From the NCBI GenBank assembly GCA_003599575.1, contig QZKV01000190.1, forward strand, positions 1 to 64,000: a stretch of 64,000 bases of DNA, written 5' to 3'. Both the position numbers and the translations under genes were made by a program. The first letter of the stretch is position 1. Each line of letters starts with the position of its first letter. The notes beneath the pieces were generated by a model. The model was given only the letters and a program-made list of their open reading frames with translations, was not told where the DNA came from and made no database searches. Positions 1 to 64,000 of the stretch are shown here, piece after piece. This stretch comes from Desulfobacteraceae bacterium. GTDB taxonomy: Bacteria; Desulfobacterota; Desulfobacteria; Desulfobacterales; Desulfosarcinaceae.

Positions 1-2804
1 ACCGGTCTGGTGGTCACCGGCGAGATAAATTTCGAAAAGGGCACCCACGGCTTGTCCGGAGACACCATCAATACGGCCGCCCGGCTGTCCGGCATGGCCA
101 AAGAGGGTGAAATCATCGCCGGACCGGAGACTTTTTCCCAGACCAATTCCTATTTTTCCTTCGAAAAACTTCCCCCCGCCGCAGTAAAAGGCAAAGCAGA
201 ATCGGTTCAGGTCTATAAAGTGCTTGCGCCCCATTCCCGTCCGGGTCTTTTCCGGCGCATCCACGGCCTGCGGGCCGATCTCATCGGCCGGCATGTGGAG
301 TTGGCCCGCCTCGCCGAAGCCGCGGCATCCCTGGAAAAAGGTCGCGGCGGCGTTTGCACCCTGGTGGGTGACGCGGGCCTGGGCAAGACCCGGCTGTTGG
401 AAGAGCTTGCGGGATCCCTGGATCGGGGACGCTTCCGCTGGATCGAGGGCCAGGCGTACGCCTTTTCGCACAACACCCCGTATGCGCCGCTGACCGATCT
501 GCTTTGCCGGATTTTCCAGCTGGAAGAGCGGGACGGGCCGGAGCAGCGGTTGTCCAAAATCCAATCCGCCGTGAGCGCCTGGGGCGCCGAATCCGAACCG
601 GTGGCCCCCTATCTGGCCAGCTTGCTGGGAGTATCCCATCCGCAGGCTTCTTCAGGCAGTCCGGAGTTTCGGCGCTCCAGGCTCAACACGGCCCTGCTGG
701 CGTTTTTTTCGGCTTTGGCCCGGCAGGGGCCGTTGGTGATTTGCCTGGAGGATGTGCACTGGTCGGATCCATCCACCCTCGACGCCCTGCGCTACATCAT
801 ATCCAATATCACCCAGCCGGCCCTTTTGATCTGCAGCCACCGCCCCGCTTCAGTCCTTTGACGGCCGATGTCATTGCCAAGCTCGGCCGCTCTTACCAGG
901 AAATCAGCATTACCGAGCTGTCTCCTTCCGAGACGCAGCGCATGCTGGAGTCTCTTCTGGGCTCGCAGGATCTGCCGCGTGAATTCAGGCGCTTCGTGCA
1001 GGACAAAGTGGGGGGCAACCCCCTGTATTTGGAAGAGCTGGTGAACGCGCTCATCGAAAGCCGGGCCCTTGCGCGGGCAAACGGGTCCTGGCGCCTGATG
1101 CATGGCATCCGCCACATCGATATGCCCGCCACCATTCAGGGCATCATTACCGCGCGTCTGGACCGGTTGGAGCGGGAGTCCAAAAGATTGTTGCAGGAGG
1201 CCGCGGTGATCGGCCGGGCGTTTCTGTATGACATTCTCAAGCAGATCTCCGATCTGACCAGCCGCCTGGACCCGCTTCTGGGCGGACTCGAGCGGCAGGA
1301 TCTGATCCAGACCCGCACAGTGCACCCGCAGCTGGAATACGTTTTCAAGCAGGCCCTGATCCAGGAGGTGGTTTACCAGAGCATCCTCAAAAAAGAACGC
1401 CAGGCCATCCACGCGCGCATCGCGCGGATTACGGAGACTCTTTTCTCCGACCGCCTGGAGGAATTCTGCGAGACGCTGGCATTTCATTACAGTTCCGCCA
1501 GGGAGGTCGACCGGGCGGTGCACTACCTGCTTCTGGCCGGGCATAAAAGCCTTGCCCGCTATGCCGTGGAGGAATCCCACAACTACTACCAACAGGCCTA
1601 TGAACTGCTGGCGGCGGACGATGATCGCCCGGAGCGCAATAAACGGCTGGTGGACCTGATCTGCAAATGGGCGCTGGTCTTTTACTACCGCGGCGACGTC
1701 AAGGGGCTTTCCGCTCTGTTGACGCAAAATGAACCGCTGGCCGTCTCCGTCGGAGACGAGGCCCTGCTGGGCATGTTTTTTTGCTGGCGCGGCTACACGC
1801 TGTGGTCCGAGGAACAGTTTACTCAATCGCACGCGTATTTGGAGCGGGCGCTGATGCTGGGTGAAAAACTGGACGATCCCCTGGTGGTCAGCTACGCCCG
1901 CGCCTGGCTGACCTGGACCTGCGCCGAATTGGGCCGATTTCACGAGGGCATCGCGCACGGCGAACGCGCGGTGGCGCTGTTTCCGAAAATTGAGCACGAT
2001 CCCTACCCCTACTTCAAAGCGCTCGGCGGAATCGGCTACTGCTGCTGGTACCTGGGTGACCGGGCGCGGGCGGAGCAAACGGCTGAAGAACTCCTGACCT
2101 TCGGCAGCAGCCATGCCAACATCCGATGCCAGGTCATGGGGTACTATGTCCGGGGGGTCAGCTATTGCATCGCCGGTGATTTTCAAACCGCGGGGCGGAA
2201 TTTTCGCCATGCCATGGAAGTGGCGCTCGACCCGCTTTATGCCCAGTTGGCGCATTTTTCCTGGGACTGAGCCTCATTGAGCAAGGTCAGGTCGAGCAGG
2301 CCGAACCGATCCTCAACGGCGTACACTCTTTTTGCACGGAGTTCGGAATCCCCCAGATGGGAATGCCCGCGGCTTCCATGTTGTCCGTGGCCGCGGCCCA
2401 GTTCGGCAGGCCGGGGCAGGCTTTGAAAGGACTGGAAAAAGCCGTGGCGCATTACCGGACCATCGGCAGGCCCCCTTCGGAGATTATCAGTGAGTTGGGG
2501 CTGGGCAGGTTCTACCTGGAAGTTCTGAAAGCCAAAGGGCAGGTGGGTCTGGGCAGCATGGCCCGCAACGTCGGGTTTATTGTCAAACACGCTTCCGCCG
2601 CGCGAAAACGCGCCATCGCGCACCTGACCCGGGCGGTTGAATTGAGCCGGGATCACGACGCCTTCGGGTTCATGGGGCCGGCCTATCTTTTCCTGGGCCG
2701 GATCCATGCCCAAAATGGGAACACCCAGGAAGCCCGCACCTGCTTCCGCAAAGCGATGGAGGTCTTTGAAAATGCCGTGCAGACGTCTACCTGGCCCAGG
2801 CAAG
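1..2804 (+). pseudogene. Class III adenylate/guanylate cyclase with AAA ATPase and TPR domains, frameshifted and truncated
   Basis: The window opens inside the gene, in the last part of a class III nucleotidyl cyclase domain (GLSGDTINTAARLSGMA). A STAND/AAA ATPase module follows, with Walker A GDAGLGKT near base 370 and Walker B-like VICLEDVHWSD near base 740, then a long TPR-rich region. The reading frame breaks twice. Near bases 843-862 it passes from the first frame into the frame that gives AKLGRSYQEISITELSPSE. Near 2255-2265, at a run of five T, HFSWD-stop should continue as FFLGLSLIEQG. Joined, the three pieces read as one normal protein of this family. The 3' end is lost where GGGGACGTCC repeats of the RAYT element begin. 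Two indels plus a transposon boundary favour a decaying gene, but homopolymer sequencing error cannot be excluded for the second shift. Confidence 0.8.
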
Positions 2805-2846
2805 GGGGGACGTCCAGCAAGAGGGGACGTCCATAAATTAATAAAT
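2805..2846. repeat. Left GGGGACGTCC repeats of the RAYT element
   Basis: Two closely spaced copies of GGGACGTCC lie at about 2809-2832, and the second runs into ATAAATTAATAAATT. It is the inverse of the sequence at the far side of the transposase gene. Confidence 0.7.
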
Positions 2847-3862
2847 TAACCTGTCAGAATCTTCTCCAGATCCAACTTCTTCTCTTTGGCTATTTTTTCT
2901 CCGCGTTTGACTGAAAAGCTAACTGCGGGTTGGGTCAGTCCCATCTGTGAAGCAAGATCGGTGGCGGACAAACCCAATTCCCTCACTGCCCAGAAGCAAA
3001 GCAAGCTGCGCGCCTGCACTACTTTGGGATAGCGCACGGGAACAAAGATCTGTTCAGGCTCGACACCGAACAATCCGGCCACATGCTGCGCAAGGGTTTT
3101 GACATCAAGCCCTTTGGCGGTCATCCGGCAGCGCCGCTCCAACCGCTCTTTGCTCGATGCCAGCACATTTGTAACAAAATCGCTGTCGCCCAGGATACGC
3201 TCATCGCCCTTGAAGCGTTCGCCTCCTTTGACTTTGATTTTCGCCTGTTTCCATCCTCCAAGGCTGCGGATCAAGCCGCCCCCGACAAGCTCGGGCTTAC
3301 GCCCTTCGCCAATGCCCTTTTCTACAAAAACACGATAATTCCTTTGCGCCTGCATTCTTTTGGTACCGAACAGGCCCAGGATTTTGTCTGTGTCCTGCCA
3401 GTCCACTTGAAGCTGGCCCATCAATGCCGCGTGGCCCGTATAGGGATAGCTGTCCAAAGCCGTTATATCGGCTACGATGCCTCCCCGCAGCGGGTTCAAA
3501 TGGATGTAGCGCGTCAGCTCGAGCAGGTAGGCATCTTCCTGGCACAGGATGGATTTATAGCGGTTTTGAAAAAGTTGACCATGCCTGCGATGGCGGCGGT
3601 TAAATGCCTGCGCGTATCCGGTAAGCAAACGGCGCATAAGGGTGGGAAGGGAAGCGGTGCCCGTGCGGACCAAAAGATGCACATGGCTGCTCATGAGTGC
3701 CCAGGCAAAACATGGCGTTGAGGTCTCGGCTACGATCTGTCCCCAACGCTGCAGAAAATCCGCGCGGTCTTCCTCTCCCCGGAATATAGCTTTGCGCTCA
3801 ATCCCGCGTACGATTACGTGATGCAAAGCACCTGGGGCATCTATCCTGGCTTTTCTTGGCAT
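2846..3862 (-). CDS. REP-associated tyrosine transposase (RAYT, Y1_Tnp domain)
   Basis: This is a single-strand DNA transposase of the Y1 family, about 338 residues from the MPRKARIDAPG start. That start is preferred over an in-frame upstream one because RAYT proteins usually begin with this motif. The HUH-type metal motif appears as SSHVHLLVRTG, and FNRRHRRHGQLFQNRYKS and YIHLNPLRGG are family signatures. The C-terminal 100 residues (SATDLASQMGLTQPAVSFSV) form a DnaA/HTH-like DNA-binding extension that is common in deltaproteobacterial RAYTs. The gene looks intact. RAYTs are thought to mobilise REP-like hairpins, and the flanking GGGGACGTCC inverted repeats are the likely substrate. Confidence 0.9.
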   Translation of the reverse strand: MPRKARIDAPGALHHVIVRGIERKAIFRGEEDRADFLQRWGQIVAETSTPCFAWALMSSHVHLLVRTGTASLPTLMRRLLTGYAQAFNRRHRRHGQLFQNRYKSILCQEDAYLLELTRYIHLNPLRGGIVADITALDSYPYTGHAALMGQLQVDWQDTDKILGLFGTKRMQAQRNYRVFVEKGIGEGRKPELVGGGLIRSLGGWKQAKIKVKGGERFKGDERILGDSDFVTNVLASSKERLERRCRMTAKGLDVKTLAQHVAGLFGVEPEQIFVPVRYPKVVQARSLLCFWAVRELGLSATDLASQMGLTQPAVSFSVKRGEKIAKEKKLDLEKILTG

Positions 3863-3896
3863 GATGAACCGGGTAGCAAAGCCGCCCACAGGTGTC

Positions 3897-3946
3897 AATT
3901 TATTTTTTTATGGACGTCCCCCACCGGGTGCGTCCCCCCACCGGGT
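3897..3946. repeat. Right inverted GGACGTCCCC repeats of the RAYT element
   Basis: AATTTATTTTTTTATGGACG and the bases after it mirror the left end. CGTCCCCC and CACCGGGTG are then repeated in tandem up to about 3946. Confidence 0.7.
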
Positions 3947-4217
3947 GGATCTATCAAAACGAAAGTCTTCACTTCTGTAACCATTCAAAACAAGAGCCCC
4001 CGTGCTATCCATTAATTCCCGAATTATAAGATATTCCAGTAGCATGCATAGGGGTGACGATGATTGGCAAGCCTATTGCTTTAGGAAGCGCAGCTTGGAA
4101 GTATTTACGGGAGCGCTGATGTTCAACTTCCCCAAAACTTGGTCACAGTCGGCGGTCTGAAACCGCCGAGTTTATTTTGAACAATTAACAAAATTACAGA
4201 GTTGAAAGGAGAACAGT
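3947..4217. other. Intergenic region with a leader hairpin
   Basis: No gene is seen here. A strong hairpin, CGGCGGT-ctgaa-ACCGCCG, lies at 4150-4168, followed by a short T/A-rich stretch just upstream of the binding-protein gene. It could be a terminator or a leader structure. The RBS GAAAGGAG for the next gene is at about 4204-4211. Confidence 0.5.
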
Positions 4218-5216
4218 ATGAAAATGAAGCGAATCGGATTGGTGGTGGTGATCGGTCTGTGCCTGTCAATGATGTCCATCTTCCCGGCGATGGCCGCCAA
4301 AAAGGTGACGGTCGTTTCGGGCGTCAGTGAAGAAAGTGCCATGGCGGTCGGCAACTACCAGGAAGTTTACGATGGTATCAAGGCGGAAATGTCCCCCAAG
4401 GGCATCACTCCGGAATTTTTGTTCGTCGAACTGGAAAAATCGACCGATGAGGCCGCCCGGCAGGCCAGGGGGAAAGAAGCGGCCGATAAGATCAGGCAAG
4501 CCAGGCCGGATCTCGTCATCACCGTCAACGACAATGCCACAAAGCATATCGGCAGCCACATCAGTGACATTCCAGTTGTCTTCACCTTTGTATGGGGCAC
4601 TCCCGAATCGGTGGGCTTGCCCAAACCCAACATCACGGGCGTGCTGCGGCGCAGTTATGCCGTGGACATTTTCAAAATGGCCAAACAGTTGAGCGGCGTC
4701 AATACGGTTGCCCTGCTCAGCAAGAACAATCTGTCCATGGCAGGCATCAAAAAGATGTTCGAGGTCAAGGGAGACGTTATGGAAAAAGCCTCCGGCGTGA
4801 AGTATATGGATATGTTTCTATGCGATACCTTCGACCAATGGTCCCAACAGGTTCTAAATTTTAAATACGATGTGATCTATCTGGCCGATACCAGCCGTCT
4901 CATAAAGGCAGACAAGGAACTTTCCCGAGAGGAGACGGTGCGCTGGACCGTGGAAAATGCCAAAGTGCCGGTCATTGCCGGCAGTGATATTGATGTCAAA
5001 TCCGGCGCGCTCTTTGCCATCGTCTCATCTTCAAAAGAGTGGGGGCGACAGGCCGCGGCCATGGGCGTGAAGATATTGGGCGGCACCCCGGTGGGCCAGG
5101 TTCCCATTGAGCAGATGCAAAAGGGTTCCCTGATCGTCAACGTGAAGACAGCGAAACAGATGAACGTGAACATCCCCTACGAGATTCTCTCTTCGGCCGA
5201 AAAGATTTTCGAATAA
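4218..5216 (+). CDS. ABC transporter substrate-binding protein (ABC_sub_bind/TrpX-like)
   Basis: This 332-residue exported protein has a Sec signal peptide (about residues 1-26, ending PAMAA). It is followed by the two-lobed periplasmic fold typical of the ABC_sub_bind family (KVTVVSGVSEESA..., DLVITVNDNATKHIG, IPVVFTFVWGTP, ITGVLRRSYAVDIFKMAKQL). Members bind small organic ligands or act as sensors with neighbouring kinases. No permease or ATPase genes of this type lie beside it, so it is an orphan and its ligand is not evident. The start has a good Shine-Dalgarno sequence (GAAAGGAGAACAGT-ATG). A GC-rich hairpin follows the gene. Confidence 0.85.
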   Translation: MKMKRIGLVVVIGLCLSMMSIFPAMAAKKVTVVSGVSEESAMAVGNYQEVYDGIKAEMSPKGITPEFLFVELEKSTDEAARQARGKEAADKIRQARPDLVITVNDNATKHIGSHISDIPVVFTFVWGTPESVGLPKPNITGVLRRSYAVDIFKMAKQLSGVNTVALLSKNNLSMAGIKKMFEVKGDVMEKASGVKYMDMFLCDTFDQWSQQVLNFKYDVIYLADTSRLIKADKELSREETVRWTVENAKVPVIAGSDIDVKSGALFAIVSSSKEWGRQAAAMGVKILGGTPVGQVPIEQMQKGSLIVNVKTAKQMNVNIPYEILSSAEKIFE

Positions 5217-5246
5217 AGTTATACTTCAACCGATGATATGCAGAGG

Positions 5247-5275
5247 AGGCTGCTCTCCGGCCGGAGGGCAGCCTT
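5247..5275 (+). terminator. Probable hairpin terminator after the binding-protein gene
   Basis: AGGCTGC, CTCCGG, CCGGAG and GCAGCCT form a long GC-rich inverted repeat 30 bases after the stop codon. The T-tract is weak (TTGCGTATTTGCC). Confidence 0.5.
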
Positions 5276-5388
5276 GCGTATTTGCCGCCGTTGCGCATCA
5301 ACCCAGGCACTTTTTCCCTCATGCCCCAAAAACCGGTGGGGCATTCGGTGATCGGCGCTGCCATCAATAAACCGAAAAGGTGTTACGG

Positions 5389-6120
5389 ATGTCAGAAGAC
5401 CTTGCAGGCGGAATAAAGTTTGCAAAAATAGCTTGTGGATTGCTTGCGGTTTGTCTTCTGGCCGGAGCGGTCGGGTGCGCTGCCGGAAATAAGAGGGCCG
5501 GACAGCCTGCTACGGATAGTGCGGCCGGCTTGTTCGGTATGCCGGCCGAAAAGTTTTTCGAACTCGGAAAAGCCGGCCGGCCGATCGACCCTCAAAAGCT
5601 CGATTATACCTTGATGGCGGCCGCGCTTTTCCATGAAACCAACCAGCGGCGCCGGCAAGCAGGCAAGCCGGCCCTGCGCCATGACCCCCGTCTGGATGAG
5701 GCTGCGCGCACGCATGGCCGGAACATGGCCGAAAAAAAATTTGTTTCGCATACCAACCCGCATTCGCCCGAGAGTCGAACACCGCTGGATCGGGTCGCGC
5801 GGGCGGGTTTCACTCCCAGCTACATAGCCGAGAACGTGGCGACGTATTTCAACCTGCGCTGCGAAGAGGGGCGCATGCTTTACAGCGTGCACGAGGGCAC
5901 GGCCTTCAGCTATGAGCCCGACAGTACGCCGATTCCCGAGCATTCTTACCGCAGTTTCGCGGAATCCCTGGTAACGCGGTGGATGAACTCGCCGGAGCAT
6001 CGCAAGAACATCCTGGCCGATCCCCCCAATGCCTATGGTTCGGGGTGCGCCGCGCGGCCGGAGCGAAAGGGGTTGTACCGGCTCTACTGCGTGCAGTTGT
6101 TCGGTGCGCGGCGGCCATAG
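5389..6120 (+). CDS. CAP/SCP-domain lipoprotein
   Basis: This predicted lipoprotein of 243 residues has an N-terminal hydrophobic stretch ending in the lipobox LLAGAVGC, so Cys is the probable lipidation site. The rest is a CAP (SCP/PR1-like) domain: FHETNQRRRQAGKPAL, LDEAARTHGRNMAEKKFVSH, IAENVATYF and VTRWMNSPEHRKNIL contain the usual His and Glu of the CAP cavity. Bacterial CAP proteins are extracytoplasmic and mostly of unknown function. The ATG at 5389 is preferred over a GTG nine bases upstream because AAAAGG sits at the right distance. It converges on the MarR-GNAT gene. Confidence 0.85.
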   Translation: MSEDLAGGIKFAKIACGLLAVCLLAGAVGCAAGNKRAGQPATDSAAGLFGMPAEKFFELGKAGRPIDPQKLDYTLMAAALFHETNQRRRQAGKPALRHDPRLDEAARTHGRNMAEKKFVSHTNPHSPESRTPLDRVARAGFTPSYIAENVATYFNLRCEEGRMLYSVHEGTAFSYEPDSTPIPEHSYRSFAESLVTRWMNSPEHRKNILADPPNAYGSGCAARPERKGLYRLYCVQLFGARRP

Positions 6121-6195
6121 GTTTTCGAATCAAAAGACCGGCTGACGGGCGGTTAAACTCCAGACCACGCCCCGGCAATGCCCACAGGGAGCAAA

Positions 6196-7131
6196 CTACA
6201 CATGTAAATCCAGTTCCCAGTTCTGGCCCACCAGATCATGGCCGAAGCTGTGGTGCGGCTCTTCTTGGACCAGCCGGAAGCCTTTTTGTTCGTAAATGTG
6301 GCGCGCGGCATGCAGGATACTGTTCGTCCAGAGCATGATCTTGCGGTAGCCGGCCTGGCGGGCGAAGCGTGTGCATTCACCTACCAGGCGTTTGCCGATT
6401 CCCATCCCGCGCGCTTTGGGTTCCACCAGCAGCAAACGCAGTTGGGCCGCGGTTTTCGATTTTTTCACCAGAAAGACCGATCCTATATTCACGCCGTTCT
6501 TTTCAGCAATCCAGCAGCGTTCCCGCTTGGGATCATATTTTCGAATGAATTTGGCAGCAATCTCTGCGACCAGCGCCTCGAACTGTTCATCCCATCCGTA
6601 CTCCTGGTGGTACAGCATTCCATGACGTTGAATGACCCACCCCATGTCGCCGGGCTGGTGATACCGGAGCAGGTAGGGGGACCTGTGCTCAGTCCGGGCG
6701 CTGAGCAGCCCTTCAATGGTATGCATCGCCTCGATCAGGCGATCCTGATCCTGTTCTGGTATGTTGTTCAACACCGTTTCGGTTTCGCTGCGCGAGTCTG
6801 AGTTGAGCCTGGCAAAGGCCTCCTGCCCTTTCTTTGATAAAGATAAAAAGCTTTGCCGGCCGTCGGTATCGGAAGGTTTTTTATCGATGAGGTCTTGCTT
6901 TATTAAATTTTGCAAGATCCGGCTCAGGTAACCCGTATCCAATCCCAATTGATTCCCAAGGGCGGTTGCCGTTGTTTCTTCATGATTGGCGAGTTCGTAA
7001 ATCACACGAGCTTCGGCCAGGGAAAACCGGCTTCTCAGCAGGTGCTCATTCAACACGCCGATCCGCCTGGTGTAGAAACGATTGAAGCGGCGCATTGCCT
7101 CCACGTGCTCACTGATATCGGGCATGGGCAT
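6196..7131 (-). CDS. MarR-family regulator fused to a GNAT acetyltransferase
   Basis: The N-terminal half (about residues 1-145) is a MarR winged helix (FSLAEARVIYELANHEETTATALGNQ, LGLDTGYLSRILQNLIKQDL). The C-terminal half is a GNAT domain with the acetyl-CoA loop motif EPKARGMGIGKRLVGE and the strand GYRKIMLWTN. Such fusions are widespread and usually autoregulate; the acetyl acceptor is unknown. The ATG at 7131 is chosen because AAGGAGGGTCC precedes it directly. Two 17-base inverted repeats upstream (7174-7212) are the likely autoregulatory operators. Length is about 311 residues. Confidence 0.9.
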   Translation of the reverse strand: MPMPDISEHVEAMRRFNRFYTRRIGVLNEHLLRSRFSLAEARVIYELANHEETTATALGNQLGLDTGYLSRILQNLIKQDLIDKKPSDTDGRQSFLSLSKKGQEAFARLNSDSRSETETVLNNIPEQDQDRLIEAMHTIEGLLSARTEHRSPYLLRYHQPGDMGWVIQRHGMLYHQEYGWDEQFEALVAEIAAKFIRKYDPKRERCWIAEKNGVNIGSVFLVKKSKTAAQLRLLLVEPKARGMGIGKRLVGECTRFARQAGYRKIMLWTNSILHAARHIYEQKGFRLVQEEPHHSFGHDLVGQNWELDLHV

Positions 7132-7173
7132 GGACCCTCCTTGGCGGAAATGATGATCATGTTGACACCACCT

Positions 7174-7212
7174 ACTTGATTCTGTCAAGTTAAATACTTG
7201 CTAAAGTCAAGT
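7174..7212. promoter_or_regulatory. Tandem MarR-type operators
   Basis: Two inverted repeats of the form ACTTG-N7-CAAGT lie 22 bases apart centre to centre: ACTTGATTCTGTCAAGT at 7174-7190 and ACTTGCTAAAGTCAAGT at 7196-7212. They sit about 45-80 bases upstream of the MarR-GNAT start, so autoregulation is the natural inference. Confidence 0.75.
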
Positions 7213-7775
7213 AAAAACCGGAGATCGCACCGGGCTTAGTGCTTGGATGCTTCGGCGATCTGCAGCCCGGTCCGTCTTTTTTCCGTACGGACCGGTATTG
7301 AAGCGGTTTCGACTCCTTTAACCTGGTGTTCACAAAATGAAAAGAGCGGATGGGGAGGTTTAGGCCGCTGAACTCAATTGGTCCGCATCCCGAATGCCGC
7401 TCTTTTAAATTGGATCTTTTCGGCAAAAGGCGCCGCTTCGCCGTGGAGGACGCAGCGGGCGCAGAGATAAGCCATTAACAGGTGGCTATAAGGGGTATAC
7501 AGATTTTCGGCTGAAAATTTGCAGGTTTGTACCGCTTTGGAAAACCCTTTACTCCGGTATCGCCCGGGAGGAGGCGGTCGCGCCAGGCGGGTTCGGAACG
7601 CAAAGTTGGGAAACACGTCCATACAATGGTATAAAAAGTGCGTTTTTCCGCTGCTCTGGCGATCTGCGGTGAAAAAAGGGAGAGTGGAGAATGCGGAGCT
7701 TGGAATTAGGCCGTGGAGATATCATGCGCACGAACCGCCTTCCGCGTTCCGCATTCGAGTGCCTTGCCTGCGCTC
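7213..7775. other. Intergenic region without a convincing gene
   Basis: Only short shadow reading frames are present. Several inverted repeats are visible: ACCGGGCT/AGCCCGGT around 7231-7285, GGTCCGT/ACGGACC around 7270-7295, and AAAAGAGCGG/CCGCTCTTTT spanning about 7338-7408. They may be remnants of mobile or REP-like sequence or terminators. Function is unknown. Confidence 0.4.
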
Positions 7776-9143
7776 TCATTTTTTGACTTCTTTTTTCCTC
7801 AACTCGGCCGGGGTTATATAATTCTGAAGTGAGCCGATGTTCCTGAAAATATCTTCATCCTCCTTACATGAGCCTCCCAGGTAGGCTATCTTGCCGTCGT
7901 TCTGGAACTGGGCAATCGGTTGGATATAAACGCCCGGGTAAGTCGTGTTCATCGGGTCATTCGGGTCCACGCGCATCTTGCTGTGGAAGAACGGCTTTAC
8001 GCGTTTGTTTTCGTAGGCCATCTTACCTAGAGAATAGGTGGTCTCGGTGGTCTCCATGGCCTGAATCAATTTGTCGATATCCTTTGTGCCGCCGGCATTT
8101 TCGATGACCTTCTTGATGAAGTAAATATCCGCATAGGCCAGGTGGACATGGATTTGGGTCGGTATCTTCTTCGCATGCATCTTTTTGATGAAAGGGATGG
8201 TTTCCGGGGTCAGGGGTATCTCTCCGTCCGTGAAAGAAGTAAGGACACCCAAGGCCTTGCCGCCGGTCATGTTCCAGAAATCGGCGGTCTGGGCCACACC
8301 GCCGTACAGACTGACCGGAATGTTGCGCGCGGCGGAATCGGCCCACTGCTTGACAAAAGACTCCGTGTCCGTGAACCAGGAGCTGACGTAGAGAATGACG
8401 TCGGCCTTGCTCGAGGCGATTTGCTGCAGAATCGGCAGGTACATCGTGCCGCGTGGTTTGACGGCCTTGCTGTAAACCACATCCATGCCGTATTTGGTTT
8501 TCAGCAATTCTTCCCAGGGCGGTAGATTCATATAGGGGATGCCTTCCCGCCACATGTGCGTCCAGGCCAGGTCCTCCCACAGAATGGCGATCTTATTGGC
8601 TTTGAACATCTGCGGCCATGTGGTGCCCCAGAAGTAAGCCATCTGCGCGTATTGGGACGGCTCGGGATCCCAGTCGCGGAAGCTGAACTTGTACTTTTCA
8701 TACTCGTCGAGCACCCGCTCGGTCAGCTCCGATCCCATCGGACCGTTGAAGATCATGACATGCGGGTACTGCTTGAACATGGCCGCCGAGTTCTCCTGGG
8801 CTGCCAGGCAGATTTCCGTGCGGCCTTCGACGAAGATAAAAGAAGCCTTGTCTTCCACCAAAAGCCGCCGTGCTCCTTCCACGGTCAAGGCGGTGTCGCC
8901 CTTGTTGTCGGCCATCACATATTTGACCGGCCGGCCCAGAATGCCGCCGGCTGCGTTGATGTCATCGATGGCCAGTTGCTGGGCATCCATGCAGGGCCGG
9001 GTTCCCGGCGAAAGCACCGCCCCCACATACCCGATCACGATCGGTTCGCCCGTGGGTGCTTGAGCGGCTGCTGTCAGCGGCGCCAAAAGCACCAGGGCCA
9101 GTGCCGTAAGAACGGCAAAGCTCATTTTGAAATGCGTCGACAT
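7776..9143 (-). CDS. Branched-chain amino-acid-type ABC transporter substrate-binding protein
   Basis: This periplasmic binding protein of the LivJ/LivK type (type 1 periplasmic-binding fold) has about 455 residues. It has a signal peptide (about 1-27, ...LTAAAQA), then IVIGYVGAVLSPG, AIDDINAAGGILGRPVKYV and GDTALTVEGARRLL, which are standard for the family. It is the last gene of the LIV operon. The start at 9143 follows GGGAGGTGGGGG. The ligand cannot be read from sequence. The two CoA-transferases in the same operon suggest an organic acid that is activated to a CoA thioester after uptake. Confidence 0.9.
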   Translation of the reverse strand: MSTHFKMSFAVLTALALVLLAPLTAAAQAPTGEPIVIGYVGAVLSPGTRPCMDAQQLAIDDINAAGGILGRPVKYVMADNKGDTALTVEGARRLLVEDKASFIFVEGRTEICLAAQENSAAMFKQYPHVMIFNGPMGSELTERVLDEYEKYKFSFRDWDPEPSQYAQMAYFWGTTWPQMFKANKIAILWEDLAWTHMWREGIPYMNLPPWEELLKTKYGMDVVYSKAVKPRGTMYLPILQQIASSKADVILYVSSWFTDTESFVKQWADSAARNIPVSLYGGVAQTADFWNMTGGKALGVLTSFTDGEIPLTPETIPFIKKMHAKKIPTQIHVHLAYADIYFIKKVIENAGGTKDIDKLIQAMETTETTYSLGKMAYENKRVKPFFHSKMRVDPNDPMNTTYPGVYIQPIAQFQNDGKIAYLGGSCKEDEDIFRNIGSLQNYITPAELRKKEVKK

Positions 9144-9224
9144 GCCCCCACCTCCCATTTTTTTGTTGTTGCCCTCATTCCCACACAGACATGAGACAGA
9201 GGGAATCTTTTCGTTTCTTCAAGG

Positions 9225-10607
9225 TCAAGCCACCTCTTCCATTTCAGCGTGCGCCAGGCCGTATTTGGACCTCACGTAGGCATTGTCCTTTCCGATATCG
9301 CAGGTCACCCATTTGATCCTAGGCGGCGATTCGGACATTTTGACAAAGCCGGAGGTGATCATCACTTTTCCCAGGGTTTGATCTTCAAACTCTGTAAATG
9401 ATTTGCGCACATGCCATTGTTTGTTCTCCAGGGCGCTTTCGGGCGTCATCACCTTCATGATGATGGGCACGCCGCCGCCGCGCCACTTGGAACGCGCCGC
9501 CTTGCTGGCGTACTTCAAGGCTTTGAACACGAGCTGGTCGGCCGTGTAGAGCAGTGTTCTTTCCTCGATCTGTTTGTGCAGGCGCATGGCCTGTTCGAGT
9601 ATGTCCGGGATGCGGTCGGACGTATACCGCCAGTTGTTTTCGAAGGTGCCTGTCCAGCCCCACAAGCCTAGAATCTTCACCAGCGCGCGGAAGTCGTGAT
9701 CGCGCGGAGCGGCGATGGCCACATAGCCGTCTTTGCATTTCCAATGTCCGTAGGGATAAAGGATGAAGTCGAGCACGCCGATGCGCGGCCGGGCGTTGTC
9801 CCAGGTGTAACCGATGGCCGCGGGCATGCCGGTGATCGACGCATAGGCGTCCATGCCGGCCACGTCGACCATCTGCCCCTCGCCGGTTCGCTTTCGGTGG
9901 ATCAGGGCCACGGTGCCACCCAGGGCGGCGCTCAATCCGCTGATGTACCACCCCATCCACATGCCGGCCTTCAGCGGCCAGTTGTAAGGCTCCGGTTGCG
10001 TGGCCGGATCGCCCATCTGGGCCGAGAGGCCAGAACCGGCCTGGGTGGTGATATCCGTATCCGGCATGTGCGCGTATACTTCGGCTTTTTGCGAATACTG
10101 CCCGTAGGGCGTGACGGCGATGTAGATCAGACCGGCATTGTCGGCCGAAAGCTGGCGGTAGCCGATCCCCCAGGCATCCATCTGCCCGGCCGGATAAGTC
10201 TCGATGACCACTGTGGCCTTTTGCGCCAGCCGCGCGAAATCACTCCGGTCGCGTGCGCTGTTTTTCAGGTCGAGCGTCATGTAACGCTTGTTGCGCCCCT
10301 CCACGATAAAGGGAATGCCGATACCGGCGGCGGTTTTACCGAAAGGCGTCATGCAACGCGCCGGGTCGCCTTGCGGCGGTTCGATCTTGATCACCTCGGC
10401 ACCAAATTCGGCGAAAAAACCGGCTGCAATGATACCCGCGAAATTGCCCTCACTGGCATCCAGCACCATGACATCGTCGAGGGCCTCGGGCCGGCCTTCG
10501 GGCTGCATCAGCTTTTCGATGGTTTCTCTCCACGCGGTAAGACCGCTCCCCGCGCCGGAATAGCGCGTATAAGCCACTTCCTTGTTTCTTTTACCGAACA
10601 GTTTCAT
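9225..10607 (-). CDS. Class III (CaiB/BaiF/formyl-CoA transferase family) CoA-transferase, second subunit
   Basis: This 460-residue CoA-transferase III protein carries the N-terminal signature VMVLDASEGNFAGIIAAGFF and AEFGAEVIKIEPPQGDP. The predicted catalytic Asp is at about residue 185 in DITTQAGSG. It overlaps the upstream partner by four bases (ATGA), so the two are translationally coupled and may form a heteromer, as known for BbsEF-type benzylsuccinate CoA-transferase. Family members move CoA between carboxylic acids. The substrate is unknown. A fumarate-adduct or aromatic acid is possible, but no other pathway gene is here to support it. Confidence 0.85.
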   Translation of the reverse strand: MKLFGKRNKEVAYTRYSGAGSGLTAWRETIEKLMQPEGRPEALDDVMVLDASEGNFAGIIAAGFFAEFGAEVIKIEPPQGDPARCMTPFGKTAAGIGIPFIVEGRNKRYMTLDLKNSARDRSDFARLAQKATVVIETYPAGQMDAWGIGYRQLSADNAGLIYIAVTPYGQYSQKAEVYAHMPDTDITTQAGSGLSAQMGDPATQPEPYNWPLKAGMWMGWYISGLSAALGGTVALIHRKRTGEGQMVDVAGMDAYASITGMPAAIGYTWDNARPRIGVLDFILYPYGHWKCKDGYVAIAAPRDHDFRALVKILGLWGWTGTFENNWRYTSDRIPDILEQAMRLHKQIEERTLLYTADQLVFKALKYASKAARSKWRGGGVPIIMKVMTPESALENKQWHVRKSFTEFEDQTLGKVMITSGFVKMSESPPRIKWVTCDIGKDNAYVRSKYGLAHAEMEEVA

Positions 10608-11959
10608 GGCTCGCCCTTTCGCCCGAAGTTGTAGATCGGATCATTGTCCAGATGGTAGTAAACGGGCGGCTTCAATCCGGGTTTGTCGTCAAATGTGCCG
10701 ATCACCTTTTTCTTTTCCAAAGCGGCCATCTCCTCTTCCGAGAGGCCGAGGAACTTCTTGAGCACCAAACGGTTGTGGTAGCCCAGCGGGCGTGCCAGCC
10801 ACTTGGTCCTGCCGGGAGTGCGGCTCAGCATGGCCGATGTGCCGGACAAGACAAACTCGCCGTACATGTCGTCATTGAACAGGATGACGCTGCCCCGTTC
10901 ACGCCGCCAGGCATCCTGGCAGACCATTTTGTCATCGACCACTTCGGCCGCCGCAAATCCTTCCCTGCGGGCCGCTTCGAGGACGGCGGCGCTGTCCGTT
11001 GCGCCAACCCATTGCGCGACGACGTCGCGCAATGCAGCGGCATTTTCTTTTTTGAGGCCCGCAAGGCAGGTGGCGAAGCGCTGGTCGGTCAAAAGTTCCG
11101 GCCGGCCCATGGACCGGCACAGGCCGGCGAAGTGGCTGTGGGTCGCGCAGGCCAGGGCCAGGAACCGGCTGTCGCGCGTCTTGAAAATCGCCGCGGCCAT
11201 CATGGCCGGGTCATTGTGGCCCGTTCGTTCAAGGGACTCACCGGTCATCTGGCGGTAGGTGAAATGGGGCAGGGCGCGCATCAGCGACTCGGTTTGGGAC
11301 AGGTCGATATACTGCCCCTTGCCGCTCTTTTCGCGGTGGTACAGCGCCATCAGCACCGCCAGGGCGCCGACGTTGCCGGGGATGAAATCGCCGAGATAGT
11401 CGGGCAGCTTGTAGAATTTTTCAGTGCCGGGATGCCCGTTCAGGCTCAACACCCCACTGGCGGCCTGGGCCAGAAGGTCCCAGCCCGGGAAATAGCGCAT
11501 GGGGCCGTACTGGCCATAGGTGGAGCAGCTCAGGTAGATCACCTTGGGATTGATTTTACCGATCTGCGAATAGCCCACGCCCCAGGCCTCGGCCGTCCCC
11601 GGAGCGAAATTCTCCGTCACGATGTCGGCGCTTGCGGCCATCTTGTAAATCAGCTCCTTGGATTCCGGGCGTTTGAGATTCACCGAAACGAAGTATTTGT
11701 TGCGCGTGATGAAGTGAAAGGTCGGGTTGGAGTGCTTCCAATATCTTCCCCAATAGGTGGAGGGCCGCCACAGATCTCCGTAAAAAGGGACTTCCAGCTT
11801 GATGACTTCGCCGCCGTAATCGGCCAGAATGCGCGTCACGGTCGGACCGAAGATCACGTGCGTGAAATCCAGCACCCGGATCCCCTTGAGCACCTCGGGT
11901 TTTGCATTGGTTTTGGAGGGATCGAAAAGCGCTGTGCTGTAGCGGAAGTAATCGTTCAT
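10604..11959 (-). CDS. Class III CoA-transferase, first subunit
   Basis: This 451-residue CoA-transferase III family protein has the signature IRVLDFTHVIFGPTVTRILADYGGEV (seen at about residues 27-52). The candidate catalytic Asp is at about residue 161 in GWDLLAQAASG. It lies three bases after livF and overlaps the next CoA-transferase by four bases. The two share the fold but differ clearly, so they look like paralogous subunits rather than a recent duplication. Co-transcription with a LIV transporter ties CoA activation to import. Confidence 0.85.
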   Translation of the reverse strand: MNDYFRYSTALFDPSKTNAKPEVLKGIRVLDFTHVIFGPTVTRILADYGGEVIKLEVPFYGDLWRPSTYWGRYWKHSNPTFHFITRNKYFVSVNLKRPESKELIYKMAASADIVTENFAPGTAEAWGVGYSQIGKINPKVIYLSCSTYGQYGPMRYFPGWDLLAQAASGVLSLNGHPGTEKFYKLPDYLGDFIPGNVGALAVLMALYHREKSGKGQYIDLSQTESLMRALPHFTYRQMTGESLERTGHNDPAMMAAAIFKTRDSRFLALACATHSHFAGLCRSMGRPELLTDQRFATCLAGLKKENAAALRDVVAQWVGATDSAAVLEAARREGFAAAEVVDDKMVCQDAWRRERGSVILFNDDMYGEFVLSGTSAMLSRTPGRTKWLARPLGYHNRLVLKKFLGLSEEEMAALEKKKVIGTFDDKPGLKPPVYYHLDNDPIYNFGRKGEP

Positions 11960-11962
11960 GCG

Positions 11963-12667
11963 TCATCTCCCCAGGTAGGCCTTCTTGATCATGTCGCTCT
12001 TCATCAAATCGGCCGAGGCTCCCTCGATCACCACACGACCGTGCTGGATCACGTATCCGCGGTCGGCCAGTTGAAGCGCGCGCAGCGCGTTTTGTTCCGG
12101 AATAAGGATCGTGATGCCCATGCCGCGCAGCTTGCCCAGGGTTTCGAACAAGCCGTCAACGATCACCGGGGCCAGGCCGATGGAGGGTTCGTCCACCATG
12201 ATGAAACGCGGTTTGGCCATCAATCCGCGCGCGATACACAGCATCTGCTGTTCGCCTCCGCTGAGCAGCCGGCTTTGCTGTTGGGAGCGCTCCTTGAGAA
12301 TGGGGAACAACTCGGTCACCCAGGCAAGTGCCGCCTGACGCCCTTTCCAGTTGCTGCCCGGGTAAGCCCCCAGCATGAGGTTTTCTTTGACGGTCAAATA
12401 CGGGAAGATCCGGTGGCCTTCGGGAATATGGACCACGCCAGCTGCGACCACCCTGTGGGGTGCCCATCCCATGATTGAACGGCCCTCAAAAAGGATGTCG
12501 CCCGAATTGGGTTTCAGGATGCCCTGGATGGCGTTCAGGATCGTGCTTTTGCCGGCTCCGTTGGACCCCAGCAGGGTGACGATTTCCCCGGCTTCAATTT
12601 TGAAACTCACATTGTGAAGCACCGGGATCATGCCGTGCGATGCACTCAGGTTTTTCACCTCAAGCAT
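11963..12667 (-). CDS. livF: LIV-type ABC transporter ATPase LivF
   Basis: This 234-residue cytoplasmic ATPase of the branched-chain amino acid transporter family has Walker A LLGSNGAGKST, signature LLSGGEQQMLCIARGL, Walker B FIMVDEPSIGLAP and the LivF-type ending (ADRGYVIQHGRVVIEG). It overlaps livG by eight bases and is followed directly by the CoA-transferase genes. It pairs with LivG to power the LivHM permease. Confidence 0.93.
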   Translation of the reverse strand: MLEVKNLSASHGMIPVLHNVSFKIEAGEIVTLLGSNGAGKSTILNAIQGILKPNSGDILFEGRSIMGWAPHRVVAAGVVHIPEGHRIFPYLTVKENLMLGAYPGSNWKGRQAALAWVTELFPILKERSQQQSRLLSGGEQQMLCIARGLMAKPRFIMVDEPSIGLAPVIVDGLFETLGKLRGMGITILIPEQNALRALQLADRGYVIQHGRVVIEGASADLMKSDMIKKAYLGR

Positions 12668-13406
12668 ACTGCCTCCAGCCTTTGCCCAGGTAAGCTTCGA
12701 TCACCACATCGTTGTTGATGACCTCGTCGGGGGTGCCGTCGGCGATCAACTGGCCGTAGTTGATGGCGATCACGCGTTCGGCCGCATCCATGATGATGGC
12801 CATCACGTGCTCGATCCAGAAAATGGTCAGTCCGAAATGGTTTTTGGCGCGCATGACCATTTCCACGGCCCGCTTGGCCTCGCCGGGATTCAATCCGGCC
12901 ATCACCTCGTCGATGAAAAGCAGCTTGGGTGTGGTGGCCAGGGCGCGCGCCAACTCCAGCATGCGCAGCTCATAGAAGGTCAGATCCCGGGCCAGGATAT
13001 TGCGCTTGCTGAACAGCCCCACGAACTCCAGGTATTGCGTCGCTTCCACGGCGGCGTCCTCGAAACTTTGGTGGATGCGCTCTTTTCCGCACAACACGGC
13101 CGTGATCACGCTCATCAGGGCGGTCAGCTCCGGAAAGGGCCGCGGGATCTGATAAGTCCGCGCCAACCCGCAGTGGGCCCTTTCCCAAGGGCTGGACCGG
13201 GTGATGTAGCGGCCCTCCAATTGGATCGTGCCCTCATCGGCTTTCAGGTATCCGGTCAGCAGATTGACCACGGTGGACTTGCCGGCCCCATTGGGCCCGA
13301 TGAATCCAACCGTCTCGCCCTCGTGAATGGTGAAACTGAGTTGATTGACGGCGAGCAGACCCCCGAAACGCTTGGTGAGACCGTTCACTTCCAGCATTTC
13401 CGGCAT
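12660..13406 (-). CDS. livG: LIV-type ABC transporter ATPase LivG
   Basis: This 248-residue ATPase has Walker A FIGPNGAGKSTVVNLLTGYL, followed by the LivG-specific insert region (CGLARTYQIPRPFPELTALM). The ABC signature is degenerate (LTFYELRMLELARALA in place of the usual LSGGQ), and Walker B is LLFIDEVMAGLNP. The Leu-Thr-Phe-Tyr-Glu substitution at the signature is unusual and may be family-specific. It lies four bases from the livM stop and overlaps livF. Confidence 0.9.
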   Translation of the reverse strand: MPEMLEVNGLTKRFGGLLAVNQLSFTIHEGETVGFIGPNGAGKSTVVNLLTGYLKADEGTIQLEGRYITRSSPWERAHCGLARTYQIPRPFPELTALMSVITAVLCGKERIHQSFEDAAVEATQYLEFVGLFSKRNILARDLTFYELRMLELARALATTPKLLFIDEVMAGLNPGEAKRAVEMVMRAKNHFGLTIFWIEHVMAIIMDAAERVIAINYGQLIADGTPDEVINNDVVIEAYLGKGWRQYA

Positions 13407-13409
13407 CGA

Positions 13410-14456
13410 TCACCTCCGCACATGGATCGTCGGCATATATTCCCGGTAATGGCGCTTGCGGTACAAACCGAAGAGTCCTTCCCCTCTGGGCAGGATAAAC
13501 AGGAGGATCAGCAGGATGATCGGGAAGGCCACGGGTTGGAAAGGGCCCATGGTCCTGATGAGGATCATTTCCAGGAAAGCGATGAAGTAGCCTCCGGTGA
13601 CGCACCCGAACACCTGGGCGCGGCCGCCGACCATGAAGACCAGCAGGATTTTCAACATGAACGTCATGGGCAGATAGGTGATGCCGGCGAAGGTTCCCAG
13701 ATAATGAGCCAAAAACCAGCCCACCACGCCGATCATGCCGGCTGCGGCGACAAAGGAGATGATTTTGACCCTGTTGATGTGGACGCCGATGCCGTGGGCC
13801 ACTTCCTCGTCGTCGTTGACCGTTGCCATGATCAGGCCGTAGCGGGATTTGAGCACCTTGTTGACCACCCACAGTTAGAGCAGCATGATCGCCGCCGAAA
13901 TATAGGCGGCCGCGATGAAGTTGATCCTGACATTATCGAAATGGAACAGCAGATCGACCCCGAACAGGCCGACATCGCCCTTGAAAATGCCCGTATAGAT
14001 AAAGGTCACTTTCAGGAAGACGAGCGGAAGCAGCAAGGTGAGCAGGACATAGTAAAGCCCGCGCGCGACAATGACCAGGGGACTGAAAACGATTGCGGCG
14101 AACACCGAAAAGATGATCGCGAAGGGCAGCGTCAAAAGCGGTCCCCAGCCCAGATGGATGCTGAGCAGGGCGGCGGTATAGCCGCCGATGCCGACATAGA
14201 AATTGGGTCCGAAGTTGATGCGCCCGGTCCCCACGGTCATCAGGCTCAGCGGAATGGCGATGGCCGCATAGATGTTGGCCGAGACCATGGTGTTGATCAG
14301 GCCGGGGCTGACAAAATAGGAAACCGCTGGAAACACCAGCAGGGCACAGGTCCACACCAAGGTGTTGCGCCAGTAGCGCGGTTCGATGATCCAGTCCCAC
14401 TTCTTGCCTTTGTAGCGCAGCACCACGCGGTCGCGTTTGACTTCGACGTCTACCAT
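13410..14456 (-). pseudogene. livM: LIV-type permease LivM interrupted by an in-frame TAA
   Basis: The two halves lie in the same reading frame. The first 193 codons end IMLL, a TAA follows at 13875-13877, and the frame continues LWVVNKVLKSRYGLIMATVNDDEEVAHGIGV, a normal LivM continuation. LivM is the second membrane subunit of the transporter, with about ten hydrophobic segments over the joined frame. TAA is not a recoded codon in bacteria, so this is a nonsense mutation or a sequence error. If real, the transporter is inactive unless the halves assemble. There is no frameshift and the rest of the gene is well preserved, so any inactivation is recent. Confidence 0.8.
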
Positions 14457-15325
14457 AGCGTTTCACTCCTGGCCAATCCCTGCGGGCGGATAACCAGAAT
14501 GACCATCACCAGCAGCAGTGCCGCAAGGTTCATGAAGCGCGGTTCCCCCACCACGAAACACATCACGGCATGGGTGATGCCGATGAGGAAGCTGGCGATG
14601 ATGGTCCCCTTGATGTTGCCGAGCCCGCCCAGTACGGCGATCAGAATGGCGATGATCATGCAGTTCCAGCCCATGGCCGGTTCGATCATCCATACCGGCG
14701 ATACCATCAGCATGGCGATAATCACCGGTATCAAAACGATCATCGTGACAAAAATGTACAGCGATTCCACTTTGATGCCGATGAACCGGGAGCTTTCGAT
14801 GCTTTGGGAAAGCGCCCGGATCGCCAGGCCTTCTTTGGTTTTGACAAAGAAAAGAACGAAGAGCGCGGTGAGCGCAAGCCCGATGAAGGCGGCGATCACA
14901 AGCTGTGCGGGAATGACCGCCGCTCCGAGCTCGACCACACCATCCACCAGCGTGGTCGGCAGGTACACGGCTTCCTGGATCGGATAACGCCAGGAAACGG
15001 CCTGCTCGACAATCAAAGCGATCAGCAGCAGGGCCGTCAGCAGGGTCATTTCATCTGCGATGTATTTGCGGATCAGGAAGCGGTAAATGAAGATGCCGAT
15101 CGCGAACTGCACGATCACCATCCCGGCGATGGCGGGGATCAGCCCGAAGCCCCATTCGCGCATGAACATCCAGGTACCGTAAATCGTCAGCGGGAATATA
15201 TAGGCGTATCCCAGGTGGAAAATCCGCAGCACGCCGCAAATCAGGGAGAAACCCAGGGCGATCAGCAGGTAGATCGCGCCCATGACGAACCCGTAAATCA
15301 GGACGAAAAAGAGCGTCTCCCACAT
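14450..15325 (-). CDS. livH: LIV-type permease LivH
   Basis: This 291-residue polytopic membrane protein of the LivH family begins MWETLFFVLIYGFVMGAIY. Typical motifs are ALGFSLICGVLRIFHLGYAY near the N-terminus, EGLAIRALSQSIESSRFIGI in the cytoplasmic loop and AVLGGLGNIKGTIIASFLIG near the end. The start at 15325 follows AAAGGAG. It is the first gene of the minus-strand operon livH-livM-livG-livF-CoA-transferases-binding protein, and its stop overlaps the livM start. Confidence 0.92.
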   Translation of the reverse strand: MWETLFFVLIYGFVMGAIYLLIALGFSLICGVLRIFHLGYAYIFPLTIYGTWMFMREWGFGLIPAIAGMVIVQFAIGIFIYRFLIRKYIADEMTLLTALLLIALIVEQAVSWRYPIQEAVYLPTTLVDGVVELGAAVIPAQLVIAAFIGLALTALFVLFFVKTKEGLAIRALSQSIESSRFIGIKVESLYIFVTMIVLIPVIIAMLMVSPVWMIEPAMGWNCMIIAILIAVLGGLGNIKGTIIASFLIGITHAVMCFVVGEPRFMNLAALLLVMVILVIRPQGLARSETLW

Positions 15326-16132
15326 GAGATCTACTCCTTTCAAAATGTCCGCAGAAAAGGGTTCCCGCAGATTTTATTTGGGTGTACCCGGCATGTATTC
15401 AGCAGGAAAGCGGATGAGGCGGGCTCGCGGAATCAGATCAACGATGGAAAATTCATATGCCGAGGCACGATTTTAAACGACCGCTGGTTCAATTTCGGTT
15501 ACGCAATCGCAATCTGCTCCCGCCCTGACGGAAGGCACCTGCTTGCCCCCTGGAAGGGGATTGAGCAAGAAATATACCACCCGGGCGGGTACTCAATCGT
15601 ACACAAGATTCGTTGTTTATAAGATCCCGCAAAAGGAAACAGGTCTGGTTTGCAGATCCATGTGCCGGTATTTTTTACAATCTGTAAAAAGAAATTTGAG
15701 TCGCCACCGGCAGGCCTCCATTTCATCGGGGTTCCTTGCGAGCTCCCTTTTTCTGCTGAATGCTGCGAAAATCGCCACCAGATACAGTGTTGGATGCATT
15801 TACAGAATTACCTATAGGTTTAAAATTGTGGGCAACGGATTTTGGAAATTCTAATGGTGGGTCTTTTTCTATTGACATCGGACACCGGGCCACGGAAGGG
15901 GCCAGCAGCTTTGAGCAACCGGATTCAGGCCGGCGCCGGTATGCGTGAGAAGACATTTTTCGACTTTGCAAGAATTCATCACCCGTCTGATGGATCCCCA
16001 AAAATGCCGATCTGAACGTCATCTTGAGCGAAGCGAGCGATCTTAGCCGTCTATACCGAAAAGGGTGAGATTTTTCCCTTGGGTCGCAATGACAAGTGAG
16101 CAGATAGGCATTTTTTTCGAGTTCATCATCCA
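15326..16132. other. Intergenic region upstream of the LIV operon
   Basis: About 800 bases lie between the divergent livH and receiver genes. No convincing gene is seen; the short frames at 15543-15854 and 15760-15948 lack family features and ribosome sites. The right end holds a repeat element (16016-16095). The LIV operon promoter must lie here, but no clear -35/-10 pair stood out. Confidence 0.5.
16016..16095. repeat. Dispersed intergenic repeat with GTCAT.../...AATGAC ends
   Basis: CGTCATCTTGAGCGAAGCGA leads inward from one side and GGGTCGCAATGACA from the other. This has the layout of the common bacterial intergenic repeats whose ends read GTCATTGCGA and TCGCAATGAC. Copies elsewhere in the genome are expected, but only this one is in the window. 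Confidence 0.45.
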
Positions 16133-16180
16133 TTGAATTCTGAAGACATGGCCGAAAGTTTCATTGTTGGGAATGAAGAT

Positions 16181-16573
16181 ATGGCCGATGGCGCGAACAT
16201 AAAAATCTTGATCACCGACGATCATCGATTGTTCAGAGAGACCTTGCGGATGGTTCTGCAATCAAGAGCCGATCTGCAAGTCATTGGAGAAGCTGAAAAC
16301 GGCCAAGTTGCCGTCCGAAAGGCAAGAGAGTTTTGCCCGGATGTGGTGCTGATGGATATCAGCATGCCTGTGCTTGGCGGCGTTGACGCAACCCGGCAGA
16401 TCAGAAATGCGTGCCCCAAAACCAAAGTTATCGCACTCTCCAATCAAACCGAAGAATTCTATGTACAAGAGATGATGGATGCCGGGGCAGCGGATTACCT
16501 TACGAAGTCCGATAACATAAAGGACATCGAGCGGTCCATCCGCGATGCATGTTCACGAAATGGATCCGAATAA
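16181..16573 (+). CDS. Single-domain response regulator receiver (NarL-type)
   Basis: This receiver domain of about 130 residues reads ANIKILITDDHRLFRETL (acidic pocket), DVVLMDISMPVLGG (phospho-acceptor Asp), VIALSNQ (switch Ser/Thr region) and GAADYLTKSDNIKDI (conserved Lys). It resembles the receiver of NarL/LuxR-type regulators, but the frame stops at the end of the receiver and no HTH follows. It is therefore either a stand-alone signalling domain or a regulator that has lost its output part. ATG codons at 16148 and 16181 are both possible; the second gives the usual receiver start. No kinase gene is nearby. Confidence 0.75.
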   Translation: MADGANIKILITDDHRLFRETLRMVLQSRADLQVIGEAENGQVAVRKAREFCPDVVLMDISMPVLGGVDATRQIRNACPKTKVIALSNQTEEFYVQEMMDAGAADYLTKSDNIKDIERSIRDACSRNGSE

Positions 16574-16762
16574 AGCGGCAATCCTCGTCAACACACCATC
16601 TTCCGGGCCCAGTCGGCTGTTGCGTTGCGATCGCAATCCAATGGACCGCCGCCATCCGGATACCCCGGAGGGTTCCTTTCAGTGATTCTGAGCCCCGGTG
16701 GGTTAATGGGGCGTGTCATTACCGCTGGATGGGTAAACAAATCAAGCGGATGGGCGAACTTC

Positions 16763-19612
16763 CTAATCGTACATCTGCTCCAACAGCTCCAGAATCTTCT
16801 TCTCACTGGGCGAGGCGGGGTCGGTGGCCATGTTGACCGCATCCCTGGAGGTCAGAAAGGCGATTCTTTTGAGCTCTTCCCGTGGGATGCCCTCCTTTTT
16901 CAGACTGACGACGATATCGAGCTTTTTGTAGAACTCGGCCAGACCGGTTTCGAGGTTGTCGGAGCGCGTCAGCATCCGGGCGATGTCGGCGAACTGTTCC
17001 TTGCAGGCATCCCGGTTGGCTCGGACAAAAAGCATCAGCCCGTACACGAGCGCCAGGCCGTGGGGCATGTGGTATGTGCCTCCCAGCACGTGCCCCAGGG
17101 CATGGCCGACGCATAGCCCCTTGACGATGGCGACACCGCCGAACATGGCGGCCATGCACAGGTCGGTGCGCGCGGCGATATCGTTGCCGTCCGCGTAAGC
17201 ACGCGGCAGGCTGCGGCCGATCAATCGTACGGCGTACAGTGCTTTGGACTCGAAATAGGGGTGGTACTCCGTGGCCAGCGAAACATAGCCCTCACAGGCG
17301 TGCGCCAAGGCATCGATGCCGGACTGCACGGTCAGGCCCGGGGGCATGGTCCTGCAATAGAGCGGATCGATCACGGCCAATTTGGGAATCAGATGATTGC
17401 TGAAAAGGACGATTTTCAGATCGCGCTGTTTGTCGGTGATCACGCAACACGAGTTGGCTTCACTGCCCGTACCCGAGGTGGTGGGAATACAGACGACGGG
17501 CGGCAAAACCGGTTTTATTTTGCCGCCGCCGCCCAGAATGCTCTCATATTCGCGCAAATCGCCGGGGTGCGACACACGCAAGGCCACGCCCTTGGCCGTA
17601 TCCATGGAACTGCCGCCGCCCAAGCCGATGAGGCCGTCACAGCCGTGGCCTTTAAACACCAGGGCCGTGCGTTCGATCAGCTCGATGGGCGGATCGGGTG
17701 CGACCTCATTGAAAAGCACCGTTGCGATGCCGCCGGCGTTTAAAATCGCGGCCACTTCGGCTGCCCGGCCGCTTCCGGCCATGAAGGGGTCGGTGACCAG
17801 CAGGGCCTTTTTGATCTTATGCTGGCGGATGCGGGCGGCCATGCCCTTGGCTACCCCGGCGCCGAAGAGAATGTCCGGCAGGGGCGGAATGCGCACCTCC
17901 CAGGCTTTCTCTTTTTCCTTGAAACCATCCAATTTTTTCCAGATGCCGGCCACCTCCGCCACCTCCACATCGAAGACCTGCCCGCTGGGGGCGATCGGCT
18001 CCCTGCGCACGAACGCGGCGCCCGGGTCATCCAGCCTGTCGAACTCGGCCCCTTCATTGAAGGCCAACTGATCGCGCAAGGTTTGCTTGCCGACTTCCAT
18101 GACCTCATCAGCGGTCATGCGCAGCCCGAAACGGGCGTTCATCAATCCAGCCAGAAAAGCATAGATGGAGGCTTTGGCGGGCACTGCATTGAGGCAGTAG
18201 CCGAAGGCATCGCAGGTGGCCGACTGGATTTGGGTCCTCAAGGAATAATGGGCCTGGTTTTCTTTTTTGGAGGGCTGGCTGTAAGTTAATCCGGCAGTGT
18301 GGTCGGCGCCCATGGGACTGGAAAAGTAGGTGACGCCCGTGCCCTTGGCCGAGCGCGGGTCATGGGCGGGGAACGCCTGGCCTTTGTAGGCCGGCACCCG
18401 CTCGATCCCGAGGAGCTTGGCCGTGGCCATGACGCCGTTGCCGATCGCCGCGCCCAGGGGCGTTTCTTTTTCGACCTCTTCCAGCAGCCCGGCCGCGGAC
18501 TGCCAATCGCCCATGCGCATTTTGCCTGCTTCGGCGGCCAGACCCAGGCTGCTGCCGGCCTCAATGGCATCGATGCCCAGATCATCGCACATGAACTTGA
18601 GCCGGGCAATGGCATCGTTATCGGTGATGCGCAGGTTGGTGCCGAGCAGGCCGATGGTTTCATACTCATAGGCCGAACAGATGCGCCGGCCGTTTTTATC
18701 AGGGTAGCTGATCGAGCAGCGCACAAAGCACCCCGGCATGCATCCATGCATTTTGCCGCCGCGCTCGAACAGAATTTTCTGGATGCTGTCCCCGTTGACG
18801 GCGATGAATTCTTCCGGCCGGCCGGAACGGTAATTATTGGCCGGCAAGCTTCCGTGGCCGGCGGAATTGTTGACGGCGAAGGGCGTGCCGAAACGCGAAA
18901 ACAGACTGCAGCCCACATCGTGCCTGAGGACCTGTACCCACGCCCGGACGGTTTGACGAAAGGCGTCGGCGTCGTGCAGCCCCACCGGCCCGGCGAGGGC
19001 GTCATCGATGATGATCGCCTTGAGCCCCTTGGCGCCCATTACCGCACCCAGGCCGCCGCGGGCGGCGTTGCGCGAAGGATCGCCATACATGTCGGTCAAA
19101 GAGACCGATGCCCCCCGGTACAGGCGTTCGCCGGCAATGCCGGTGCATATCACGGCGATCTTGTTGCCATAGGTTTGCTGCAGCTTTTCAACCAGGGCAT
19201 AATTCTTCAGACCGCGAAAGGCGTCGGCGGGGAGAAGCGCCGTGGTATGCTTGGAGATAAACAGACTGTACAATTCCTTTTCCGCGGGCGCGCCTTGCAC
19301 GACGATCGCGCGGATGCCGAGGCGGTCCAGCATCTGGGCCGCCGGGCCGCCGGAGTTGGCCTCCTTGATGCCCAGCGTCAGCGGGCTCTTGGCTCCCACG
19401 GACACACGCCCGAGTTGAGGGGCCTGGGTGCCGGCCAGGGGGCCGCCGGCGAGGATGAAGTGGTTTGAGGGCCCCAAGGGGTCGCAGTCCGGAGGAACTT
19501 CGCGTTGCATGATTTTGGCCGTCAGGGCACTGCCGCCCAGGTATTCCCATTCTTTGGGGAGATCTTGCAGTTCAATGGTTTTATCGCTCATATCCACACG
19601 CAAGAGTTTCAT
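16763..19612 (-). CDS. Aldehyde:ferredoxin oxidoreductase fused to iron-dependent alcohol dehydrogenase
   Basis: One 949-residue frame encodes two enzymes. Residues 1 to about 570 are a tungsten/molybdenum AOR: N-terminal MKLLRVDMSDKTIELQDLP, GGLGAVMGAKGLKAI, the Fe-S motif Cys291-x3-Cys295-x3-Cys299 (GCMPGCFVRC) and a late Cys in TCDAFGYCLN. Residues from about 575 to the end are a group III iron alcohol dehydrogenase: GLGGGSSMDTAKG, PTTSGTGSEAN, and metal ligands Asp767, His771, His837 and His851 (DALAHACEG, GHALGHVLGGTYHMPHG). The fusion would link ferredoxin-dependent acid/aldehyde interconversion to NAD(P)H-dependent aldehyde/alcohol interconversion and channel a reactive aldehyde. It follows the Hdr-like selenoprotein in the same direction, with a hairpin terminator between. 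Substrate unknown. The start follows GGAGGAGAAAAGAACCGAC. Confidence 0.9.
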   Translation of the reverse strand: MKLLRVDMSDKTIELQDLPKEWEYLGGSALTAKIMQREVPPDCDPLGPSNHFILAGGPLAGTQAPQLGRVSVGAKSPLTLGIKEANSGGPAAQMLDRLGIRAIVVQGAPAEKELYSLFISKHTTALLPADAFRGLKNYALVEKLQQTYGNKIAVICTGIAGERLYRGASVSLTDMYGDPSRNAARGGLGAVMGAKGLKAIIIDDALAGPVGLHDADAFRQTVRAWVQVLRHDVGCSLFSRFGTPFAVNNSAGHGSLPANNYRSGRPEEFIAVNGDSIQKILFERGGKMHGCMPGCFVRCSISYPDKNGRRICSAYEYETIGLLGTNLRITDNDAIARLKFMCDDLGIDAIEAGSSLGLAAEAGKMRMGDWQSAAGLLEEVEKETPLGAAIGNGVMATAKLLGIERVPAYKGQAFPAHDPRSAKGTGVTYFSSPMGADHTAGLTYSQPSKKENQAHYSLRTQIQSATCDAFGYCLNAVPAKASIYAFLAGLMNARFGLRMTADEVMEVGKQTLRDQLAFNEGAEFDRLDDPGAAFVRREPIAPSGQVFDVEVAEVAGIWKKLDGFKEKEKAWEVRIPPLPDILFGAGVAKGMAARIRQHKIKKALLVTDPFMAGSGRAAEVAAILNAGGIATVLFNEVAPDPPIELIERTALVFKGHGCDGLIGLGGGSSMDTAKGVALRVSHPGDLREYESILGGGGKIKPVLPPVVCIPTTSGTGSEANSCCVITDKQRDLKIVLFSNHLIPKLAVIDPLYCRTMPPGLTVQSGIDALAHACEGYVSLATEYHPYFESKALYAVRLIGRSLPRAYADGNDIAARTDLCMAAMFGGVAIVKGLCVGHALGHVLGGTYHMPHGLALVYGLMLFVRANRDACKEQFADIARMLTRSDNLETGLAEFYKKLDIVVSLKKEGIPREELKRIAFLTSRDAVNMATDPASPSEKKILELLEQMYD

Positions 19613-19671
19613 GTCGGTTCTTTTCTCCTCCCTGCTAAAATCTCTACTTTCGTGGGCGGACGAGAAAACAA

Positions 19672-19706
19672 AAGGCCGGCAGCGCGCATAAGGGCTGCCG
19701 GCCTTG
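19672..19706 (-). terminator. Hairpin terminator between the Hdr-like gene and the AOR-ADH gene
   Basis: Read on the minus strand, AAGGCCGGCAGC and GCTGCCGGCCTT form a 12-base-pair stem followed by TTGTTTTC. It would end, or partly attenuate, transcription of the upstream selenoprotein gene before the fusion gene. Confidence 0.75.
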
Positions 19707-19732
19707 AGAAATTCAATTCCGATCCAAGAAGA

Positions 19733-21052
19733 TCACGCCTCGCTTTCCGGATGGAAGACGTCGACCTCTTTCAGATCATCGCCCAGGTAAGCCCGCTCAT
19801 TGGGCCCCAGGATGCCCAGCGACAGGCACAGCAAAGTCCAAAGGTGAACGGTCTGCCAGGCATGGTGGCGCATTTCGGCCAGATCGTGAACCTGGGCATG
19901 GCAGTTGTGGCAGGGGGTGATGCAATATTGAGCGCCGGTGGCCAGAATCTGATCGGCCTTCATCTTGCCGTACTGCCGGCGTTGTTCCGTGTAACCCGAT
20001 TGCAGGTAGCCGCCGCCCCCGCCGCAGCAGAAGTTGTTGGAGCGGTTTGGGTACATGTCAATGAAGTTTTCTTCACCCACCACGGCCTTCACGACAAAGC
20101 GCAGGTCTTCGGCCACCGGGTCGCCGAAGCTTTTGCGCACCAGTTGGCAGGGATCCTGGACCGTGAACTTGATCTTGCGTTCCTTGTTCCATTCCGAGCT
20201 GGGCTTGAGCTTGCCTTCGCGGATCCATTGGGCATACAGCTGGATGATGCTTTTGATTTCGAAATTGAAGGGAATCTTGAACTTTTGCAGTCCGAACCGG
20301 ACCGCGAACAGTTCGTGCCCTCACTCCGTGTTGAGCCACACCTTGCAGCCAAGGTCCTCCACGGCCTTGACTTTGGTGCGTACGATCTTTTCCCAGTTTT
20401 CGTCGTCGGCCATGAACAGGCAGTAGTTTTCCGCTGCCCATCCTTTGGAGCCGTAGGTCCAGTCGGCGCCGGCCAGGTGCAGGATCTTCCACAGCGGCAC
20501 CATCTCGTCGGGCTCGGTGACCGGCTCGCGCGAGTTCTGGTTGAGAAAGTAGATGGCGCCCTCTTTGTTGACCGGTGCTTCCATGTCGGCGAACTCGGGT
20601 TGGGCTTCCTGGTATTCGCCCAGCACGTCTTCGACCACGAACTGGAAGTCCTCTTCCGTTGCGCCCATGGCGCTGCAGGTATCATTGCGCAGAGCCATAT
20701 CGCAGGAGCCCAGAATACCCTTGGGCCGCTTTTCCCTCGGCCATGATTGACGCGCGTAGAACACCAGCTGGGGGATGTTGATTTTCATGGGGCATACATA
20801 GACGCAGCGCGTACACATGCTGCACATCCACACCCACGGCGTCGATGTGATTTCCTCGTCCATCCCTAAAGCGGCCATGCGCAGGAACTTGCGCGGGTCC
20901 ATGCCTTCCAAGCCGGTGGCCGGGCAACCCGACGAGCACGCACCGCAGGTCAGACAGAGGTTGAGATTCCCGCCTTCGGGAAGCAACCCCTTGACCTTGT
21001 CGATGAAGGTGCTCTGTTTTTTGCCGCCAAGTTTGATTGCTTGTTCAGCCAT
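19733..21052 (-). CDS. Heterodisulfide reductase-like Fe-S oxidoreductase, probable selenoprotein (Sec at residue 244)
   Basis: The protein has about 439 residues. It starts with two 4Fe-4S motifs, CLTCGACSSGCP (Cys33-43) and CSMCTRCVYVCP (Cys77-87), as in HdrC/GlpC. A cysteine-rich HdrB/HdrD-type part follows. The C-terminal CCG domain is complete: DPC, then FCCGGGGG, then CHNC. An in-frame TGA at 20321-20323 falls in WLNTE-x-GHELF, a position where related proteins as I recall them carry Cys (ECGH). The frame on both sides is continuous and family-like, and a SECIS-like hairpin lies just after the TGA, so selenocysteine is the best reading. The protein probably carries electrons to or from a partner such as the AOR-ADH fusion downstream. 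The start at 21052 follows GGAGGTTTTGTTA. Confidence 0.85.
20279..20323 (-). promoter_or_regulatory. UGA (Sec) codon and bacterial SECIS-like hairpin
   Basis: On the minus strand the UGA is followed by a stem GCGGUCC-GGUUC-GGACUGC at 20305-20287: seven pairs including one G-U, with a five-base loop whose first base is G. The first loop base is 23rd after the UGA. Below it, GAACU (20314-20310) and AGUUC (20283-20279) extend the stem across an internal loop. This fits the known bacterial SECIS layout, with a conserved G at the start of a small apical loop about 16-37 bases after UGA. Confidence 0.8.
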
Positions 21053-21604
21053 TAACAAAACCTCCAAAAGTTCAGTTGAATCCGTGTGGCCTGAGCCATT
21101 GAGAAACATCCAACAGGGGCAACAACTTGAAAATCGCATGCGGCCGGCGCCTGCCAACAGTCCGGTAACGCCGAAATACCAAGGGGGCTATCTAAACGGA
21201 ATATGAGGGTTGTGTCAACAGATAAGGCAGTTATTGGCAGGTGAAGCGAACGTTTTTATCGGATTGAAGATGGCCCTGAGAGAATCGGTCCCGGTATCAG
21301 GCTGGGGCTCGCAATCATGCCCGATAATCGAATGGGAGGCGAACTGGTTTTAACGACCGGGGGGCACGAAATAGCTTAAAGTGGCCCAGACTGGTTTGAG
21401 CGCCTGCGAGTTTCTGGGCGCCCGGAGCGCACCTTAGGGGCACTTGCACGGGTTGCGTATGGCCCAAAGCGCCTGCCGGGACCGCCGGGTTTGAAATCCG
21501 ACAGTTGAATTACATCTTTTTCTTGACACGGCAAAAAGGCCTTTGATAAATGAGTGAATGCTCATTCATTATTATGGAGATTATGCAAGGCCTGTGATTC
21601 GCCA
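21053..21604 (+). promoter_or_regulatory. Intergenic region with the tetR promoter
   Basis: No gene is seen across about 550 bases. A good promoter lies at its right end: TTGACA at 21523-21528, a 17-base spacer, then ATAAAT at 21546-21551, directly followed by the palindromic operator. The left part must hold the promoter of the minus-strand selenoprotein gene, which was not recognised. Confidence 0.65.
21551..21570. promoter_or_regulatory. TetR operator, copy 1
   Basis: TGAGTGAATGCTCATTCATT overlaps the -10/+1 region of the tetR promoter. It has half-sites TGA(G/A)TGA and TCATTCA, and is identical at 18 of 20 bases to the site at 53571-53590. Repression of its own operon by the TetR protein is the natural inference. 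Confidence 0.75.
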
Positions 21605-22252
21605 ATGAAAAGAAACACCGACAAGTATCAGCAGATTCTCACCGCGGCCATCAAGGTATTCGCCGAACGGGGCTTTTCGCAATCCACCATCTCCCAGATC
21701 GCCCAGGAAGCCGGTGTCGCGGACGGCACGATTTATCTCTATTTCAAGAACAAAGACGATATTCTGGTTCAGTTTTACGAACGCATGACCGAGCATGTCT
21801 CGAGCCGTTTCTGGGAAGCCGTGGAAGAGGGGCAAACGGCCGTCGAGAAATTGCACAATCTGATTCACGCTCATTTGGATGTGTTCCAAAGCCAGCCCAA
21901 CGGCGCCATTGTGTACCAGGGAGAAACCCACTTGCAATGGCGGTTGGTTCAGGAGCCGACCCGCAAGATGTCCAAAATGTACCGCGACATCATTTCCAAA
22001 GTGGTCGCCTTGGGCCAGCAGGAGGGCGTTATCCGCAACGACCTGTACGTTGGTCTGGTCAAACGGCTCATCAACGGAGCGGTCGAAGAAGTGATCAATA
22101 CATGGATCCATACCGGACGGGACCATGATCTGGCCGCCATGGCCGAACCGCTGGTGGAATTGTTCATCAACGGCATCGGCACGCGTAAAGGGCAGCAGGC
22201 GATCGGTAACCAAGCACCGCAGGATTTTATAGATCAATACGGTGATACATAG
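21605..22252 (+). CDS. TetR-family regulator, probably of fatty acid oxidation
   Basis: This 215-residue TetR protein has the HTH at about residues 8-55: ILTAAIKVFAERGFSQSTIS, then QIAQEAGVADGTIYLYFKNK. The ligand domain resembles FadR(Bacillus)/PsrA-type regulators of fatty acid degradation. It lies 19 bases upstream of an acyl-CoA dehydrogenase gene and its promoter carries the palindrome shared with the ETF-oxidoreductase promoter 32 kb away. The ATG at 21605 fits the family N-terminus better than the earlier in-frame start at 21554, which falls inside the operator. An acyl-CoA is the likely effector. Confidence 0.88.
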   Translation: MKRNTDKYQQILTAAIKVFAERGFSQSTISQIAQEAGVADGTIYLYFKNKDDILVQFYERMTEHVSSRFWEAVEEGQTAVEKLHNLIHAHLDVFQSQPNGAIVYQGETHLQWRLVQEPTRKMSKMYRDIISKVVALGQQEGVIRNDLYVGLVKRLINGAVEEVINTWIHTGRDHDLAAMAEPLVELFINGIGTRKGQQAIGNQAPQDFIDQYGDT

Positions 22253-22271
22253 ATAGGGAGGGAGAAAGTTT

Positions 22272-24089
22272 ATGGCACAGGTGATTGCGGAACGTAAAGA
22301 CATCGATTTCGTGCTTTTCGACCAGCTCAACGCGGACAGCTTGAGCAAACATCCTGATTTCGAGGAGTTCAACCGCAAGACCATCGAGATGATCGTGACT
22401 GAAGCGCGCAACCTGGCGATCAAGGAGTTGCTGCCCACTCAGAAAGAGGGCGATGAAATCGGTTGCAAGCTGGAAAATGGCGTGGTGACCACCCCGGAAT
22501 GTTTCAAGCGCGCCTGGGAGCTTTTCAAGGAAGGCGAGTGGGTGGGCACCAGCATGCCTTCCGAATGGGGCGGGCAGGGCATGCCCCACGTGGTGAGCAT
22601 GGCGGCCCTCGATTATTTCATGGGTGCCAATTTCGCCTTCATGATGTATTCCGGATTGACCAACGGCGCCGCTTCATTGGTCGAAAACTTCGGTACGGAA
22701 AAGCTGAAAAAGCTTTTCCTGAAAAAGATGAACTCCGGTGAATGGACCGGCACCATGCTGCTGACCGAGCCCGAAGCCGGTTCGGACGTGGGCCGCCTGA
22801 CCACCACGGCGGTCAAAAATCCGGACGGCACCTACTCGATCACGGGTAATAAAATTTTCATCTCCGCGGGCGAGCACGACCTGGCCGAGAATATCATCCA
22901 TCCGACCCTGGCGCGCATCGAAGGCGCGCCGGCTGGCACCGGCGGTATTTCCCTCTTCCTGGTGCCCAAGATCTGGGTCAACGACGACGGCAGCCTGGGA
23001 GCGCCCAACGACGTGGTTTGCACCGCTATCGAAGAGAAAATGGGCATTCACGGCAACGCCACGGCCGCTTTGACACTGGGCGGCAAAGGCAAATGCCGCG
23101 GATACTTGCTGGGAGAAGAAAACAAAGGCATGCGCGCCATGTTCCTGATGATGAACGGCGCCCGCCTGCACACCGGACAGCAAGCGGTCGCCTGCGCGAG
23201 CACCTCCTATCTCAACGCCGTCAATTACGCCCGTGAACGCATCCAGGGCCGCAACATTTCAGCCATGGCCGTAAAAGACGCGCCGGCGGTGCCGATCATC
23301 CAGCATCCGGATGTGCGCCGCATGTTGCTGACTTCCAAGGCTTACCTGGAAGGCATGCGCAGTCTGCTCTTCTATGTCAGCTTGTTGATTGACAAGCTCC
23401 ACATGGCCGCCAATGAAAAAGAGCGGGCCAAGCTTGAGGGGTTGCTCGGCTTCCTGACGCCTATTTGCAAAGGCTACTGCACCGACCGCGCCTATGATGT
23501 GACCAACCTTGGCATGCAGGTGTACGGCGGTTACGGATTCATCAAGGAGTATCCGCAGGAGCAACTCGTGCGTGATACGCGCATCACCATGATCTATGAA
23601 GGCACCAACGGCATTCAGGCCATGACCCTGCTGGGGCGCGAGACCATCATGAACGGCGGCAAGTCCATGATGGCCCTGATGGCTGAAATGCAGAAGACCT
23701 TCGATGCGGCCAAGGGAAACGAAACCCTCAGACCGCTGGCCGAAAAGACCGAAGCAATAATGAAACGCGCGGGCGACGCGGCCATGTTCATGGCCAAGAA
23801 CATGATGTCGGGTCAGATCGAAAGCACCTTTGCCTTCGCCTACCCGTTTATGGAAATTATGGGCGATCTCCTGATGGCCTGGATGCTGCTGTGGCGTGCC
23901 TCCATCGCCGCCGAGTTGATCGCCAAGGGCAGCCGCAAAAAGGACGAAAAGTTCCTGGAAGGCCAAATCAAATCGGCCAATTTCTTCATAAGGAATTTCC
24001 TGCCCGTCACCAACGGTAAAATCGATGCCATCATGGACAACTGCTGCGCGGCGGTCGACATTGACGACGAAAGCTTCGGCGGCAAGTAG
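22272..24089 (+). CDS. Acyl-CoA dehydrogenase (long, FadE/DmdC-like type)
   Basis: This 605-residue flavoenzyme of the long acyl-CoA dehydrogenase subfamily has an extended C-terminal domain. Visible motifs are GTMLLTEPEAGSDVGRLTT (FAD/substrate binding), MGIHGNATAALTLGG, VTNLGMQVYGGYGFIKEYP and RITMIYEGTNGIQAMTLLGR, whose Glu is the expected catalytic base. It catalyses the first oxidation of acyl-CoA and passes electrons to ETF, encoded at 55.9-57.7 kb. The RBS GGGAGGGAGAAAGTTT precedes the ATG. The gene forms an operon with tetR and ends at a strong terminator, after which the AT-rich island begins. Confidence 0.92.
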   Translation: MAQVIAERKDIDFVLFDQLNADSLSKHPDFEEFNRKTIEMIVTEARNLAIKELLPTQKEGDEIGCKLENGVVTTPECFKRAWELFKEGEWVGTSMPSEWGGQGMPHVVSMAALDYFMGANFAFMMYSGLTNGAASLVENFGTEKLKKLFLKKMNSGEWTGTMLLTEPEAGSDVGRLTTTAVKNPDGTYSITGNKIFISAGEHDLAENIIHPTLARIEGAPAGTGGISLFLVPKIWVNDDGSLGAPNDVVCTAIEEKMGIHGNATAALTLGGKGKCRGYLLGEENKGMRAMFLMMNGARLHTGQQAVACASTSYLNAVNYARERIQGRNISAMAVKDAPAVPIIQHPDVRRMLLTSKAYLEGMRSLLFYVSLLIDKLHMAANEKERAKLEGLLGFLTPICKGYCTDRAYDVTNLGMQVYGGYGFIKEYPQEQLVRDTRITMIYEGTNGIQAMTLLGRETIMNGGKSMMALMAEMQKTFDAAKGNETLRPLAEKTEAIMKRAGDAAMFMAKNMMSGQIESTFAFAYPFMEIMGDLLMAWMLLWRASIAAELIAKGSRKKDEKFLEGQIKSANFFIRNFLPVTNGKIDAIMDNCCAAVDIDDESFGGK

Positions 24090-24120
24090 TCCGTTTGCGC
24101 ATTGGTTCAATTCATCACCA

Positions 24121-24160
24121 AAAAAACCGGAAACCTGCTGTGGGTTTCCGGTTTTTGTTT
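24121..24160 (+). terminator. Rho-independent terminator after the acyl-CoA dehydrogenase gene
   Basis: AAAACCGGAAACC-tgctgt-GGGTTTCCGGTTTTTG forms a long stem with a T-tract, about 35 bases after the stop codon. Confidence 0.9.
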
Positions 24161-24691
24161 TCGTGCCCTGCGGGGAAGCCGTTTTCTGAGTTGGGAAGAA
24201 TGGAATCCGAAATCAGAATCGAAGCAAAATCCGAAGCAAACTGCATAGCCGGAAAAAATAATTGTCTCCCGATAAAAAAAATTCTTGACATATTTCGTCG
24301 GACTGCATTATGCCTAAAATATAGTACTCATCTCGATTATATTATTTCCAGAATGCCGAATAGGTGAACAGTTATTGCATCGTGAGGATGCAATTATCTG
24401 GCTTCACTGAAAGTCTAAACGGCCGATAGACGAACATGAGTTCCGTGAGAATAGCTTTTCCGCGGTACTGCTATGTAAATCATATCTGAACGCATTTCTT
24501 GCTCGTTTTCGCTAGTACATCTCCAGCCGGTTAGATCGCGCCTAATTTGAATCGCTTGGTTTGCCGTGGAAGCTGGCCCAGTTAAAGGGTTGCTGTTTTA
24601 AAGCGCCCGGGGGTTTTTTTTATAAAATCCGCAACGGTGAGGCCGGAATTATTCCTTGATGCCTCGTCTCGCAAGCATCGAGGGGGGATTT
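24161..24691 (+). promoter_or_regulatory. AT-rich leader of the biosynthetic cluster
   Basis: This gene-free stretch precedes the thioesterase gene. A candidate -35 (TTGACA, 24285-24290) is followed after 17 bases by a weak TTATGC (24308-24313), with AT-rich sequence around it. Close to the gene, AAAGCGCCCGGGGG is followed by a run of eight T (about 24599-24620), a possible weak terminator or attenuator. The assignment is tentative. Confidence 0.35.
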
Positions 24692-25522
24692 ATGTTCAAA
24701 TCAGGGCAGAGTGACTTCACGAAACAATTCAAGGTCAGGTTTTCAGAAGTAGATTGCAGGGGTTATCTGAGAATCAATAACATAATTCATACAATGCTGG
24801 ACGCCACCAACGAATATTACGTCGCCATGGCCCTGGCGAAACCAGGTTTCGAATATTTGAACTACAGCTGGATAGTGAATCGTATTTCCATTCAGGCCTC
24901 AAAATATCCATATTGGAACGATACGGTTGTCATCGATGCAAGGCGCAGTCCTTATAAAAATATTTATGATGTCTGGGAAGTGCTTTTGAGGGATGGCAGG
25001 GGAGACCACCTGATACGGATAGTACTTTATCTTGTCTTGCTCAACGTCAAATTAATGCAGCCGGTGCTGCTCAATCACATTCTGCCGAAAGAATATATGA
25101 AGGAAACCTGCAGCAAAGATAACAATTTTAAAACCATTCCTTCATTAGAAAGGTGCGATCGTGAGGCTGTTTTCCCCGTGCAGTTCAATGATCTCGACCT
25201 CAATAAGCATGTAAGCAGTTTTGTCTATATCAAATGGGCTTGTGAATCCGTGCCTGCGCAAATTTTGATGGAATATCAGCTTCAAGAGCTGGATATCTCC
25301 TATAAGAAACAAACATCCCAATTAGGAAAAAAAATAACGTCGCAAATTCAATCTTTCCAGGAGGGTACGCAACCTTCCTTCCTGCACAGGATAATAGAAA
25401 ATGGCGGGACACAGGAGCTGGCGCGGTTGAGGACCCGATGGAAAAAAGTCAGTGAATCGAAGGCCAGAAGACATTTAAATCTGATGAATTTAAAAAATAT
25501 TTATACAATCGTGAGATTATGA
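24692..25522 (+). CDS. Acyl-ACP thioesterase-like protein (FatA/FatB double hotdog)
   Basis: The protein has 276 residues from the ATG at 24692, which follows GAGGGGGGATTT. Two hotdog halves are visible. The first begins KQFKVRFSEVDCRGYLRINN. The second carries the plant/bacterial acyl-ACP thioesterase signature VQFNDLDLNKHVSSFVYIKW, with Asp169-x-Asn171-x-His173 matching the catalytic D-x-N-x-H pattern. It should hydrolyse the finished acyl chain from the ACP, giving a free acid. It is the first gene of the plus-strand cluster and overlaps the next gene by four bases (ATGA), so it is an integral part of the pathway. The weak second-half conservation leaves room for another acyl acceptor. Confidence 0.78.
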   Translation: MFKSGQSDFTKQFKVRFSEVDCRGYLRINNIIHTMLDATNEYYVAMALAKPGFEYLNYSWIVNRISIQASKYPYWNDTVVIDARRSPYKNIYDVWEVLLRDGRGDHLIRIVLYLVLLNVKLMQPVLLNHILPKEYMKETCSKDNNFKTIPSLERCDREAVFPVQFNDLDLNKHVSSFVYIKWACESVPAQILMEYQLQELDISYKKQTSQLGKKITSQIQSFQEGTQPSFLHRIIENGGTQELARLRTRWKKVSESKARRHLNLMNLKNIYTIVRL

Positions 25523-27045
25523 AAAAAATAGCCATCATCAATCCGCTCGAAAAGTATTTCGATAGAATGAGCAGGCTGTTCATCATGCCGCGCTACGGCA
25601 CTGTTGCAGTCGGGTCTGCATTGAAAAGGGCCGGGTATGAGGTAAGGATTTTTTCGGAATTCATCCGGGCAGCGATCGATTGGGAATATGTATATCATTC
25701 GGATTACATATGCTTTGCACTCATGTCCTTCTGTTCCTGGCGGGGTTACGAGCTGGCTCAGCAGATAAGAAAAAAGACAAAAGCGCCCATCATTTTCGGC
25801 GGCGCCCACCCAACGGTCCTGCCGGAAGAGTGTCTTAACTATTGTGATTACGTTGTCCGCAACGAGGGGGAGGAAACGGTCGTAGAACTTATCGACAGCC
25901 TGGAAAACGGGACGGATGTTCATTCCATCAAGGGTATTTCGTATCGCAACGCATCGGGAAGGCCCGTGCACAACCCGAATCGGGAATTCATGGAGAATAT
26001 CGATATTCCGTACGATTTGACCTTGTTGAATGAATATGCGGAGGTCGGCCAAAGACCATACGGGAAAAGACCGGCCGTCAGTTTACAGGTATTGCAAACC
26101 TCGCGCGGCTGCCCGTTCAATTGCAAATTTTGCGTAGCACCGCGGGAGCTGGGAACCCGTTACCGTACGAAAAGCATTGCAACGGTTTTGACGGACATTG
26201 AAAATTCCATGTCGGTTACCAAGAGCAATACATTTATGATCGTCGATAACGAATTTACCGTCAATCGCAAGCGCACTGAAAAATTATTGCGAGCCATTAT
26301 CGATCGATACGGTCGAACGCTGAATGTTGCTCTATTTGCCCGAACGGAAATCGGCAAGGACAAACATACTCTGGATCTGATGAAGCAAGCCGGAGTAACC
26401 CTCATATATGTCGGTGTTGAATCGGTCAACGAGGATACGCTTAAATTTTACAATAAAAAACAGACCATTGCCGAGGTGACCGAAAATATCGCCGGTATTC
26501 ATGCTTCAGGCATATACACCTTTGGCTCCACTATCTTGGGATCCGATTACGATACGCCCGAAAAAATCAGGAATACTGCTGATTTTTTCATTCAAAACAA
26601 TTTTCTTCATGCAAACTTTTACTCCCTTTACGAAATACCTACAAAAGAAAGAGTGTTGGGCATTCCGCAGCTCTTCCCCGACAACCGGTTCATTCACTAT
26701 GATTGGCGCTTTTACAACAGCGCCTTCGTCATTCATTATCCCAAATATATGAAGCCCAGCACGCTCCAAAAGATAATCATCGAAAATTATGAAAAATTTT
26801 ATTCGCTGAAAGATAAAAGCCGGATCGACCCTCTGAAAGGGTCGCTTCACGGCAGAGTTTCATTCAAGCTTCACATGGTCAAACCCGAGATGGAGGTCGC
26901 AAGGAGGTATATCCCCTTTCTGGAGAAGCTTGAAGACGGGTTGTATGATGAAAGAGAACATTTGCTGGAATCCAGATTGCCGTCCGATTTCGAAAAGATT
27001 GAATTCTATAAGGAGATTCCCGTTGATTTAAGTGGATTGGACTGA
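25519..27045 (+). CDS. B12-binding radical SAM enzyme, cluster copy 1
   Basis: This 508-residue class B-like radical SAM protein has an N-terminal cobalamin-binding Rossmann domain (residues 1-150; IIFGGAHPTVLPEECLNYCD and VVRNEGEETVVELID are typical). The radical SAM core has Cys198-x3-Cys202-x2-Cys205 (RGCPFNCKFC), and a C-terminal helical part follows. Relatives methylate unactivated carbons or carry out ring contraction, cyclisation and related steps. The start overlaps the thioesterase stop. The substrate is probably an ACP-bound or free acyl chain made by the cluster; the reaction type cannot be told from sequence. Confidence 0.88.
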   Translation: MKKIAIINPLEKYFDRMSRLFIMPRYGTVAVGSALKRAGYEVRIFSEFIRAAIDWEYVYHSDYICFALMSFCSWRGYELAQQIRKKTKAPIIFGGAHPTVLPEECLNYCDYVVRNEGEETVVELIDSLENGTDVHSIKGISYRNASGRPVHNPNREFMENIDIPYDLTLLNEYAEVGQRPYGKRPAVSLQVLQTSRGCPFNCKFCVAPRELGTRYRTKSIATVLTDIENSMSVTKSNTFMIVDNEFTVNRKRTEKLLRAIIDRYGRTLNVALFARTEIGKDKHTLDLMKQAGVTLIYVGVESVNEDTLKFYNKKQTIAEVTENIAGIHASGIYTFGSTILGSDYDTPEKIRNTADFFIQNNFLHANFYSLYEIPTKERVLGIPQLFPDNRFIHYDWRFYNSAFVIHYPKYMKPSTLQKIIIENYEKFYSLKDKSRIDPLKGSLHGRVSFKLHMVKPEMEVARRYIPFLEKLEDGLYDEREHLLESRLPSDFEKIEFYKEIPVDLSGLD

Positions 27046-27098
27046 CGAATTCATTTCAGGCAAGCCTCTGTTCGATCTCCATAAAAGGAGGTGCAAAT

Positions 27099-28463
27099 AT
27101 GTTGGGACTATATAAGGAAAGGCCGTATGAGAAGAAGATCATATTTCCCATGGCCATCAACCCCCTCCTGAATCCGATCAGAAATGTTGCCAATAAGCAC
27201 GATGTCCGCGAGTACGTTGAAAAGCTGGACGATGCCGTTCCACGGACCAAAGGCATTATTTATATTCATGTGCCCTTCTGTCCAAGCATATGCACGTACT
27301 GCTCATATGATCGTGTCAAGTACGGCAAGGATGATGAAGAAGATTACGTTCATCACCTGCTGGAGGAAATGAACCTGTACAGCCGAAAAAAATTGATCCA
27401 ATCCGCCGGTTTTTTTGCCGTACATATCGGCGGCGGCACGCCAAATATGTTGTCCGATGGAGGAATAAGAACGATTTTAAACACTTTGAGAAACAGCTTC
27501 AACATAGAAAAGAATGCCGTCATCAACGTTGAAATCGGATCAAAGGCATATTCGCGTGAAAAACTGGCCCTCTTGAAGGATCTCGGTTGCAACAGGCTGA
27601 GCTTCGGCGTGCAGAGTTTCGATCCAGGTGTCCGAAAGCGGTCGGCCCTGACAACCTCAAACGACGGCTTGAAGGAAATGATCAACGACATCAAACAGTT
27701 CGGTTTTGATATTAATTTTGATCTCATGTTCGGATTGCCGGGGCAGGATGAAGAAATATGGGAATCGGATTTAAGGAAGGCGGTCGAATTCGAACCGGCC
27801 AGCCTGGATGTCTATTGTTATTATCCGATCAACAGCAAGTACTACTCTTTGTACAAGAGAAAGCAGGCGTTCAGAAGCGGATATCGGGTTGAGATGCCGA
27901 ACGAAGAAACCATCTTGAAAATGACCGAAATGACATTCACATTGCTTTGTGCGAATGGTTATGTCCAGGAGACGGCAGAGGACTTTGCGAAGCCTGGTAA
28001 ATTCAGCATTATCAAGGCCGTCGGCTATACGAAAAATGAAATATCGGACAATTACATCTATCTCGGGATGGGTCCCAATTCAATCGGCAACATCAATCCA
28101 TACGTCTACCGGAACAAATTTTATAATGTCCCAAGGACCAAAAGTTATTTGTCCGATTCAAGTGAAACCGGCGGATTCCCTATATTTTTGCTGCGAAAAA
28201 ACATCTCACCGGAACTGAAGAATTTAGTCCTGTTTCCCAAAGTGATCAAAATGAAAAAGGCGAGAATCGGCCACAGGCTGCTGCATGAATTTTCATCCAG
28301 GATCGAGGACCTCAAGGCAAGGAATTTGATAATGGATGACGGGGACAATTTCATGCTGACGGATTTAGGGAAATTATGGATCGATAATATTTCTTATGAG
28401 TTCATGAATGCGGAGATGAAGGCCAATTTCGAAGATACCATCTTTAGTTATTCCGAGGCATAG
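27099..28463 (+). CDS. HemN/HemW-like radical SAM enzyme, cluster copy 1
   Basis: This 454-residue protein related to oxygen-independent coproporphyrinogen oxidase-like enzymes carries the cluster motif Cys61-x3-Cys65-x2-Cys68 in IYIHVPFCPSICTYCSYD. Further signatures are VHIGGGTPNMLS, GCNRLSFGVQSFDPGVRK and FDLMFGLPGQDEEIW. The Cys that follows two residues later in true HemN (CxC) is Ser here. The C-terminal HemN-type domain is present (LTDLGKLWIDNIS). HemN-like relatives include class C methyltransferases and polyketide cyclopropanases such as Jaw5 and C10P, so methyl or methylene transfer to a double bond is possible. It is the most divergent of the three copies. Confidence 0.87.
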   Translation: MLGLYKERPYEKKIIFPMAINPLLNPIRNVANKHDVREYVEKLDDAVPRTKGIIYIHVPFCPSICTYCSYDRVKYGKDDEEDYVHHLLEEMNLYSRKKLIQSAGFFAVHIGGGTPNMLSDGGIRTILNTLRNSFNIEKNAVINVEIGSKAYSREKLALLKDLGCNRLSFGVQSFDPGVRKRSALTTSNDGLKEMINDIKQFGFDINFDLMFGLPGQDEEIWESDLRKAVEFEPASLDVYCYYPINSKYYSLYKRKQAFRSGYRVEMPNEETILKMTEMTFTLLCANGYVQETAEDFAKPGKFSIIKAVGYTKNEISDNYIYLGMGPNSIGNINPYVYRNKFYNVPRTKSYLSDSSETGGFPIFLLRKNISPELKNLVLFPKVIKMKKARIGHRLLHEFSSRIEDLKARNLIMDDGDNFMLTDLGKLWIDNISYEFMNAEMKANFEDTIFSYSEA

Positions 28464-28516
28464 ACCATCGCGAGACACCGGTTCCAAATTTTCAGCTAAA
28501 AGAGAGGAAGACAGCA

Positions 28517-28777
28517 ATGGAAGCAATTGAATTGGTAGGCGACTTGGAGAAAAAAATCACCCAAATCGTTTCGGAGATTCTGGAAATGGACGAGCAGGAA
28601 ATCTGGGAAAAAAGAAAACTGAACTTTTTTAAAGACATGGGCCTGGATTCTTTGCTTGCACTTGAGATTGTTGCAAGTATCGAGAAGCGATTCCGAATCG
28701 AAATCGCTGAAGAACGCTTAAGAGACGTATCGACGCTTGAACAGACGATCAGCCTGGTTGAGGAATTGCTCGCTTAG
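28517..28777 (+). CDS. Acyl carrier protein
   Basis: This 86-residue ACP carries the phosphopantetheine attachment Ser45 in KDMGLDSLLALEIVASIE. It is acidic and helical, with FRIEIAEERLRDVSTLEQ in the expected helix III position. It is the only carrier protein in the cluster, so all seven KS-fold proteins, the dehydratases, the reductase and the thioesterase probably act on chains bound to it. No phosphopantetheinyl transferase is encoded nearby, so a housekeeping one must serve. A good RBS (AGAGAGGAAGACAGC) precedes the ATG. Confidence 0.93.
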   Translation: MEAIELVGDLEKKITQIVSEILEMDEQEIWEKRKLNFFKDMGLDSLLALEIVASIEKRFRIEIAEERLRDVSTLEQTISLVEELLA

Positions 28778-28890
28778 CCGGTCTCGCTCTGTAATGCATC
28801 ATGCGGAATGAGATGCAGATGCCAAGGGTCGCGAGGAGGAGTTCGGTGATTCGCGGGAAAGTAAATTCCTGACTTAGGCGAAACCAATGG

Positions 28891-30141
28891 ATGGCCATCA
28901 TGCAGGCACACACCGACCGTGATAGGCGGGTCATGATAACGGGAGTCGGAGTGTTGACATCAATCGGGCTCGACAAAGACCGTTTTTGGGAGTCCATTAT
29001 CAATGGAAAGTCGAATATAAGCGACATTCAGGACGATAGCATCAAGGAATTAAAAATCCGCAAAGGATGCGTTATCCAGGACTTTGATATTCGCCAATTC
29101 ACGCCCAAGAAAGAGTCGACCGGATTATCAAGGGGGGCTAAACTGAGCCTGGCTGCAGCCAAATCGGCTCTGGAGGATTCAGGGCTCGATCTTGCAACCG
29201 TTCACCCTTCACGGATCGGCATATCCATAGGAACGACACTTGGAGAATCACAGGCCATTGAGGAAGTAGCCGCCGCTAGTGTAAATGGAACCGCAAACGG
29301 TCCCGATCGATTTGAGAAGATAAGACGATGCTCGCCGGTGAACCTGGTGGCCTCCATAAAGAGGGAATATGGCATCTGGGGGCCGACGTGCCTTATTCCG
29401 GCAGCCTGCGCGGCCGGCAATTATGCAATCGGCTTTGGATATGATGCAATCAAGTCGGGAACCTCCGATATCATTATATCCGGTGGGGTCGAACCTTTCT
29501 CGAAAATACTTCTGATCGGTTTTTCAAGAATGAAGCTGATCGCTCCCGACATGTGTCAGCCTTTTGATAGAAACAGAAAGGGTTTATTGGTTGGAGAAGG
29601 AGCTGGAATGCTCATATTGGAGGAGTACGGGCACGCAAGAAAAAGGAATGCACGGATCTACGGCGAACTGTTGGGATATGGGCTCAGCTGCGATGCATAT
29701 CACATGGCTGCGCCGCAACCGGACGCGGCAGAAGCGGCCCTCGCCTTGCAACGCGCGCTCGACCGGTCACGTATAAATCCCGGAGATGTTCAATATATCA
29801 GCGCTCACGGTACGGGTACACATTCAAACGACCTTGTTGAGACCAGAGCCATAAAGAAGGTGTTCGGCAGTTGCGCGAAAAAGACCCCCGTGAGCTCGAT
29901 CAAATCCATGATCGGGCATACGATGGGGGCGGCCGGTGCCATAGAGGCGGTGCTTTGCGCGATGGTCCTCCAGAATCAGATTATCCCACCGACCATTAAT
30001 TTACATGAGCCGGATCCGCTGTGCGATTTGGATTACGTCCCCAATGAGGCGCGCGAGGCCGATATCAATACGGTAGTCAGCAATTCATACGGTTTCTTCG
30101 GAAATAACGCATCAATCGTATTGTCCACAAAAAGAATTTAA
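28891..30141 (+). CDS. Ketosynthase 1 (FabF/KAS II fold), active-site complete, unpaired
   Basis: This 416-residue beta-ketoacyl-ACP synthase has all three catalytic residues: Cys173 (IPAACAAGNYAIG), His306 (SAHGTGT) and His343 (SMIGHTMGAAG). It catalyses decarboxylative condensation of malonyl-ACP with an acyl chain. Unlike the other active copies it has no catalytically dead partner next door; its neighbours are the ACP and a B12-radical SAM gene. It may start the chain, or act as a homodimer at a different stage. The ATG at 28891 has only a weak RBS; a second ATG three codons on is possible. Confidence 0.92.
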   Translation: MAIMQAHTDRDRRVMITGVGVLTSIGLDKDRFWESIINGKSNISDIQDDSIKELKIRKGCVIQDFDIRQFTPKKESTGLSRGAKLSLAAAKSALEDSGLDLATVHPSRIGISIGTTLGESQAIEEVAAASVNGTANGPDRFEKIRRCSPVNLVASIKREYGIWGPTCLIPAACAAGNYAIGFGYDAIKSGTSDIIISGGVEPFSKILLIGFSRMKLIAPDMCQPFDRNRKGLLVGEGAGMLILEEYGHARKRNARIYGELLGYGLSCDAYHMAAPQPDAAEAALALQRALDRSRINPGDVQYISAHGTGTHSNDLVETRAIKKVFGSCAKKTPVSSIKSMIGHTMGAAGAIEAVLCAMVLQNQIIPPTINLHEPDPLCDLDYVPNEAREADINTVVSNSYGFFGNNASIVLSTKRI

Positions 30142-30223
30142 CAAAATCGGGTAACCGGAAATCATCGGGACGGATGGGATTCGGGCAATCGATAACAGGT
30201 CCAGGAAAGCAACGGGTGAATAC

Positions 30224-31531
30224 TTGAAAGTAGCTTTAGTATCTCCTCAAAGAGGACGACTGATTGGTGATTCCGCTCTGGAAAAATTCTTTTGGTCGTC
30301 AACAGAGCTCTCCAAGCGGGCGGACATTATCTACAACTGGCCGGAATTGGGTCTTCTTACCCTGGCGGGGATGATGCCCTCCCATTATGAGATCAAATAC
30401 CTCGATGACGGCAAAGAACATATCAATTACGCCGGGGAATATGATTTGGTGGCGATTACGGCGCTCACCCCGAAAGCCAGCAGAGCTTTTGAAATAGCCG
30501 ATGAATTCAGGAAGCGGGGAAAATACGTCGTGATGGGAGGCCCCCATGCCTCGGTGTTGCCGGAAGATGCGGCCCGACATGCCGACAGCGTGTTTGTCGG
30601 CGAGGCCCAATTCAGTTGGAACGATTTCATCGAAGATTTTATGCAAGGCCACCCAAAGCCCGTATACAACGGCGCGGGCCGGTATGCTGCTATGACCGAA
30701 TCGCCTGTTCCGCGTTACGATCTTCTCAACATGGAAAATTATAAAATTATTCCTGTGGAAACCACCCGGGGTTGCCCCCACGATTGCGAATTCTGCTCAA
30801 GCACTAAGCTATGGGGAAGGAGCTACCGAAGGAAAAACGTTGCCCAGGTCATCCGTGAGATCGAGGAAGTCAAACGGTACGCAAATAACAAGTTCCTCTT
30901 TTTCGTGGATGATAACATGTTTGTCCAGCGTGAGTTTTCATATGAACTTCTGAAGGCGATTCGAAAATATAAACTGAGATGGTTTGCCCAGTCCGACATT
31001 TCCGTATCCGATGATGACAAGCTTCTGGATTTGATCTATCAAGCGGGCTGCCGTGAGTTGTTGATTGGTTTCGAAACGATTTCTCCCGATAACCTGAAAA
31101 CATTGGACAGCAGCCAATGGAAACTGAAACAGCTCGCAAGATATCCGTCCGCCATAGAGAAGATTCAGGCCGAGGGAATCTCGATATACGGATCGTTCAT
31201 TCTCGGTCTGGATCATGACGACGAGAGCGTCTTCCAGAGAACCAGGGATTTTATAATCAATACCAACCTTCTCGGATTTCAAATACTGGTGATGACTCCG
31301 ATTCCGGGCACGCGGGTTCATGAACGACTGAAAAAAGAAAACAGGTTGTATCCCGTAAAAGATTGGGGGACCTATTCAACGTACCAACTGAATTATGAAC
31401 TTAAAAAGATGTCGCGGGATACATTTGAAAAAGGCATGCTGTGGTTATTCAGGGAGTTGTACAGCGAGGAAGCATTCAATAAGCGCAAGATGCATTATCT
31501 TAAACTCATCAGAAATCTGAAAAAATCGTGA
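30224..31531 (+). CDS. B12-binding radical SAM enzyme, cluster copy 2
   Basis: This 435-residue protein starts at a TTG (LKVALVSPQRGRLIGD); no in-frame ATG fits better. It has a cobalamin-binding domain at residues 1-150 (VVMGGPHASVLPEDAARHAD, VFVGEAQFSWNDFI). The radical SAM core carries Cys184-x3-Cys188-x2-Cys191 (RGCPHDCEFC), LFFVDDNMFV and LLIGFETISPDNLK. It is clearly a paralogue of a different subgroup from the enzyme at 25.5-27.0 kb, so the two probably act at different sites or steps. Relatives include methyltransferases and ring-forming enzymes such as hopanoid and oxetane-forming types. The reaction here is unknown. Confidence 0.87.
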   Translation: MKVALVSPQRGRLIGDSALEKFFWSSTELSKRADIIYNWPELGLLTLAGMMPSHYEIKYLDDGKEHINYAGEYDLVAITALTPKASRAFEIADEFRKRGKYVVMGGPHASVLPEDAARHADSVFVGEAQFSWNDFIEDFMQGHPKPVYNGAGRYAAMTESPVPRYDLLNMENYKIIPVETTRGCPHDCEFCSSTKLWGRSYRRKNVAQVIREIEEVKRYANNKFLFFVDDNMFVQREFSYELLKAIRKYKLRWFAQSDISVSDDDKLLDLIYQAGCRELLIGFETISPDNLKTLDSSQWKLKQLARYPSAIEKIQAEGISIYGSFILGLDHDDESVFQRTRDFIINTNLLGFQILVMTPIPGTRVHERLKKENRLYPVKDWGTYSTYQLNYELKKMSRDTFEKGMLWLFRELYSEEAFNKRKMHYLKLIRNLKKS

Positions 31532-31612
31532 ACAGGCCGATCATGACGATCATTGTATCGAAATGCCGGCCGTTGTTTCCGCGTCAACCCATCATCGTAA
31601 TCTAGGCAGATT

Positions 31613-32941
31613 ATGAGGAAAGACATGACCGATTTACCATACCCGTATCGAGAAGCAGTGCCGCTTTATTTTTACCCGTTTCTGAGTCCATTGACATGCC
31701 AAGCTGATGCGGCGATGGTCCACAATTTCCATTCAAGCCTACAGGAAAGAAAGGCCCCCGATCTAGACCGGCTGATCTACATTCATATTCCTTTCTGCAA
31801 GGATATATGCTTCTTCTGCGGCTTTTACCGTGATGCTATCGGTCATGGCAATCAGGAGGTGCTGCGGGCCTACGTGGAATCACTGAAGGCCGAAATCAAA
31901 GCATATTCGGAAACCGAATATCTCCGGAAGTGCAAAATATCCGCCGTATATTTCGGCGGAGGGACTCCGACAATACTGGGCCATGATCTGATGGACTCCT
32001 TACTGAGGACGATCCATGACAGTTTTGCGGTCGAGCCCGGTACGGAACTGTCCTATGAGGGCGAAGTCCGGACATTAAAGGACAAGGATAAGTTGAAGGT
32101 TCTCAAAGCGCTCGGCTGTACGCGTGTAAGCTTCGGAGTTCAGACTTTCAACGAGCGTGCCAGGAGGTTGTCCGGCCTGAAGCCGACAATGGCCGACATA
32201 AGAGAATGTATCGACAACATCAATGAGTATGGATTTGATCCCAATCTCGATTTGATGTACGGCCTGCCCGGGCAAACTGAAAGTGTATGGGAGAGCGATC
32301 TTAAAAAAGCGATCGAACTGAGAGCGGCGAACATCGATATTTATGATACGGTTTTGTATCCGCACACGATTCTTTTCCGTCAGCGGCATAAGCTAAAAAA
32401 TGAATTGCCGACGCTTTCCCAGAGATTAACGATGATGGAGATGGGAATGCGCCTCCTAGTTGATGCAGGCTATACCCAGGAAACGATAGAGGACTTTCAT
32501 CTGCCGTCGAAAGGCTACAAAATGAAGCGGCTGGTGTATGGCGGCGGGGATGGAAGATCCGAAATTTTGGCGTGCGGAGCGGCAGCGGTCGGCGTTTTAA
32601 ACGGATACTCATACAGAAATCTGACTCCTCAAAAATATCTGAATTGGTGGGAAAATAGAAAGCTGCCTCCCGAGCTCATGTACAGGATGACGGATGAAGA
32701 TTTCAGGAAAAGAGCTCTTGTATTCTTCCCCAAAGTGCTCGAGCTGAAAAAAGAATGCCTCCCATTCGGGTGGCTCGAACAATACCGTCCGATCATCGAT
32801 GGGATGAAGGACCGGCAATTGATTGAGGAAACGTCTACATCCCTGATGCCGACCGAAAAAGGAATGCTATGGGCCGACAATATGGCCATGGAATTTTTGG
32901 AAACTCGCGAACAAAGAAAAATATGGAAGATCGGGCATTGA
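31613..32941 (+). CDS. HemN/HemW-like radical SAM enzyme, cluster copy 2
   Basis: This 442-residue protein carries Cys62-x3-Cys66-x2-Cys69 in IYIHIPFCKDICFFCGFY, with Gly in place of HemN's fourth Cys. Other signatures are VYFGGGTPTILG, GCTRVSFGVQTFNERARRLS and LDLMYGLPGQTESVW. The N-terminal YREAVPLYFYPFLSP and the core match the third copy (39.5-40.8 kb) closely, so these two are recent paralogues, while the 27.1 kb copy is more distant. An internal ATG at codon 5 sits just after AGGAAAG and may be the true start. It probably acts on the acyl chain; the reaction is not known. Confidence 0.87.
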   Translation: MRKDMTDLPYPYREAVPLYFYPFLSPLTCQADAAMVHNFHSSLQERKAPDLDRLIYIHIPFCKDICFFCGFYRDAIGHGNQEVLRAYVESLKAEIKAYSETEYLRKCKISAVYFGGGTPTILGHDLMDSLLRTIHDSFAVEPGTELSYEGEVRTLKDKDKLKVLKALGCTRVSFGVQTFNERARRLSGLKPTMADIRECIDNINEYGFDPNLDLMYGLPGQTESVWESDLKKAIELRAANIDIYDTVLYPHTILFRQRHKLKNELPTLSQRLTMMEMGMRLLVDAGYTQETIEDFHLPSKGYKMKRLVYGGGDGRSEILACGAAAVGVLNGYSYRNLTPQKYLNWWENRKLPPELMYRMTDEDFRKRALVFFPKVLELKKECLPFGWLEQYRPIIDGMKDRQLIEETSTSLMPTEKGMLWADNMAMEFLETREQRKIWKIGH

Positions 32942-32990
32942 TTTTAAACCGCCGGAGGCATTCAGAATCGGATAAGGAGAAGAAATCGGG

Positions 32991-33494
32991 ATGGACAAGC
33001 TTCACAGCATTGTCGGCGGCAAGTCCGGTCATGAGGTGATAGGGTATGATGGAATCAGGCGGATTCTGCCGCAGAAAGAGCCTTTCATTTTCCTTGACAG
33101 AGTCCTGGAACTTGACAGGAACAAAAGAATCTTGTGTTTGAAAAATATCTCCGGCAATGATCCATGGTTTTGCGGTCACTTTCCCACCTATGCTGTTCTG
33201 CCCGGTGCTCTCGTGTGTGAAGCCATTGCCCAGGCTGCCGTCATTCTTGTCATGAAATCATACCCGCATCTGGACCGCAGAATCGGGATGTTCAGTTCCA
33301 TCAAAGCAAGGTTTTTGCGGGCGATCGTACCGGGTGATCAACTGCTCATAGAATCGCATCTGGACAAAATATATCTGAATACGCCGGTTCCGAGTGGATT
33401 GATTCATGGAGAGGCCAGGGTCAACAACGAGAGGGTTATCGTGGCGCATATGGCTTTCGGGATGGTCGATCAGGAACCAGAAAAGCAAGAGTAA
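32991..33494 (+). CDS. FabZ-like 3-hydroxyacyl-ACP dehydratase
   Basis: This 167-residue single-hotdog dehydratase has the catalytic His63 in GNDPWFCGHFPTYAVLPG and the catalytic Glu77 in PGALVCEAIAQ, as in FabZ/FabA (Glu is typical of FabZ). It removes water from the 3-hydroxyacyl-ACP formed by the FabG-like reductase to give an enoyl-ACP. No enoyl reductase is encoded, so the double bond would be kept and repeated cycles would yield a conjugated polyene. A second, MaoC-type dehydratase pair lies at 41.1-42.0 kb. Confidence 0.9.
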   Translation: MDKLHSIVGGKSGHEVIGYDGIRRILPQKEPFIFLDRVLELDRNKRILCLKNISGNDPWFCGHFPTYAVLPGALVCEAIAQAAVILVMKSYPHLDRRIGMFSSIKARFLRAIVPGDQLLIESHLDKIYLNTPVPSGLIHGEARVNNERVIVAHMAFGMVDQEPEKQE

Positions 33495-33586
33495 GGAAAA
33501 ACCCGAGAAAAATCGAAGAGAAGTTCGTCTTTGGTGAATCCTCCGCTACGCCATCGAGGATGCATCGGAGAAACTGCAGAGAATAG

Positions 33587-34828
33587 ATGAAGCCTTTTGA
33601 CGGCCGAAATATCAGGGTTGTTATAACCGGTTTGGGTGCGATTACCCCCATCGGTATCGGAAAGGAAGAATTCTGGGAAGCCGCGATTCACGGCCAATCA
33701 GGGGTCGCCAAAATAAGGAGTTTTGATTGTTCCCTGTTTAAATCGCAGCGTGGCTGCGAAGTAAAAAATTTCAATTACGAAAATTATTCCGTACCAAACG
33801 GCAACATTGCGATGGGAAGAGGTTCACAATTCGGTCTTGCCGCCGCAAAGATGGCCTTGGATGATGCGGGGCTGTCAACCGATGAAATTGACGCGAAATC
33901 CATAGGTGTTTCAATTGGGACAACTGGAGGAGAGATTCAGATACTTGAGAACATTGTCAATTCCCTTGCTGCGGATCCGGATCGAGATAAATTGGACAAA
34001 GGCTTATTTCCATTGTTTCCCTGTAATGTCATTCCCGGAAACATTGCAAGGGCATTCCGTATCAGGGGCCCTCACTTCTTTTTCCCCAATGCGTGTGCCG
34101 CGGGCAATTATGCCATCAGCTACGCATCCGATTTAATCAGAATGGGGAAGGCCCGAATCATGATTGCAGGCGGGGTCGATCCGTTTTCCCGGATGGCCTT
34201 TACCGGATTCTGTCGATTGAACACTGTATCGGCCGGCGTATGCCGAGCCTTCGATAAAAATAGAAAAGGTCTGATTCTCGGTGAAGGCGCCGGCATGATC
34301 GTACTGGAATCCCATGAGCAGGCGATCAAGAGAAAAGCAAGAATATATGCCGAGCTGCTGGGCTATGGTGTCAGCTGTGACAGCTTTCATGTCACCTCTC
34401 CAAATCCTGACGGTTCCGGAATGATTGCTGCCATGCGAAGAGCGCTCGACGATGCAGGGCTGACCCCCGGCGATGTGGATTATATAAGCGCTCATGGGAC
34501 TGGAACCATCATCAACGACAAGGTGGAAACGCTTGCAATCCGGACGTTGTTTAAGGAGCACGCGGAAAAGCTGATGGTCAGCTCTATCAAGGGCATGATA
34601 GGGCACACGATGGGCGCGGCGAGCGCGATCGAAGCCGTTATATGCACCCTCGCCGCATACGAGAATATTGTCCCGCCCACAATTCACTACGAAACGAAAG
34701 ATCCTGAATGCGATCTTGATTACGTTCCCAACGCCATGAGGAAAGCGGTCGTGAATATTGCCATGAGCAACGCCTTTGCTTTTGGCGGCAATAACACCAG
34801 TTTGATTATCGGCAAATATGAAGGGTAA
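33587..34828 (+). CDS. Ketosynthase 2 (KS-alpha), active-site complete, pairs with the next gene
   Basis: This 413-residue FabF-fold condensing enzyme has Cys170 (FPNACAAGNYAIS), His303 (SAHGTGT) and His340 (GMIGHTMGAAS). It is followed directly by a KS-fold protein that has lost these residues, and the two frames are separated by 16 bases or overlap, depending on the start. This is the gene order of KS-alpha/chain-length-factor pairs of type II polyketide synthases. It probably extends an acyl chain on the cluster ACP with malonyl units. Confidence 0.92.
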   Translation: MKPFDGRNIRVVITGLGAITPIGIGKEEFWEAAIHGQSGVAKIRSFDCSLFKSQRGCEVKNFNYENYSVPNGNIAMGRGSQFGLAAAKMALDDAGLSTDEIDAKSIGVSIGTTGGEIQILENIVNSLAADPDRDKLDKGLFPLFPCNVIPGNIARAFRIRGPHFFFPNACAAGNYAISYASDLIRMGKARIMIAGGVDPFSRMAFTGFCRLNTVSAGVCRAFDKNRKGLILGEGAGMIVLESHEQAIKRKARIYAELLGYGVSCDSFHVTSPNPDGSGMIAAMRRALDDAGLTPGDVDYISAHGTGTIINDKVETLAIRTLFKEHAEKLMVSSIKGMIGHTMGAASAIEAVICTLAAYENIVPPTIHYETKDPECDLDYVPNAMRKAVVNIAMSNAFAFGGNNTSLIIGKYEG

Positions 34829-34844
34829 GCGGCGCGAGGTGGCT

Positions 34845-36071
34845 ATGAGAATCATCATCAGCGGGATGGGAATAGTATCGGCGATTGGAATGGACGTACC
34901 CGCCTACTGGAATAATTTGGTGTCAGGAAAATCGGGGCTCCGTCCCATTACGTTGTTCGACACATCCAAATATCGTTGCAAGCTCGGCTATGAGGTAGTG
35001 GATCTCGACCCCCAACAGCTCGGCATCACAAAAGGTGTCAATACGTACGATCGCATTCAGTTGTTTACTTCCGGCGCGGCAAAGCTTGCCTGGGGGGATG
35101 CGGGCCTCCATGCCGGTTATTATTCTTCCGAGGATATGGGGGTCGTATTGGGGTCGACTTACGGCTACATTGACAGCGTCAGCAGATTTTACATGGAATC
35201 TTTGAGATACAGCCCCGCCTATGTCAGTCCGATCGCGTTCGCCAATACGGTCATGAATGCGCCCGCCGGAAGGATCGCCATCAACTTCAAGATTAAAGGT
35301 TTATGTTCCACGATTGCCACCGGCGAGTCATCCGGCCTCGATGCAATCGGGTATGCCTGCGATTTTATCCGCACCGGAAGATGCAGGACCATTCTCGTGG
35401 GAGCGGGAAGCGTACTGTGTGAAGGGACATTTATGGGATTCTATTACACACGCCTGCTTTCGGGCAGCAAAGACAAGGAAAGGGAACTATGTTCGCCTTT
35501 TGACAAAAATGGAAACGGCCTGATTCTCGGAGAGGGGGCAGCCATGCTGGTACTGGAGGGACTGGAACAGGCCAGACTGAGAGGCGCTCCAATTCTGGCT
35601 GAAGTGAAAGGCCTGGGGAGTCAGTTCGCCTGCAACCAGAAAGATCCCGAAGACATCATCCAAAGCCATGCCGCTTCCATGCAAGAGGCGATTGCTTCTT
35701 CAAATATCGGGCTCAAGGACATATCACTCATTATCGCCAATGCAAATTCCGATCCGCGCACGGATAATCTGGAAGCGCAGGCCATTAAACGCGTATTCGG
35801 TGATAAAGCAAAAGAGATTACGACGACAGCCATCAAATCAGCAACCGGTGAATGCCTCGATGCGTCCGCATTGATGCAGACATTGGCCGGCGTGTGCGCC
35901 ATCAGGGACGGCAAGGTGCCGCCCATCGTGAATTTAAAGGAACCTATTGAAAGCGACAGAATCAGGTACGCCTATGAGGCTTATGAAAGACCGATCGATG
36001 CGGTGTTGATCAATGCCTTCTCGCACTACGGCAAGAGCACCTCCATGGTCATTTCAGCCTGCAATGAGTAA
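34845..36071 (+). CDS. Chain-length-factor-like KS-beta (dead ketosynthase), pair 1
   Basis: This 408-residue KS-fold protein has all three catalytic positions replaced: Cys to Glu161 (ATGESSGLDAIG), first His to Asn299 (IANANSDP) and second His to Glu336 (SATGECLDAS). The fold is otherwise intact (SPFDKNGNGLILGEGAAMLVLE). In type II polyketide and aryl polyene systems such proteins pair with an active KS and set chain length. Its Glu at the Cys position differs from the Gln of classical CLFs. The ATG at 34845 follows GAGGTGGCT and aligns with sister proteins; an earlier ATG at 34818 overlaps the upstream gene. Confidence 0.88.
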   Translation: MRIIISGMGIVSAIGMDVPAYWNNLVSGKSGLRPITLFDTSKYRCKLGYEVVDLDPQQLGITKGVNTYDRIQLFTSGAAKLAWGDAGLHAGYYSSEDMGVVLGSTYGYIDSVSRFYMESLRYSPAYVSPIAFANTVMNAPAGRIAINFKIKGLCSTIATGESSGLDAIGYACDFIRTGRCRTILVGAGSVLCEGTFMGFYYTRLLSGSKDKERELCSPFDKNGNGLILGEGAAMLVLEGLEQARLRGAPILAEVKGLGSQFACNQKDPEDIIQSHAASMQEAIASSNIGLKDISLIIANANSDPRTDNLEAQAIKRVFGDKAKEITTTAIKSATGECLDASALMQTLAGVCAIRDGKVPPIVNLKEPIESDRIRYAYEAYERPIDAVLINAFSHYGKSTSMVISACNE

Positions 36072-36127
36072 AAAGGACCTCGCGAATTCAGCCGAAACTT
36101 AACGAAGCGGCACGGGGGACTCCGGAT

Positions 36128-37342
36128 ATGAGCAAGAGAGCAGTCATTACGGGATTGGGGGTTGTCTCTCCCATTGGAATCGGCATCGATGCCTTCTGGC
36201 GGGCAGCGACATCCGGGGAATCAGGTATCGGACCGATAACAAAGTTCGACACATCCGAATATAAAGTACATATCGCCGGAGAGGTAAGATCTTTCGAACC
36301 CGTCAAGCCGATATACGCACAATATCTTCCACTTCTGGGTGAACAGGCCCAATTCGTACTGAGCGCAACGAGCATGGCCTTAAGGGATGCCGGAGTAACT
36401 ATCGGAGACTGCGATCCATCCCGAGTGGGTGTGGTCATCGGAAACCTGTATGGAGAACCCCGACTTTTGGAGACGCACGTGCGTACTTCGATCACCGCAG
36501 GAATCAAGGGAATAGATCCGGAATCCATCTTCGCATATCCTTATACGGGCTTGTCTTCCATTGTTTCCTCCGAGCATCAAATCAGAGGTCCGAGTGAAAC
36601 CATCTTCGCTGCGTGCTCAAGCGGAAATATCGCCATCGCCAGGGCGTGTGATCTTATTAAGATGGATGTCGCCGACATCGTCATCGCTGGAGGGGTGGAA
36701 TCGACAAGCCAGGCCGTGTTCTCCCATTTTCATGAGCTGCGTCTGCTGGCCCCGGAATTGTGTCAGCCGTTTGATAAAAACCGCAAGGGACTCGTCGTTG
36801 CGGAGGGGGCCGGTATCGTGGTCATACAGTCGCTGGAGAGCGCACTCCGGCAGGGAAGGAAAATTTATGCCGAGATAGCGGGCTACGGGATGAGCTGTGA
36901 TGCACATCATCCCTCTTCACCCCACCCGAATGGCGCCGGAATCGCTTCCGCCATGATCGCTGCTCTCAGCGATGCGCAACTCAGGCCGGAGGATATCGGC
37001 TATATCAGCGCCCATGGCACTGGAACAAGAATGAACGATAAGATCGAAACACGCGCGATCGAGCAGTTGTTTGAAAACAGGGATGACCTCCTGGTGAGTT
37101 CGATCAAATCCATGATCGGTCATTCTATGGGTGCATCGAGCGCCATTGAGGCGATTGCCTGCTGCATGGTGCTGGACGATCAGATTGTTCCTCCAACCAT
37201 CAACTATTACGATCCCGACCCTGAGTGCGATCTGAACTATGTCCCGAATGAATCGACCGAGGCGTCCGTAAATATATGCATGAATAATTCGCTCGGATTC
37301 GGCGGTATTAATGCCTCGGTCATATTAAGAGCGGTCCGCTGA
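36128..37342 (+). CDS. Ketosynthase 3 (KS-alpha), active-site complete, pairs with the next gene
   Basis: This 404-residue FabF-fold protein has Cys163 (IFAACSSGNIAIA), His296 (SAHGTGT) and His332 (SMIGHSMGASS). The next gene encodes another catalytically dead KS. Together with the 33.6/34.8 kb genes this gives two consecutive alpha/beta pairs, which argues for two distinct condensing heterodimers, perhaps acting on different chain lengths or substrates. Confidence 0.92.
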   Translation: MSKRAVITGLGVVSPIGIGIDAFWRAATSGESGIGPITKFDTSEYKVHIAGEVRSFEPVKPIYAQYLPLLGEQAQFVLSATSMALRDAGVTIGDCDPSRVGVVIGNLYGEPRLLETHVRTSITAGIKGIDPESIFAYPYTGLSSIVSSEHQIRGPSETIFAACSSGNIAIARACDLIKMDVADIVIAGGVESTSQAVFSHFHELRLLAPELCQPFDKNRKGLVVAEGAGIVVIQSLESALRQGRKIYAEIAGYGMSCDAHHPSSPHPNGAGIASAMIAALSDAQLRPEDIGYISAHGTGTRMNDKIETRAIEQLFENRDDLLVSSIKSMIGHSMGASSAIEAIACCMVLDDQIVPPTINYYDPDPECDLNYVPNESTEASVNICMNNSLGFGGINASVILRAVR

Positions 37343-37411
37343 AGACGCGGGAATGGTTCGATTTCATTACTTGCAACAGCGGTCATAATTGTTCGCGAAA
37401 AAGAAAATCGA

Positions 37412-38650
37412 ATGGGGCGAAGAGTCGTCATAACCGGAATAGCGGTCTTATCCCCACTGGGCGGAAGTCCAGGCGAATTCCGTGACAAAATCCGGTCGGG
37501 CGGTTCAGGAATCAGGGAGATAAATCGCTTCGATACGGACGGTCTTGGCTGCAGGCGGGCAGGCTGTGTGGACGAAGCCAAGCTGTTTGAATCGGCGGGA
37601 AAACTGAACAAATATCTCTCGCTAAACACCAAAATGCTGACCGCATCCTGTGAATTGCTCCTTATGGACTCCGGATATTCCGCGAAGGAGTGCCGGGAGG
37701 ATTCCGTCGGAATGATTATAGGTTCCATGTACGGAAATTATGAAAGATCGACAGAGTACATTTCGAAATTTACAAGGCATGGCCTTGCCGGAATTACTCC
37801 AATGGACGGGATCGATGCCGGTCAAAATCCGGCCATGAACTACGCTTCGATCCAAATTAAGGCCACGGGAATTCATAAAATGATTTCTTCGGGAATCTCC
37901 TCCGGCCTGGATGCTGTCGGCAGTGCCTATCAGTATATAAAGAACGGAAGGGCCGTTGCGGTCGTTGCCGGAGGGCATGAAAATATTTTTAAAGAAATGA
38001 TTTATTTCTATGCTGCCAAGGGATTGTTGAGTCAGGCCTCTGGTCGCGCTGATGCGGGGATCAGGCCTTTCGACCAAATGCGTTCCGGGATTCTACTCGG
38101 GGAGGGAAGCGCTGTTTTATTCCTGGAGGAATATGAACACGCGGTGAAAAGGAAGGCCAGAATATATGCTGAAATAACTGGATATGCGAATGGCTTTGCC
38201 CCACCGAAAGGCAACGGACAATATCAACCGTCGGATCGGCAGCCGGACGTGGTGTCGTACGCGCTTAAAAGCGCCCGCCTGAAACCTGAAAGTATATCTT
38301 ATATCAATGCATGCGCCAACGGAAGCAGGAGCGGGGATAGGATGGAAGCGGCCCTGATATCAAAGGTTTTTCAGAACTCAAGAAATCGTGTGCCCATCAC
38401 CTCTATCAAGGGAGCTGTCGGGGAATGTTGCGGGGCTTCGGGAGCGATGCAGTGCATCAGTGCCGTTCATTCCATTGCGGATGGTGTGATCCCGCCCACA
38501 TTGAATTGCACCGATCCCATCTTCGAAGGCAACTCATCAATCCGCGTCGCCCGTATCAAAATGGAAAAAAACATTGAGAATGTCATGATCAATGCGTTCG
38601 ATTGCCATGGGTTCAGAAGCTGCCTCATTGTCAGTCATTTTAAAAAATAG
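37412..38650 (+). CDS. Chain-length-factor-like KS-beta (dead ketosynthase), pair 2
   Basis: This 412-residue KS-fold protein has all three catalytic residues lost: Cys to Ile162 (SSGISSGLDAVG), first His to Cys301 (INACANGS) and second His to Glu338 (GAVGECCGAS). It retains the fold (PFDQMRSGILLGEGSAVLFL). The Glu at the second His position is shared with the other plus-strand CLF-like protein, which suggests a common origin of the two beta subunits. It probably forms a heterodimer with ketosynthase 3. Confidence 0.88.
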   Translation: MGRRVVITGIAVLSPLGGSPGEFRDKIRSGGSGIREINRFDTDGLGCRRAGCVDEAKLFESAGKLNKYLSLNTKMLTASCELLLMDSGYSAKECREDSVGMIIGSMYGNYERSTEYISKFTRHGLAGITPMDGIDAGQNPAMNYASIQIKATGIHKMISSGISSGLDAVGSAYQYIKNGRAVAVVAGGHENIFKEMIYFYAAKGLLSQASGRADAGIRPFDQMRSGILLGEGSAVLFLEEYEHAVKRKARIYAEITGYANGFAPPKGNGQYQPSDRQPDVVSYALKSARLKPESISYINACANGSRSGDRMEAALISKVFQNSRNRVPITSIKGAVGECCGASGAMQCISAVHSIADGVIPPTLNCTDPIFEGNSSIRVARIKMEKNIENVMINAFDCHGFRSCLIVSHFKK

Positions 38651-38732
38651 CTTTTAATGCACCGATCGCCGCGGCAAAGTCGTTCAGGCAGGTCCTTTCG
38701 AGAATAAGAGATAAACATAGGGGAGGATTTCG

Positions 38733-39470
38733 ATGGAAAATAAAGTCGCAATCGTCACCGGCGCATCGAGGGGGATTGGAAGAGCCATAGCACTTGAACT
38801 GGCCAGGAGTGGATGCCGCATCGCTTTCAATTATCTGTCGAGCGATGATCAGGCGAACGCCTTGAGCAAAGAAATAAAGGAATTGGGTGCCGAAGCCGTC
38901 GGGTATAAAGTCGATATCAAAAATTACGCTGCCGTGAACGAAATGGTCAGGAACATCAAGACTTCTTTCGGAAGCATCGATTTTCTCGTAAACAATGCCG
39001 GGATCAATCGCGATACGAGTCTCCTGACCATGACCGAAGAAGACTGGGACGAGGTCATCGGCATCAATCTGAAAGGCGTTTTCAACTGCACACGCTCCGC
39101 CATTTACACCATGATGAAACAAAAAAAAGGACGGATTATCAATATAACTTCGATCAGCGGGCTGATCGGACAGCGCGGCCAGGTGAACTACGCCTCATCG
39201 AAGGCGGGCATCATCGGATTTACGAAATCCCTGGCCAGAGAAATTGCTCCCTTGAATATGACTGTGAATGCTCTGGCGCTGGGTTACATCGATACGGACA
39301 TGACGTCCCATCTTTCTGAGATGCAGAAGAAAAAGGCTTATGAAAAAATTCCTCTGGGCCGGTTCGGCTCCGTGCAGGACGTGGCCAGGATAACGGCATT
39401 TCTGCTGTCCGATGCCGCTGCTTACATTACCGGCCAGGTCATTGCCGTTGACGGGGGAATTGCTATGTGA
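38733..39470 (+). CDS. FabG-like 3-ketoacyl-ACP reductase (SDR)
   Basis: This classical short-chain dehydrogenase of 245 residues has the cofactor motif TGASRGIG, NNAG at 87-90, and catalytic Ser140, Tyr153 and Lys157 (NITSISG, VNYASSKAG). The C-terminal DAAAYITGQVIAVDGG is typical of FabG. It reduces 3-ketoacyl-ACP to 3-hydroxyacyl-ACP with NAD(P)H and is the only ketoreductase in the cluster, so every condensing pair must share it. A strong RBS (GGGGAGGATTTCG) precedes the ATG. Confidence 0.93.
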   Translation: MENKVAIVTGASRGIGRAIALELARSGCRIAFNYLSSDDQANALSKEIKELGAEAVGYKVDIKNYAAVNEMVRNIKTSFGSIDFLVNNAGINRDTSLLTMTEEDWDEVIGINLKGVFNCTRSAIYTMMKQKKGRIINITSISGLIGQRGQVNYASSKAGIIGFTKSLAREIAPLNMTVNALALGYIDTDMTSHLSEMQKKKAYEKIPLGRFGSVQDVARITAFLLSDAAAYITGQVIAVDGGIAM

Positions 39471-39488
39471 TGCAAAAGGGGGGGAAGT

Positions 39489-40811
39489 ATGTCGACAAGA
39501 GAGAATTGCCCGCAACAGGTGAAAAATCCCTTTAAAGTTCGATCCACCGCGCCGTTGTTTTTCTATCCTATGTTTCATCCAGGCAAGGACATGATGACGC
39601 GGGATAAAATAAACTCTTTCATCGGAAACCTGCAGAATCCGTGTGTCCCCTCAAAGAAGGCCGAGATATATGTCCATATCCCCTTTTGCGACAGTTTTTG
39701 CCATATGTGTGCGTGTTACAAGACCCATACGCCCCGGGACAAGAGCATCCTGGCCCGGTATGTGGAACTGCTGAGAAGGGAAATGGATTATTACGCGGGT
39801 ACGCCATATGTACAGGCCCTGGAGATAGAATGCGTGTATTTCGGCGGCGGGACACCTAGCACGCTGACCAGGGAGCTTATCGAAGAGTTGATTACGCACA
39901 CGAAAAGCCGTTTCAATATCTCAGGGAATAAAGAAATAACGTTCGAAGGAGACGTGAGGACATTAAAGGACCGAGACCGGCTGGAGGCCTTGAGAAGATC
40001 CGGGTGCAACAGGGTGAGCTTCGGCGTGCAAACATTGAATAAGACAGCAAGGAAGCTCTCCGGCCTTGTCCCGACCCTGGAGGAAATCAAAGAGTGCATT
40101 CATACTCTGAGAGCATATGGCTATAAAATCAATTTCGATTTGATGTTCGGGCTACCCGGGCAAGATATGGACATATGGAAAGAAGATCTGCAGGCCGCTG
40201 TTGAACTCGGGGTGGAGGGTATAGACATTTACGAGACGATCGTTTACCCGACTACAAAATTATTCCAGTTGCGCCACAAACGGCCAATGGCCGATGGCGG
40301 TCAACGGATGGAAATGCTGAGCTTTGCGATCGAATATCTGGGAACAAACAGCTTTGTGCAGAAGTCCAAAGCCATACATGAGAAGGATGGAAATGAGTTC
40401 AAGTTGCTGCAACTGGGTCATGAATCGCCGGATACAGTGGCTATCGGCGATAGTGCCATAGGCTATTTAAACAACTATGCGTACCGAAACGTATCACCGT
40501 TAACCGCCTATATGAACCGGGGAAATCATGCTCCGCTTCCATTGCGTCTGGGAATAGAGTTGGACAAAGAAGATTATTATGCGCGCCGGATGCTCATATT
40601 GCCCAAAATTCTCAAGATCAGCAAAAGCAAATACAGTGAGGAAATCCGACATTACAGAGATAAAGTAAATGAAATGATCGATATGAATCTGATCGAGGAG
40701 GACGCTGAATATCTAAAATTGACGCCACTGGGAAAATTGTGGACGGACAATATCGCTTATGAGTTAATTCCTTCCCGAAAGAGGGGAAGAATGTGGAAAA
40801 TCATGTATTGA
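39489..40811 (+). CDS. HemN/HemW-like radical SAM enzyme, cluster copy 3
   Basis: This 440-residue protein has Cys67-x3-Cys71-x2-Cys74 plus a fourth Cys76 (CDSFCHMCACY), so alone among the three copies it keeps the CxC of true HemN. Other motifs are VYFGGGTPSTLT, GCNRVSFGVQTLNKTARKLS and FDLMFGLPGQDMDIW. It is most similar to the copy at 31.6-32.9 kb. A ferredoxin gene starts right after its stop, suggesting coupled electron delivery. A conversion of the acyl chain such as methyl transfer, cyclopropanation or cyclisation is inferred, not shown. Confidence 0.87.
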   Translation: MSTRENCPQQVKNPFKVRSTAPLFFYPMFHPGKDMMTRDKINSFIGNLQNPCVPSKKAEIYVHIPFCDSFCHMCACYKTHTPRDKSILARYVELLRREMDYYAGTPYVQALEIECVYFGGGTPSTLTRELIEELITHTKSRFNISGNKEITFEGDVRTLKDRDRLEALRRSGCNRVSFGVQTLNKTARKLSGLVPTLEEIKECIHTLRAYGYKINFDLMFGLPGQDMDIWKEDLQAAVELGVEGIDIYETIVYPTTKLFQLRHKRPMADGGQRMEMLSFAIEYLGTNSFVQKSKAIHEKDGNEFKLLQLGHESPDTVAIGDSAIGYLNNYAYRNVSPLTAYMNRGNHAPLPLRLGIELDKEDYYARRMLILPKILKISKSKYSEEIRHYRDKVNEMIDMNLIEEDAEYLKLTPLGKLWTDNIAYELIPSRKRGRMWKIMY

Positions 40812-40822
40812 AAGGAATCCAG

Positions 40823-41023
40823 ATGGATTACAGGATAACAGATCAATGTGTGGTCTGCTGGCGATGCATGGATTCATGTCCGAACGGAGCCATTATCGAT
40901 TGTGAAATACACGTCACGGACAAATATTCGATGCCCGGCGTTACGATCAATGACCTTGAATGCAGTAAATGCGGCCTATGCAAGGAGGTCTGTCCGGTTG
41001 ATGCGATTGTTGTGAATGAATAA
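40823..41023 (+). CDS. 2[4Fe-4S] ferredoxin
   Basis: This 66-residue ferredoxin has two clusters, CVVCWRCMDSCP and CSKCGLCKEVCP, separated by about 28 residues. The ATG at 40823 is chosen because AAAGGAATCCAG precedes it; an earlier in-frame ATG at 40793 would overlap the radical SAM gene by 19 bases. It lies 11 bases after the third HemN-like gene and is the likely low-potential electron donor for the five radical SAM enzymes. Confidence 0.92.
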   Translation: MDYRITDQCVVCWRCMDSCPNGAIIDCEIHVTDKYSMPGVTINDLECSKCGLCKEVCPVDAIVVNE

Positions 41024-41092
41024 CGGCGCAGGAAGCGGCCAATCATCCGGACGGCCGCGAATCTGCTTGGGAGTAACCGATAACAAGAGTGG

Positions 41093-41548
41093 ATGAAGAA
41101 GATGCTTGACTCCAGCTATGAAGGGAAGGCTTTAAAGCCGTTTACGTCCCGTATTGAAAGAGAGGATATCAGACAATTCTGCCGGGCCCTGGGGGACGAG
41201 AACCCAGTTCACCATAACAGGGATTTGGCGGCAGGCAAAGGATACAAGGACGTTCCCGCCCCGCTCACCTTTTGTACTACCTTGCTGTTCAAGGGTTGTC
41301 CCGGACTATGGCAGATATTGCAGGACATCGGACTGGATATCAACAGGATGCTGCATACCAAAGAAGAGTACGAGTTCTTCGGGGTTGTCTATCCCGGCGA
41401 CCACCTGCAAAGTTCCCTATCGATCGATCTGGTCCATTCCACTGCAACGACCGATATCGTCTCGATCAGGAACAGTGTCACCAGAGATGGGGAGCAGGTT
41501 GTTATTGTCAAGACGACATTAATATCCCCCAGGAGGCCAATCGCATGA
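41093..41548 (+). CDS. MaoC-type dehydratase, first subunit
   Basis: This 151-residue hotdog protein resembles the N-terminal (FAS1-dehydratase/HadA-like) half of MaoC hydratases: IEREDIRQFCRALGDENPVH, PLTFCTTLLF and YEFFGVVYPGDHLQ. It overlaps the following MaoC gene by four bases (ATGA). Such halves usually stabilise and bind substrate while the partner supplies the catalytic Asp/His, as in mycobacterial HadAB. It offers a second dehydration route beside FabZ. Confidence 0.82.
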   Translation: MKKMLDSSYEGKALKPFTSRIEREDIRQFCRALGDENPVHHNRDLAAGKGYKDVPAPLTFCTTLLFKGCPGLWQILQDIGLDINRMLHTKEEYEFFGVVYPGDHLQSSLSIDLVHSTATTDIVSIRNSVTRDGEQVVIVKTTLISPRRPIA

Positions 41549-41967
41549 GTGGACTTCATTATGATGAATTGAATATTCATTGTCCATTGCCGTCCATGCA
41601 GAAGGGGCTGCTTACGCAAAGCCAAATATGGCAATATGCGAAGGCATCAGGAGATTCGAACCCGATTCATATCGACGACTCGGCTGCTAAAAACGCCGGA
41701 TTGGACGGGACAATAGCCCATGGAATGCTGGTCATGGGATTATTGGGCGAAATGATTTCAACTTGGGCCGGCATTCAAAATATAAAGACCTATCGGGTCA
41801 GGTTCAAAGGGGTCGCAAAACCGGGTGACATTTTGACCTCTCGTGGAGAGATTGTGAAAAAATATGTGTCAGGCAACGACAAAATCATCGAGTGTAAGGT
41901 ATTGGTCGAAAATCAGCGCAAGGAGATCATCGTGGATGGATCTGCAGCTATACGGTGTCAAGATTGA
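41545..41967 (+). CDS. MaoC-type dehydratase, catalytic subunit
   Basis: This 140-residue hotdog protein has the R-hydratase motif with Asp37 and His42 (ASGDSNPIHIDDSAAKNAG) followed by TIAHGMLVMGLLG. The start at 41545 follows AGGAGGCCAATCGC and overlaps the previous stop. With its partner it should dehydrate 3-hydroxyacyl-ACP. It is the last gene of the plus-strand arm and faces the flavodoxin-ferredoxin gene 40 bases away. Having two dehydratase types suggests double bonds of different position or geometry, or different chain lengths. Confidence 0.88.
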   Translation: MSGLHYDELNIHCPLPSMQKGLLTQSQIWQYAKASGDSNPIHIDDSAAKNAGLDGTIAHGMLVMGLLGEMISTWAGIQNIKTYRVRFKGVAKPGDILTSRGEIVKKYVSGNDKIIECKVLVENQRKEIIVDGSAAIRCQD

Positions 41968-42007
41968 AACCGGCAAAGGAGATTTCATGTAAAGAGCCGT
42001 TCCGGGC

Positions 42008-42883
42008 TCAACTTTCACTCCGATTCAGCCGTTCCGTGCGTCCTCTCCGGTGAGCAACGCGTACGTAATCCAATTCCGGATTGCTCGCCGCGCGGGCGAT
42101 GTTGCCGTCGTAGAAAGGTGAGAAACTCTGCCAGCTCATTGGCGAAGTGATGGCCTCTGCAGGGCACCTCATTTCACAATAAAGACAGAGCAGGCATTTT
42201 CGACCCCACTGCGGCCTTCCGTCGCTTCCGGCATGGATATTTCCTGTGGGGCAGATCTCCACACAGAGCCCGCAGCCCGTGCAGTCGGTTTTTTTGACCG
42301 CAAAAAACCGCGCGAAGATGTGTCTGACAAGCCACCGATTGAGCGTAAGCCGTTGCAGGCGGTAAATGAAATCCGGAGGCTTGTCTTCGGCCGGCCTGAC
42401 GTACTCGGCTCCTGCCAGACGTGCAGCCAGCTGGCGACCGAACACTTCGGAATTCGTCCGGTCTGCTTGGACTGGGTGACCGGGTGAAAAAAGGTATCCT
42501 TTCTTCAGGTAGCCTAAAAAATAGTCTGCTCCCCGACTGCGGAAGTAGCCTAACTCCCTCATTTTCTTGTGCATCAACACTCTCCTCACAGATGTTCCGG
42601 CGTTGCCGGGATAAGTCCCGTAGGTGATAAATACGAATGCCGGCAGGCCGGGGAGATCCGGCAGACCGCCCAGGTAGTCCCATATAATAAATGGTGGCTG
42701 AAAATAATAGACGGGAAAGCCGATTCCCAGAAGATCGGAACCGGCAAGATCCGGCGGTGCATGATTGATTAAATTGTACAGCTCGACGTCGCGACCGAAG
42801 TTCCTCAGGCCGGTTGCAATGGATTCGGCGACTTGAGCGGTGGCCCCGCCTTGAGAGAAATACACAATCCGGCTTTTGGTCAT
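42008..42883 (-). CDS. EFR1-type flavodoxin-ferredoxin fusion
   Basis: The protein has about 291 residues. The N-terminal flavodoxin-like domain binds FMN (KSRIVYFSQGGATAQVAESI, then LLGIGFPVYYFQPP). The C-terminal part has two 4Fe-4S motifs, CTGCGLCVEICP and CLLCLYCEMRCP. EFR1 proteins are thought to carry low-potential electrons. It is the last gene of the minus-strand arm, after a KS/CLF pair, and with the ferredoxin at 40.8 kb gives the cluster its own electron supply. The ATG at 42883 follows TGTGGAGACCCC. Confidence 0.85.
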   Translation of the reverse strand: MTKSRIVYFSQGGATAQVAESIATGLRNFGRDVELYNLINHAPPDLAGSDLLGIGFPVYYFQPPFIIWDYLGGLPDLPGLPAFVFITYGTYPGNAGTSVRRVLMHKKMRELGYFRSRGADYFLGYLKKGYLFSPGHPVQADRTNSEVFGRQLAARLAGAEYVRPAEDKPPDFIYRLQRLTLNRWLVRHIFARFFAVKKTDCTGCGLCVEICPTGNIHAGSDGRPQWGRKCLLCLYCEMRCPAEAITSPMSWQSFSPFYDGNIARAASNPELDYVRVAHRRGRTERLNRSES

Positions 42884-43026
42884 GGGGTCTCCACATCGAA
42901 GTTTGCAAAAATTCATTTTGGCAATAGCCCACAGGCTGTGTTGGCCAGCGGTTCATTGCTTGCAAAATAGGTTTTACACTACCCTGCTGAATTGCCCATT
43001 CCGTGTGAATCCATGCATAACCATGT

Positions 43027-44265
43027 TCATTTTATCGATTTAAATACGAGAACACTATTATTGCCTCCGGGCGAGAGAGAATGTGAAATTGCGACATCTA
43101 CTCTCAATTCTCTAGCTTTCCCGGTAATAAGATTCAGATCGCACAGTGGGTCCGGCGTGACGCAATTGATCGTAGGAGGTGCAATCTGCTTCTGAATAGC
43201 CAGGCAGCAGACGGCGGCGTTGAATGCGCCTGAGGCGCCAAACGTATGGCCGATCGCCGGCTTTATGGAACTGATGGGAATTTCTTGAGCTGATTCCGGG
43301 TAGGACCTCTGTATTGCCCGGCACTCATATAAATCGCCTGGAATCGTCCCGTTCCCTTCTGCGCAGATATAATCGACCTCATTTGGACCGGTGTCGCCAT
43401 CTTCTAATGCCAGCAGGATCGCATCCCCTGCCCCTTCGCCGGTCGTGGAATATTCTCCCATCGACCAGGCGCTGTTGGTAGCGCCGTAACCGGCTACTTC
43501 GGCATAAATCCGGGCATTTCTCTTAAGGGCGGTTTCATATCTTTCCAGGACGAGAATGCAGGTCCCCTCACCCGGAACCAATCCCTTTCGGTTTGCATCG
43601 AAAGGCCTGCATACTTCGCTTGCCTGGGCGGCGGAGGGCTCGTGATCCTTCTCAACCTGGAAAGTACCGTAAATCCATCTATTCAACTCCTCTCCGCCTC
43701 CCGCCAATATGATGTCTGCCTTTCCGCCCTGGATGTATTCACATGCCCATCCTATCGAATCGGAGCCTGAGCAGAAACCGTTTACAATTGCACTGCAGAG
43801 GCCCTTGATGCCAAGCTCGAGATTTATCTGGCTTGCTGGTGAATGGGCGGCAATATTCTGGAACAGCATGGGGCTGACTTTTTTCATTTCATCTTCCGCC
43901 ATCGCCCTTTCGAATGAAGCGAGACTCTCCCAGCCTGAATACATCGTCCCAAAAACGATCCCAATTCTGGTACTATTTTGAGCATTGATTTCGAGTCTCG
44001 CATCCTTTGCCGCCAGAGAGGAACCCGCAAGGGTAAATCTCGTTATCCTGTCGATAAATTTGATATACTTCCGGTTCGTATGATCCTTCAGATCAAATGG
44101 CGTGACCTCACCTGCATTATGGAATTTGAATTCGGATGTATCGAAGCACCTGACCCGCTTGATTCCCGATTCCCCCCGGATGACGGTATCCCAAAAAGCA
44201 TCCTTGCCGCAACCCGCGGCGGATACCATGCCCAAACCTGTAACGACCACGCGAGGCCGCCCCAT
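43027..44265 (-). CDS. Chain-length-factor-like KS-beta, pair 3
   Basis: The protein has about 412 residues from the ATG at 44265, which follows TTGGGGGGCAAGT. Aligned with its sisters, the catalytic Cys position is Phe164 (VNGFCSGSDSIG), with a Cys shifted one place to 165. The first His is Glu303 (CAEGNGT), while the second His340 is kept (AIGHTFGASGA). It is therefore CLF-like but less eroded than the two plus-strand beta subunits, and comes from a different branch. It lies 85 bases after an active KS gene, giving the third alpha/beta pair. Confidence 0.85.
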   Translation of the reverse strand: MGRPRVVVTGLGMVSAAGCGKDAFWDTVIRGESGIKRVRCFDTSEFKFHNAGEVTPFDLKDHTNRKYIKFIDRITRFTLAGSSLAAKDARLEINAQNSTRIGIVFGTMYSGWESLASFERAMAEDEMKKVSPMLFQNIAAHSPASQINLELGIKGLCSAIVNGFCSGSDSIGWACEYIQGGKADIILAGGGEELNRWIYGTFQVEKDHEPSAAQASEVCRPFDANRKGLVPGEGTCILVLERYETALKRNARIYAEVAGYGATNSAWSMGEYSTTGEGAGDAILLALEDGDTGPNEVDYICAEGNGTIPGDLYECRAIQRSYPESAQEIPISSIKPAIGHTFGASGAFNAAVCCLAIQKQIAPPTINCVTPDPLCDLNLITGKARELRVDVAISHSLSPGGNNSVLVFKSIK

Positions 44266-44349
44266 ACTTGCCCCCCAAGATGCGGAACTCAGGATGATCA
44301 AATGTCTGAATCCGGGAAGTAAATCCCGGTTGGATGGTAAGAGATGACT

Positions 44350-45567
44350 CTACAGCGTCGAATATTTTTTTACGATCAGCGAAGCGTTATTTCCTCCAAA
44401 GGCATACGAATTGGACATGGCCACCCGGACGGTTTTTTCTATCGCCGCATTGGGTACATAGTCGAGATCACATTCCGGATCGGGCTGCTGGTAGTTGATC
44501 GTGGGAGGAATTATCCCTCTCTCCAGTATAAGCGCGCAGGCCGCGAGTTCGATTGCGCCCGATGCCCCGAAAGTGTGACCCAGGGTGGATTTGATCGAAC
44601 TCATAGGAATTTCGTAAGCCCTGTTGCCGAAGACGCTTTTGGAGGCTGTTGTCTCCATCTTATCGTTTAATGGAGTACCCGTTCCGTGGGCGCTGATGTA
44701 ATCGACATCATCAATAGACACGCCGGCATCGTCCAGAGCGGCTCTCATGGACAGCGAAGCTCCCTGTCCGCTTATATCCGGGGCCGTCATGTGATAGGCG
44801 TCGCAACTGAGCCCATACCCGGCAACCTCCCCGTATATATGGGCATTTCTGGCAATTGCCTGATCGAGGGATTCCAGAATGATTACCGCGGCCCCTTCCG
44901 ATATCAATAGCCCATCCCGGTTTTTATCGAACGGCCGGCACATGCCGCTCGCCAGAGATCGCGTATTGCTGAAGCCGCACATCACGGTCTCGCTTATTGT
45001 TTCCGAGCCTCCGGCCATCATGAAATCGGCCTTTCCCCGGCGAATCAGCTCGAAAGACTCCCCTACGGCATATGTTCCGGCGGCGCAGGCATTGACAAAA
45101 AGAGCGGTTCTGCCCCTGCAGCCATATTTGATGGCGAGATAATCGGTTATGGTTTCAGGTCGGTATTTGATGATATCGGTGTATTGGATTGATCTGAAGC
45201 CTTCTTGCACCCATTTCTTACAATAAGAGGCATTATTGGCCGCGGTACTTGTGCCCAGGATGATGCCCGATCTTTTGCCGTCATTCGGCCCGCCGGGAAG
45301 TTTCGCGTCGTCAAGGGCCATTCTCGCGGCTGCGATGGAAAAATGAGTGACTCTGTCCAAAATCTCGATTTCTTCGGCCGTCAGGTATTCGGCAGGATTG
45401 AAATCCTGAATTTCCCCTCCCATCGATGTATGGTAATGTGAAGTATCGAACCCGCGAATGTTTTTAATTCCGGACTTTCCTGCAATTAAAGCATCCCAGA
45501 AGAGTTCCTTGCCGATCCCTATGGGCGTTACCAGACCAAGTCCGGTGATCGCAACTCTTCTTTTCAT
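44350..45567 (-). CDS. Ketosynthase 4 (KS-alpha), active-site complete, pairs with the next gene
   Basis: This 405-residue FabF-fold condensing enzyme has Cys161 (FVNACAAGTYAVG), His294 (SAHGTGT) and His331 (STLGHTFGASG). The RBS GAGAAGGAGCGT precedes the ATG. It is followed by the CLF-like gene on the minus strand and preceded by two DUF6125-like genes. It probably works with the ACP encoded in the plus arm. Confidence 0.92.
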   Translation of the reverse strand: MKRRVAITGLGLVTPIGIGKELFWDALIAGKSGIKNIRGFDTSHYHTSMGGEIQDFNPAEYLTAEEIEILDRVTHFSIAAARMALDDAKLPGGPNDGKRSGIILGTSTAANNASYCKKWVQEGFRSIQYTDIIKYRPETITDYLAIKYGCRGRTALFVNACAAGTYAVGESFELIRRGKADFMMAGGSETISETVMCGFSNTRSLASGMCRPFDKNRDGLLISEGAAVIILESLDQAIARNAHIYGEVAGYGLSCDAYHMTAPDISGQGASLSMRAALDDAGVSIDDVDYISAHGTGTPLNDKMETTASKSVFGNRAYEIPMSSIKSTLGHTFGASGAIELAACALILERGIIPPTINYQQPDPECDLDYVPNAAIEKTVRVAMSNSYAFGGNNASLIVKKYSTL

Positions 45568-45613
45568 ACGCTCCTTCTCTCATGTCGCTCCGGGCGATAT
45601 GCGCCTCGGTCTG

Positions 45614-46153
45614 CTAGGAAGGAAAGGCAACATTTTCAACCAGGATTTCACAGCGCTCATCGCCGTCTTTCAAACACTTGAGCAGTTTTTCTCTAACTTC
45701 GACACCCATCGCATGGTACCATCCCGAACGCAATCCGAAGCACCCGCACTGATAATCCTTCTGCGCCCCGATGCTGCGTAATTTCGTGTTCGCATAGCAT
45801 TGCTGGACGACGCCCAGACCGGCTGAATGCTCCGGGGTTTCGTACCAGTAATCCATGTAGTCTTTGGTCACGAATGTTTCCATTGCCAGGGTGACCATCA
45901 TTATGAATTCATCCCGGTTCCGCGGTTGTTGCAATCCCAGCGCCTTCATCAAACGGTGCATTTCCACGCTTCCTACGGCCTGGGCCACCTGAAGATTGAT
46001 CTTGTTGGCCACTTCCCATCCGGCATGCATCACCATGGACATCATCCAATGCGAATCGCAGGTCCAGCGGCTTTTGGCGATCATTTCGCGCCTGGCATCA
46101 TCGGGAATCGTGCCCAGCTTGGCCCTTGCCGTTTCGATCAACTGGGTATCCAT
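45614..46153 (-). CDS. DUF6125/amino-thiazoline hydrolase-like protein, copy A
   Basis: This 179-residue cytoplasmic protein resembles the DUF6125 / L-2-amino-thiazoline-4-carboxylate hydrolase-like group. Visible features are KSRWTCDSHWMMSMVMHAGW, ANKINLQVAQAVGSVEMHRL, AMETFVTKDYMDYW, GWYHAMGV and a C-terminal Cys pair CLKDGDERCEI. The function in this setting is unknown. It shares the layout of the next upstream gene (copy B), so the two are paralogues and may form a heteromer. Placement in an operon with a KS/CLF pair implies a role in the pathway. Family assignment is from memory of motifs. Confidence 0.65.
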   Translation of the reverse strand: MDTQLIETARAKLGTIPDDARREMIAKSRWTCDSHWMMSMVMHAGWEVANKINLQVAQAVGSVEMHRLMKALGLQQPRNRDEFIMMVTLAMETFVTKDYMDYWYETPEHSAGLGVVQQCYANTKLRSIGAQKDYQCGCFGLRSGWYHAMGVEVREKLLKCLKDGDERCEILVENVAFPS

Positions 46154-46186
46154 TTTAATAATCCTTTCATTATTATTGTGGATATC

Positions 46187-46702
46187 TCAATCCAGGTTAA
46201 AACGAAAATCGATTTCGCATTTGCCCTGGTCACGCATCAAACAACCGGTAAATTCAGGAACCATTTCATACTTCACGCCCAGACCGTTGAGCCAGCCTTT
46301 GATTCTGACAACGATTCCGCATTGGTAGATGTCCGCCATGGCAAATTTTTTGACACCCTCATAGGCGAAGCACTCGTGGAAACCGCCCCGAAAGACGTTG
46401 TTCTCAGGAAAACCGTAATGGATCTTCATGAATTCAGGCAGAATCAATCGGTAGACGGAGTCGATAATTTCCCTTAATTCATCGAAGGTCTTTACCGGCT
46501 GGTCCACCCTGCCCATCAGTTTCAAAATCCGCTTTATCTCGATAGCTGACATCGATGCCACGGCATCCTTGTTGATCTTGTTTGCACGCTCGGGTCCCAG
46601 TTCCTGCAGACAGTGGTAGTACCACATGGCATCATGAGTCATCCAGCCTTTAGAGAAAAATTCTCTAATCCCCTTCTTGTCCAGAGCATCTAAGATCTCC
46701 AT
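46187..46702 (-). CDS. DUF6125/amino-thiazoline hydrolase-like protein, copy B
   Basis: This 171-residue paralogue of copy A has IREFFSKGWMTHDAMWYYH, ANKINKDAVASMSAIEIKRI, KIHYGF, YQCGIVVRIKGWLNGLGV and the Cys pair CLMRDQGKCEIDF. The RBS TTGGGAGGACGCCC precedes the ATG. It is the first intact gene of the minus-strand arm. Upstream lies a third, broken copy (46847-47155), so this family has been duplicated repeatedly here. The function is unknown. Confidence 0.65.
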   Translation of the reverse strand: MEILDALDKKGIREFFSKGWMTHDAMWYYHCLQELGPERANKINKDAVASMSAIEIKRILKLMGRVDQPVKTFDELREIIDSVYRLILPEFMKIHYGFPENNVFRGGFHECFAYEGVKKFAMADIYQCGIVVRIKGWLNGLGVKYEMVPEFTGCLMRDQGKCEIDFRFNLD

Positions 46703-46846
46703 GGGCGTCCTCCCAAGGTGTTGGTTTTGAAAACTCTCAAAAAGTCATCAATGGCTCACGACTTAAAGCCGGGGCCGCGTAAAATAATATGACATCGTCA
46801 AAAATCAAATTGCCAAAAAGCAACACACAATTTATGAGACACGGCA

Positions 46847-47155
46847 CTAGTTTAATATCCGCTTGATTTCGACAGCGCTCATGGAGGCGGCATCCTGGTT
46901 CAGCTTGTTCGCCCGGTCCGGTGCCACCTGCAGGCTGTGGTAATACCACATGGCATCATGGGTCATCCAACTTTGACGGCCTCGTAAAAAGTCGAAATAC
47001 TGCTCTTATCGTCATTCCGGCGAAAGCCGGAATCAGTGAAATCAAGATCTTCTGGACCCCGGCCTGCGCCGGGGTGACGGTTTTGAGGACTTTTTACGAG
47101 TTCATCAACTTTTGCAGAAAAACTCTTTGATGTTCTGTTTCGACAAAGATCGCAT
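46847..47155 (-). pseudogene. Third DUF6125-like gene, split by a MITE and truncated
   Basis: Reading from an ATG at 47155, MRSLSKQNIKEFFCKS matches the start of copy B. The match breaks at the MITE and resumes as WMTHDAMWYYHSLQ, APDRANKLNQDAASMSAVEI and KRILN-stop. Taking out the 131-base insert and one copy of CAACTTT restores the frame. The 3' half of the gene is missing, so the gene was already, or is now, inactive. The rejoined part is close in sequence to copy B. Confidence 0.8.
46975..47105. mobile_element. MITE-like element with terminal inverted repeats and target duplication
   Basis: The ends are GACGGCCTCGTAAAAAGTC (46975-46993) and GACTTTTTACGAGTTCATC (47087-47105), 16 of 19 bases complementary. 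The probable target duplication CAACTTT is at 46968-46974 and 47106-47112. The interior has two hairpin modules, ATTCCGGCGAAAGCCGGAAT and CCCCGGCCTGCGCCGGGG. No protein is encoded. It interrupts the third DUF6125-like gene. Confidence 0.85.
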
Positions 47156-47176
47156 AAGGTCCAATGCGACACCTTC

Positions 47177-47365
47177 TTATCGTAAATTGGGGGGGTTAAG
47201 GGTGCCGGATGTCTCGCATGAAGGTCGGCTGTTTTTTTGGCGGTCGATTTTCGCAAAAAACGGCCTCAATTCCCTGTATTGTAAAAACATGTCAATGCTG
47301 ACCTTCAAATCCGCGTGCCAATATTCGGAAAGGATGTCCCTTTCTTCATTCAGAGAAATGTTCAT
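47177..47365 (-). CDS. Small hypothetical protein
   Basis: This 62-residue frame (MNISLNEERDILSEYWHADL...) is preceded by GGTGGAG twelve bases before the ATG. It is charged and helical in its first 45 residues and then becomes irregular (Pro/Ser/Asn-rich), so the true end may have been lost. No family is recognised. It lies just upstream of the broken DUF6125 gene on the same strand and may be a remnant. Confidence 0.3.
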   Translation of the reverse strand: MNISLNEERDILSEYWHADLKVSIDMFLQYRELRPFFAKIDRQKNSRPSCETSGTLNPPNLR

Positions 47366-48043
47366 GGTTTGATTTTCTCCACCTGAATCGCTTTTAGTTT
47401 AGTGCGTTGATACCAATGATGAATTAAACCGGAATAAAACTTCGATTAATCCCGATTTTGGGGCGGTTGGCTGATAATCCAACTGCTCGGAGGGGATAGG
47501 GCCGTGTTGAAGGTGGATCAATACAGTTTCATACGACCAGCTTACCAAATCATTTCATGGGTGCTCGGATGGGTTGACAAGTGTTAAAAGCCCGGTTTCG
47601 GGTGGGCCCAAAGACGTATGTCCCGGATCGATGATCGGCATTTTCTAAAATTTGGCCCCTAACGAGACAGAATTCCTTTTATGCAAAATCGGCGGGAGAT
47701 CCCGGTCAAGGACGTTGAGGCACTATGTGACCTCGTTGGGGAATATACGGGACTCTCTTTTTGAACTCTGAAAGCCGGATTACGAATTGTGGGGCAGCCA
47801 TTATAGCTGTGGGAAGCCGAATATAAAGGCGTCTCCACTATCCTATCCCTGCGGGGTTTTCATTTTTATTGACAGATTCTGCAAGTTGTTCCAGATCTTG
47901 ACAGACAGATAAACCCTTTGCGGGCAAAAAAATACCCGGCCGACCGGTCGGGAAAGGGGCGTCGAAATCGGCTGATTTTTTCGCTGGAACGCAGCCCCCG
48001 AACTTCCTGATCCGTCGTTTTTCAAGAACCAGTGGTTCAGCTA
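47366..48043. other. Gene-free AT-rich region upstream of the STAND-SARP gene
   Basis: No gene is seen in about 680 bases. Two TTGACA hexamers lie near 47870 and 47898, but no good -10 element was assigned. A perfect 12-base palindrome, CCGACCGGTCGG, lies at 47940-47951, about 95 bases before the start, and could be a regulator site. The promoter of the STAND-SARP gene is expected here. Confidence 0.4.
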
Positions 48044-51000
48044 ATGGATACGGACAATAAAATTGTCACCTTGAAAACCAAGCTGCGCGTTCCGAACCTC
48101 CCGGACACCATAACTCGCAAGTGCCTGGACACATTATTAATAGAGATAAAAACCAAAAAAGTGGGGATCGTTGTCGCCGGAGCGGGGTATGGAAAGACGA
48201 CCCTGGTGGCCCAGGCCTGCCAAAAATTGAAAGCCGACATCGTCTGGTACAGGCTGAGCGCATTTGACGCCGACTTTGTCACCTTTATCAATTATCTCAT
48301 CGCCGGCATAAAACTGTATTATCCCGATTTCGGACAAACCACGCAACGGCGGATTGAGGCCGCTCAAAACATCAGGGAAAAAGAATCCATTTTAATCTTC
48401 CTGTTGAAAGAGATTGAAGGGGCGGTAAAAAATGATCTCGTTATTGTTCTGGATGATCTGCACCTTGTCCAGGACAATCCGGAGATCAGTGAAACCCTTG
48501 CCTTTCTCATCAAAAATCTGCCGCCGCCGGTACACCTTGTCCTCATCAGCCGCAAAATGCCAGATTTTCATCTTTCCATCCACGTGGCCCGGAGAGAAAC
48601 CTTTTTAATCGATGAAACAACGCTGGCCTTCGATACCCGGGAGATCGGGGATTTTTATAAAAAATTATTCTCCATTTCGTTGCCGCGAAAGATCGCCGAG
48701 ATCCTGCGGGTCAAAACCGAGGGGTGGGTTTCCGGTTTAATTCTCTTTCATCACTCTTTTCAGATCGGCGCTTCGGAGGCGCTCGAGGCCCGTTTGGAAC
48801 AACTCGGGGGCGCCAGCAAGACGATTTACTCCTTTCTGGAGGAAAATGTTTACATGATGCTGCCGGGTGATATCCAGGCCTTTGTGCTGAAAACATCCAT
48901 TCTGTCGCGCCTGGACACCTCGTTCTGCAACAGGTTCCTTGGAATAAAAAATGCCGGGGAAACGCTTTCGAAGCTGGAGAAAATGCATCTTTTCACATTC
49001 CCTTTTGACGAACAAAGGGAGTCCTGGCATTATCATCATCTTTTTCAGGATTTCCTGCGAACCAAATTGGGACACGAGCTTGGAAAGACGCAATTGTCCC
49101 GGCTGCATGCCCTGGCCGCAGAAATCTGGGAAGCATTCGAAGAGCCGGAAGAGGCGTTGAACCATTACTTCGAGGCGGACCTTTACCGGCAGGTGTGCCG
49201 GATCCTGAGCCGCCTGGGGCAGTGGTTTATAAGCGGGGGGAGAATCAACCTTTATTTTTCCTATTTCAACAGGATTGCCGATGAATTCAAAGAAAAAGAG
49301 CCTTGGCTTTATTATACCTGCGGCCGTGCCTTGGAACTGCACGGTAAAAACCGGGAGGCGTGCCGGGCCTTCAAACGGGCCAAAGGTTTGTTCGCCAAAC
49401 AGGGCATACGAAAAGGAGCCGGCCTGGCCCTGAATCGCCTGGCCTCTTTTTACTATGTTACGGGCGATTTTCAGAAAGCCGAAGAGATACTCAAGGAGAT
49501 CGTAACCGATTTTCGCAATATGCCCCGCCTGTATGCCAATGCGCTCGGAAACCTTATCTTTGTCACCTCTCACCTGTTAAAACTGGAAGCGTCGGACCAA
49601 TATCTCGAAGCAGCCGTGTGCTTGCTGAAAGATATGACCGACAGCGACCTGAAGTCCTGGATATACCTGAATTACGGGTTTAGATATTTTACTTCGGGTG
49701 ACCTGGCGGAAGCCATCGGCTATGGCGAAAAAGGCCTCGGTATGTGCGAGGCTTCGGCCAATGACGACTTGCGCTCCTACGGCTACCATCTCCTGTCCAT
49801 ATCCCATTATTTCCTGGGCAATTTTATGGAAGGGCTTGAACTGGCCCTTAAAGGCATCCGCTTGGGAGAGGAGAAAGGTTTCAGGGGAACAAACCATGTC
49901 TGGCACCTGATCAATGCCTGCTGTTGTTTGTCTGCTGCAGGCGACATCACCAGGGCCGTTGAATACGGGCAGGCCGGACTGAACAGATGCCGGGAGATCG
50001 AAAGCCACTGGAGCGAGGCTTGGGCCTGCTTCTCCCTCCGGATTGCCTACCAGAAAGCCGGAAACATGGAAAAGGCCGAAAGATACGTCCGGGCGGCCGT
50101 TGCCGCGCTGGAAACCCTGTCACTGCCGGGTGATGAAGGGGTGATGGAAGGTGCTCTGGCTTCGATCTTGTTGGAACAGGGTAAAACGGAGGGGGTTGAA
50201 ACCCTCCTTTTAAGCGCCGAGGAAAAACTGGAGGGCTCGAAACTGAACCTGAGCCGTATCTATCTGTTCCTGGCCAGGTATTATTGGCTAACGCGGGATC
50301 GGCCCCAGGCCGCGAACAAGTTGTCCTCCGGTTTGGAGTTGAGTGAGAAGTTCAATTTCGATTACTGGATAGTAGAAGAGAAGCACTGGATTGTGCCGCT
50401 GCTGGCGGATTTATACTCCAAAGGCCGTTTCAGGGATTATCTGAACAAATTGTTTCCCAAGTTGGGGCTGGCGGGCATAGCGGAATTGAATCGCCTGAAC
50501 CGCGGCAACGGCGTGCAAATTCTGAAAAAGGCTCCTTCGGCCGGGCTGCGGGTATACTGTTTCGGAAAATTCAGGCTTTACCGGGGAGATGAAGAGATCC
50601 CGGCGGAACACTGGAAAAGCGAAAAGGCCAAATTGCTTTTCAAATATCTGGTTTATCACTACAATAAAGGCTATCTGGCAAAAGACATGCTCATGGAATT
50701 GCTCTGGCCGGATTCCGATCCCGAGAAAAGCCGCAAACGCCTGCATGTCGCCTTGACCGCTGTTCGAAAAATCCTCGAGCCCCAAAAGACCGGGAGCGCA
50801 GGCTCGGCCTATCTTCTGAGAAAAGGGGATGGTTACCGGTTGGACCTGGGCGCCAACGGTTTTACAGATATCGTCGCGTTCGAATCGCAACTGGAGATGG
50901 CCGGCAAGGTCGAGGATGCCAGCAAGGCGCTTGCGCATTACCTGCGGGCTGAAACCCTTTACAAAGGGGATCTTTTTCAGGAGGATCCCTACCAGGAGTG

Positions 51001-51301
51001 GTGTGCGGCAGCAAGTTCACTGTATAGAGAAAAGTATCTGTATATTTTGCGCTTTTTATTATCGTTTTTTGCATCCAAAAGCGAGCCGGCAAAGGTCATT
51101 GAATATGCCTGGAAATACCTGGCCATCGATGAATTTGGCGAGGATGTTTACCGGTTGCTCATGAAAAACTACCACCAGATCGGCCACCGATCGCAGGTGA
51201 AAAAAACCTTTGAAAAGGCCAAGCAAAGGCTGGAAAAAGAACTTGCCTGCCCGTTGGCCGAAGAAACTGAAAAACTGTACAAAAATTTGATGTCCGCCTG
51301 A
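48044..51301 (+). CDS. MalT-type STAND ATPase with TPRs and C-terminal SARP (BTAD) regulator domain
   Basis: The protein has about 1085 residues. The N-terminal STAND/AAA module has Walker A AGAGYGKTT at about residue 45-53 and Walker B LVIVLDDLH at about 132-140, in MalT/LuxR-LAL style (LISRKMPDFHLS, TEGWVSGLIL). The middle is TPR repeats. The last 250 residues are a SARP/BTAD-type regulator starting LRVYCFGKFRLYRGDEEIP, with a winged-helix part (SEKAKLLFKYLVYH, LMELLWPDSDPEKSRKRLHV) followed by BTAD helices. Where MalT has a LuxR HTH, this protein has a SARP domain. Large SARPs often control secondary metabolite clusters. It lies inside the island, 1.3 kb from the minus arm, and is the likely pathway regulator. 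A GTG at 48032 is an alternative start. Confidence 0.88.
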   Translation: MDTDNKIVTLKTKLRVPNLPDTITRKCLDTLLIEIKTKKVGIVVAGAGYGKTTLVAQACQKLKADIVWYRLSAFDADFVTFINYLIAGIKLYYPDFGQTTQRRIEAAQNIREKESILIFLLKEIEGAVKNDLVIVLDDLHLVQDNPEISETLAFLIKNLPPPVHLVLISRKMPDFHLSIHVARRETFLIDETTLAFDTREIGDFYKKLFSISLPRKIAEILRVKTEGWVSGLILFHHSFQIGASEALEARLEQLGGASKTIYSFLEENVYMMLPGDIQAFVLKTSILSRLDTSFCNRFLGIKNAGETLSKLEKMHLFTFPFDEQRESWHYHHLFQDFLRTKLGHELGKTQLSRLHALAAEIWEAFEEPEEALNHYFEADLYRQVCRILSRLGQWFISGGRINLYFSYFNRIADEFKEKEPWLYYTCGRALELHGKNREACRAFKRAKGLFAKQGIRKGAGLALNRLASFYYVTGDFQKAEEILKEIVTDFRNMPRLYANALGNLIFVTSHLLKLEASDQYLEAAVCLLKDMTDSDLKSWIYLNYGFRYFTSGDLAEAIGYGEKGLGMCEASANDDLRSYGYHLLSISHYFLGNFMEGLELALKGIRLGEEKGFRGTNHVWHLINACCCLSAAGDITRAVEYGQAGLNRCREIESHWSEAWACFSLRIAYQKAGNMEKAERYVRAAVAALETLSLPGDEGVMEGALASILLEQGKTEGVETLLLSAEEKLEGSKLNLSRIYLFLARYYWLTRDRPQAANKLSSGLELSEKFNFDYWIVEEKHWIVPLLADLYSKGRFRDYLNKLFPKLGLAGIAELNRLNRGNGVQILKKAPSAGLRVYCFGKFRLYRGDEEIPAEHWKSEKAKLLFKYLVYHYNKGYLAKDMLMELLWPDSDPEKSRKRLHVALTAVRKILEPQKTGSAGSAYLLRKGDGYRLDLGANGFTDIVAFESQLEMAGKVEDASKALAHYLRAETLYKGDLFQEDPYQEWCAAASSLYREKYLYILRFLLSFFASKSEPAKVIEYAWKYLAIDEFGEDVYRLLMKNYHQIGHRSQVKKTFEKAKQRLEKELACPLAEETEKLYKNLMSA

Positions 51302-51327
51302 TGGGCCCGCTTTTTCCGTGAATCTTA

Positions 51328-51486
51328 CGAATAAAAACCGTCGATTCTGCGGCTGCCCTGCTGGCGGATGAGGCCGACATATGCCCCCGATTCAGTTGAA
51401 TCGAATTCATAGTCAAAATAATCCCTGGTGACGAATGTTTCCATTTCCATGGCCATAGCCACCATCGTCATAAAACCTTCGACGTT
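51328..51486 (-). pseudogene. DUF6125-like gene fragment
   Basis: The frame reads VEGFMTMVAMAMEMETFVTRDYFDYE and SGAYVGLIRQQ, matching copy A (RDEFIMMVTLAMETFVTKDYMDYW and SAGLGVVQQ). Both ends of the gene are missing. It lies on the other side of the STAND-SARP gene from the other copies, so that gene is bracketed by DUF6125 remnants. Confidence 0.7.
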
Positions 51487-51536
51487 GCTCGGCTTTGCTG
51501 ATGAACACGAATCCGAAGCGGGATTGTTGGAGATGT

Positions 51537-51567
51537 GCAAAAACGGCCATCCGCAAAGATGGCCGTT
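51537..51567 (-). terminator. Terminator of the acyl-CoA synthetase gene
   Basis: On the minus strand, AACGGCCATC-tttgcg-GATGGCCGTTTTTGC is a clean hairpin with a T-tract, 26 bases after the synthetase stop codon. Confidence 0.88.
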
Positions 51568-51592
51568 GTCGATCGAGATCTTTTTCTATTAA

Positions 51593-53290
51593 TTACTTCG
51601 CTCGCTTTTTAAGCTCCTCGTCCCGCAACTCCTTGCGCAGCACCTTGCCCACGTTGGTCTTGGGCAGCTCCTTGCGGAATTCGATTTCGGTCGGCCATTT
51701 GTATTTGGCCAGCTTGTCCTCGCAGTAGGCGATCATCTCCTCCTGGGTGGCGGTCACGTCTTCCTTGAGCACGATGAACACTTTGACCGACTCGCCGCGG
51801 GTCGGATGGGGGATGCCGATGGCCGTGGCTTCGACGACCTTGGGGTGCTCGAAGTAGATCTCCTCGATATCCCTGGGGTAGATATTGTAGCCGCCCGAGA
51901 TGACCATGTCTTTTTTGCGATCGATGATGTAAAAATAGCCGTCTTCGTCCATTTTGGCGATATCACCGGTATGCAGCCAGCCGTCGGCCAGCGCTTCGGC
52001 GGTGGCTTCGGGACGGTTCAGATAGCCTCTCATCACCTGGGGGCCCCGGATCAGCAACTCACCCGTTTCTCCCACCGGCACATCGGTCTTGCCGTCGTTG
52101 AGGTCTACAATGCGGCCTTCGGTGTCGCAAATGGGAATACCGATACTGCCCACTTTGCGCAGACTGCCTTCCCCGCAGGGATTGATGTGGGTCACGGGCG
52201 AGCTTTCCGTCAGACCATATCCCTCAACGATGATCCCCTTGGTGCGTTCTTCGAATTCCCTGATCACTTCCACGGGCAGCGGCGCGCTGCCCGAAAACAT
52301 GTTGTCGATGGAACTCATGTCGACGCTGCCGACCTCGGGGTGTTGCAGGATACCGATATACATGGTGGGGACCAGGGCGGCGAAGCTGGGTTTGGTCTTT
52401 TTGATGGCTTCGATCAACTGGGGCGGTTGCGGCTTGGGGACCATGATAATGCCCCAGCCGTAATAAACCGCCAAGTTCATTACGCCGGTCAAGCCGAACA
52501 CATGGAAGAAGGGCAGCGCGCCCATCGTGGTGTTGTCGTGATCGACATGCGGAAACCAGGCCGCCACCTGCTGGACGTTCTTGCTCAAATTGCCGTGGGT
52601 TAAAATAGCTCCCTTGCTGACGCCGGTGGTGCCGCCGGTATACTGGTACATGGCCACATCTTCAAAGGTTAACTTGACAGCCGGATATTGCGGGGGCGTT
52701 TTGGCAATCAAGTCTTTCCAGCGGTACACCTCCTCGGCCGGTTTGACCACCGCCGCAAGACCTTGCTTCTTGGCGACCAGCGGAAACAGCAGATTTTTGG
52801 GGAAGGGCAGATAGTCGCCGATGCTGGTTATCACGATCTGCTTGACCTTGGTGCGGGGACGCAGATCGATCATGCGATTGGCCAGGAGATCGACCGTGAT
52901 GAGCACTTTTGACCCCGAGTCATTGAGTTGGTGGTGCAATTCCCGGTCGGAGTAAAGGGGATTGTTCATCACCGCAATGGCGCCGAGGCGATGGATCGCA
53001 TAGTAGGCCGCCACACAGGGAATGACGTTGGGCAGCAGGATGGCCACGGCATCGCCTTTGCGGATGCCGAAGCCATGCAAACATGCGGCGAAGCGGCCCA
53101 CCATGTCCTTGAGCTGTTTGTAGGTGAGTTTGAAGCCCTGAAAGTTGAGCGCCATTTTATTGGGGAAGCGGGCGGCCGTGCGGTCGAGGAAATCGGGCAG
53201 ACATAAATCTTCATATTTGGGGACCTCCGGCACGCCGGGTTGGTAGTGTTTCAACCACGGTTTATCACTATAGGTCACATTCTGCGTCAC
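51593..53290 (-). CDS. fadD: Long-chain acyl-CoA synthetase (AMP-forming)
   Basis: This 565-residue adenylate-forming enzyme has the AMP signature YQYTGGTTGVSKGAILTHGN, then VEGYGLTESSPVTHINP, GWLHTGDIAKMDEDGYFYII and DRKKDMVISGGYNIYPRDIE, with the C-terminal Lys in PKTNVGKVLRKELR. It activates fatty acids to acyl-CoA for beta-oxidation. The start codon is GTG, after AAAGGAGGCTCCCC. It is divergent from the ETF:quinone oxidoreductase gene, with the TetR-type palindrome in the gap between them. Confidence 0.92.
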   Translation of the reverse strand: MTQNVTYSDKPWLKHYQPGVPEVPKYEDLCLPDFLDRTAARFPNKMALNFQGFKLTYKQLKDMVGRFAACLHGFGIRKGDAVAILLPNVIPCVAAYYAIHRLGAIAVMNNPLYSDRELHHQLNDSGSKVLITVDLLANRMIDLRPRTKVKQIVITSIGDYLPFPKNLLFPLVAKKQGLAAVVKPAEEVYRWKDLIAKTPPQYPAVKLTFEDVAMYQYTGGTTGVSKGAILTHGNLSKNVQQVAAWFPHVDHDNTTMGALPFFHVFGLTGVMNLAVYYGWGIIMVPKPQPPQLIEAIKKTKPSFAALVPTMYIGILQHPEVGSVDMSSIDNMFSGSAPLPVEVIREFEERTKGIIVEGYGLTESSPVTHINPCGEGSLRKVGSIGIPICDTEGRIVDLNDGKTDVPVGETGELLIRGPQVMRGYLNRPEATAEALADGWLHTGDIAKMDEDGYFYIIDRKKDMVISGGYNIYPRDIEEIYFEHPKVVEATAIGIPHPTRGESVKVFIVLKEDVTATQEEMIAYCEDKLAKYKWPTEIEFRKELPKTNVGKVLRKELRDEELKKRAK

Positions 53291-53543
53291 GGGGAGCCTC
53301 CTTTTTAATAAGATGGATGAGGATGGTCATGGTGGATACTGGTAGAACCGTTGCGCTTTTTGTGCTAAGCGGAAAGACGTCCAGGAACGCCGCATAGGCT
53401 CCCTTAGGGCTCAAATTGTTATCTTGTCAAGAAATATTACAAATCCGCCTGAAGGGAACACGGCGGCTGTCCGGCAAGGAGAATCAACGGCGCTGCATGG
53501 ACCTATAACGGGCTTCCCACCCGGTTTTGGATTACTTTTTTGC

Positions 53544-53590
53544 TTGACAGAAATAATTCATTGTTAGTAGTGAATGAATCCTCATTCATT
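53544..53590 (+). promoter_or_regulatory. Promoter -35 and TetR operator, copy 2
   Basis: TTGACA at 53544-53549 is followed by the palindrome TGAATGAATCCTCATTCATT at 53571-53590, with perfect 7-base half-sites TGAATGA and TCATTCA. The -35 to operator distance is one base shorter than at the tetR promoter. The rest of the gap (53291-53543) shows no gene. The ETF-oxidoreductase start is 40 bases downstream; the fadD start is 280 bases away on the other side. Confidence 0.75.
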
Positions 53591-53629
53591 TAGGTGATCT
53601 CGGCATTTTCAAAGGAGAAGAAAAGCAAC

Positions 53630-55693
53630 ATGGACCTCGCTTTAATACCACCGGCAAGCGGCACATTTTTGTTCATCCCCGCGTTCATCTTTTATACGTT
53701 GATTCCCGTCGCCGGCATAACGTTGTTTACATACATGATCGTTATGCGCTTGAAACCGATCGTCCTGGCGCAGCCGGACAAGCCGATCGGCCAGATTCCG
53801 GAGCGTTTGATCCTGCTGCTCAAGATGTGGCTGCTGCAGTGGCGGCAACCGCGCTATATGCTTGCCGGCGTTTTGCACATTCTGTTGTTTGCCGGCTTTC
53901 TTATTTTGGGTCTGCGCTCGCTGGAGCTGATGTTCGTCGGTATCAAGCCCGGATTCAGTATTATGGGCGACAGCGCGGTCGGACAGATCTATGCCGTGTT
54001 GCGCTCCTATGCCGCCACCTGGGTTCTGGCGGTAGCCCTGATCGCCATGTACCGGCGCGCGATCAGCAAGCCCGCCCGCTATGCCGTACCGGCCAAATAC
54101 GGCAAGCCGCACACGGCCGAAGCCGTCTTCGTGTTGGGCATGATCTGTACGCTGATGCTGATGGAAGGGTTGTTCGAAGGCAGCCTGGTGGCCGCCCAAG
54201 TACAGCAAGGCATGCCGCATCACGTTTTGCCGCCGTTGACCCTGGCCTGGTTTTTCCAGTTGGTGTTGTCTTCCGCCTCCCAAAACGTGCTTCAATGGCT
54301 CCATTCGGCCTCTTACTTCGTGCATGATGTGACGTTTTTCACGTTCCTTTGCTTCCTGCCGTTGGGCAAACACTTCCATGTGATCACGTCTCTGTTCAAC
54401 GTCTTTTTGATGCGCACGCAGCGCGGCAACATCAAGCCGGTACGGTACGGCGTCAGCAACGATCAATTGGATGAACTGGAAACCTTCGGCGTTAAAAAGC
54501 TGGAGGATTTCACCTGGCGGCATATCCTGCACTTTTATTCGTGCGTGGATTGCGGCCGCTGTTCGGACAACTGCCCCGCCAACGCCGTGGGCCGTCCCCT
54601 ATCCCCGCGCTTCATCTCCATCAAGGGCCGCAACCTGATATTTGCCAAATACCCGCTGTGGGGGCCCTCCAAAGCCAACGGCGATGCGTTGATCGGCACC
54701 ACCTACGCGGAAGATGAAATCTGGTCCTGCACCACGTGCGGCGCCTGCGAGCAGGAATGTCCGGTCGGCAACGAATACATCGACAAGATCGTGGATCTGC
54801 GGCGCGGCATGGTCGATGAGGGCATGGTGCCCCAGTCGTTGCAAAAACCGCTCAGTGCCATCGAAAAACGCGGCAATCCCTGGGGCAAAATGGAGAAGAA
54901 GCGCGCCGAATGGACCAAGGCGTTGGACGGCGAAGTGGAGGTCAAGGTGCTTGCGGCCGGTGACAAGGCCGAAGTGCTCTATTTCGTGGACAGCATCACC
55001 TCGTTTGACGATCGCATGCAGTCCATCGGCAAAGCCACGGCCACCCTTTTGCATCGGTCCGGAGCCGATTTCGGCATCCTGGGCAAAGACGAAAAGGACA
55101 GCGGCCATGAGGTGCGCCGTTTTGGCGAGGAGATGTTGTTCCAGTCGCTGCGCGAGCACAACACCGAGCTGATCAAGGAATCCGGCGCGACCCGGATTGT
55201 GACCGCCGACCCGCATGCCTTGAATGCGCTTAAGAACGATTACGAAGGTCTGCCGCCCGTGGAGCATATCAGCCAGTTCCTGGCCAGACAGGTCCGCAAC
55301 GGCAGCCTGCGTTTCAAGCCCGTTGAGAACGGCGACAAGGTTTACACCTATCATGATCCGTGCTACCTGGGACGCCACAACGGCATCTATGACGATCCGC
55401 GTAAGGTTTTGGATGCGGTTCCGGGACTTCGCCGGGTGGACATGCTGCGCTGCAAGGACCGCTCGTTTTGCTGCGGCGGCGGCGGGCTGATGCTGTTCTA
55501 TGAACCCGAGGAAGAACAACGCATGGGCGTGCTGCGCGTCAAGATGGCCGCCGAAGCCGGGGCCAACGTCATCGTGACCGCCTGTCCCTTCTGTTTGGTC
55601 AACATGGAAGATGCCATCAAAACGGCCGGGCTGGAAGGCAAGATGGAAGCCATCGATTTGTCCGAGCTGATGGCCGCCCAGCTCGCCGATTAA
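53630..55693 (+). CDS. Membrane Fe-S ETF:(mena)quinone oxidoreductase-type protein
   Basis: This 687-residue membrane protein has an N-terminal segment with about six hydrophobic helices resembling the cytochrome b-like nitrate reductase gamma subunit (residues 1-270). Two 4Fe-4S motifs follow, CVDCGRCSDNCP from about residue 305 and CTTCGACEQECP. An HdrD-like C-terminal part has a full CCG domain (HDPCYLGRHNG, FCCGGGGLMLF, CPFCLVNM). Proteins of this architecture next to etfBA in syntrophs and sulfate reducers are believed to pass electrons from acyl-CoA dehydrogenase via ETF to menaquinone. All Cys of the motifs are present as TGC/TGT, unlike the selenoprotein at 19.7-21.1 kb. The RBS AAAGGAGAAGAAAAGCAAC precedes the ATG. 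Confidence 0.9.
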   Translation: MDLALIPPASGTFLFIPAFIFYTLIPVAGITLFTYMIVMRLKPIVLAQPDKPIGQIPERLILLLKMWLLQWRQPRYMLAGVLHILLFAGFLILGLRSLELMFVGIKPGFSIMGDSAVGQIYAVLRSYAATWVLAVALIAMYRRAISKPARYAVPAKYGKPHTAEAVFVLGMICTLMLMEGLFEGSLVAAQVQQGMPHHVLPPLTLAWFFQLVLSSASQNVLQWLHSASYFVHDVTFFTFLCFLPLGKHFHVITSLFNVFLMRTQRGNIKPVRYGVSNDQLDELETFGVKKLEDFTWRHILHFYSCVDCGRCSDNCPANAVGRPLSPRFISIKGRNLIFAKYPLWGPSKANGDALIGTTYAEDEIWSCTTCGACEQECPVGNEYIDKIVDLRRGMVDEGMVPQSLQKPLSAIEKRGNPWGKMEKKRAEWTKALDGEVEVKVLAAGDKAEVLYFVDSITSFDDRMQSIGKATATLLHRSGADFGILGKDEKDSGHEVRRFGEEMLFQSLREHNTELIKESGATRIVTADPHALNALKNDYEGLPPVEHISQFLARQVRNGSLRFKPVENGDKVYTYHDPCYLGRHNGIYDDPRKVLDAVPGLRRVDMLRCKDRSFCCGGGGLMLFYEPEEEQRMGVLRVKMAAEAGANVIVTACPFCLVNMEDAIKTAGLEGKMEAIDLSELMAAQLAD

Positions 55694-55927
55694 TCTCAAG
55701 CCGCGCCCGATACGGTATCGGGTGCGGGTGCGACAGGATAAAGCAGATGCCCTAAAAGGAGAAGGGCTCGGACTTTTCCATGGGACTTTGGGATGGATCA
55801 TGGAAAAAACCGACCCCTGCCGCAGGCTGGACATCGTCTCCCGCAGGATGAGCGCTCCGCGGCATCGACCACATATAATAGGTGTGAGATTTTGAAGGAA
55901 CCATTTAGCGATCAGGGAGGAGCAAAC

Positions 55928-56719
55928 ATGGAGATTTTGGTATGCGTGAAAAGAGTTCCGGATACCGCCGAGAATGAAATTGCGATCAAGCGCGACGGGA
56001 CCGACATCGAACGGGACGACCTGGTCTATTCGGTCAATGAGTGGGACAACTACGCCGTGGAAGAAGCCATCCAGATCCGCGACAAGGCCGGCGGATCGGT
56101 CACCGTGGTGACTGTGGGCGACAGTGAGTCCGAAGAGGTGTTGCGCCGTGAAATGGCAATGGGGGCCGACAAGGGCCTCCTGCTGTCCGACGCCGCCTTT
56201 GAAGGCTCGGATGGACGCGGCATTGCCGCCGTTTTGAAAGCCGCCGTCGAGAAAGGCAAATACGACCTGGTTCTCACCGGTGCGCTGGCCGATGACGGCG
56301 CTGGCCAGGTGGGCGGCATGCTCGCCGCCCTGCTGGATTGGCCGTATGCTTCGGTGGTCAACAAAATCGAAATCGGCGGCGGCAAGACCATCAAAGTCGG
56401 GCGCGAAATCGAGGGCGGCAATCAGGAGATGAACGAGATCGAGCTCCCCTGCGTGCTTTCCATTCAAACCGGCATCAATGAACCGCGTTATGTGGGCATT
56501 CGCGGCATCCGCAAAGTGGCCTCCGTCGAAATTCCGGCCCTTTCGGCCGGTGACCTGGGCCTCGCCGCCAATGCCGTCGGCGCAGGCGCGGCCCGCGTCC
56601 GGCGTGTGGACTACTTCACTCCGCAAATGGGCGCCGGTGCTGAAATACTCGAGGGCAGCATCGAAGAAAAAATTGATAAACTGATTGAACTCTTGAAGGC
56701 CAAAGGAGGGTTGAAATAA
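55928..56719 (+). CDS. etfB: Electron transfer flavoprotein beta subunit
   Basis: This 263-residue ETF beta subunit begins MEILVCVKRVPDTAENEIAI and contains YSVNEWDNYAVEEAIQI, the AMP/FAD-binding GALADDGAGQVGGMLAALLD and LPCVLSIQTGINEPRYVGIRG. The ATG at 55928 follows GGGAGGAGCAAAC. It overlaps etfA by one base (TAATG). ETF collects electrons from the acyl-CoA dehydrogenase, and the membrane Fe-S protein upstream is its likely acceptor. Confidence 0.94.
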   Translation: MEILVCVKRVPDTAENEIAIKRDGTDIERDDLVYSVNEWDNYAVEEAIQIRDKAGGSVTVVTVGDSESEEVLRREMAMGADKGLLLSDAAFEGSDGRGIAAVLKAAVEKGKYDLVLTGALADDGAGQVGGMLAALLDWPYASVVNKIEIGGGKTIKVGREIEGGNQEMNEIELPCVLSIQTGINEPRYVGIRGIRKVASVEIPALSAGDLGLAANAVGAGAARVRRVDYFTPQMGAGAEILEGSIEEKIDKLIELLKAKGGLK

Positions 56720-57684
56720 TGGCTCAGATATTTGCCTATATCGTCCATAAGGGTGGCGCAGTCGATGATACGGCCGCCGAATTGGCCGTAGCGGCCCGCA
56801 AAATAGACGCATCCGCGCAGGTGACGGCCATTGTGGTCGGATCGGGCAGCCAATTGGATGCAGCCTGCCAGGGCGCGGCCAAGCTCTATCCGCAAGTATG
56901 GAAATTCAACAGCGACGCTTTGGCCTATCCCAATGCCGAAATGATCCGCAAACTCCTGACCAAAATGGTGCCCGCCGATGCCATCGTCCTGATTCCCCAC
57001 GACACCTTCGGCATGGATCTGGGACCCGGCTTGTCGATTAAAATGGATTCAGCCTATGCGGCCGATGTGGCCGGCATAGACGGCGTGGACGGCAATACCC
57101 TGAAAATCGTGCGCCAGGAATTCGCCGGCATGGCGCATGCGCACCTGGCGGTGGATATCTCCAAAGGCGCTGTCCTGACGCTGCGTCCGGGGGCTTTCCA
57201 GGCCGAGAAAGGCGCGGCCGGAGCGGGCAGCGTGACCGACAAATCGGGTGAAGCCGGGGATCTGTCCGCCAAACGCCGTTACCTGGAGACGCTCGAAGCC
57301 GAAGTCGGCGATGTGGATATCACCAAAGCGGACGTACTGGTGTCCGTCGGCCGCGGCATCGAAGAGCAGGACAATATCGCGATTGCCGAACAGCTGGCCG
57401 AAGCCATGGGTGCGGTGGTCAGTTGCTCCCGGCCGATCGTGGATGCCAAGTGGCTTGAAAAATCCCGCCAGGTGGGTACCTCCGGGAAAACCGTCAAGCC
57501 AAAAGTCTACTTGGCAATGGGCATCAGCGGCTCGTTCCAGCATCTGGGCGGCATCAAGGGCTCGCCCTTTATCGTGGCCGTCAACAAGAACCCCAAGGCG
57601 CCCATTTTCCAGATAGCCGATATCGGCATCGTGGAAGATATCCTTGAGTTCATGCCCGCGCTGACGGAGAAGCTCTCCGGATAG
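56719..57684 (+). CDS. etfA: Electron transfer flavoprotein alpha subunit
   Basis: This 321-residue ETF alpha subunit has the N-terminal half MAQIFAYIVHKGGAVDDTAA and the C-terminal FAD domain VLVSVGRGIEEQDNIAIAEQ, then CSRPIVDAKWLEKSRQVGTS, VKPKVYLAMGISGSFQHLGG and FIVAVNKNPKAPIFQIADIG. It is translationally coupled to etfB. A strong terminator follows, so the operon is Fe-S oxidoreductase-etfB-etfA. Confidence 0.95.
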   Translation: MAQIFAYIVHKGGAVDDTAAELAVAARKIDASAQVTAIVVGSGSQLDAACQGAAKLYPQVWKFNSDALAYPNAEMIRKLLTKMVPADAIVLIPHDTFGMDLGPGLSIKMDSAYAADVAGIDGVDGNTLKIVRQEFAGMAHAHLAVDISKGAVLTLRPGAFQAEKGAAGAGSVTDKSGEAGDLSAKRRYLETLEAEVGDVDITKADVLVSVGRGIEEQDNIAIAEQLAEAMGAVVSCSRPIVDAKWLEKSRQVGTSGKTVKPKVYLAMGISGSFQHLGGIKGSPFIVAVNKNPKAPIFQIADIGIVEDILEFMPALTEKLSG

Positions 57685-57713
57685 GCTTGCAGATCCTTGG
57701 TTTGCATTTTTCC

Positions 57714-57755
57714 AACCGGCAAGTCGCGGCGAGCGCCGCTGCTTGCCGGCTTTTT
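57714..57755 (+). terminator. Rho-independent terminator after etfA
   Basis: CCGGCAAGtCGCGGC-gag-CGCCGCtgCTTGCCGG followed by CTTTTTATT forms a long GC-rich hairpin with a T-tract, 30 bases after the stop. Confidence 0.92.
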
Positions 57756-57904
57756 ATTGCGCGCTGCGGATATCGAAGGAAGCTGGAGCTTCCCGGGACG
57801 GGTTCCCAACCCGGAGCTTGGTAACCAGCGGAAAGTGGCGCTGAGGGTTCGCGTTGCGCGGGGCGGCCCCTTGCGGGCGCCGGCCGCGTGGCCATTATTG
57901 TGGC

Positions 57905-60900
57905 ATGCCAATTCGCAAGGTCAGTCTTGCCCTGGTCGGGGCATTGATCCTCTTGTCGGCCCTTCTCCTGGGCGGCGCATCGGTGTACCTGAACAGCGCG
58001 GCCTTTCGCCGGCTTCTGGTGGAGCGCATTGACCAGGCCATCGCCGGCCACATTCACATCAGGGATCTTGACCTGTCCCTGTTCACCGGAAAGTTGACTT
58101 TGTCGGGCGTGGAACTGTCCGGCGCCGACCGGCAGGCCATCGCCGGCATAGGCACGCTGCACCTGCGCGTTTTCTGGCCGGCCCTGGCCTGGCGAAGCGT
58201 GGATGTCACTCGCATCGTCCTGGAAAAAGTGCAACTGGACCTGATCGCCGACGCCCGGGATCGCATGAACCTGAGCGAAGCGTTGGCTACCTCCGCCCGG
58301 GAGGAGACCAACGGCGGCAACGGGCGCCTCTGGCAAGTAGCCGTGGGCGATTTGCGATTGCGTGACGGGCAGATTGCCTACCATCACCAGGTCAAGGGGT
58401 GGACCGGCCGCCTGACCAATCTGGAAGCCTCCGGCAGCGGCAATCTGAAGCAGCGCCGCGGGCAGCTCAGGCTCAGCGCCGAAGCGCTGAACCTGCAGGC
58501 ACCCGGTTTGGCTGAAAACCTGCGTTCCATCACCCTTGATATCAGCTACCGCGAGGGCGCGGATCGTCCGGTGACGGTCGCTATTCGGTCCGCCGAGAGC
58601 AGCCTGTCGGCCAAGGCCCGGGTGGAACGAATCAATGGCAGCGTGCGGGTGGCGCTGTCATCCGGCCTGGACCTTTCCCTGGCGCAAATACGTCCGTGGC
58701 TGCCCCAGGCGCCCGTCATGAGCGGGCGGATCACGGGAAACCTCGACGTGACAGGCCTTCTGGTCGACCCTCGCGTGACCGTCCGGCTGCAGCTTGCTGA
58801 CGGCCGTGTGGAAGGCGTCCCCATCGGAGAGGCCGTGTTGGAGGCCCGCATGGATCAGCGCCAGGTGGATATCAAGAGGCTCGATATCCGCAGCTCCATG
58901 GGCGACCTGGACCTGTCCGGGTCCATCGATCTGCGCCCCGTTTTTCCGGACTCTTTCCAATCCGCGGCCGCCGGCCTGGAGACCCTGGAGTATGTCCTGG
59001 ATCTCGACGGCCGCCGGATGACACCGGGACAGATGCCGCGCCTCGCCTTTCCCTGGGGCGGGATCTGGCAAACCCGATTGCATGTGCAGGGAACCGGCCT
59101 TTCCCCCGCCCGATCGAACGGCACGGGCCGGATCGTCCTGCAGGCTGAAGAAATTCGGGCCTCTCCGGCCGGTCGGGCTGCCGCGGCCGGCTTGTCCGCC
59201 CAAGTCCAGTGGGCGGAGGGTACCCTCCGCATCGTGCAGGGGCAAGCCCGCTTGGGTGGGCATGAACTGACCGGCAACGGGCAGGTTGTTCCCGCGCGGA
59301 AGCAATTCGAGGTTGAAGCGACCGTGCGCTCACCCCAGTTGGCCGATCTGGGCGCCCTTTTGGGGATCGATCTGCCCGGCGGCAAAGGCACGCTCAAGCT
59401 CAACGGCCGGGGGAGTGTCGCCAAACCAACGGTGCATGCCGTGCTGCTGGCGCACGATCTCGCCCTCGATCCCTGGCGCTTCGGCCAACTGCTCGTGGAA
59501 GCCGATCTGGGCGCGGACGGTGTGGTGCGTTTTCCCCGCCTGGTATTGGAAAACAGCGGCAGCTACCTGGAAGGCAAGGGAAGTTTGCATCTGCTGCGGG
59601 CGGACGGCGCCTTGCACGATGACCTGGGCCTGGACCTGCGCTTTGATCTCGATCCTTTGGAAATGTCCGATTTTTCAGCCGCCCCGCTCGGCGGCAATCT
59701 TCTGCTGACCGGTCGCCTGCACGTCGGCGGCAGCCTACGCCAACCGACCGCCGAACTGAATCTGGCGCCCAGTCCCCTCAACTGGGGCAAGGCCGCCGGC
59801 CGGGCCCAAGGCACCGCCCGCTGGGAGGCCGGCCGATTGACCGTTGCGCCCCTGACCTTTTCCAACGAGCGCTCGGCGGTGACCCTGCGCGGCGCCGTGC
59901 TGTGGCGCGATCCAGGCGGACAATGGACTTCCGACCCCCGCGTGCAAGCCGATCTGAAAGCCGCCCGGATTTTCCTGCAGGACTTTCTGCCCGATATCAA
60001 AGGCGCGCTCTCTTTCCAGGCCGCCGTGGAGGGCCGCATCTCGGGTCTGAAAGGCAAATTCCAGGCCGAGGGCAGCGATCTGGATACGGGCGTGCAGAAA
60101 TTTTCATCTGTGCGCCTCAACGGCCGGTTGGCCGATGACACGGTCTACGCCGATCATGTGGCGGTCAGCCTCGCGCCCGGGCAGACCATTGAAGGCAAGG
60201 GCTGGTACGCTTTCGATCAACGCTTCCAGGCCCAGCTCAGCGGCGACGATATCGCCCTGCGGCATATCGATGCGCTGCAGCCGTCCGATTATCTGCAAGG
60301 CCGTCTGAAGCTGAACCTTACCGCCGAGGGAAGCCTGGCGAATCCTCAGGCGGCCGTTCGCCTGCAGGTGCGCAGCCCCCGCATCGGGGATCAGGCCTGG
60401 GATGACTTCCATGTCCGGTTCGATTTGCGGGATCGGCAGCTGGCAATGGACGCCGATCTGAATTTCGACCTGGCCGCGCATTACCGCCTGGACAGCGGCG
60501 ATTTCGATTTCTCGGCGGTTTTCGCAAATACCGATGTCGGGCCCTACCTGGCGCTGCTGGCGGGGAAACACTGGAGCGGGAAACTGTCCGGAAAAATTGA
60601 GGCGGCCGGAAACGTCAAGGAGCCCGAGAGCATCGATGCGCACCTTGTGTTGACCCAGGCCGCCATTGCCCACCGGGCGGTCCATTTGCTGCAAATGGAC
60701 CGCCTTGAGGCCCATATGACCAAGGGTAGCGTGAGCCTGCCGGCCACACGGCTGGCCTTGATGCAAAACGGGGAACTGGTTATTGCCGCGGGCGGGCATT
60801 TCAAACGGGATTTTGCGGTTAATGTGCAGGGCCGTTTGCCCCTGGCCGCGCTGGCGCCCTTTGCCGAGCGCATCGCTGATCCGGCCGGCCACATCCGCAT

Positions 60901-62095
60901 CGCGGCGCAGGGCCAAGGCCCCCTGAACCGGATGCAGTGGCGCGGCGAGGTGGCGCTGGTGCGGATTGGACTGCTATGGGCGGATTGGGATCAAGCCATC
61001 CGCGATGTCAATGGCAGCGTGCGCATCAGTCCTGAACAGGTGATCGTGGATGATCTTTCCGGCATGCTGGACAGCGGGCGCTTTCGTATAGACGGCCGAT
61101 TGCAGCTGGCTGATTGGCGGCCCACCCAGGGGCAGTTGAGCTTGAAAGCCCAGGCGTTGCCGGTGCATCAGCCCGGTACCATGGACCTGCTGCTCGGCGC
61201 GGACCTGGTGCTCAAAGGCAATCCCCGCCAATCCCTGCTGGAAGGCGAGGTCTCATTACTTGAGGGCGACTACTACAAGAACGTGAAATTCGACCTGCTC
61301 TCTGCGGTCACCAGGGCCCGGCGCTCCCAACCGGCGCCCCGCACCTGGTCGCCGCCGCAATGGCTGAGCGCAGTCGCACTGAATGTCACCGTCAATTCAC
61401 GTTATCCGCTGCTGGTGGACAACAATGTGGCCCGCATGCAAGTCGCACCCGATTTCAAAATCGGCGGCACGGCCGCGAAACCGGTGATTACCGGCCGCGC
61501 CCGGGTGACCGAAGGCGAACTCTTTTTCCGCGGCAAGACGTTTGCGGTCAAGAGGGGCGTGGTGGATTTCCTCAATCCCTACAAGATAGAACCGACCGTG
61601 GACATTGCGGCCGAAGCTCAAATCCGCAGATGGACAGTGACCCTGACCGCCACTGGGACGCCCGACAGGCTGGCCGTCGAATTGAGCTCCGATCCACCCG
61701 AGTCCGACAGCAATATTCTTTCCCTGATCCTGTTGGGCCGCACCAGTGCCGAATTGTCCAAGGGCGGGGGCGGCGCAACGACGGAACAGATGCTGGCGAG
61801 CCTGGTGGACTCGGCCTGGGGCGAAGATCTCAAAGAGCGTGCCGGCGTGGATATCCTGGAGGTGGAAACCGGCGCCCAGGATGAAGGCCAGAATCCGGAG
61901 CGCATCCAGGTCACCGTGGGCAAGCAGTTGAGCCAGCGGTTCACCGTCAAATACTCGGTGGAAGCGGCCGGAGGCGAGACCATTCAGCGGGCCACTTCCG
62001 AATACCGGCTGCTGGAGCATATTCTGGCCAGCGGTTTTCAGGATACCAGCGGAACCTACGGCGGTGAACTGCTGTTTCGGATCGAATTCAGGTAG
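57905..62095 (+). CDS. tamB: TamB-like AsmA-family protein
   Basis: This very long protein of about 1396 residues has an N-terminal signal anchor (VSLALVGALILLSALLLGGA) and repeated beta-rich segments. The C-terminal TamB domain (DUF490) includes GRARVTEGELFFRGKTFAVK, PTVDIAAEAQIRRWTVTLTA, SLILLGRTSAELSKGGG and KQLSQRFTVKYSVEA. TamB spans the periplasm and takes part in outer-membrane protein insertion or phospholipid transport together with an Omp85 partner, which is the next gene. The ATG at 57905 begins MPIRKVSLALV; a longer frame upstream lacks a signal anchor at its start. The RBS is weak. Confidence 0.9.
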   Translation: MPIRKVSLALVGALILLSALLLGGASVYLNSAAFRRLLVERIDQAIAGHIHIRDLDLSLFTGKLTLSGVELSGADRQAIAGIGTLHLRVFWPALAWRSVDVTRIVLEKVQLDLIADARDRMNLSEALATSAREETNGGNGRLWQVAVGDLRLRDGQIAYHHQVKGWTGRLTNLEASGSGNLKQRRGQLRLSAEALNLQAPGLAENLRSITLDISYREGADRPVTVAIRSAESSLSAKARVERINGSVRVALSSGLDLSLAQIRPWLPQAPVMSGRITGNLDVTGLLVDPRVTVRLQLADGRVEGVPIGEAVLEARMDQRQVDIKRLDIRSSMGDLDLSGSIDLRPVFPDSFQSAAAGLETLEYVLDLDGRRMTPGQMPRLAFPWGGIWQTRLHVQGTGLSPARSNGTGRIVLQAEEIRASPAGRAAAAGLSAQVQWAEGTLRIVQGQARLGGHELTGNGQVVPARKQFEVEATVRSPQLADLGALLGIDLPGGKGTLKLNGRGSVAKPTVHAVLLAHDLALDPWRFGQLLVEADLGADGVVRFPRLVLENSGSYLEGKGSLHLLRADGALHDDLGLDLRFDLDPLEMSDFSAAPLGGNLLLTGRLHVGGSLRQPTAELNLAPSPLNWGKAAGRAQGTARWEAGRLTVAPLTFSNERSAVTLRGAVLWRDPGGQWTSDPRVQADLKAARIFLQDFLPDIKGALSFQAAVEGRISGLKGKFQAEGSDLDTGVQKFSSVRLNGRLADDTVYADHVAVSLAPGQTIEGKGWYAFDQRFQAQLSGDDIALRHIDALQPSDYLQGRLKLNLTAEGSLANPQAAVRLQVRSPRIGDQAWDDFHVRFDLRDRQLAMDADLNFDLAAHYRLDSGDFDFSAVFANTDVGPYLALLAGKHWSGKLSGKIEAAGNVKEPESIDAHLVLTQAAIAHRAVHLLQMDRLEAHMTKGSVSLPATRLALMQNGELVIAAGGHFKRDFAVNVQGRLPLAALAPFAERIADPAGHIRIAAQGQGPLNRMQWRGEVALVRIGLLWADWDQAIRDVNGSVRISPEQVIVDDLSGMLDSGRFRIDGRLQLADWRPTQGQLSLKAQALPVHQPGTMDLLLGADLVLKGNPRQSLLEGEVSLLEGDYYKNVKFDLLSAVTRARRSQPAPRTWSPPQWLSAVALNVTVNSRYPLLVDNNVARMQVAPDFKIGGTAAKPVITGRARVTEGELFFRGKTFAVKRGVVDFLNPYKIEPTVDIAAEAQIRRWTVTLTATGTPDRLAVELSSDPPESDSNILSLILLGRTSAELSKGGGGATTEQMLASLVDSAWGEDLKERAGVDILEVETGAQDEGQNPERIQVTVGKQLSQRFTVKYSVEAAGGETIQRATSEYRLLEHILASGFQDTSGTYGGELLFRIEFR

Positions 62096-62288
62096 AGAAC
62101 CGTAGGGGATCGAATTCGCGATTGCCAAGACCGGCTGACATCGTATACTCGTACGCATTCAGGTACCCGAAACTTAATGACCGCGAACATGCTTTTGTTC
62201 CTGTTTGGGTAGGATGGGATGGCACCGACGCGCAGAGCTTCCATACCGATTTACGTTTGCGACCCCCAGCATAATCAATAAGGCACTT

Positions 62289-64000
62289 ATGACGCAATAT
62301 CGGCTCAAGTGGGTGCACTGCATGCTCATTTCGGCCCTGCTCTGCATTGCGGATACCGGTTCCGCCCAGCCGGCCGGAGAGGCCGGCAAATGGAACGGCA
62401 GTTTCGCCGCCATTGCCGAAATCGACATCCGCATCCACGATACGTATCCCGGAGGCCCCGATTGGAAGGCTTTGGCGCGCGCGCTCATCGATCTGGAACC
62501 GGGTGATACGGTGAGTTCCGATCGTTTGGAAGAGATTGAAAGAGCCCTTGCGCCCCTTGCGCAGGTTCAAACGGATACCGCGCTTCGGCCGGACGGATTG
62601 CAGCTCATCTTCCAACTGACCCCCCACGGGCGGATCAAGACCATCGATATGGATGGCAATTACCCTTTATTTGAAAGGGAGGTGCGCAACGCCATGACCG
62701 TGGCCGCGGGCGATGTCTTCAGGACCGCGGACATGCCGGAACAGCGAGCCCTCATCATCCAGCACTACCGTGATGAAGGCTACATCGATCCTCAGGTGCA
62801 CATTGACTGGAAGCGGGAACCAAAGGACGGCCACTACGATCTGCAGGTCAAGATCGATAAAGGCGCCTATTACGCGCTGGACGAGGTGCGCCTGAAAGGC
62901 AACCAGTCCATCGGCGATGCAGCCCTGAAAGCCAGGATGGCCATCTGGCGCCGGGCCCTGTTCGGCTTAAGGGCGACGCGCATTACCAAGCAGCGGCTTG
63001 AGCAAGATGTGCGCAGGCTGACCGGCTACTACCGCGCCCAAGGCTATGCCGATGTGGTGATCGAGGCCGACACGACCGCCCGCGGCCCGCGCGACCGCCG
63101 GGTCACCTGTGAGCTGCATATCCAGGAGGGGCCTCGGTACATCATCCATTTGGAGGGCAACCGGTTTTTCTCGGATCGTAAATTGAGCCGCGATCTGGTG
63201 CTGTTCGAGGTCGGCAACCGGGGCAACATCGGCCTGCGGCGGTCCGTCAACCAGATTCGCCGCCGCTATTTGCAGGCCGGATTCGCCGAGGTCCGGGTGC
63301 GCTGGCGTGAATCCCCGCCCGCGCAGGATTCGCAGGCCCTGCGGGAGATCAGCATCGAAATCGAGGAAGGCCGGCGCCACATTGTCGAGGAGGTCAGGAT
63401 CCAGGGCAATGACCGCTTCGATGAGAAGACCATCCGGGGTCAGATGCTGACCCGCGTCCCGGGTGTATTGCGCAAGGGCGCCTACCTATCCGAAGTGCTG
63501 CAGGAAGATGTGGCCGCCATTCAGGCGCTGTATCACAACGAGGGCTTTTTGAACGTCCGCGTGAGCGAAAACGTCAGCGTCGATCCGCAAAGCGCCAAAG
63601 TCACCGTGGCCATTCAGATCGCCGAAGGGCCGCAAACCCGCGTGGCGGAAATCAGCCTGGCAGGAGATCTGCCGGTCCCGGAGGCGCGTCTGCGGCAGGA
63701 TTTTCAATTGAAGAGCGGGGAGCCGTACGTGCCCTTCGCCCTTCAGGAAGATGAAGAAGCCCTGGCGGCCCGCATCTCTCCCTTGGGCTACCCTCATGTT
63801 GAGGTCGCGGGGGAGGCCCGTCTTTCCGGCGATCGCAGGCAAGCCGACATCCGTTACAGCGTCGCGCCGGGACCCCACGTGCAGGTCGGTCAGCTTTTTG
63901 TTGTCGGCAACTTCAAGACCCGCCCCGGGTTCATGCGGCGCGAGATGGGGCTTGAGACGGGCGATGATTTTGCGCTGCAGGAAATTCTGGAGGGGCAGCG
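62289..64000 (+). CDS. Omp85-family (TamA/BamA-like) protein, 3' end outside the window
   Basis: This open frame of 570 codons continues past the end. It begins with a signal peptide (CMLISALLCIADTGSAQPAG). Repeated POTRA-like units follow, each with a V-x-G-N-type strand: IKTIDMDGNYPLFER, LDEVRLKGNQSIGD, IIHLEGNRFFSD, VEEVRIQGNDRFDE, VAEISLAGDLPV and VGQLFVVGNFKTR. With a first unit before these, that makes about seven. TamA normally has three and BamA five, so this is a long-armed relative. The beta-barrel is not in the window. Pairing with tamB argues for a TamA role in moving proteins or lipids to the outer membrane. Confidence 0.85.
   Translation, partial: MTQYRLKWVHCMLISALLCIADTGSAQPAGEAGKWNGSFAAIAEIDIRIHDTYPGGPDWKALARALIDLEPGDTVSSDRLEEIERALAPLAQVQTDTALRPDGLQLIFQLTPHGRIKTIDMDGNYPLFEREVRNAMTVAAGDVFRTADMPEQRALIIQHYRDEGYIDPQVHIDWKREPKDGHYDLQVKIDKGAYYALDEVRLKGNQSIGDAALKARMAIWRRALFGLRATRITKQRLEQDVRRLTGYYRAQGYADVVIEADTTARGPRDRRVTCELHIQEGPRYIIHLEGNRFFSDRKLSRDLVLFEVGNRGNIGLRRSVNQIRRRYLQAGFAEVRVRWRESPPAQDSQALREISIEIEEGRRHIVEEVRIQGNDRFDEKTIRGQMLTRVPGVLRKGAYLSEVLQEDVAAIQALYHNEGFLNVRVSENVSVDPQSAKVTVAIQIAEGPQTRVAEISLAGDLPVPEARLRQDFQLKSGEPYVPFALQEDEEALAARISPLGYPHVEVAGEARLSGDRRQADIRYSVAPGPHVQVGQLFVVGNFKTRPGFMRREMGLETGDDFALQEILEGQ

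Follow-up and report, generated by a model that had tools for sequence, protein, structure and literature searches.

Ladderanes are singular, ladder-shaped lipids of anammox bacteria and, to our knowledge, their biosynthesis is so far unsolved. The candidate genes in anammox bacteria are scattered over several loci. These bacteria are not available in pure culture (PMC9821293), and when 34 candidate genes of Kuenenia were synthesised and run as operons in E. coli, no success was reported; in the case of kuste3603-3608 the proteins were detected and no new fatty acid was seen, so that even the reference pathway is unproven (PMC4790861). A gene cluster in the window analysed here (the whole stretch of 64,000 nucleotides), in which a type II synthase with several ketosynthases (KS) lies among five radical SAM enzymes, raises the question of whether a bacterium from another phylum carries a synthase of the ladderane-candidate kind, and what it might make.

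A low-GC island with two converging arms

Comparison with the empty site of a genome of the same genus (G009), in which the two flanking genes are 211 bp apart, delimited a 27.5-kb low-GC island at 24157-51610. Homology to G009 stops at 24156 and restarts at 51611; the MalT/BTAD-type regulator therefore belongs to the island (its match to the MalT model is 239 bits, cut-off 537), while the AMP-ligase and the acyl-CoA dehydrogenase are neighbours. The GC content is 0.492 in the island, 0.571 to its left and 0.603 to its right. The island appears to have been acquired horizontally, and sits between these two convergent genes. The host is probably a sulfate-reducing bacterium; its MAG shows 6.93% contamination, and two dsrA genes in it score above the cut-off.

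The two converging arms reported in the preliminary description were found on the plus strand (24656-41967) and the minus strand (46702-42008), and every protein class that it named was recovered with Pfam or NCBIfam (Table 1): seven ketoacyl-synthases, a PP-binding ACP, a FabG, a FabA-like dehydratase (FabZ), a FAS1_DH and MaoC pair, a thioesterase with the N and C domains of Acyl-ACP_TE, two proteins with B12-binding and Radical_SAM domains, three other Radical_SAM proteins, a 4Fe-4S ferredoxin and a flavodoxin-ferredoxin. All 22 open reading frames of the cluster are intact, and 20 have a Pfam match over the cut-off. Neighbours in the plus arm overlap or are separated by 18 to 113 bases, a tight spacing that points to an operon-like arrangement rather than chance scatter. 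The minus arm opens with two small proteins, 26% identical to each other in an alignment.

Table 1. Features of the island and its flanks (positions in the window)
Feature	Coordinates	Strand	Evidence or remark
Acyl-CoA dehydrogenase	22272-24089		ordinary flank neighbour, outside island
FatA/FatB-like acyl-ACP thioesterase	24656..25522	+	PF01643, PF20791
B12-binding radical SAM protein 1 (B12rSAM1)	25519..27045	+	PF02310, PF04055
HemN-like radical SAM A	27099..28463	+	PF04055
ACP, anammox locus-1 type (IWxKR..FF)	28517..28777	+	PF00550
KS1, stand-alone ketosynthase with Cys-His-His	28891..30141	+	Pfam, active-site residues
B12-binding radical SAM protein 2 (B12rSAM2)	30224..31531	+	Pfam; family beside anammox and host-phylum KS loci
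HemN-like radical SAM B	31613..32941	+	Pfam
FabZ-like 3-hydroxyacyl-ACP dehydratase	32991..33494	+	PF07977
KS2, ketosynthase, tree sister of anammox kuste3605-type KS	33587..34828	+	tree 94/87
KS3, chain-length-factor-like putative partner of KS2, sister of kuste3606-type	34818..36071	+	tree 97/95
KS4, ketosynthase, tree sister of anammox kuste2804-type KS	36128..37342	+	tree 96/91
KS5, chain-length-factor-like putative partner of KS4, sister of kuste2805-type	37412..38650	+	tree 100/99; model pLDDT 87
FabG-type 3-oxoacyl-ACP reductase	38733..39470	+	TIGR01830 323 bits, cut-off 298
HemN-like radical SAM C	39489..40811	+	Pfam
4Fe-4S ferredoxin	40793..41023	+	PF00037, two stretches
HadA-like dehydratase subunit	41093..41548	+	PF13452
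HadB/MaoC-like dehydratase subunit	41545..41967	+	PF01575; HadB models below cut-off
EFR1 family flavodoxin-ferredoxin	42008..42916	-	NF038196 103 bits, cut-off 75
KS6, chain-length-factor-like	43027..44301	-	Pfam; active-site residues
KS7, ketosynthase with Cys-His-His	44350..45567	-	FabF side of tree
Small uncharacterised protein	45614..46153	-	no Pfam/NCBIfam match; poor structure model
Small uncharacterised protein	46187..46702	-	weak DUF6125: PF19620 26.1 bits, cut-off 27
MalT/BTAD-type ATPase transcription regulator	48032..51301	+	PF03704 over cut-off; TPR and AAA matches
AMP-ligase	51593-53290		ordinary flank neighbour

Two ketosynthase/chain-length-factor pairs resemble those of anammox bacteria

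The Cys-His-His residues are kept in KS1, KS2, KS4 and KS7. The active-site Cys is lost in KS3 (Glu), KS5 (Ile) and KS6 (Phe); in KS6 the first His is also replaced by Glu, the second being retained. KS3, KS5 and KS6 look like chain-length factors (CLFs), and the loss of Cys in these three, together with their adjacency to other KSs, suggests that the seven proteins make up three KS/CLF pairs and a single KS.

Anammox loci of the kuste3603-3608 type (locus 1) and the kuste2802-2805 type (locus 2) were identified by gene order and by the residues given in Table 2 of Rattray (2009); the kuste3606 residue row is present in 9S5H chain C and in locus L064, while L158 and L160 carry the kuste2805 row, from which Scalindua L131 departs with Gly302. 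In careful trees (values in Table 1), KS2 grouped with five locus-1 KSs, at a value just under the tool's mark, KS3 with five locus-1 CLFs, KS4 with six locus-2 KSs and KS5, a long branch, with six locus-2 CLFs; in a quick tree of 93 rows, neither CLF clade contained a non-anammox row. In these trees KS2/KS3 and KS4/KS5 stand as sisters to the two ladderane-candidate KS/CLF pairs of anammox bacteria. KS2 and KS3 are 55-60% and 42-46% identical, respectively, to full-length anammox copies, and KS2-KS5 match the anammox-type entry 9S5H ahead of the ishigamide KS. When 84,980 species genomes were scanned with KS3 and 9S5H chain C, the best 24 of the 80 matches listed all came from Planctomycetota, either anammox bacteria or MAGs nesting with them in the quick tree, with Omnitrophota mixing in after these. 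In control searches of host-phylum genomes, the top non-self protein reached 230 bits for KS3 (395 genomes) and 207 bits for KS5 (317 genomes).

BLAST scores against anammox bacteria, other phyla and the fetched host-phylum loci were, in that order, 417/379/323 bits for KS1, 515/412/313 for KS2, 328/314/232 for KS3 and 257/224/205 for KS5, while KS6 (294/300/296) and KS7 (382/384/370) showed no anammox affinity. KS4 scored 391 bits with locus-1 KSs, 381 with Omnitrophota KSs and 364 with locus-2 KSs; since it is no closer to the locus-2 type by BLAST, its placing rests on the tree.

The carrier protein and the reducing and dehydrating enzymes

The motif I[WF]xKR..FF was found in the island ACP and in all 22 anammox-locus ACPs, and in none of 26 other ACPs. 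AmxACP3 has been described with a two-Phe motif (PMC9821293); the comparison with the island ACP was at the level of this motif. The island ACP is 48-59% identical to the ACPs of anammox kuste3603-3608-type loci, and FabZ is 36-43% identical to the full-length FabZ of locus 1. The best matches of FabG are in locus 2 (58%, 300 bits), nearly equalled by those in Omnitrophota (58%, 288 bits). The gene order ACP-FabZ-KS-CLF is as in anammox bacteria, with KS1, B12rSAM2 and radical SAM B inserted between ACP and FabZ. Four of the 34 Rattray candidates, kuste2805, 3603 and 3605-3606, may have been acquired when anammox bacteria arose (PMC9387917, 2022), and the island has a counterpart of each, as indicated by the KS/CLF sister relations and the shared ACP motif.

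Radical SAM enzymes

The best NCBIfam model for B12rSAM1 is BchE (142 bits, cut-off 481). The model TIGR04072 (rSAM_ladder_B12, cut-off 360 bits), which presumably marks the set shared by Desulfotalea and Kuenenia, is reached neither by B12rSAM1 (104 bits) and B12rSAM2 (80 bits) nor by the B12 radical SAMs of the anammox loci (L064, 88 bits; L131, 77 bits). It is exceeded in 84 of 395 host-phylum genomes, and in the host itself by a protein on contig C123, a copy on C57 falling below the cut-off. The island and the TIGR04072 sets of the host phylum both combine KS and B12 radical SAM genes in anaerobes, but since the island proteins are below TIGR04072 and the host's own match lies on C123, the likeness to Desulfotalea drawn in the preliminary description was not borne out in detail. 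The ladderane link proposed there holds for the chain-building core (two KS/CLF pairs in the trees, and the ACP motif) and fails for the Desulfotalea match in detail. In the tree, the clade that includes kuste2803/3608 (100/99) also takes in B12rSAM2, whose partner there is a host-phylum protein (94/81); B12rSAM2 is 39% identical to the G433 locus protein and 29-32% to full-length anammox copies. Neither island B12 radical SAM comes out in the tree as sister to those of anammox bacteria.

CX3CX2C is present in HemN-like proteins A, B and C alike; in a profile comparison they align with the greater part of HemN (1olt), from residue 49 to 451, and with the core of NocN. The motif and the 1olt match are common to ChuW/HutW and other class C HemN-like enzymes, and the trio shows both CX3CX2C and a HemN-type sequence along the entire chain. 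Their top NCBIfam model is TIGR04107 (ChuW/HutW), with 171, 219 and 216 bits, respectively, below the curated cut-off of 400; the three are a divergent trio. A search of 389 same-order genomes gave one clear ortholog of radical SAM C (G708, 54%), the 10 other genomes of the same genus that were searched gave none, and no close match came from seven anammox genomes and three others.

Comparison with known systems

Like kuste3603-3608-type loci (such as L064 of Brocadia pituitae), the island has ACP-FabZ-KS-CLF and a B12 radical SAM gene. The anammox locus also has a CrtI-like Amino_oxidase gene, which adjoins the CLF in L064, whereas Pfam gave no CrtI-like desaturase among the island proteins scanned, as had been claimed; the island in turn adds the HemN-like trio, the thioesterase and the HadAB pair. 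With kuste2802-2805-type loci (such as Scalindua L131) it shares KS4/KS5, tree sisters of their KS and CLF, and a FabG of up to 58% identity. Anammox loci 1 and 2 carry a CrtI-like desaturase, an FMN oxidoreductase or an ECH, all absent from the island, while the island unites counterparts of both loci in one operon. In the genome of another phylum, tree sisters of two anammox KS/CLF pairs are thus gathered in one compact operon with the matching ACP, a FabZ and a FabG. Since this core lies in one operon with radical enzymes and a thioesterase, the candidate list is narrowed by intersection, and the island offers a single construct for expression and a new route into ladderane biosynthesis. 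Omnitrophota and Nitrospirota often have related KS/CLF loci, with a CrtI-like gene in all three sampled; we know of no ladderane from either phylum.

Aryl polyene and highly reducing type II systems also have KS/CLF-like pairs, an ACP, a KR and a DH, with no ER named in the cluster, but the island differs in its five radical SAMs and in having no aryl-starter genes among its Pfam matches. Aryl polyene clusters supply their aryl starter with an ammonia-lyase and an aryl-CoA/ACP ligase; no such supply was found, the AMP-ligase at 51593 being a flank gene. Pfa-type PUFA synthases are multidomain (PfaA-D), whereas KS, ACP, KR and DH of the island are separate proteins by Pfam.

What the island may make

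We give roughly even odds (about 0.5) to the reading that the island was gained laterally and encodes an anaerobic polyene synthase of type II, akin to the ladderane candidates, with radical tailoring; the candidate products are a ladderane, a polycyclopropane and a linear polyene. The dedicated ACP would carry a chain extended by KS2/KS3 and KS4/KS5, and probably also KS7/KS6, with FabG, FabZ and the HadAB-like dehydratases; as no enoyl reductase was named among the island proteins by Pfam or NCBIfam, extension would leave double bonds. The ferredoxin and the EFR1 protein may feed electrons to the radical SAM enzymes, which would join carbons across the ACP-bound polyene, or add carbons to it, to give a cyclised, strained chain that the FatA-like thioesterase would release as a free acid for host lipid enzymes. 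We infer the KS/CLF pairing, the polyene product, the radical cyclisation and the release alike. The redox partners within the cluster and a FabG that passes the 3-oxoacyl-ACP reductase cut-off support this reading. Counted against a ladderane-type synthase are the missing CrtI-like desaturase, FMN oxidoreductase and ECH, the scores below TIGR04072, the B12 radical SAMs that are not anammox sisters, KS6/KS7 without anammox affinity, the tree-based placing of KS4, the long branch of KS5, the nearly equal FabG and common KS/CLF loci of Omnitrophota (the latter also of Nitrospirota), and the contamination and two dsrA genes of the host MAG.

We think it doubtful that a sulfate reducer outside anammox produces true ladderanes or a polycyclic lipid just as strained. 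On that reading the minimal ladderane core would be what the island and the anammox loci have in common, namely ACP, FabZ, FabG, two KS/CLF pairs and a B12 radical SAM, and CrtI-like desaturation would be dispensable or taken over by the HemN-like trio. The island raises the possibility that bacteria other than anammox also have ladderane-like lipids, a point that would have to be weighed when such lipids serve as a biomarker.

A type II counterpart of jawsamycin is somewhat less improbable than true ladderanes, though still unlikely: the HemN-like trio would be class C methylene transferases moving SAM carbons to the ACP-bound polyene, giving a polycyclopropanated or C-methylated fatty acid. 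The top score of all three proteins is with ChuW/HutW, a class C family, and there are precedents in HemN-like C10P, which acts together with C10Q to cyclopropanate an olefinic bond, and in Jaw5 of polycyclopropanated jawsamycin, regarded as a variant and possible cyclopropanase (PMC6050322). The HemN and NocN profile matches fit as well, and three copies would suit several sites; but the trio falls well short of the ChuW/HutW cut-off, the island Pfam matches include no separate methyltransferase domain like C10Q, and two anammox-type KS/CLF pairs are left unexplained. On a par with this we place a linear polyene, polyunsaturated acid or hydrocarbon, as from Desulfotalea, aryl polyene or highly reducing type II systems, with the radical SAMs isomerising, desaturating or trimming the chain. 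The island, however, has no TIGR04072 protein, the host's over-cut-off one being on another contig, no aryl-starter genes are among its Pfam matches and, in our opinion, a linear chain would hardly call for as many as five radical SAMs. An import that is decayed or mosaic and has no function in the host would fit the foreign GC content and the finding of radical SAM C in none of the 10 other same-genus genomes, but is very improbable given the 22 open frames, 20 of them with Pfam matches over the cut-off, the Cys-His-His residues kept in the four Cys-type KSs and the tight gene spacing.

Insertion site and host genome

The cluster appears to be a gene set of the ladderane-candidate kind, lying outside anammox bacteria on an acquired island. 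This claim is made because of trees joining its ketosynthase-fold (KS) and chain-length-factor (CLF) proteins to two anammox KS/CLF pairs and because of an acyl carrier protein (ACP) motif, not because of software labels. 'Ladderane' labels assigned by genome mining are reported for many non-anammox phyla including Desulfobacterota, and denote a looser class (PMC9902471).

The window comprises almost the entire contig C17 (64,898 bases) of a 6.45 Mb MAG (197 contigs, 6.93% contamination). A same-genus genome with an empty site (G009) carries the left flank gene (79% identity), the acyl-CoA dehydrogenase (80%) and the AMP-ligase (85%), the latter two separated by 211 bases; homology to this site ends at window position 24156 and restarts at 51611, which leaves an insert of 27.5 kb with a GC content of 0.492, versus 0.571 and 0.603 in the flanks. 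The AMP-ligase is a flank gene outside the island, and the MalT/BTAD-type regulator lies inside. Since both flanks are syntenic with G009, a chimeric contig is argued against. A search for repeats at the island edges rendered a single 10-base direct match, and no attachment site is proposed. Radical SAM C, one of the HemN-like enzymes of the cluster, had no ortholog in the 10 further genomes of the genus that were searched. Two dsrA genes scored over the cut-off in the host genome (contigs C68 and C196; 617 and 568 bits), from which the host would be a sulfate reducer; the two copies reflect either a duplication or mixed strains in the MAG.

Content and layout of the cluster

Twenty-two genes were found in the cluster, 20 of them with a Pfam match over its cut-off. 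The preliminary description had proposed two converging arms, which the gene map bore out, and each gene class it named was confirmed by Pfam. In the plus arm, genes overlap or are separated by gaps of 18 to 113 bases. Promoter and terminator scans of positions 41800-48100 gave counts at chance level; the MalT/BTAD-type regulator is a possible controller of the cluster.

Features of the island (window coordinates)
Feature	Coordinates	Strand	Description
Cluster	24656-46702		two converging arms
Plus arm, first part		+	thioesterase, B12rSAM1, radical SAM A, ACP, KS1, B12rSAM2, radical SAM B, FabZ
Plus arm, second part		+	KS2, KS3, KS4, KS5, FabG, radical SAM C, ferredoxin, HadA-like, HadB-like
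Minus arm		-	two small uncharacterised proteins, KS7, KS6, EFR1 flavodoxin-ferredoxin
Tandem small proteins	45614-46702	-	26% mutual identity, common Cys residues near C-terminus
Open frame	46963-47256		reads HPGAGRGPE...GFRRND
MalT/BTAD-type regulator	48032-51301		1089 aa, within island

One of the two tandem small proteins showed a weak match to DUF6125, and neither had a BLAST match at 1e-10 among the ORFs of the 80 KS loci fetched; a structure model of the protein encoded at 45614-46153, built from two sequences, had a mean pLDDT of 47. The open frame beyond them resembles a dispersed bacterial intergenic repeat more than a gene.

Putative KS/CLF pairs and their kinship with anammox candidates

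In one alignment, the Cys, His and His residues were all kept in KS1, KS2, KS4 and KS7; these positions were occupied by Glu, Asn and Glu in KS3, by Ile, Cys and Glu in KS5, and by Phe, Glu and His in KS6. The KS2 and KS3 genes overlap, while KS4/KS5 and KS7/KS6 are neighbours; all three have the layout of a ketosynthase/chain-length-factor pair, and the partners would be expected to form dimers. A fold search with KS5 returned the FabF/KS fold only among the matches listed (best 50), from which the solved structure 9S5H was absent.

Entry 9S5H was the top solved-structure match of KS2 and KS3, both by a wide margin (521 versus 340 and 338 versus 201 bits, respectively), and of KS4 (402 versus 312) and KS5 (217 versus 183); for KS6 it ranked first without a margin (282 versus 281). 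Because its chain C fits Rattray's residue row for kuste3606 at 8 of 8 positions (Val163, Asn298, Tyr300, Gly302, Lys328, Glu333, Gln342 and Arg392) and both of its chains pair with Brocadia pituitae in a tree, 9S5H is, judging from sequence, probably an anammox KS/CLF. A literature search found no paper mentioning the entry.

Scanning 84,980 species genomes with KS3 and 9S5H chain C rendered at least 80 loci, picked by likeness to KS3 via two short patterns; among the matches listed the top 24 were all from Planctomycetota, followed by Omnitrophota and Nitrospirota amid further anammox. Anammox locus 1 (kuste3603-3608 type) has the order ACP, FabZ, KS, CLF, CrtI-like oxidase, B12 radical SAM, and locus 2 (kuste2802-2805 type), in Scalindua, the order B12 radical SAM, KS, CLF, FMN oxidoreductase, ECH, FabG. 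The identification of kuste3603 as ACP and kuste2804 as KS comes from gene order and published papers. The locus-2 CLFs of B. pituitae and Kuenenia hertensis (L158, L160) have Phe163, Asn298, Asn300 and Cys302, like kuste2805, and that of Scalindua (L131) has Gly302.

In trees whose rows were hand-picked from the fetched loci, KS4 grouped with 6 locus-2 KSs (branch supports 96/91) and KS2 with 5 locus-1 KSs (94/87; 38 rows), and KS5 grouped with 6 locus-2 CLFs (100/99) and KS3 with 5 locus-1 CLFs (97/95; 35 rows). A 93-row tree joined KS5 to 8 locus-2 CLFs (99) and KS3 to 29 locus-1 CLFs (92), with no foreign row within; 17 of these 29 are anammox-named and 12 are not, 'anammox' rows including Planctomycetota MAGs in all trees and in the ACP count below. 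The CLFs of this tree were chosen by their missing Cys motif, by which two Omnitrophota KSs were also included; these were placed with the outgroup. A clade uniting KS3 and KS5 with the anammox CLFs of both loci was absent from the best tree and was not rejected (p-AU 0.244); KS5 forms a long branch. BLAST does not place KS4 nearer to locus 2 (364 bits) than to locus 1 (391) or Omnitrophota (381). KS7 grouped with FabF-type proteins (99/96). KS6 fell into the KS outgroup and not among the CLFs, and KS1 near the locus-1 group, in a placement that is not firm.

As host-phylum controls, the best KS3 match in 395 genomes reached 230 bits, with no anammox-type KS3, and the best KS5 match in 317 genomes 207 bits; the loci compared by BLAST were fetched for KS3 and KS5, and values for KS1, KS2 and KS4 are not that phylum's best. 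The lack of an anammox-type KS3 in these 395 genomes also shows that the host phylum, presumably Desulfobacterota, is other than Planctomycetota. Since the island proteins are sister to the anammox groups and not nested in them, their source would be related to that of the anammox genes or be an early branch. No paper on non-anammox sisters of the anammox KS/CLF pairs was found among the matches listed in literature searches. Rattray described synteny of D. psychrophila with Kuenenia, and a KS2/KS3-type pair may be present in D. psychrophila too.

The ACP motif and candidates potentially acquired at the anammox origin

The window ACP carries EIWEKRKLNFFKD, where two residues are missing in 12 aligned non-anammox ACPs. 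The count covered 48 ORFs, each below 130 aa, that matched the window ACP by BLAST; I[WF]xKR..FF was present in 22/22 from anammox loci versus 0/26 from other loci. AmxACP3 is described as having a conserved two-Phe motif (PMC9821293). According to Liao and others, 4 of the 34 Rattray candidates were potentially gained at the anammox origin, and a figure legend names kuste2805, 3603 and 3605-3606 (PMC9387917), which are taken to be these four. By gene order they are the locus-2 CLF (kuste2805) and the locus-1 ACP, KS and CLF (kuste3603, 3605 and 3606); their island counterparts are KS5, ACP, KS2 and KS3, respectively.

Radical SAM enzymes

Unlike the anammox loci, which contain a CrtI-like gene, an FMN oxidoreductase and ECH, the island encodes none of these; the lack of CrtI-like desaturases pointed out earlier from the sequence thus held for the island proteins scanned. 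The two B12-binding radical SAM proteins scored 104 and 80 bits with TIGR04072 (rSAM_ladder_B12), below its cut-off of 360, as did the anammox-locus proteins tested (88 and 77 bits). Elsewhere in the host genome, this model matched on contigs C123 (400 bits, over the cut-off) and C57 (L047; 314 bits, below it); the C123 match (L046) lies close to divergent KS genes. B12rSAM2 fell in a clade (100/99) that also holds the two groups of anammox B12 radical SAM proteins and proteins of the host phylum, and there it is nearest to that of genome G433 (94/81). B12rSAM1 was placed outside this clade, beside an Omnitrophota protein.

Within the HemN-like trio, radical SAM B and A are 38% and 29% identical to radical SAM C; ChuW/HutW was the best-scoring model for all three, below its cut-off. 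Radical SAM C, the member used as query in other genomes, was not closely matched in ten genomes, seven of them anammox (best 117 bits), or in 395 genomes of the host phylum (best 148 bits), and had one ortholog (54%) in 389 same-order genomes (G708). There, on contig C142 (L209, L210), it adjoins HGD-D, a stand-alone KS and an AMP-ligase whose sequence runs through two frames, and the contig also carries further KS, KASIII, radical SAM and FAD oxidoreductase genes. This position beside a KS suggests that the enzyme works with KS pathways; the adjoining KS belongs to a different type (32-35%), and a KS2-type gene was not found in this genome, which is 89% complete and whose contig ends there. 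Viral contigs scanned with radical SAM C alone rendered nothing, and with the C and B pair four distant HemN-like matches.

Possible pathway and related loci

When a KS/CLF works with a reductase and a dehydratase in the absence of an enoyl reductase, double bonds remain in the chain. The five radical SAM enzymes would cyclise or carbon-decorate such an ACP-bound polyene, their clusters receiving electrons from the ferredoxin and EFR1, and the thioesterase would then free the processed chain. Class C HemN-like enzymes are described as transferring methylene from SAM, and a HemN-like enzyme, with a partner, as cyclopropanating an olefinic bond (PMC6050322). As far as gene content can indicate, the rings of the product may be cyclobutanes (as in ladderanes), cyclopropanes or none. 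Heterologous expression of kuste3603-3608 produced nothing new (PMC4790861). The reading of the island as a ladderane-candidate gene set is very testable.

Looser KS/CLF loci are common in Omnitrophota and Nitrospirota. Among the matches listed, a kind of KS/CLF locus that is uncharacterised and widespread came mostly from these two phyla (L079, L084, L085, L087-L116, L118-L124, L127-L130, L133 and L134), and FabG, ACP and FabZ often accompany it; in the three sampled with Pfam (L088, L101 and L109), CrtI-like Amino_oxidase and histidine kinase genes were present in 3/3. A KS/CLF pair near the locus-1 type was also seen in a Pyrinomonadaceae (Acidobacteriota) locus (L132, 8760-14322), where it is followed by an HMG-CoA reductase and a CrtI-like gene.
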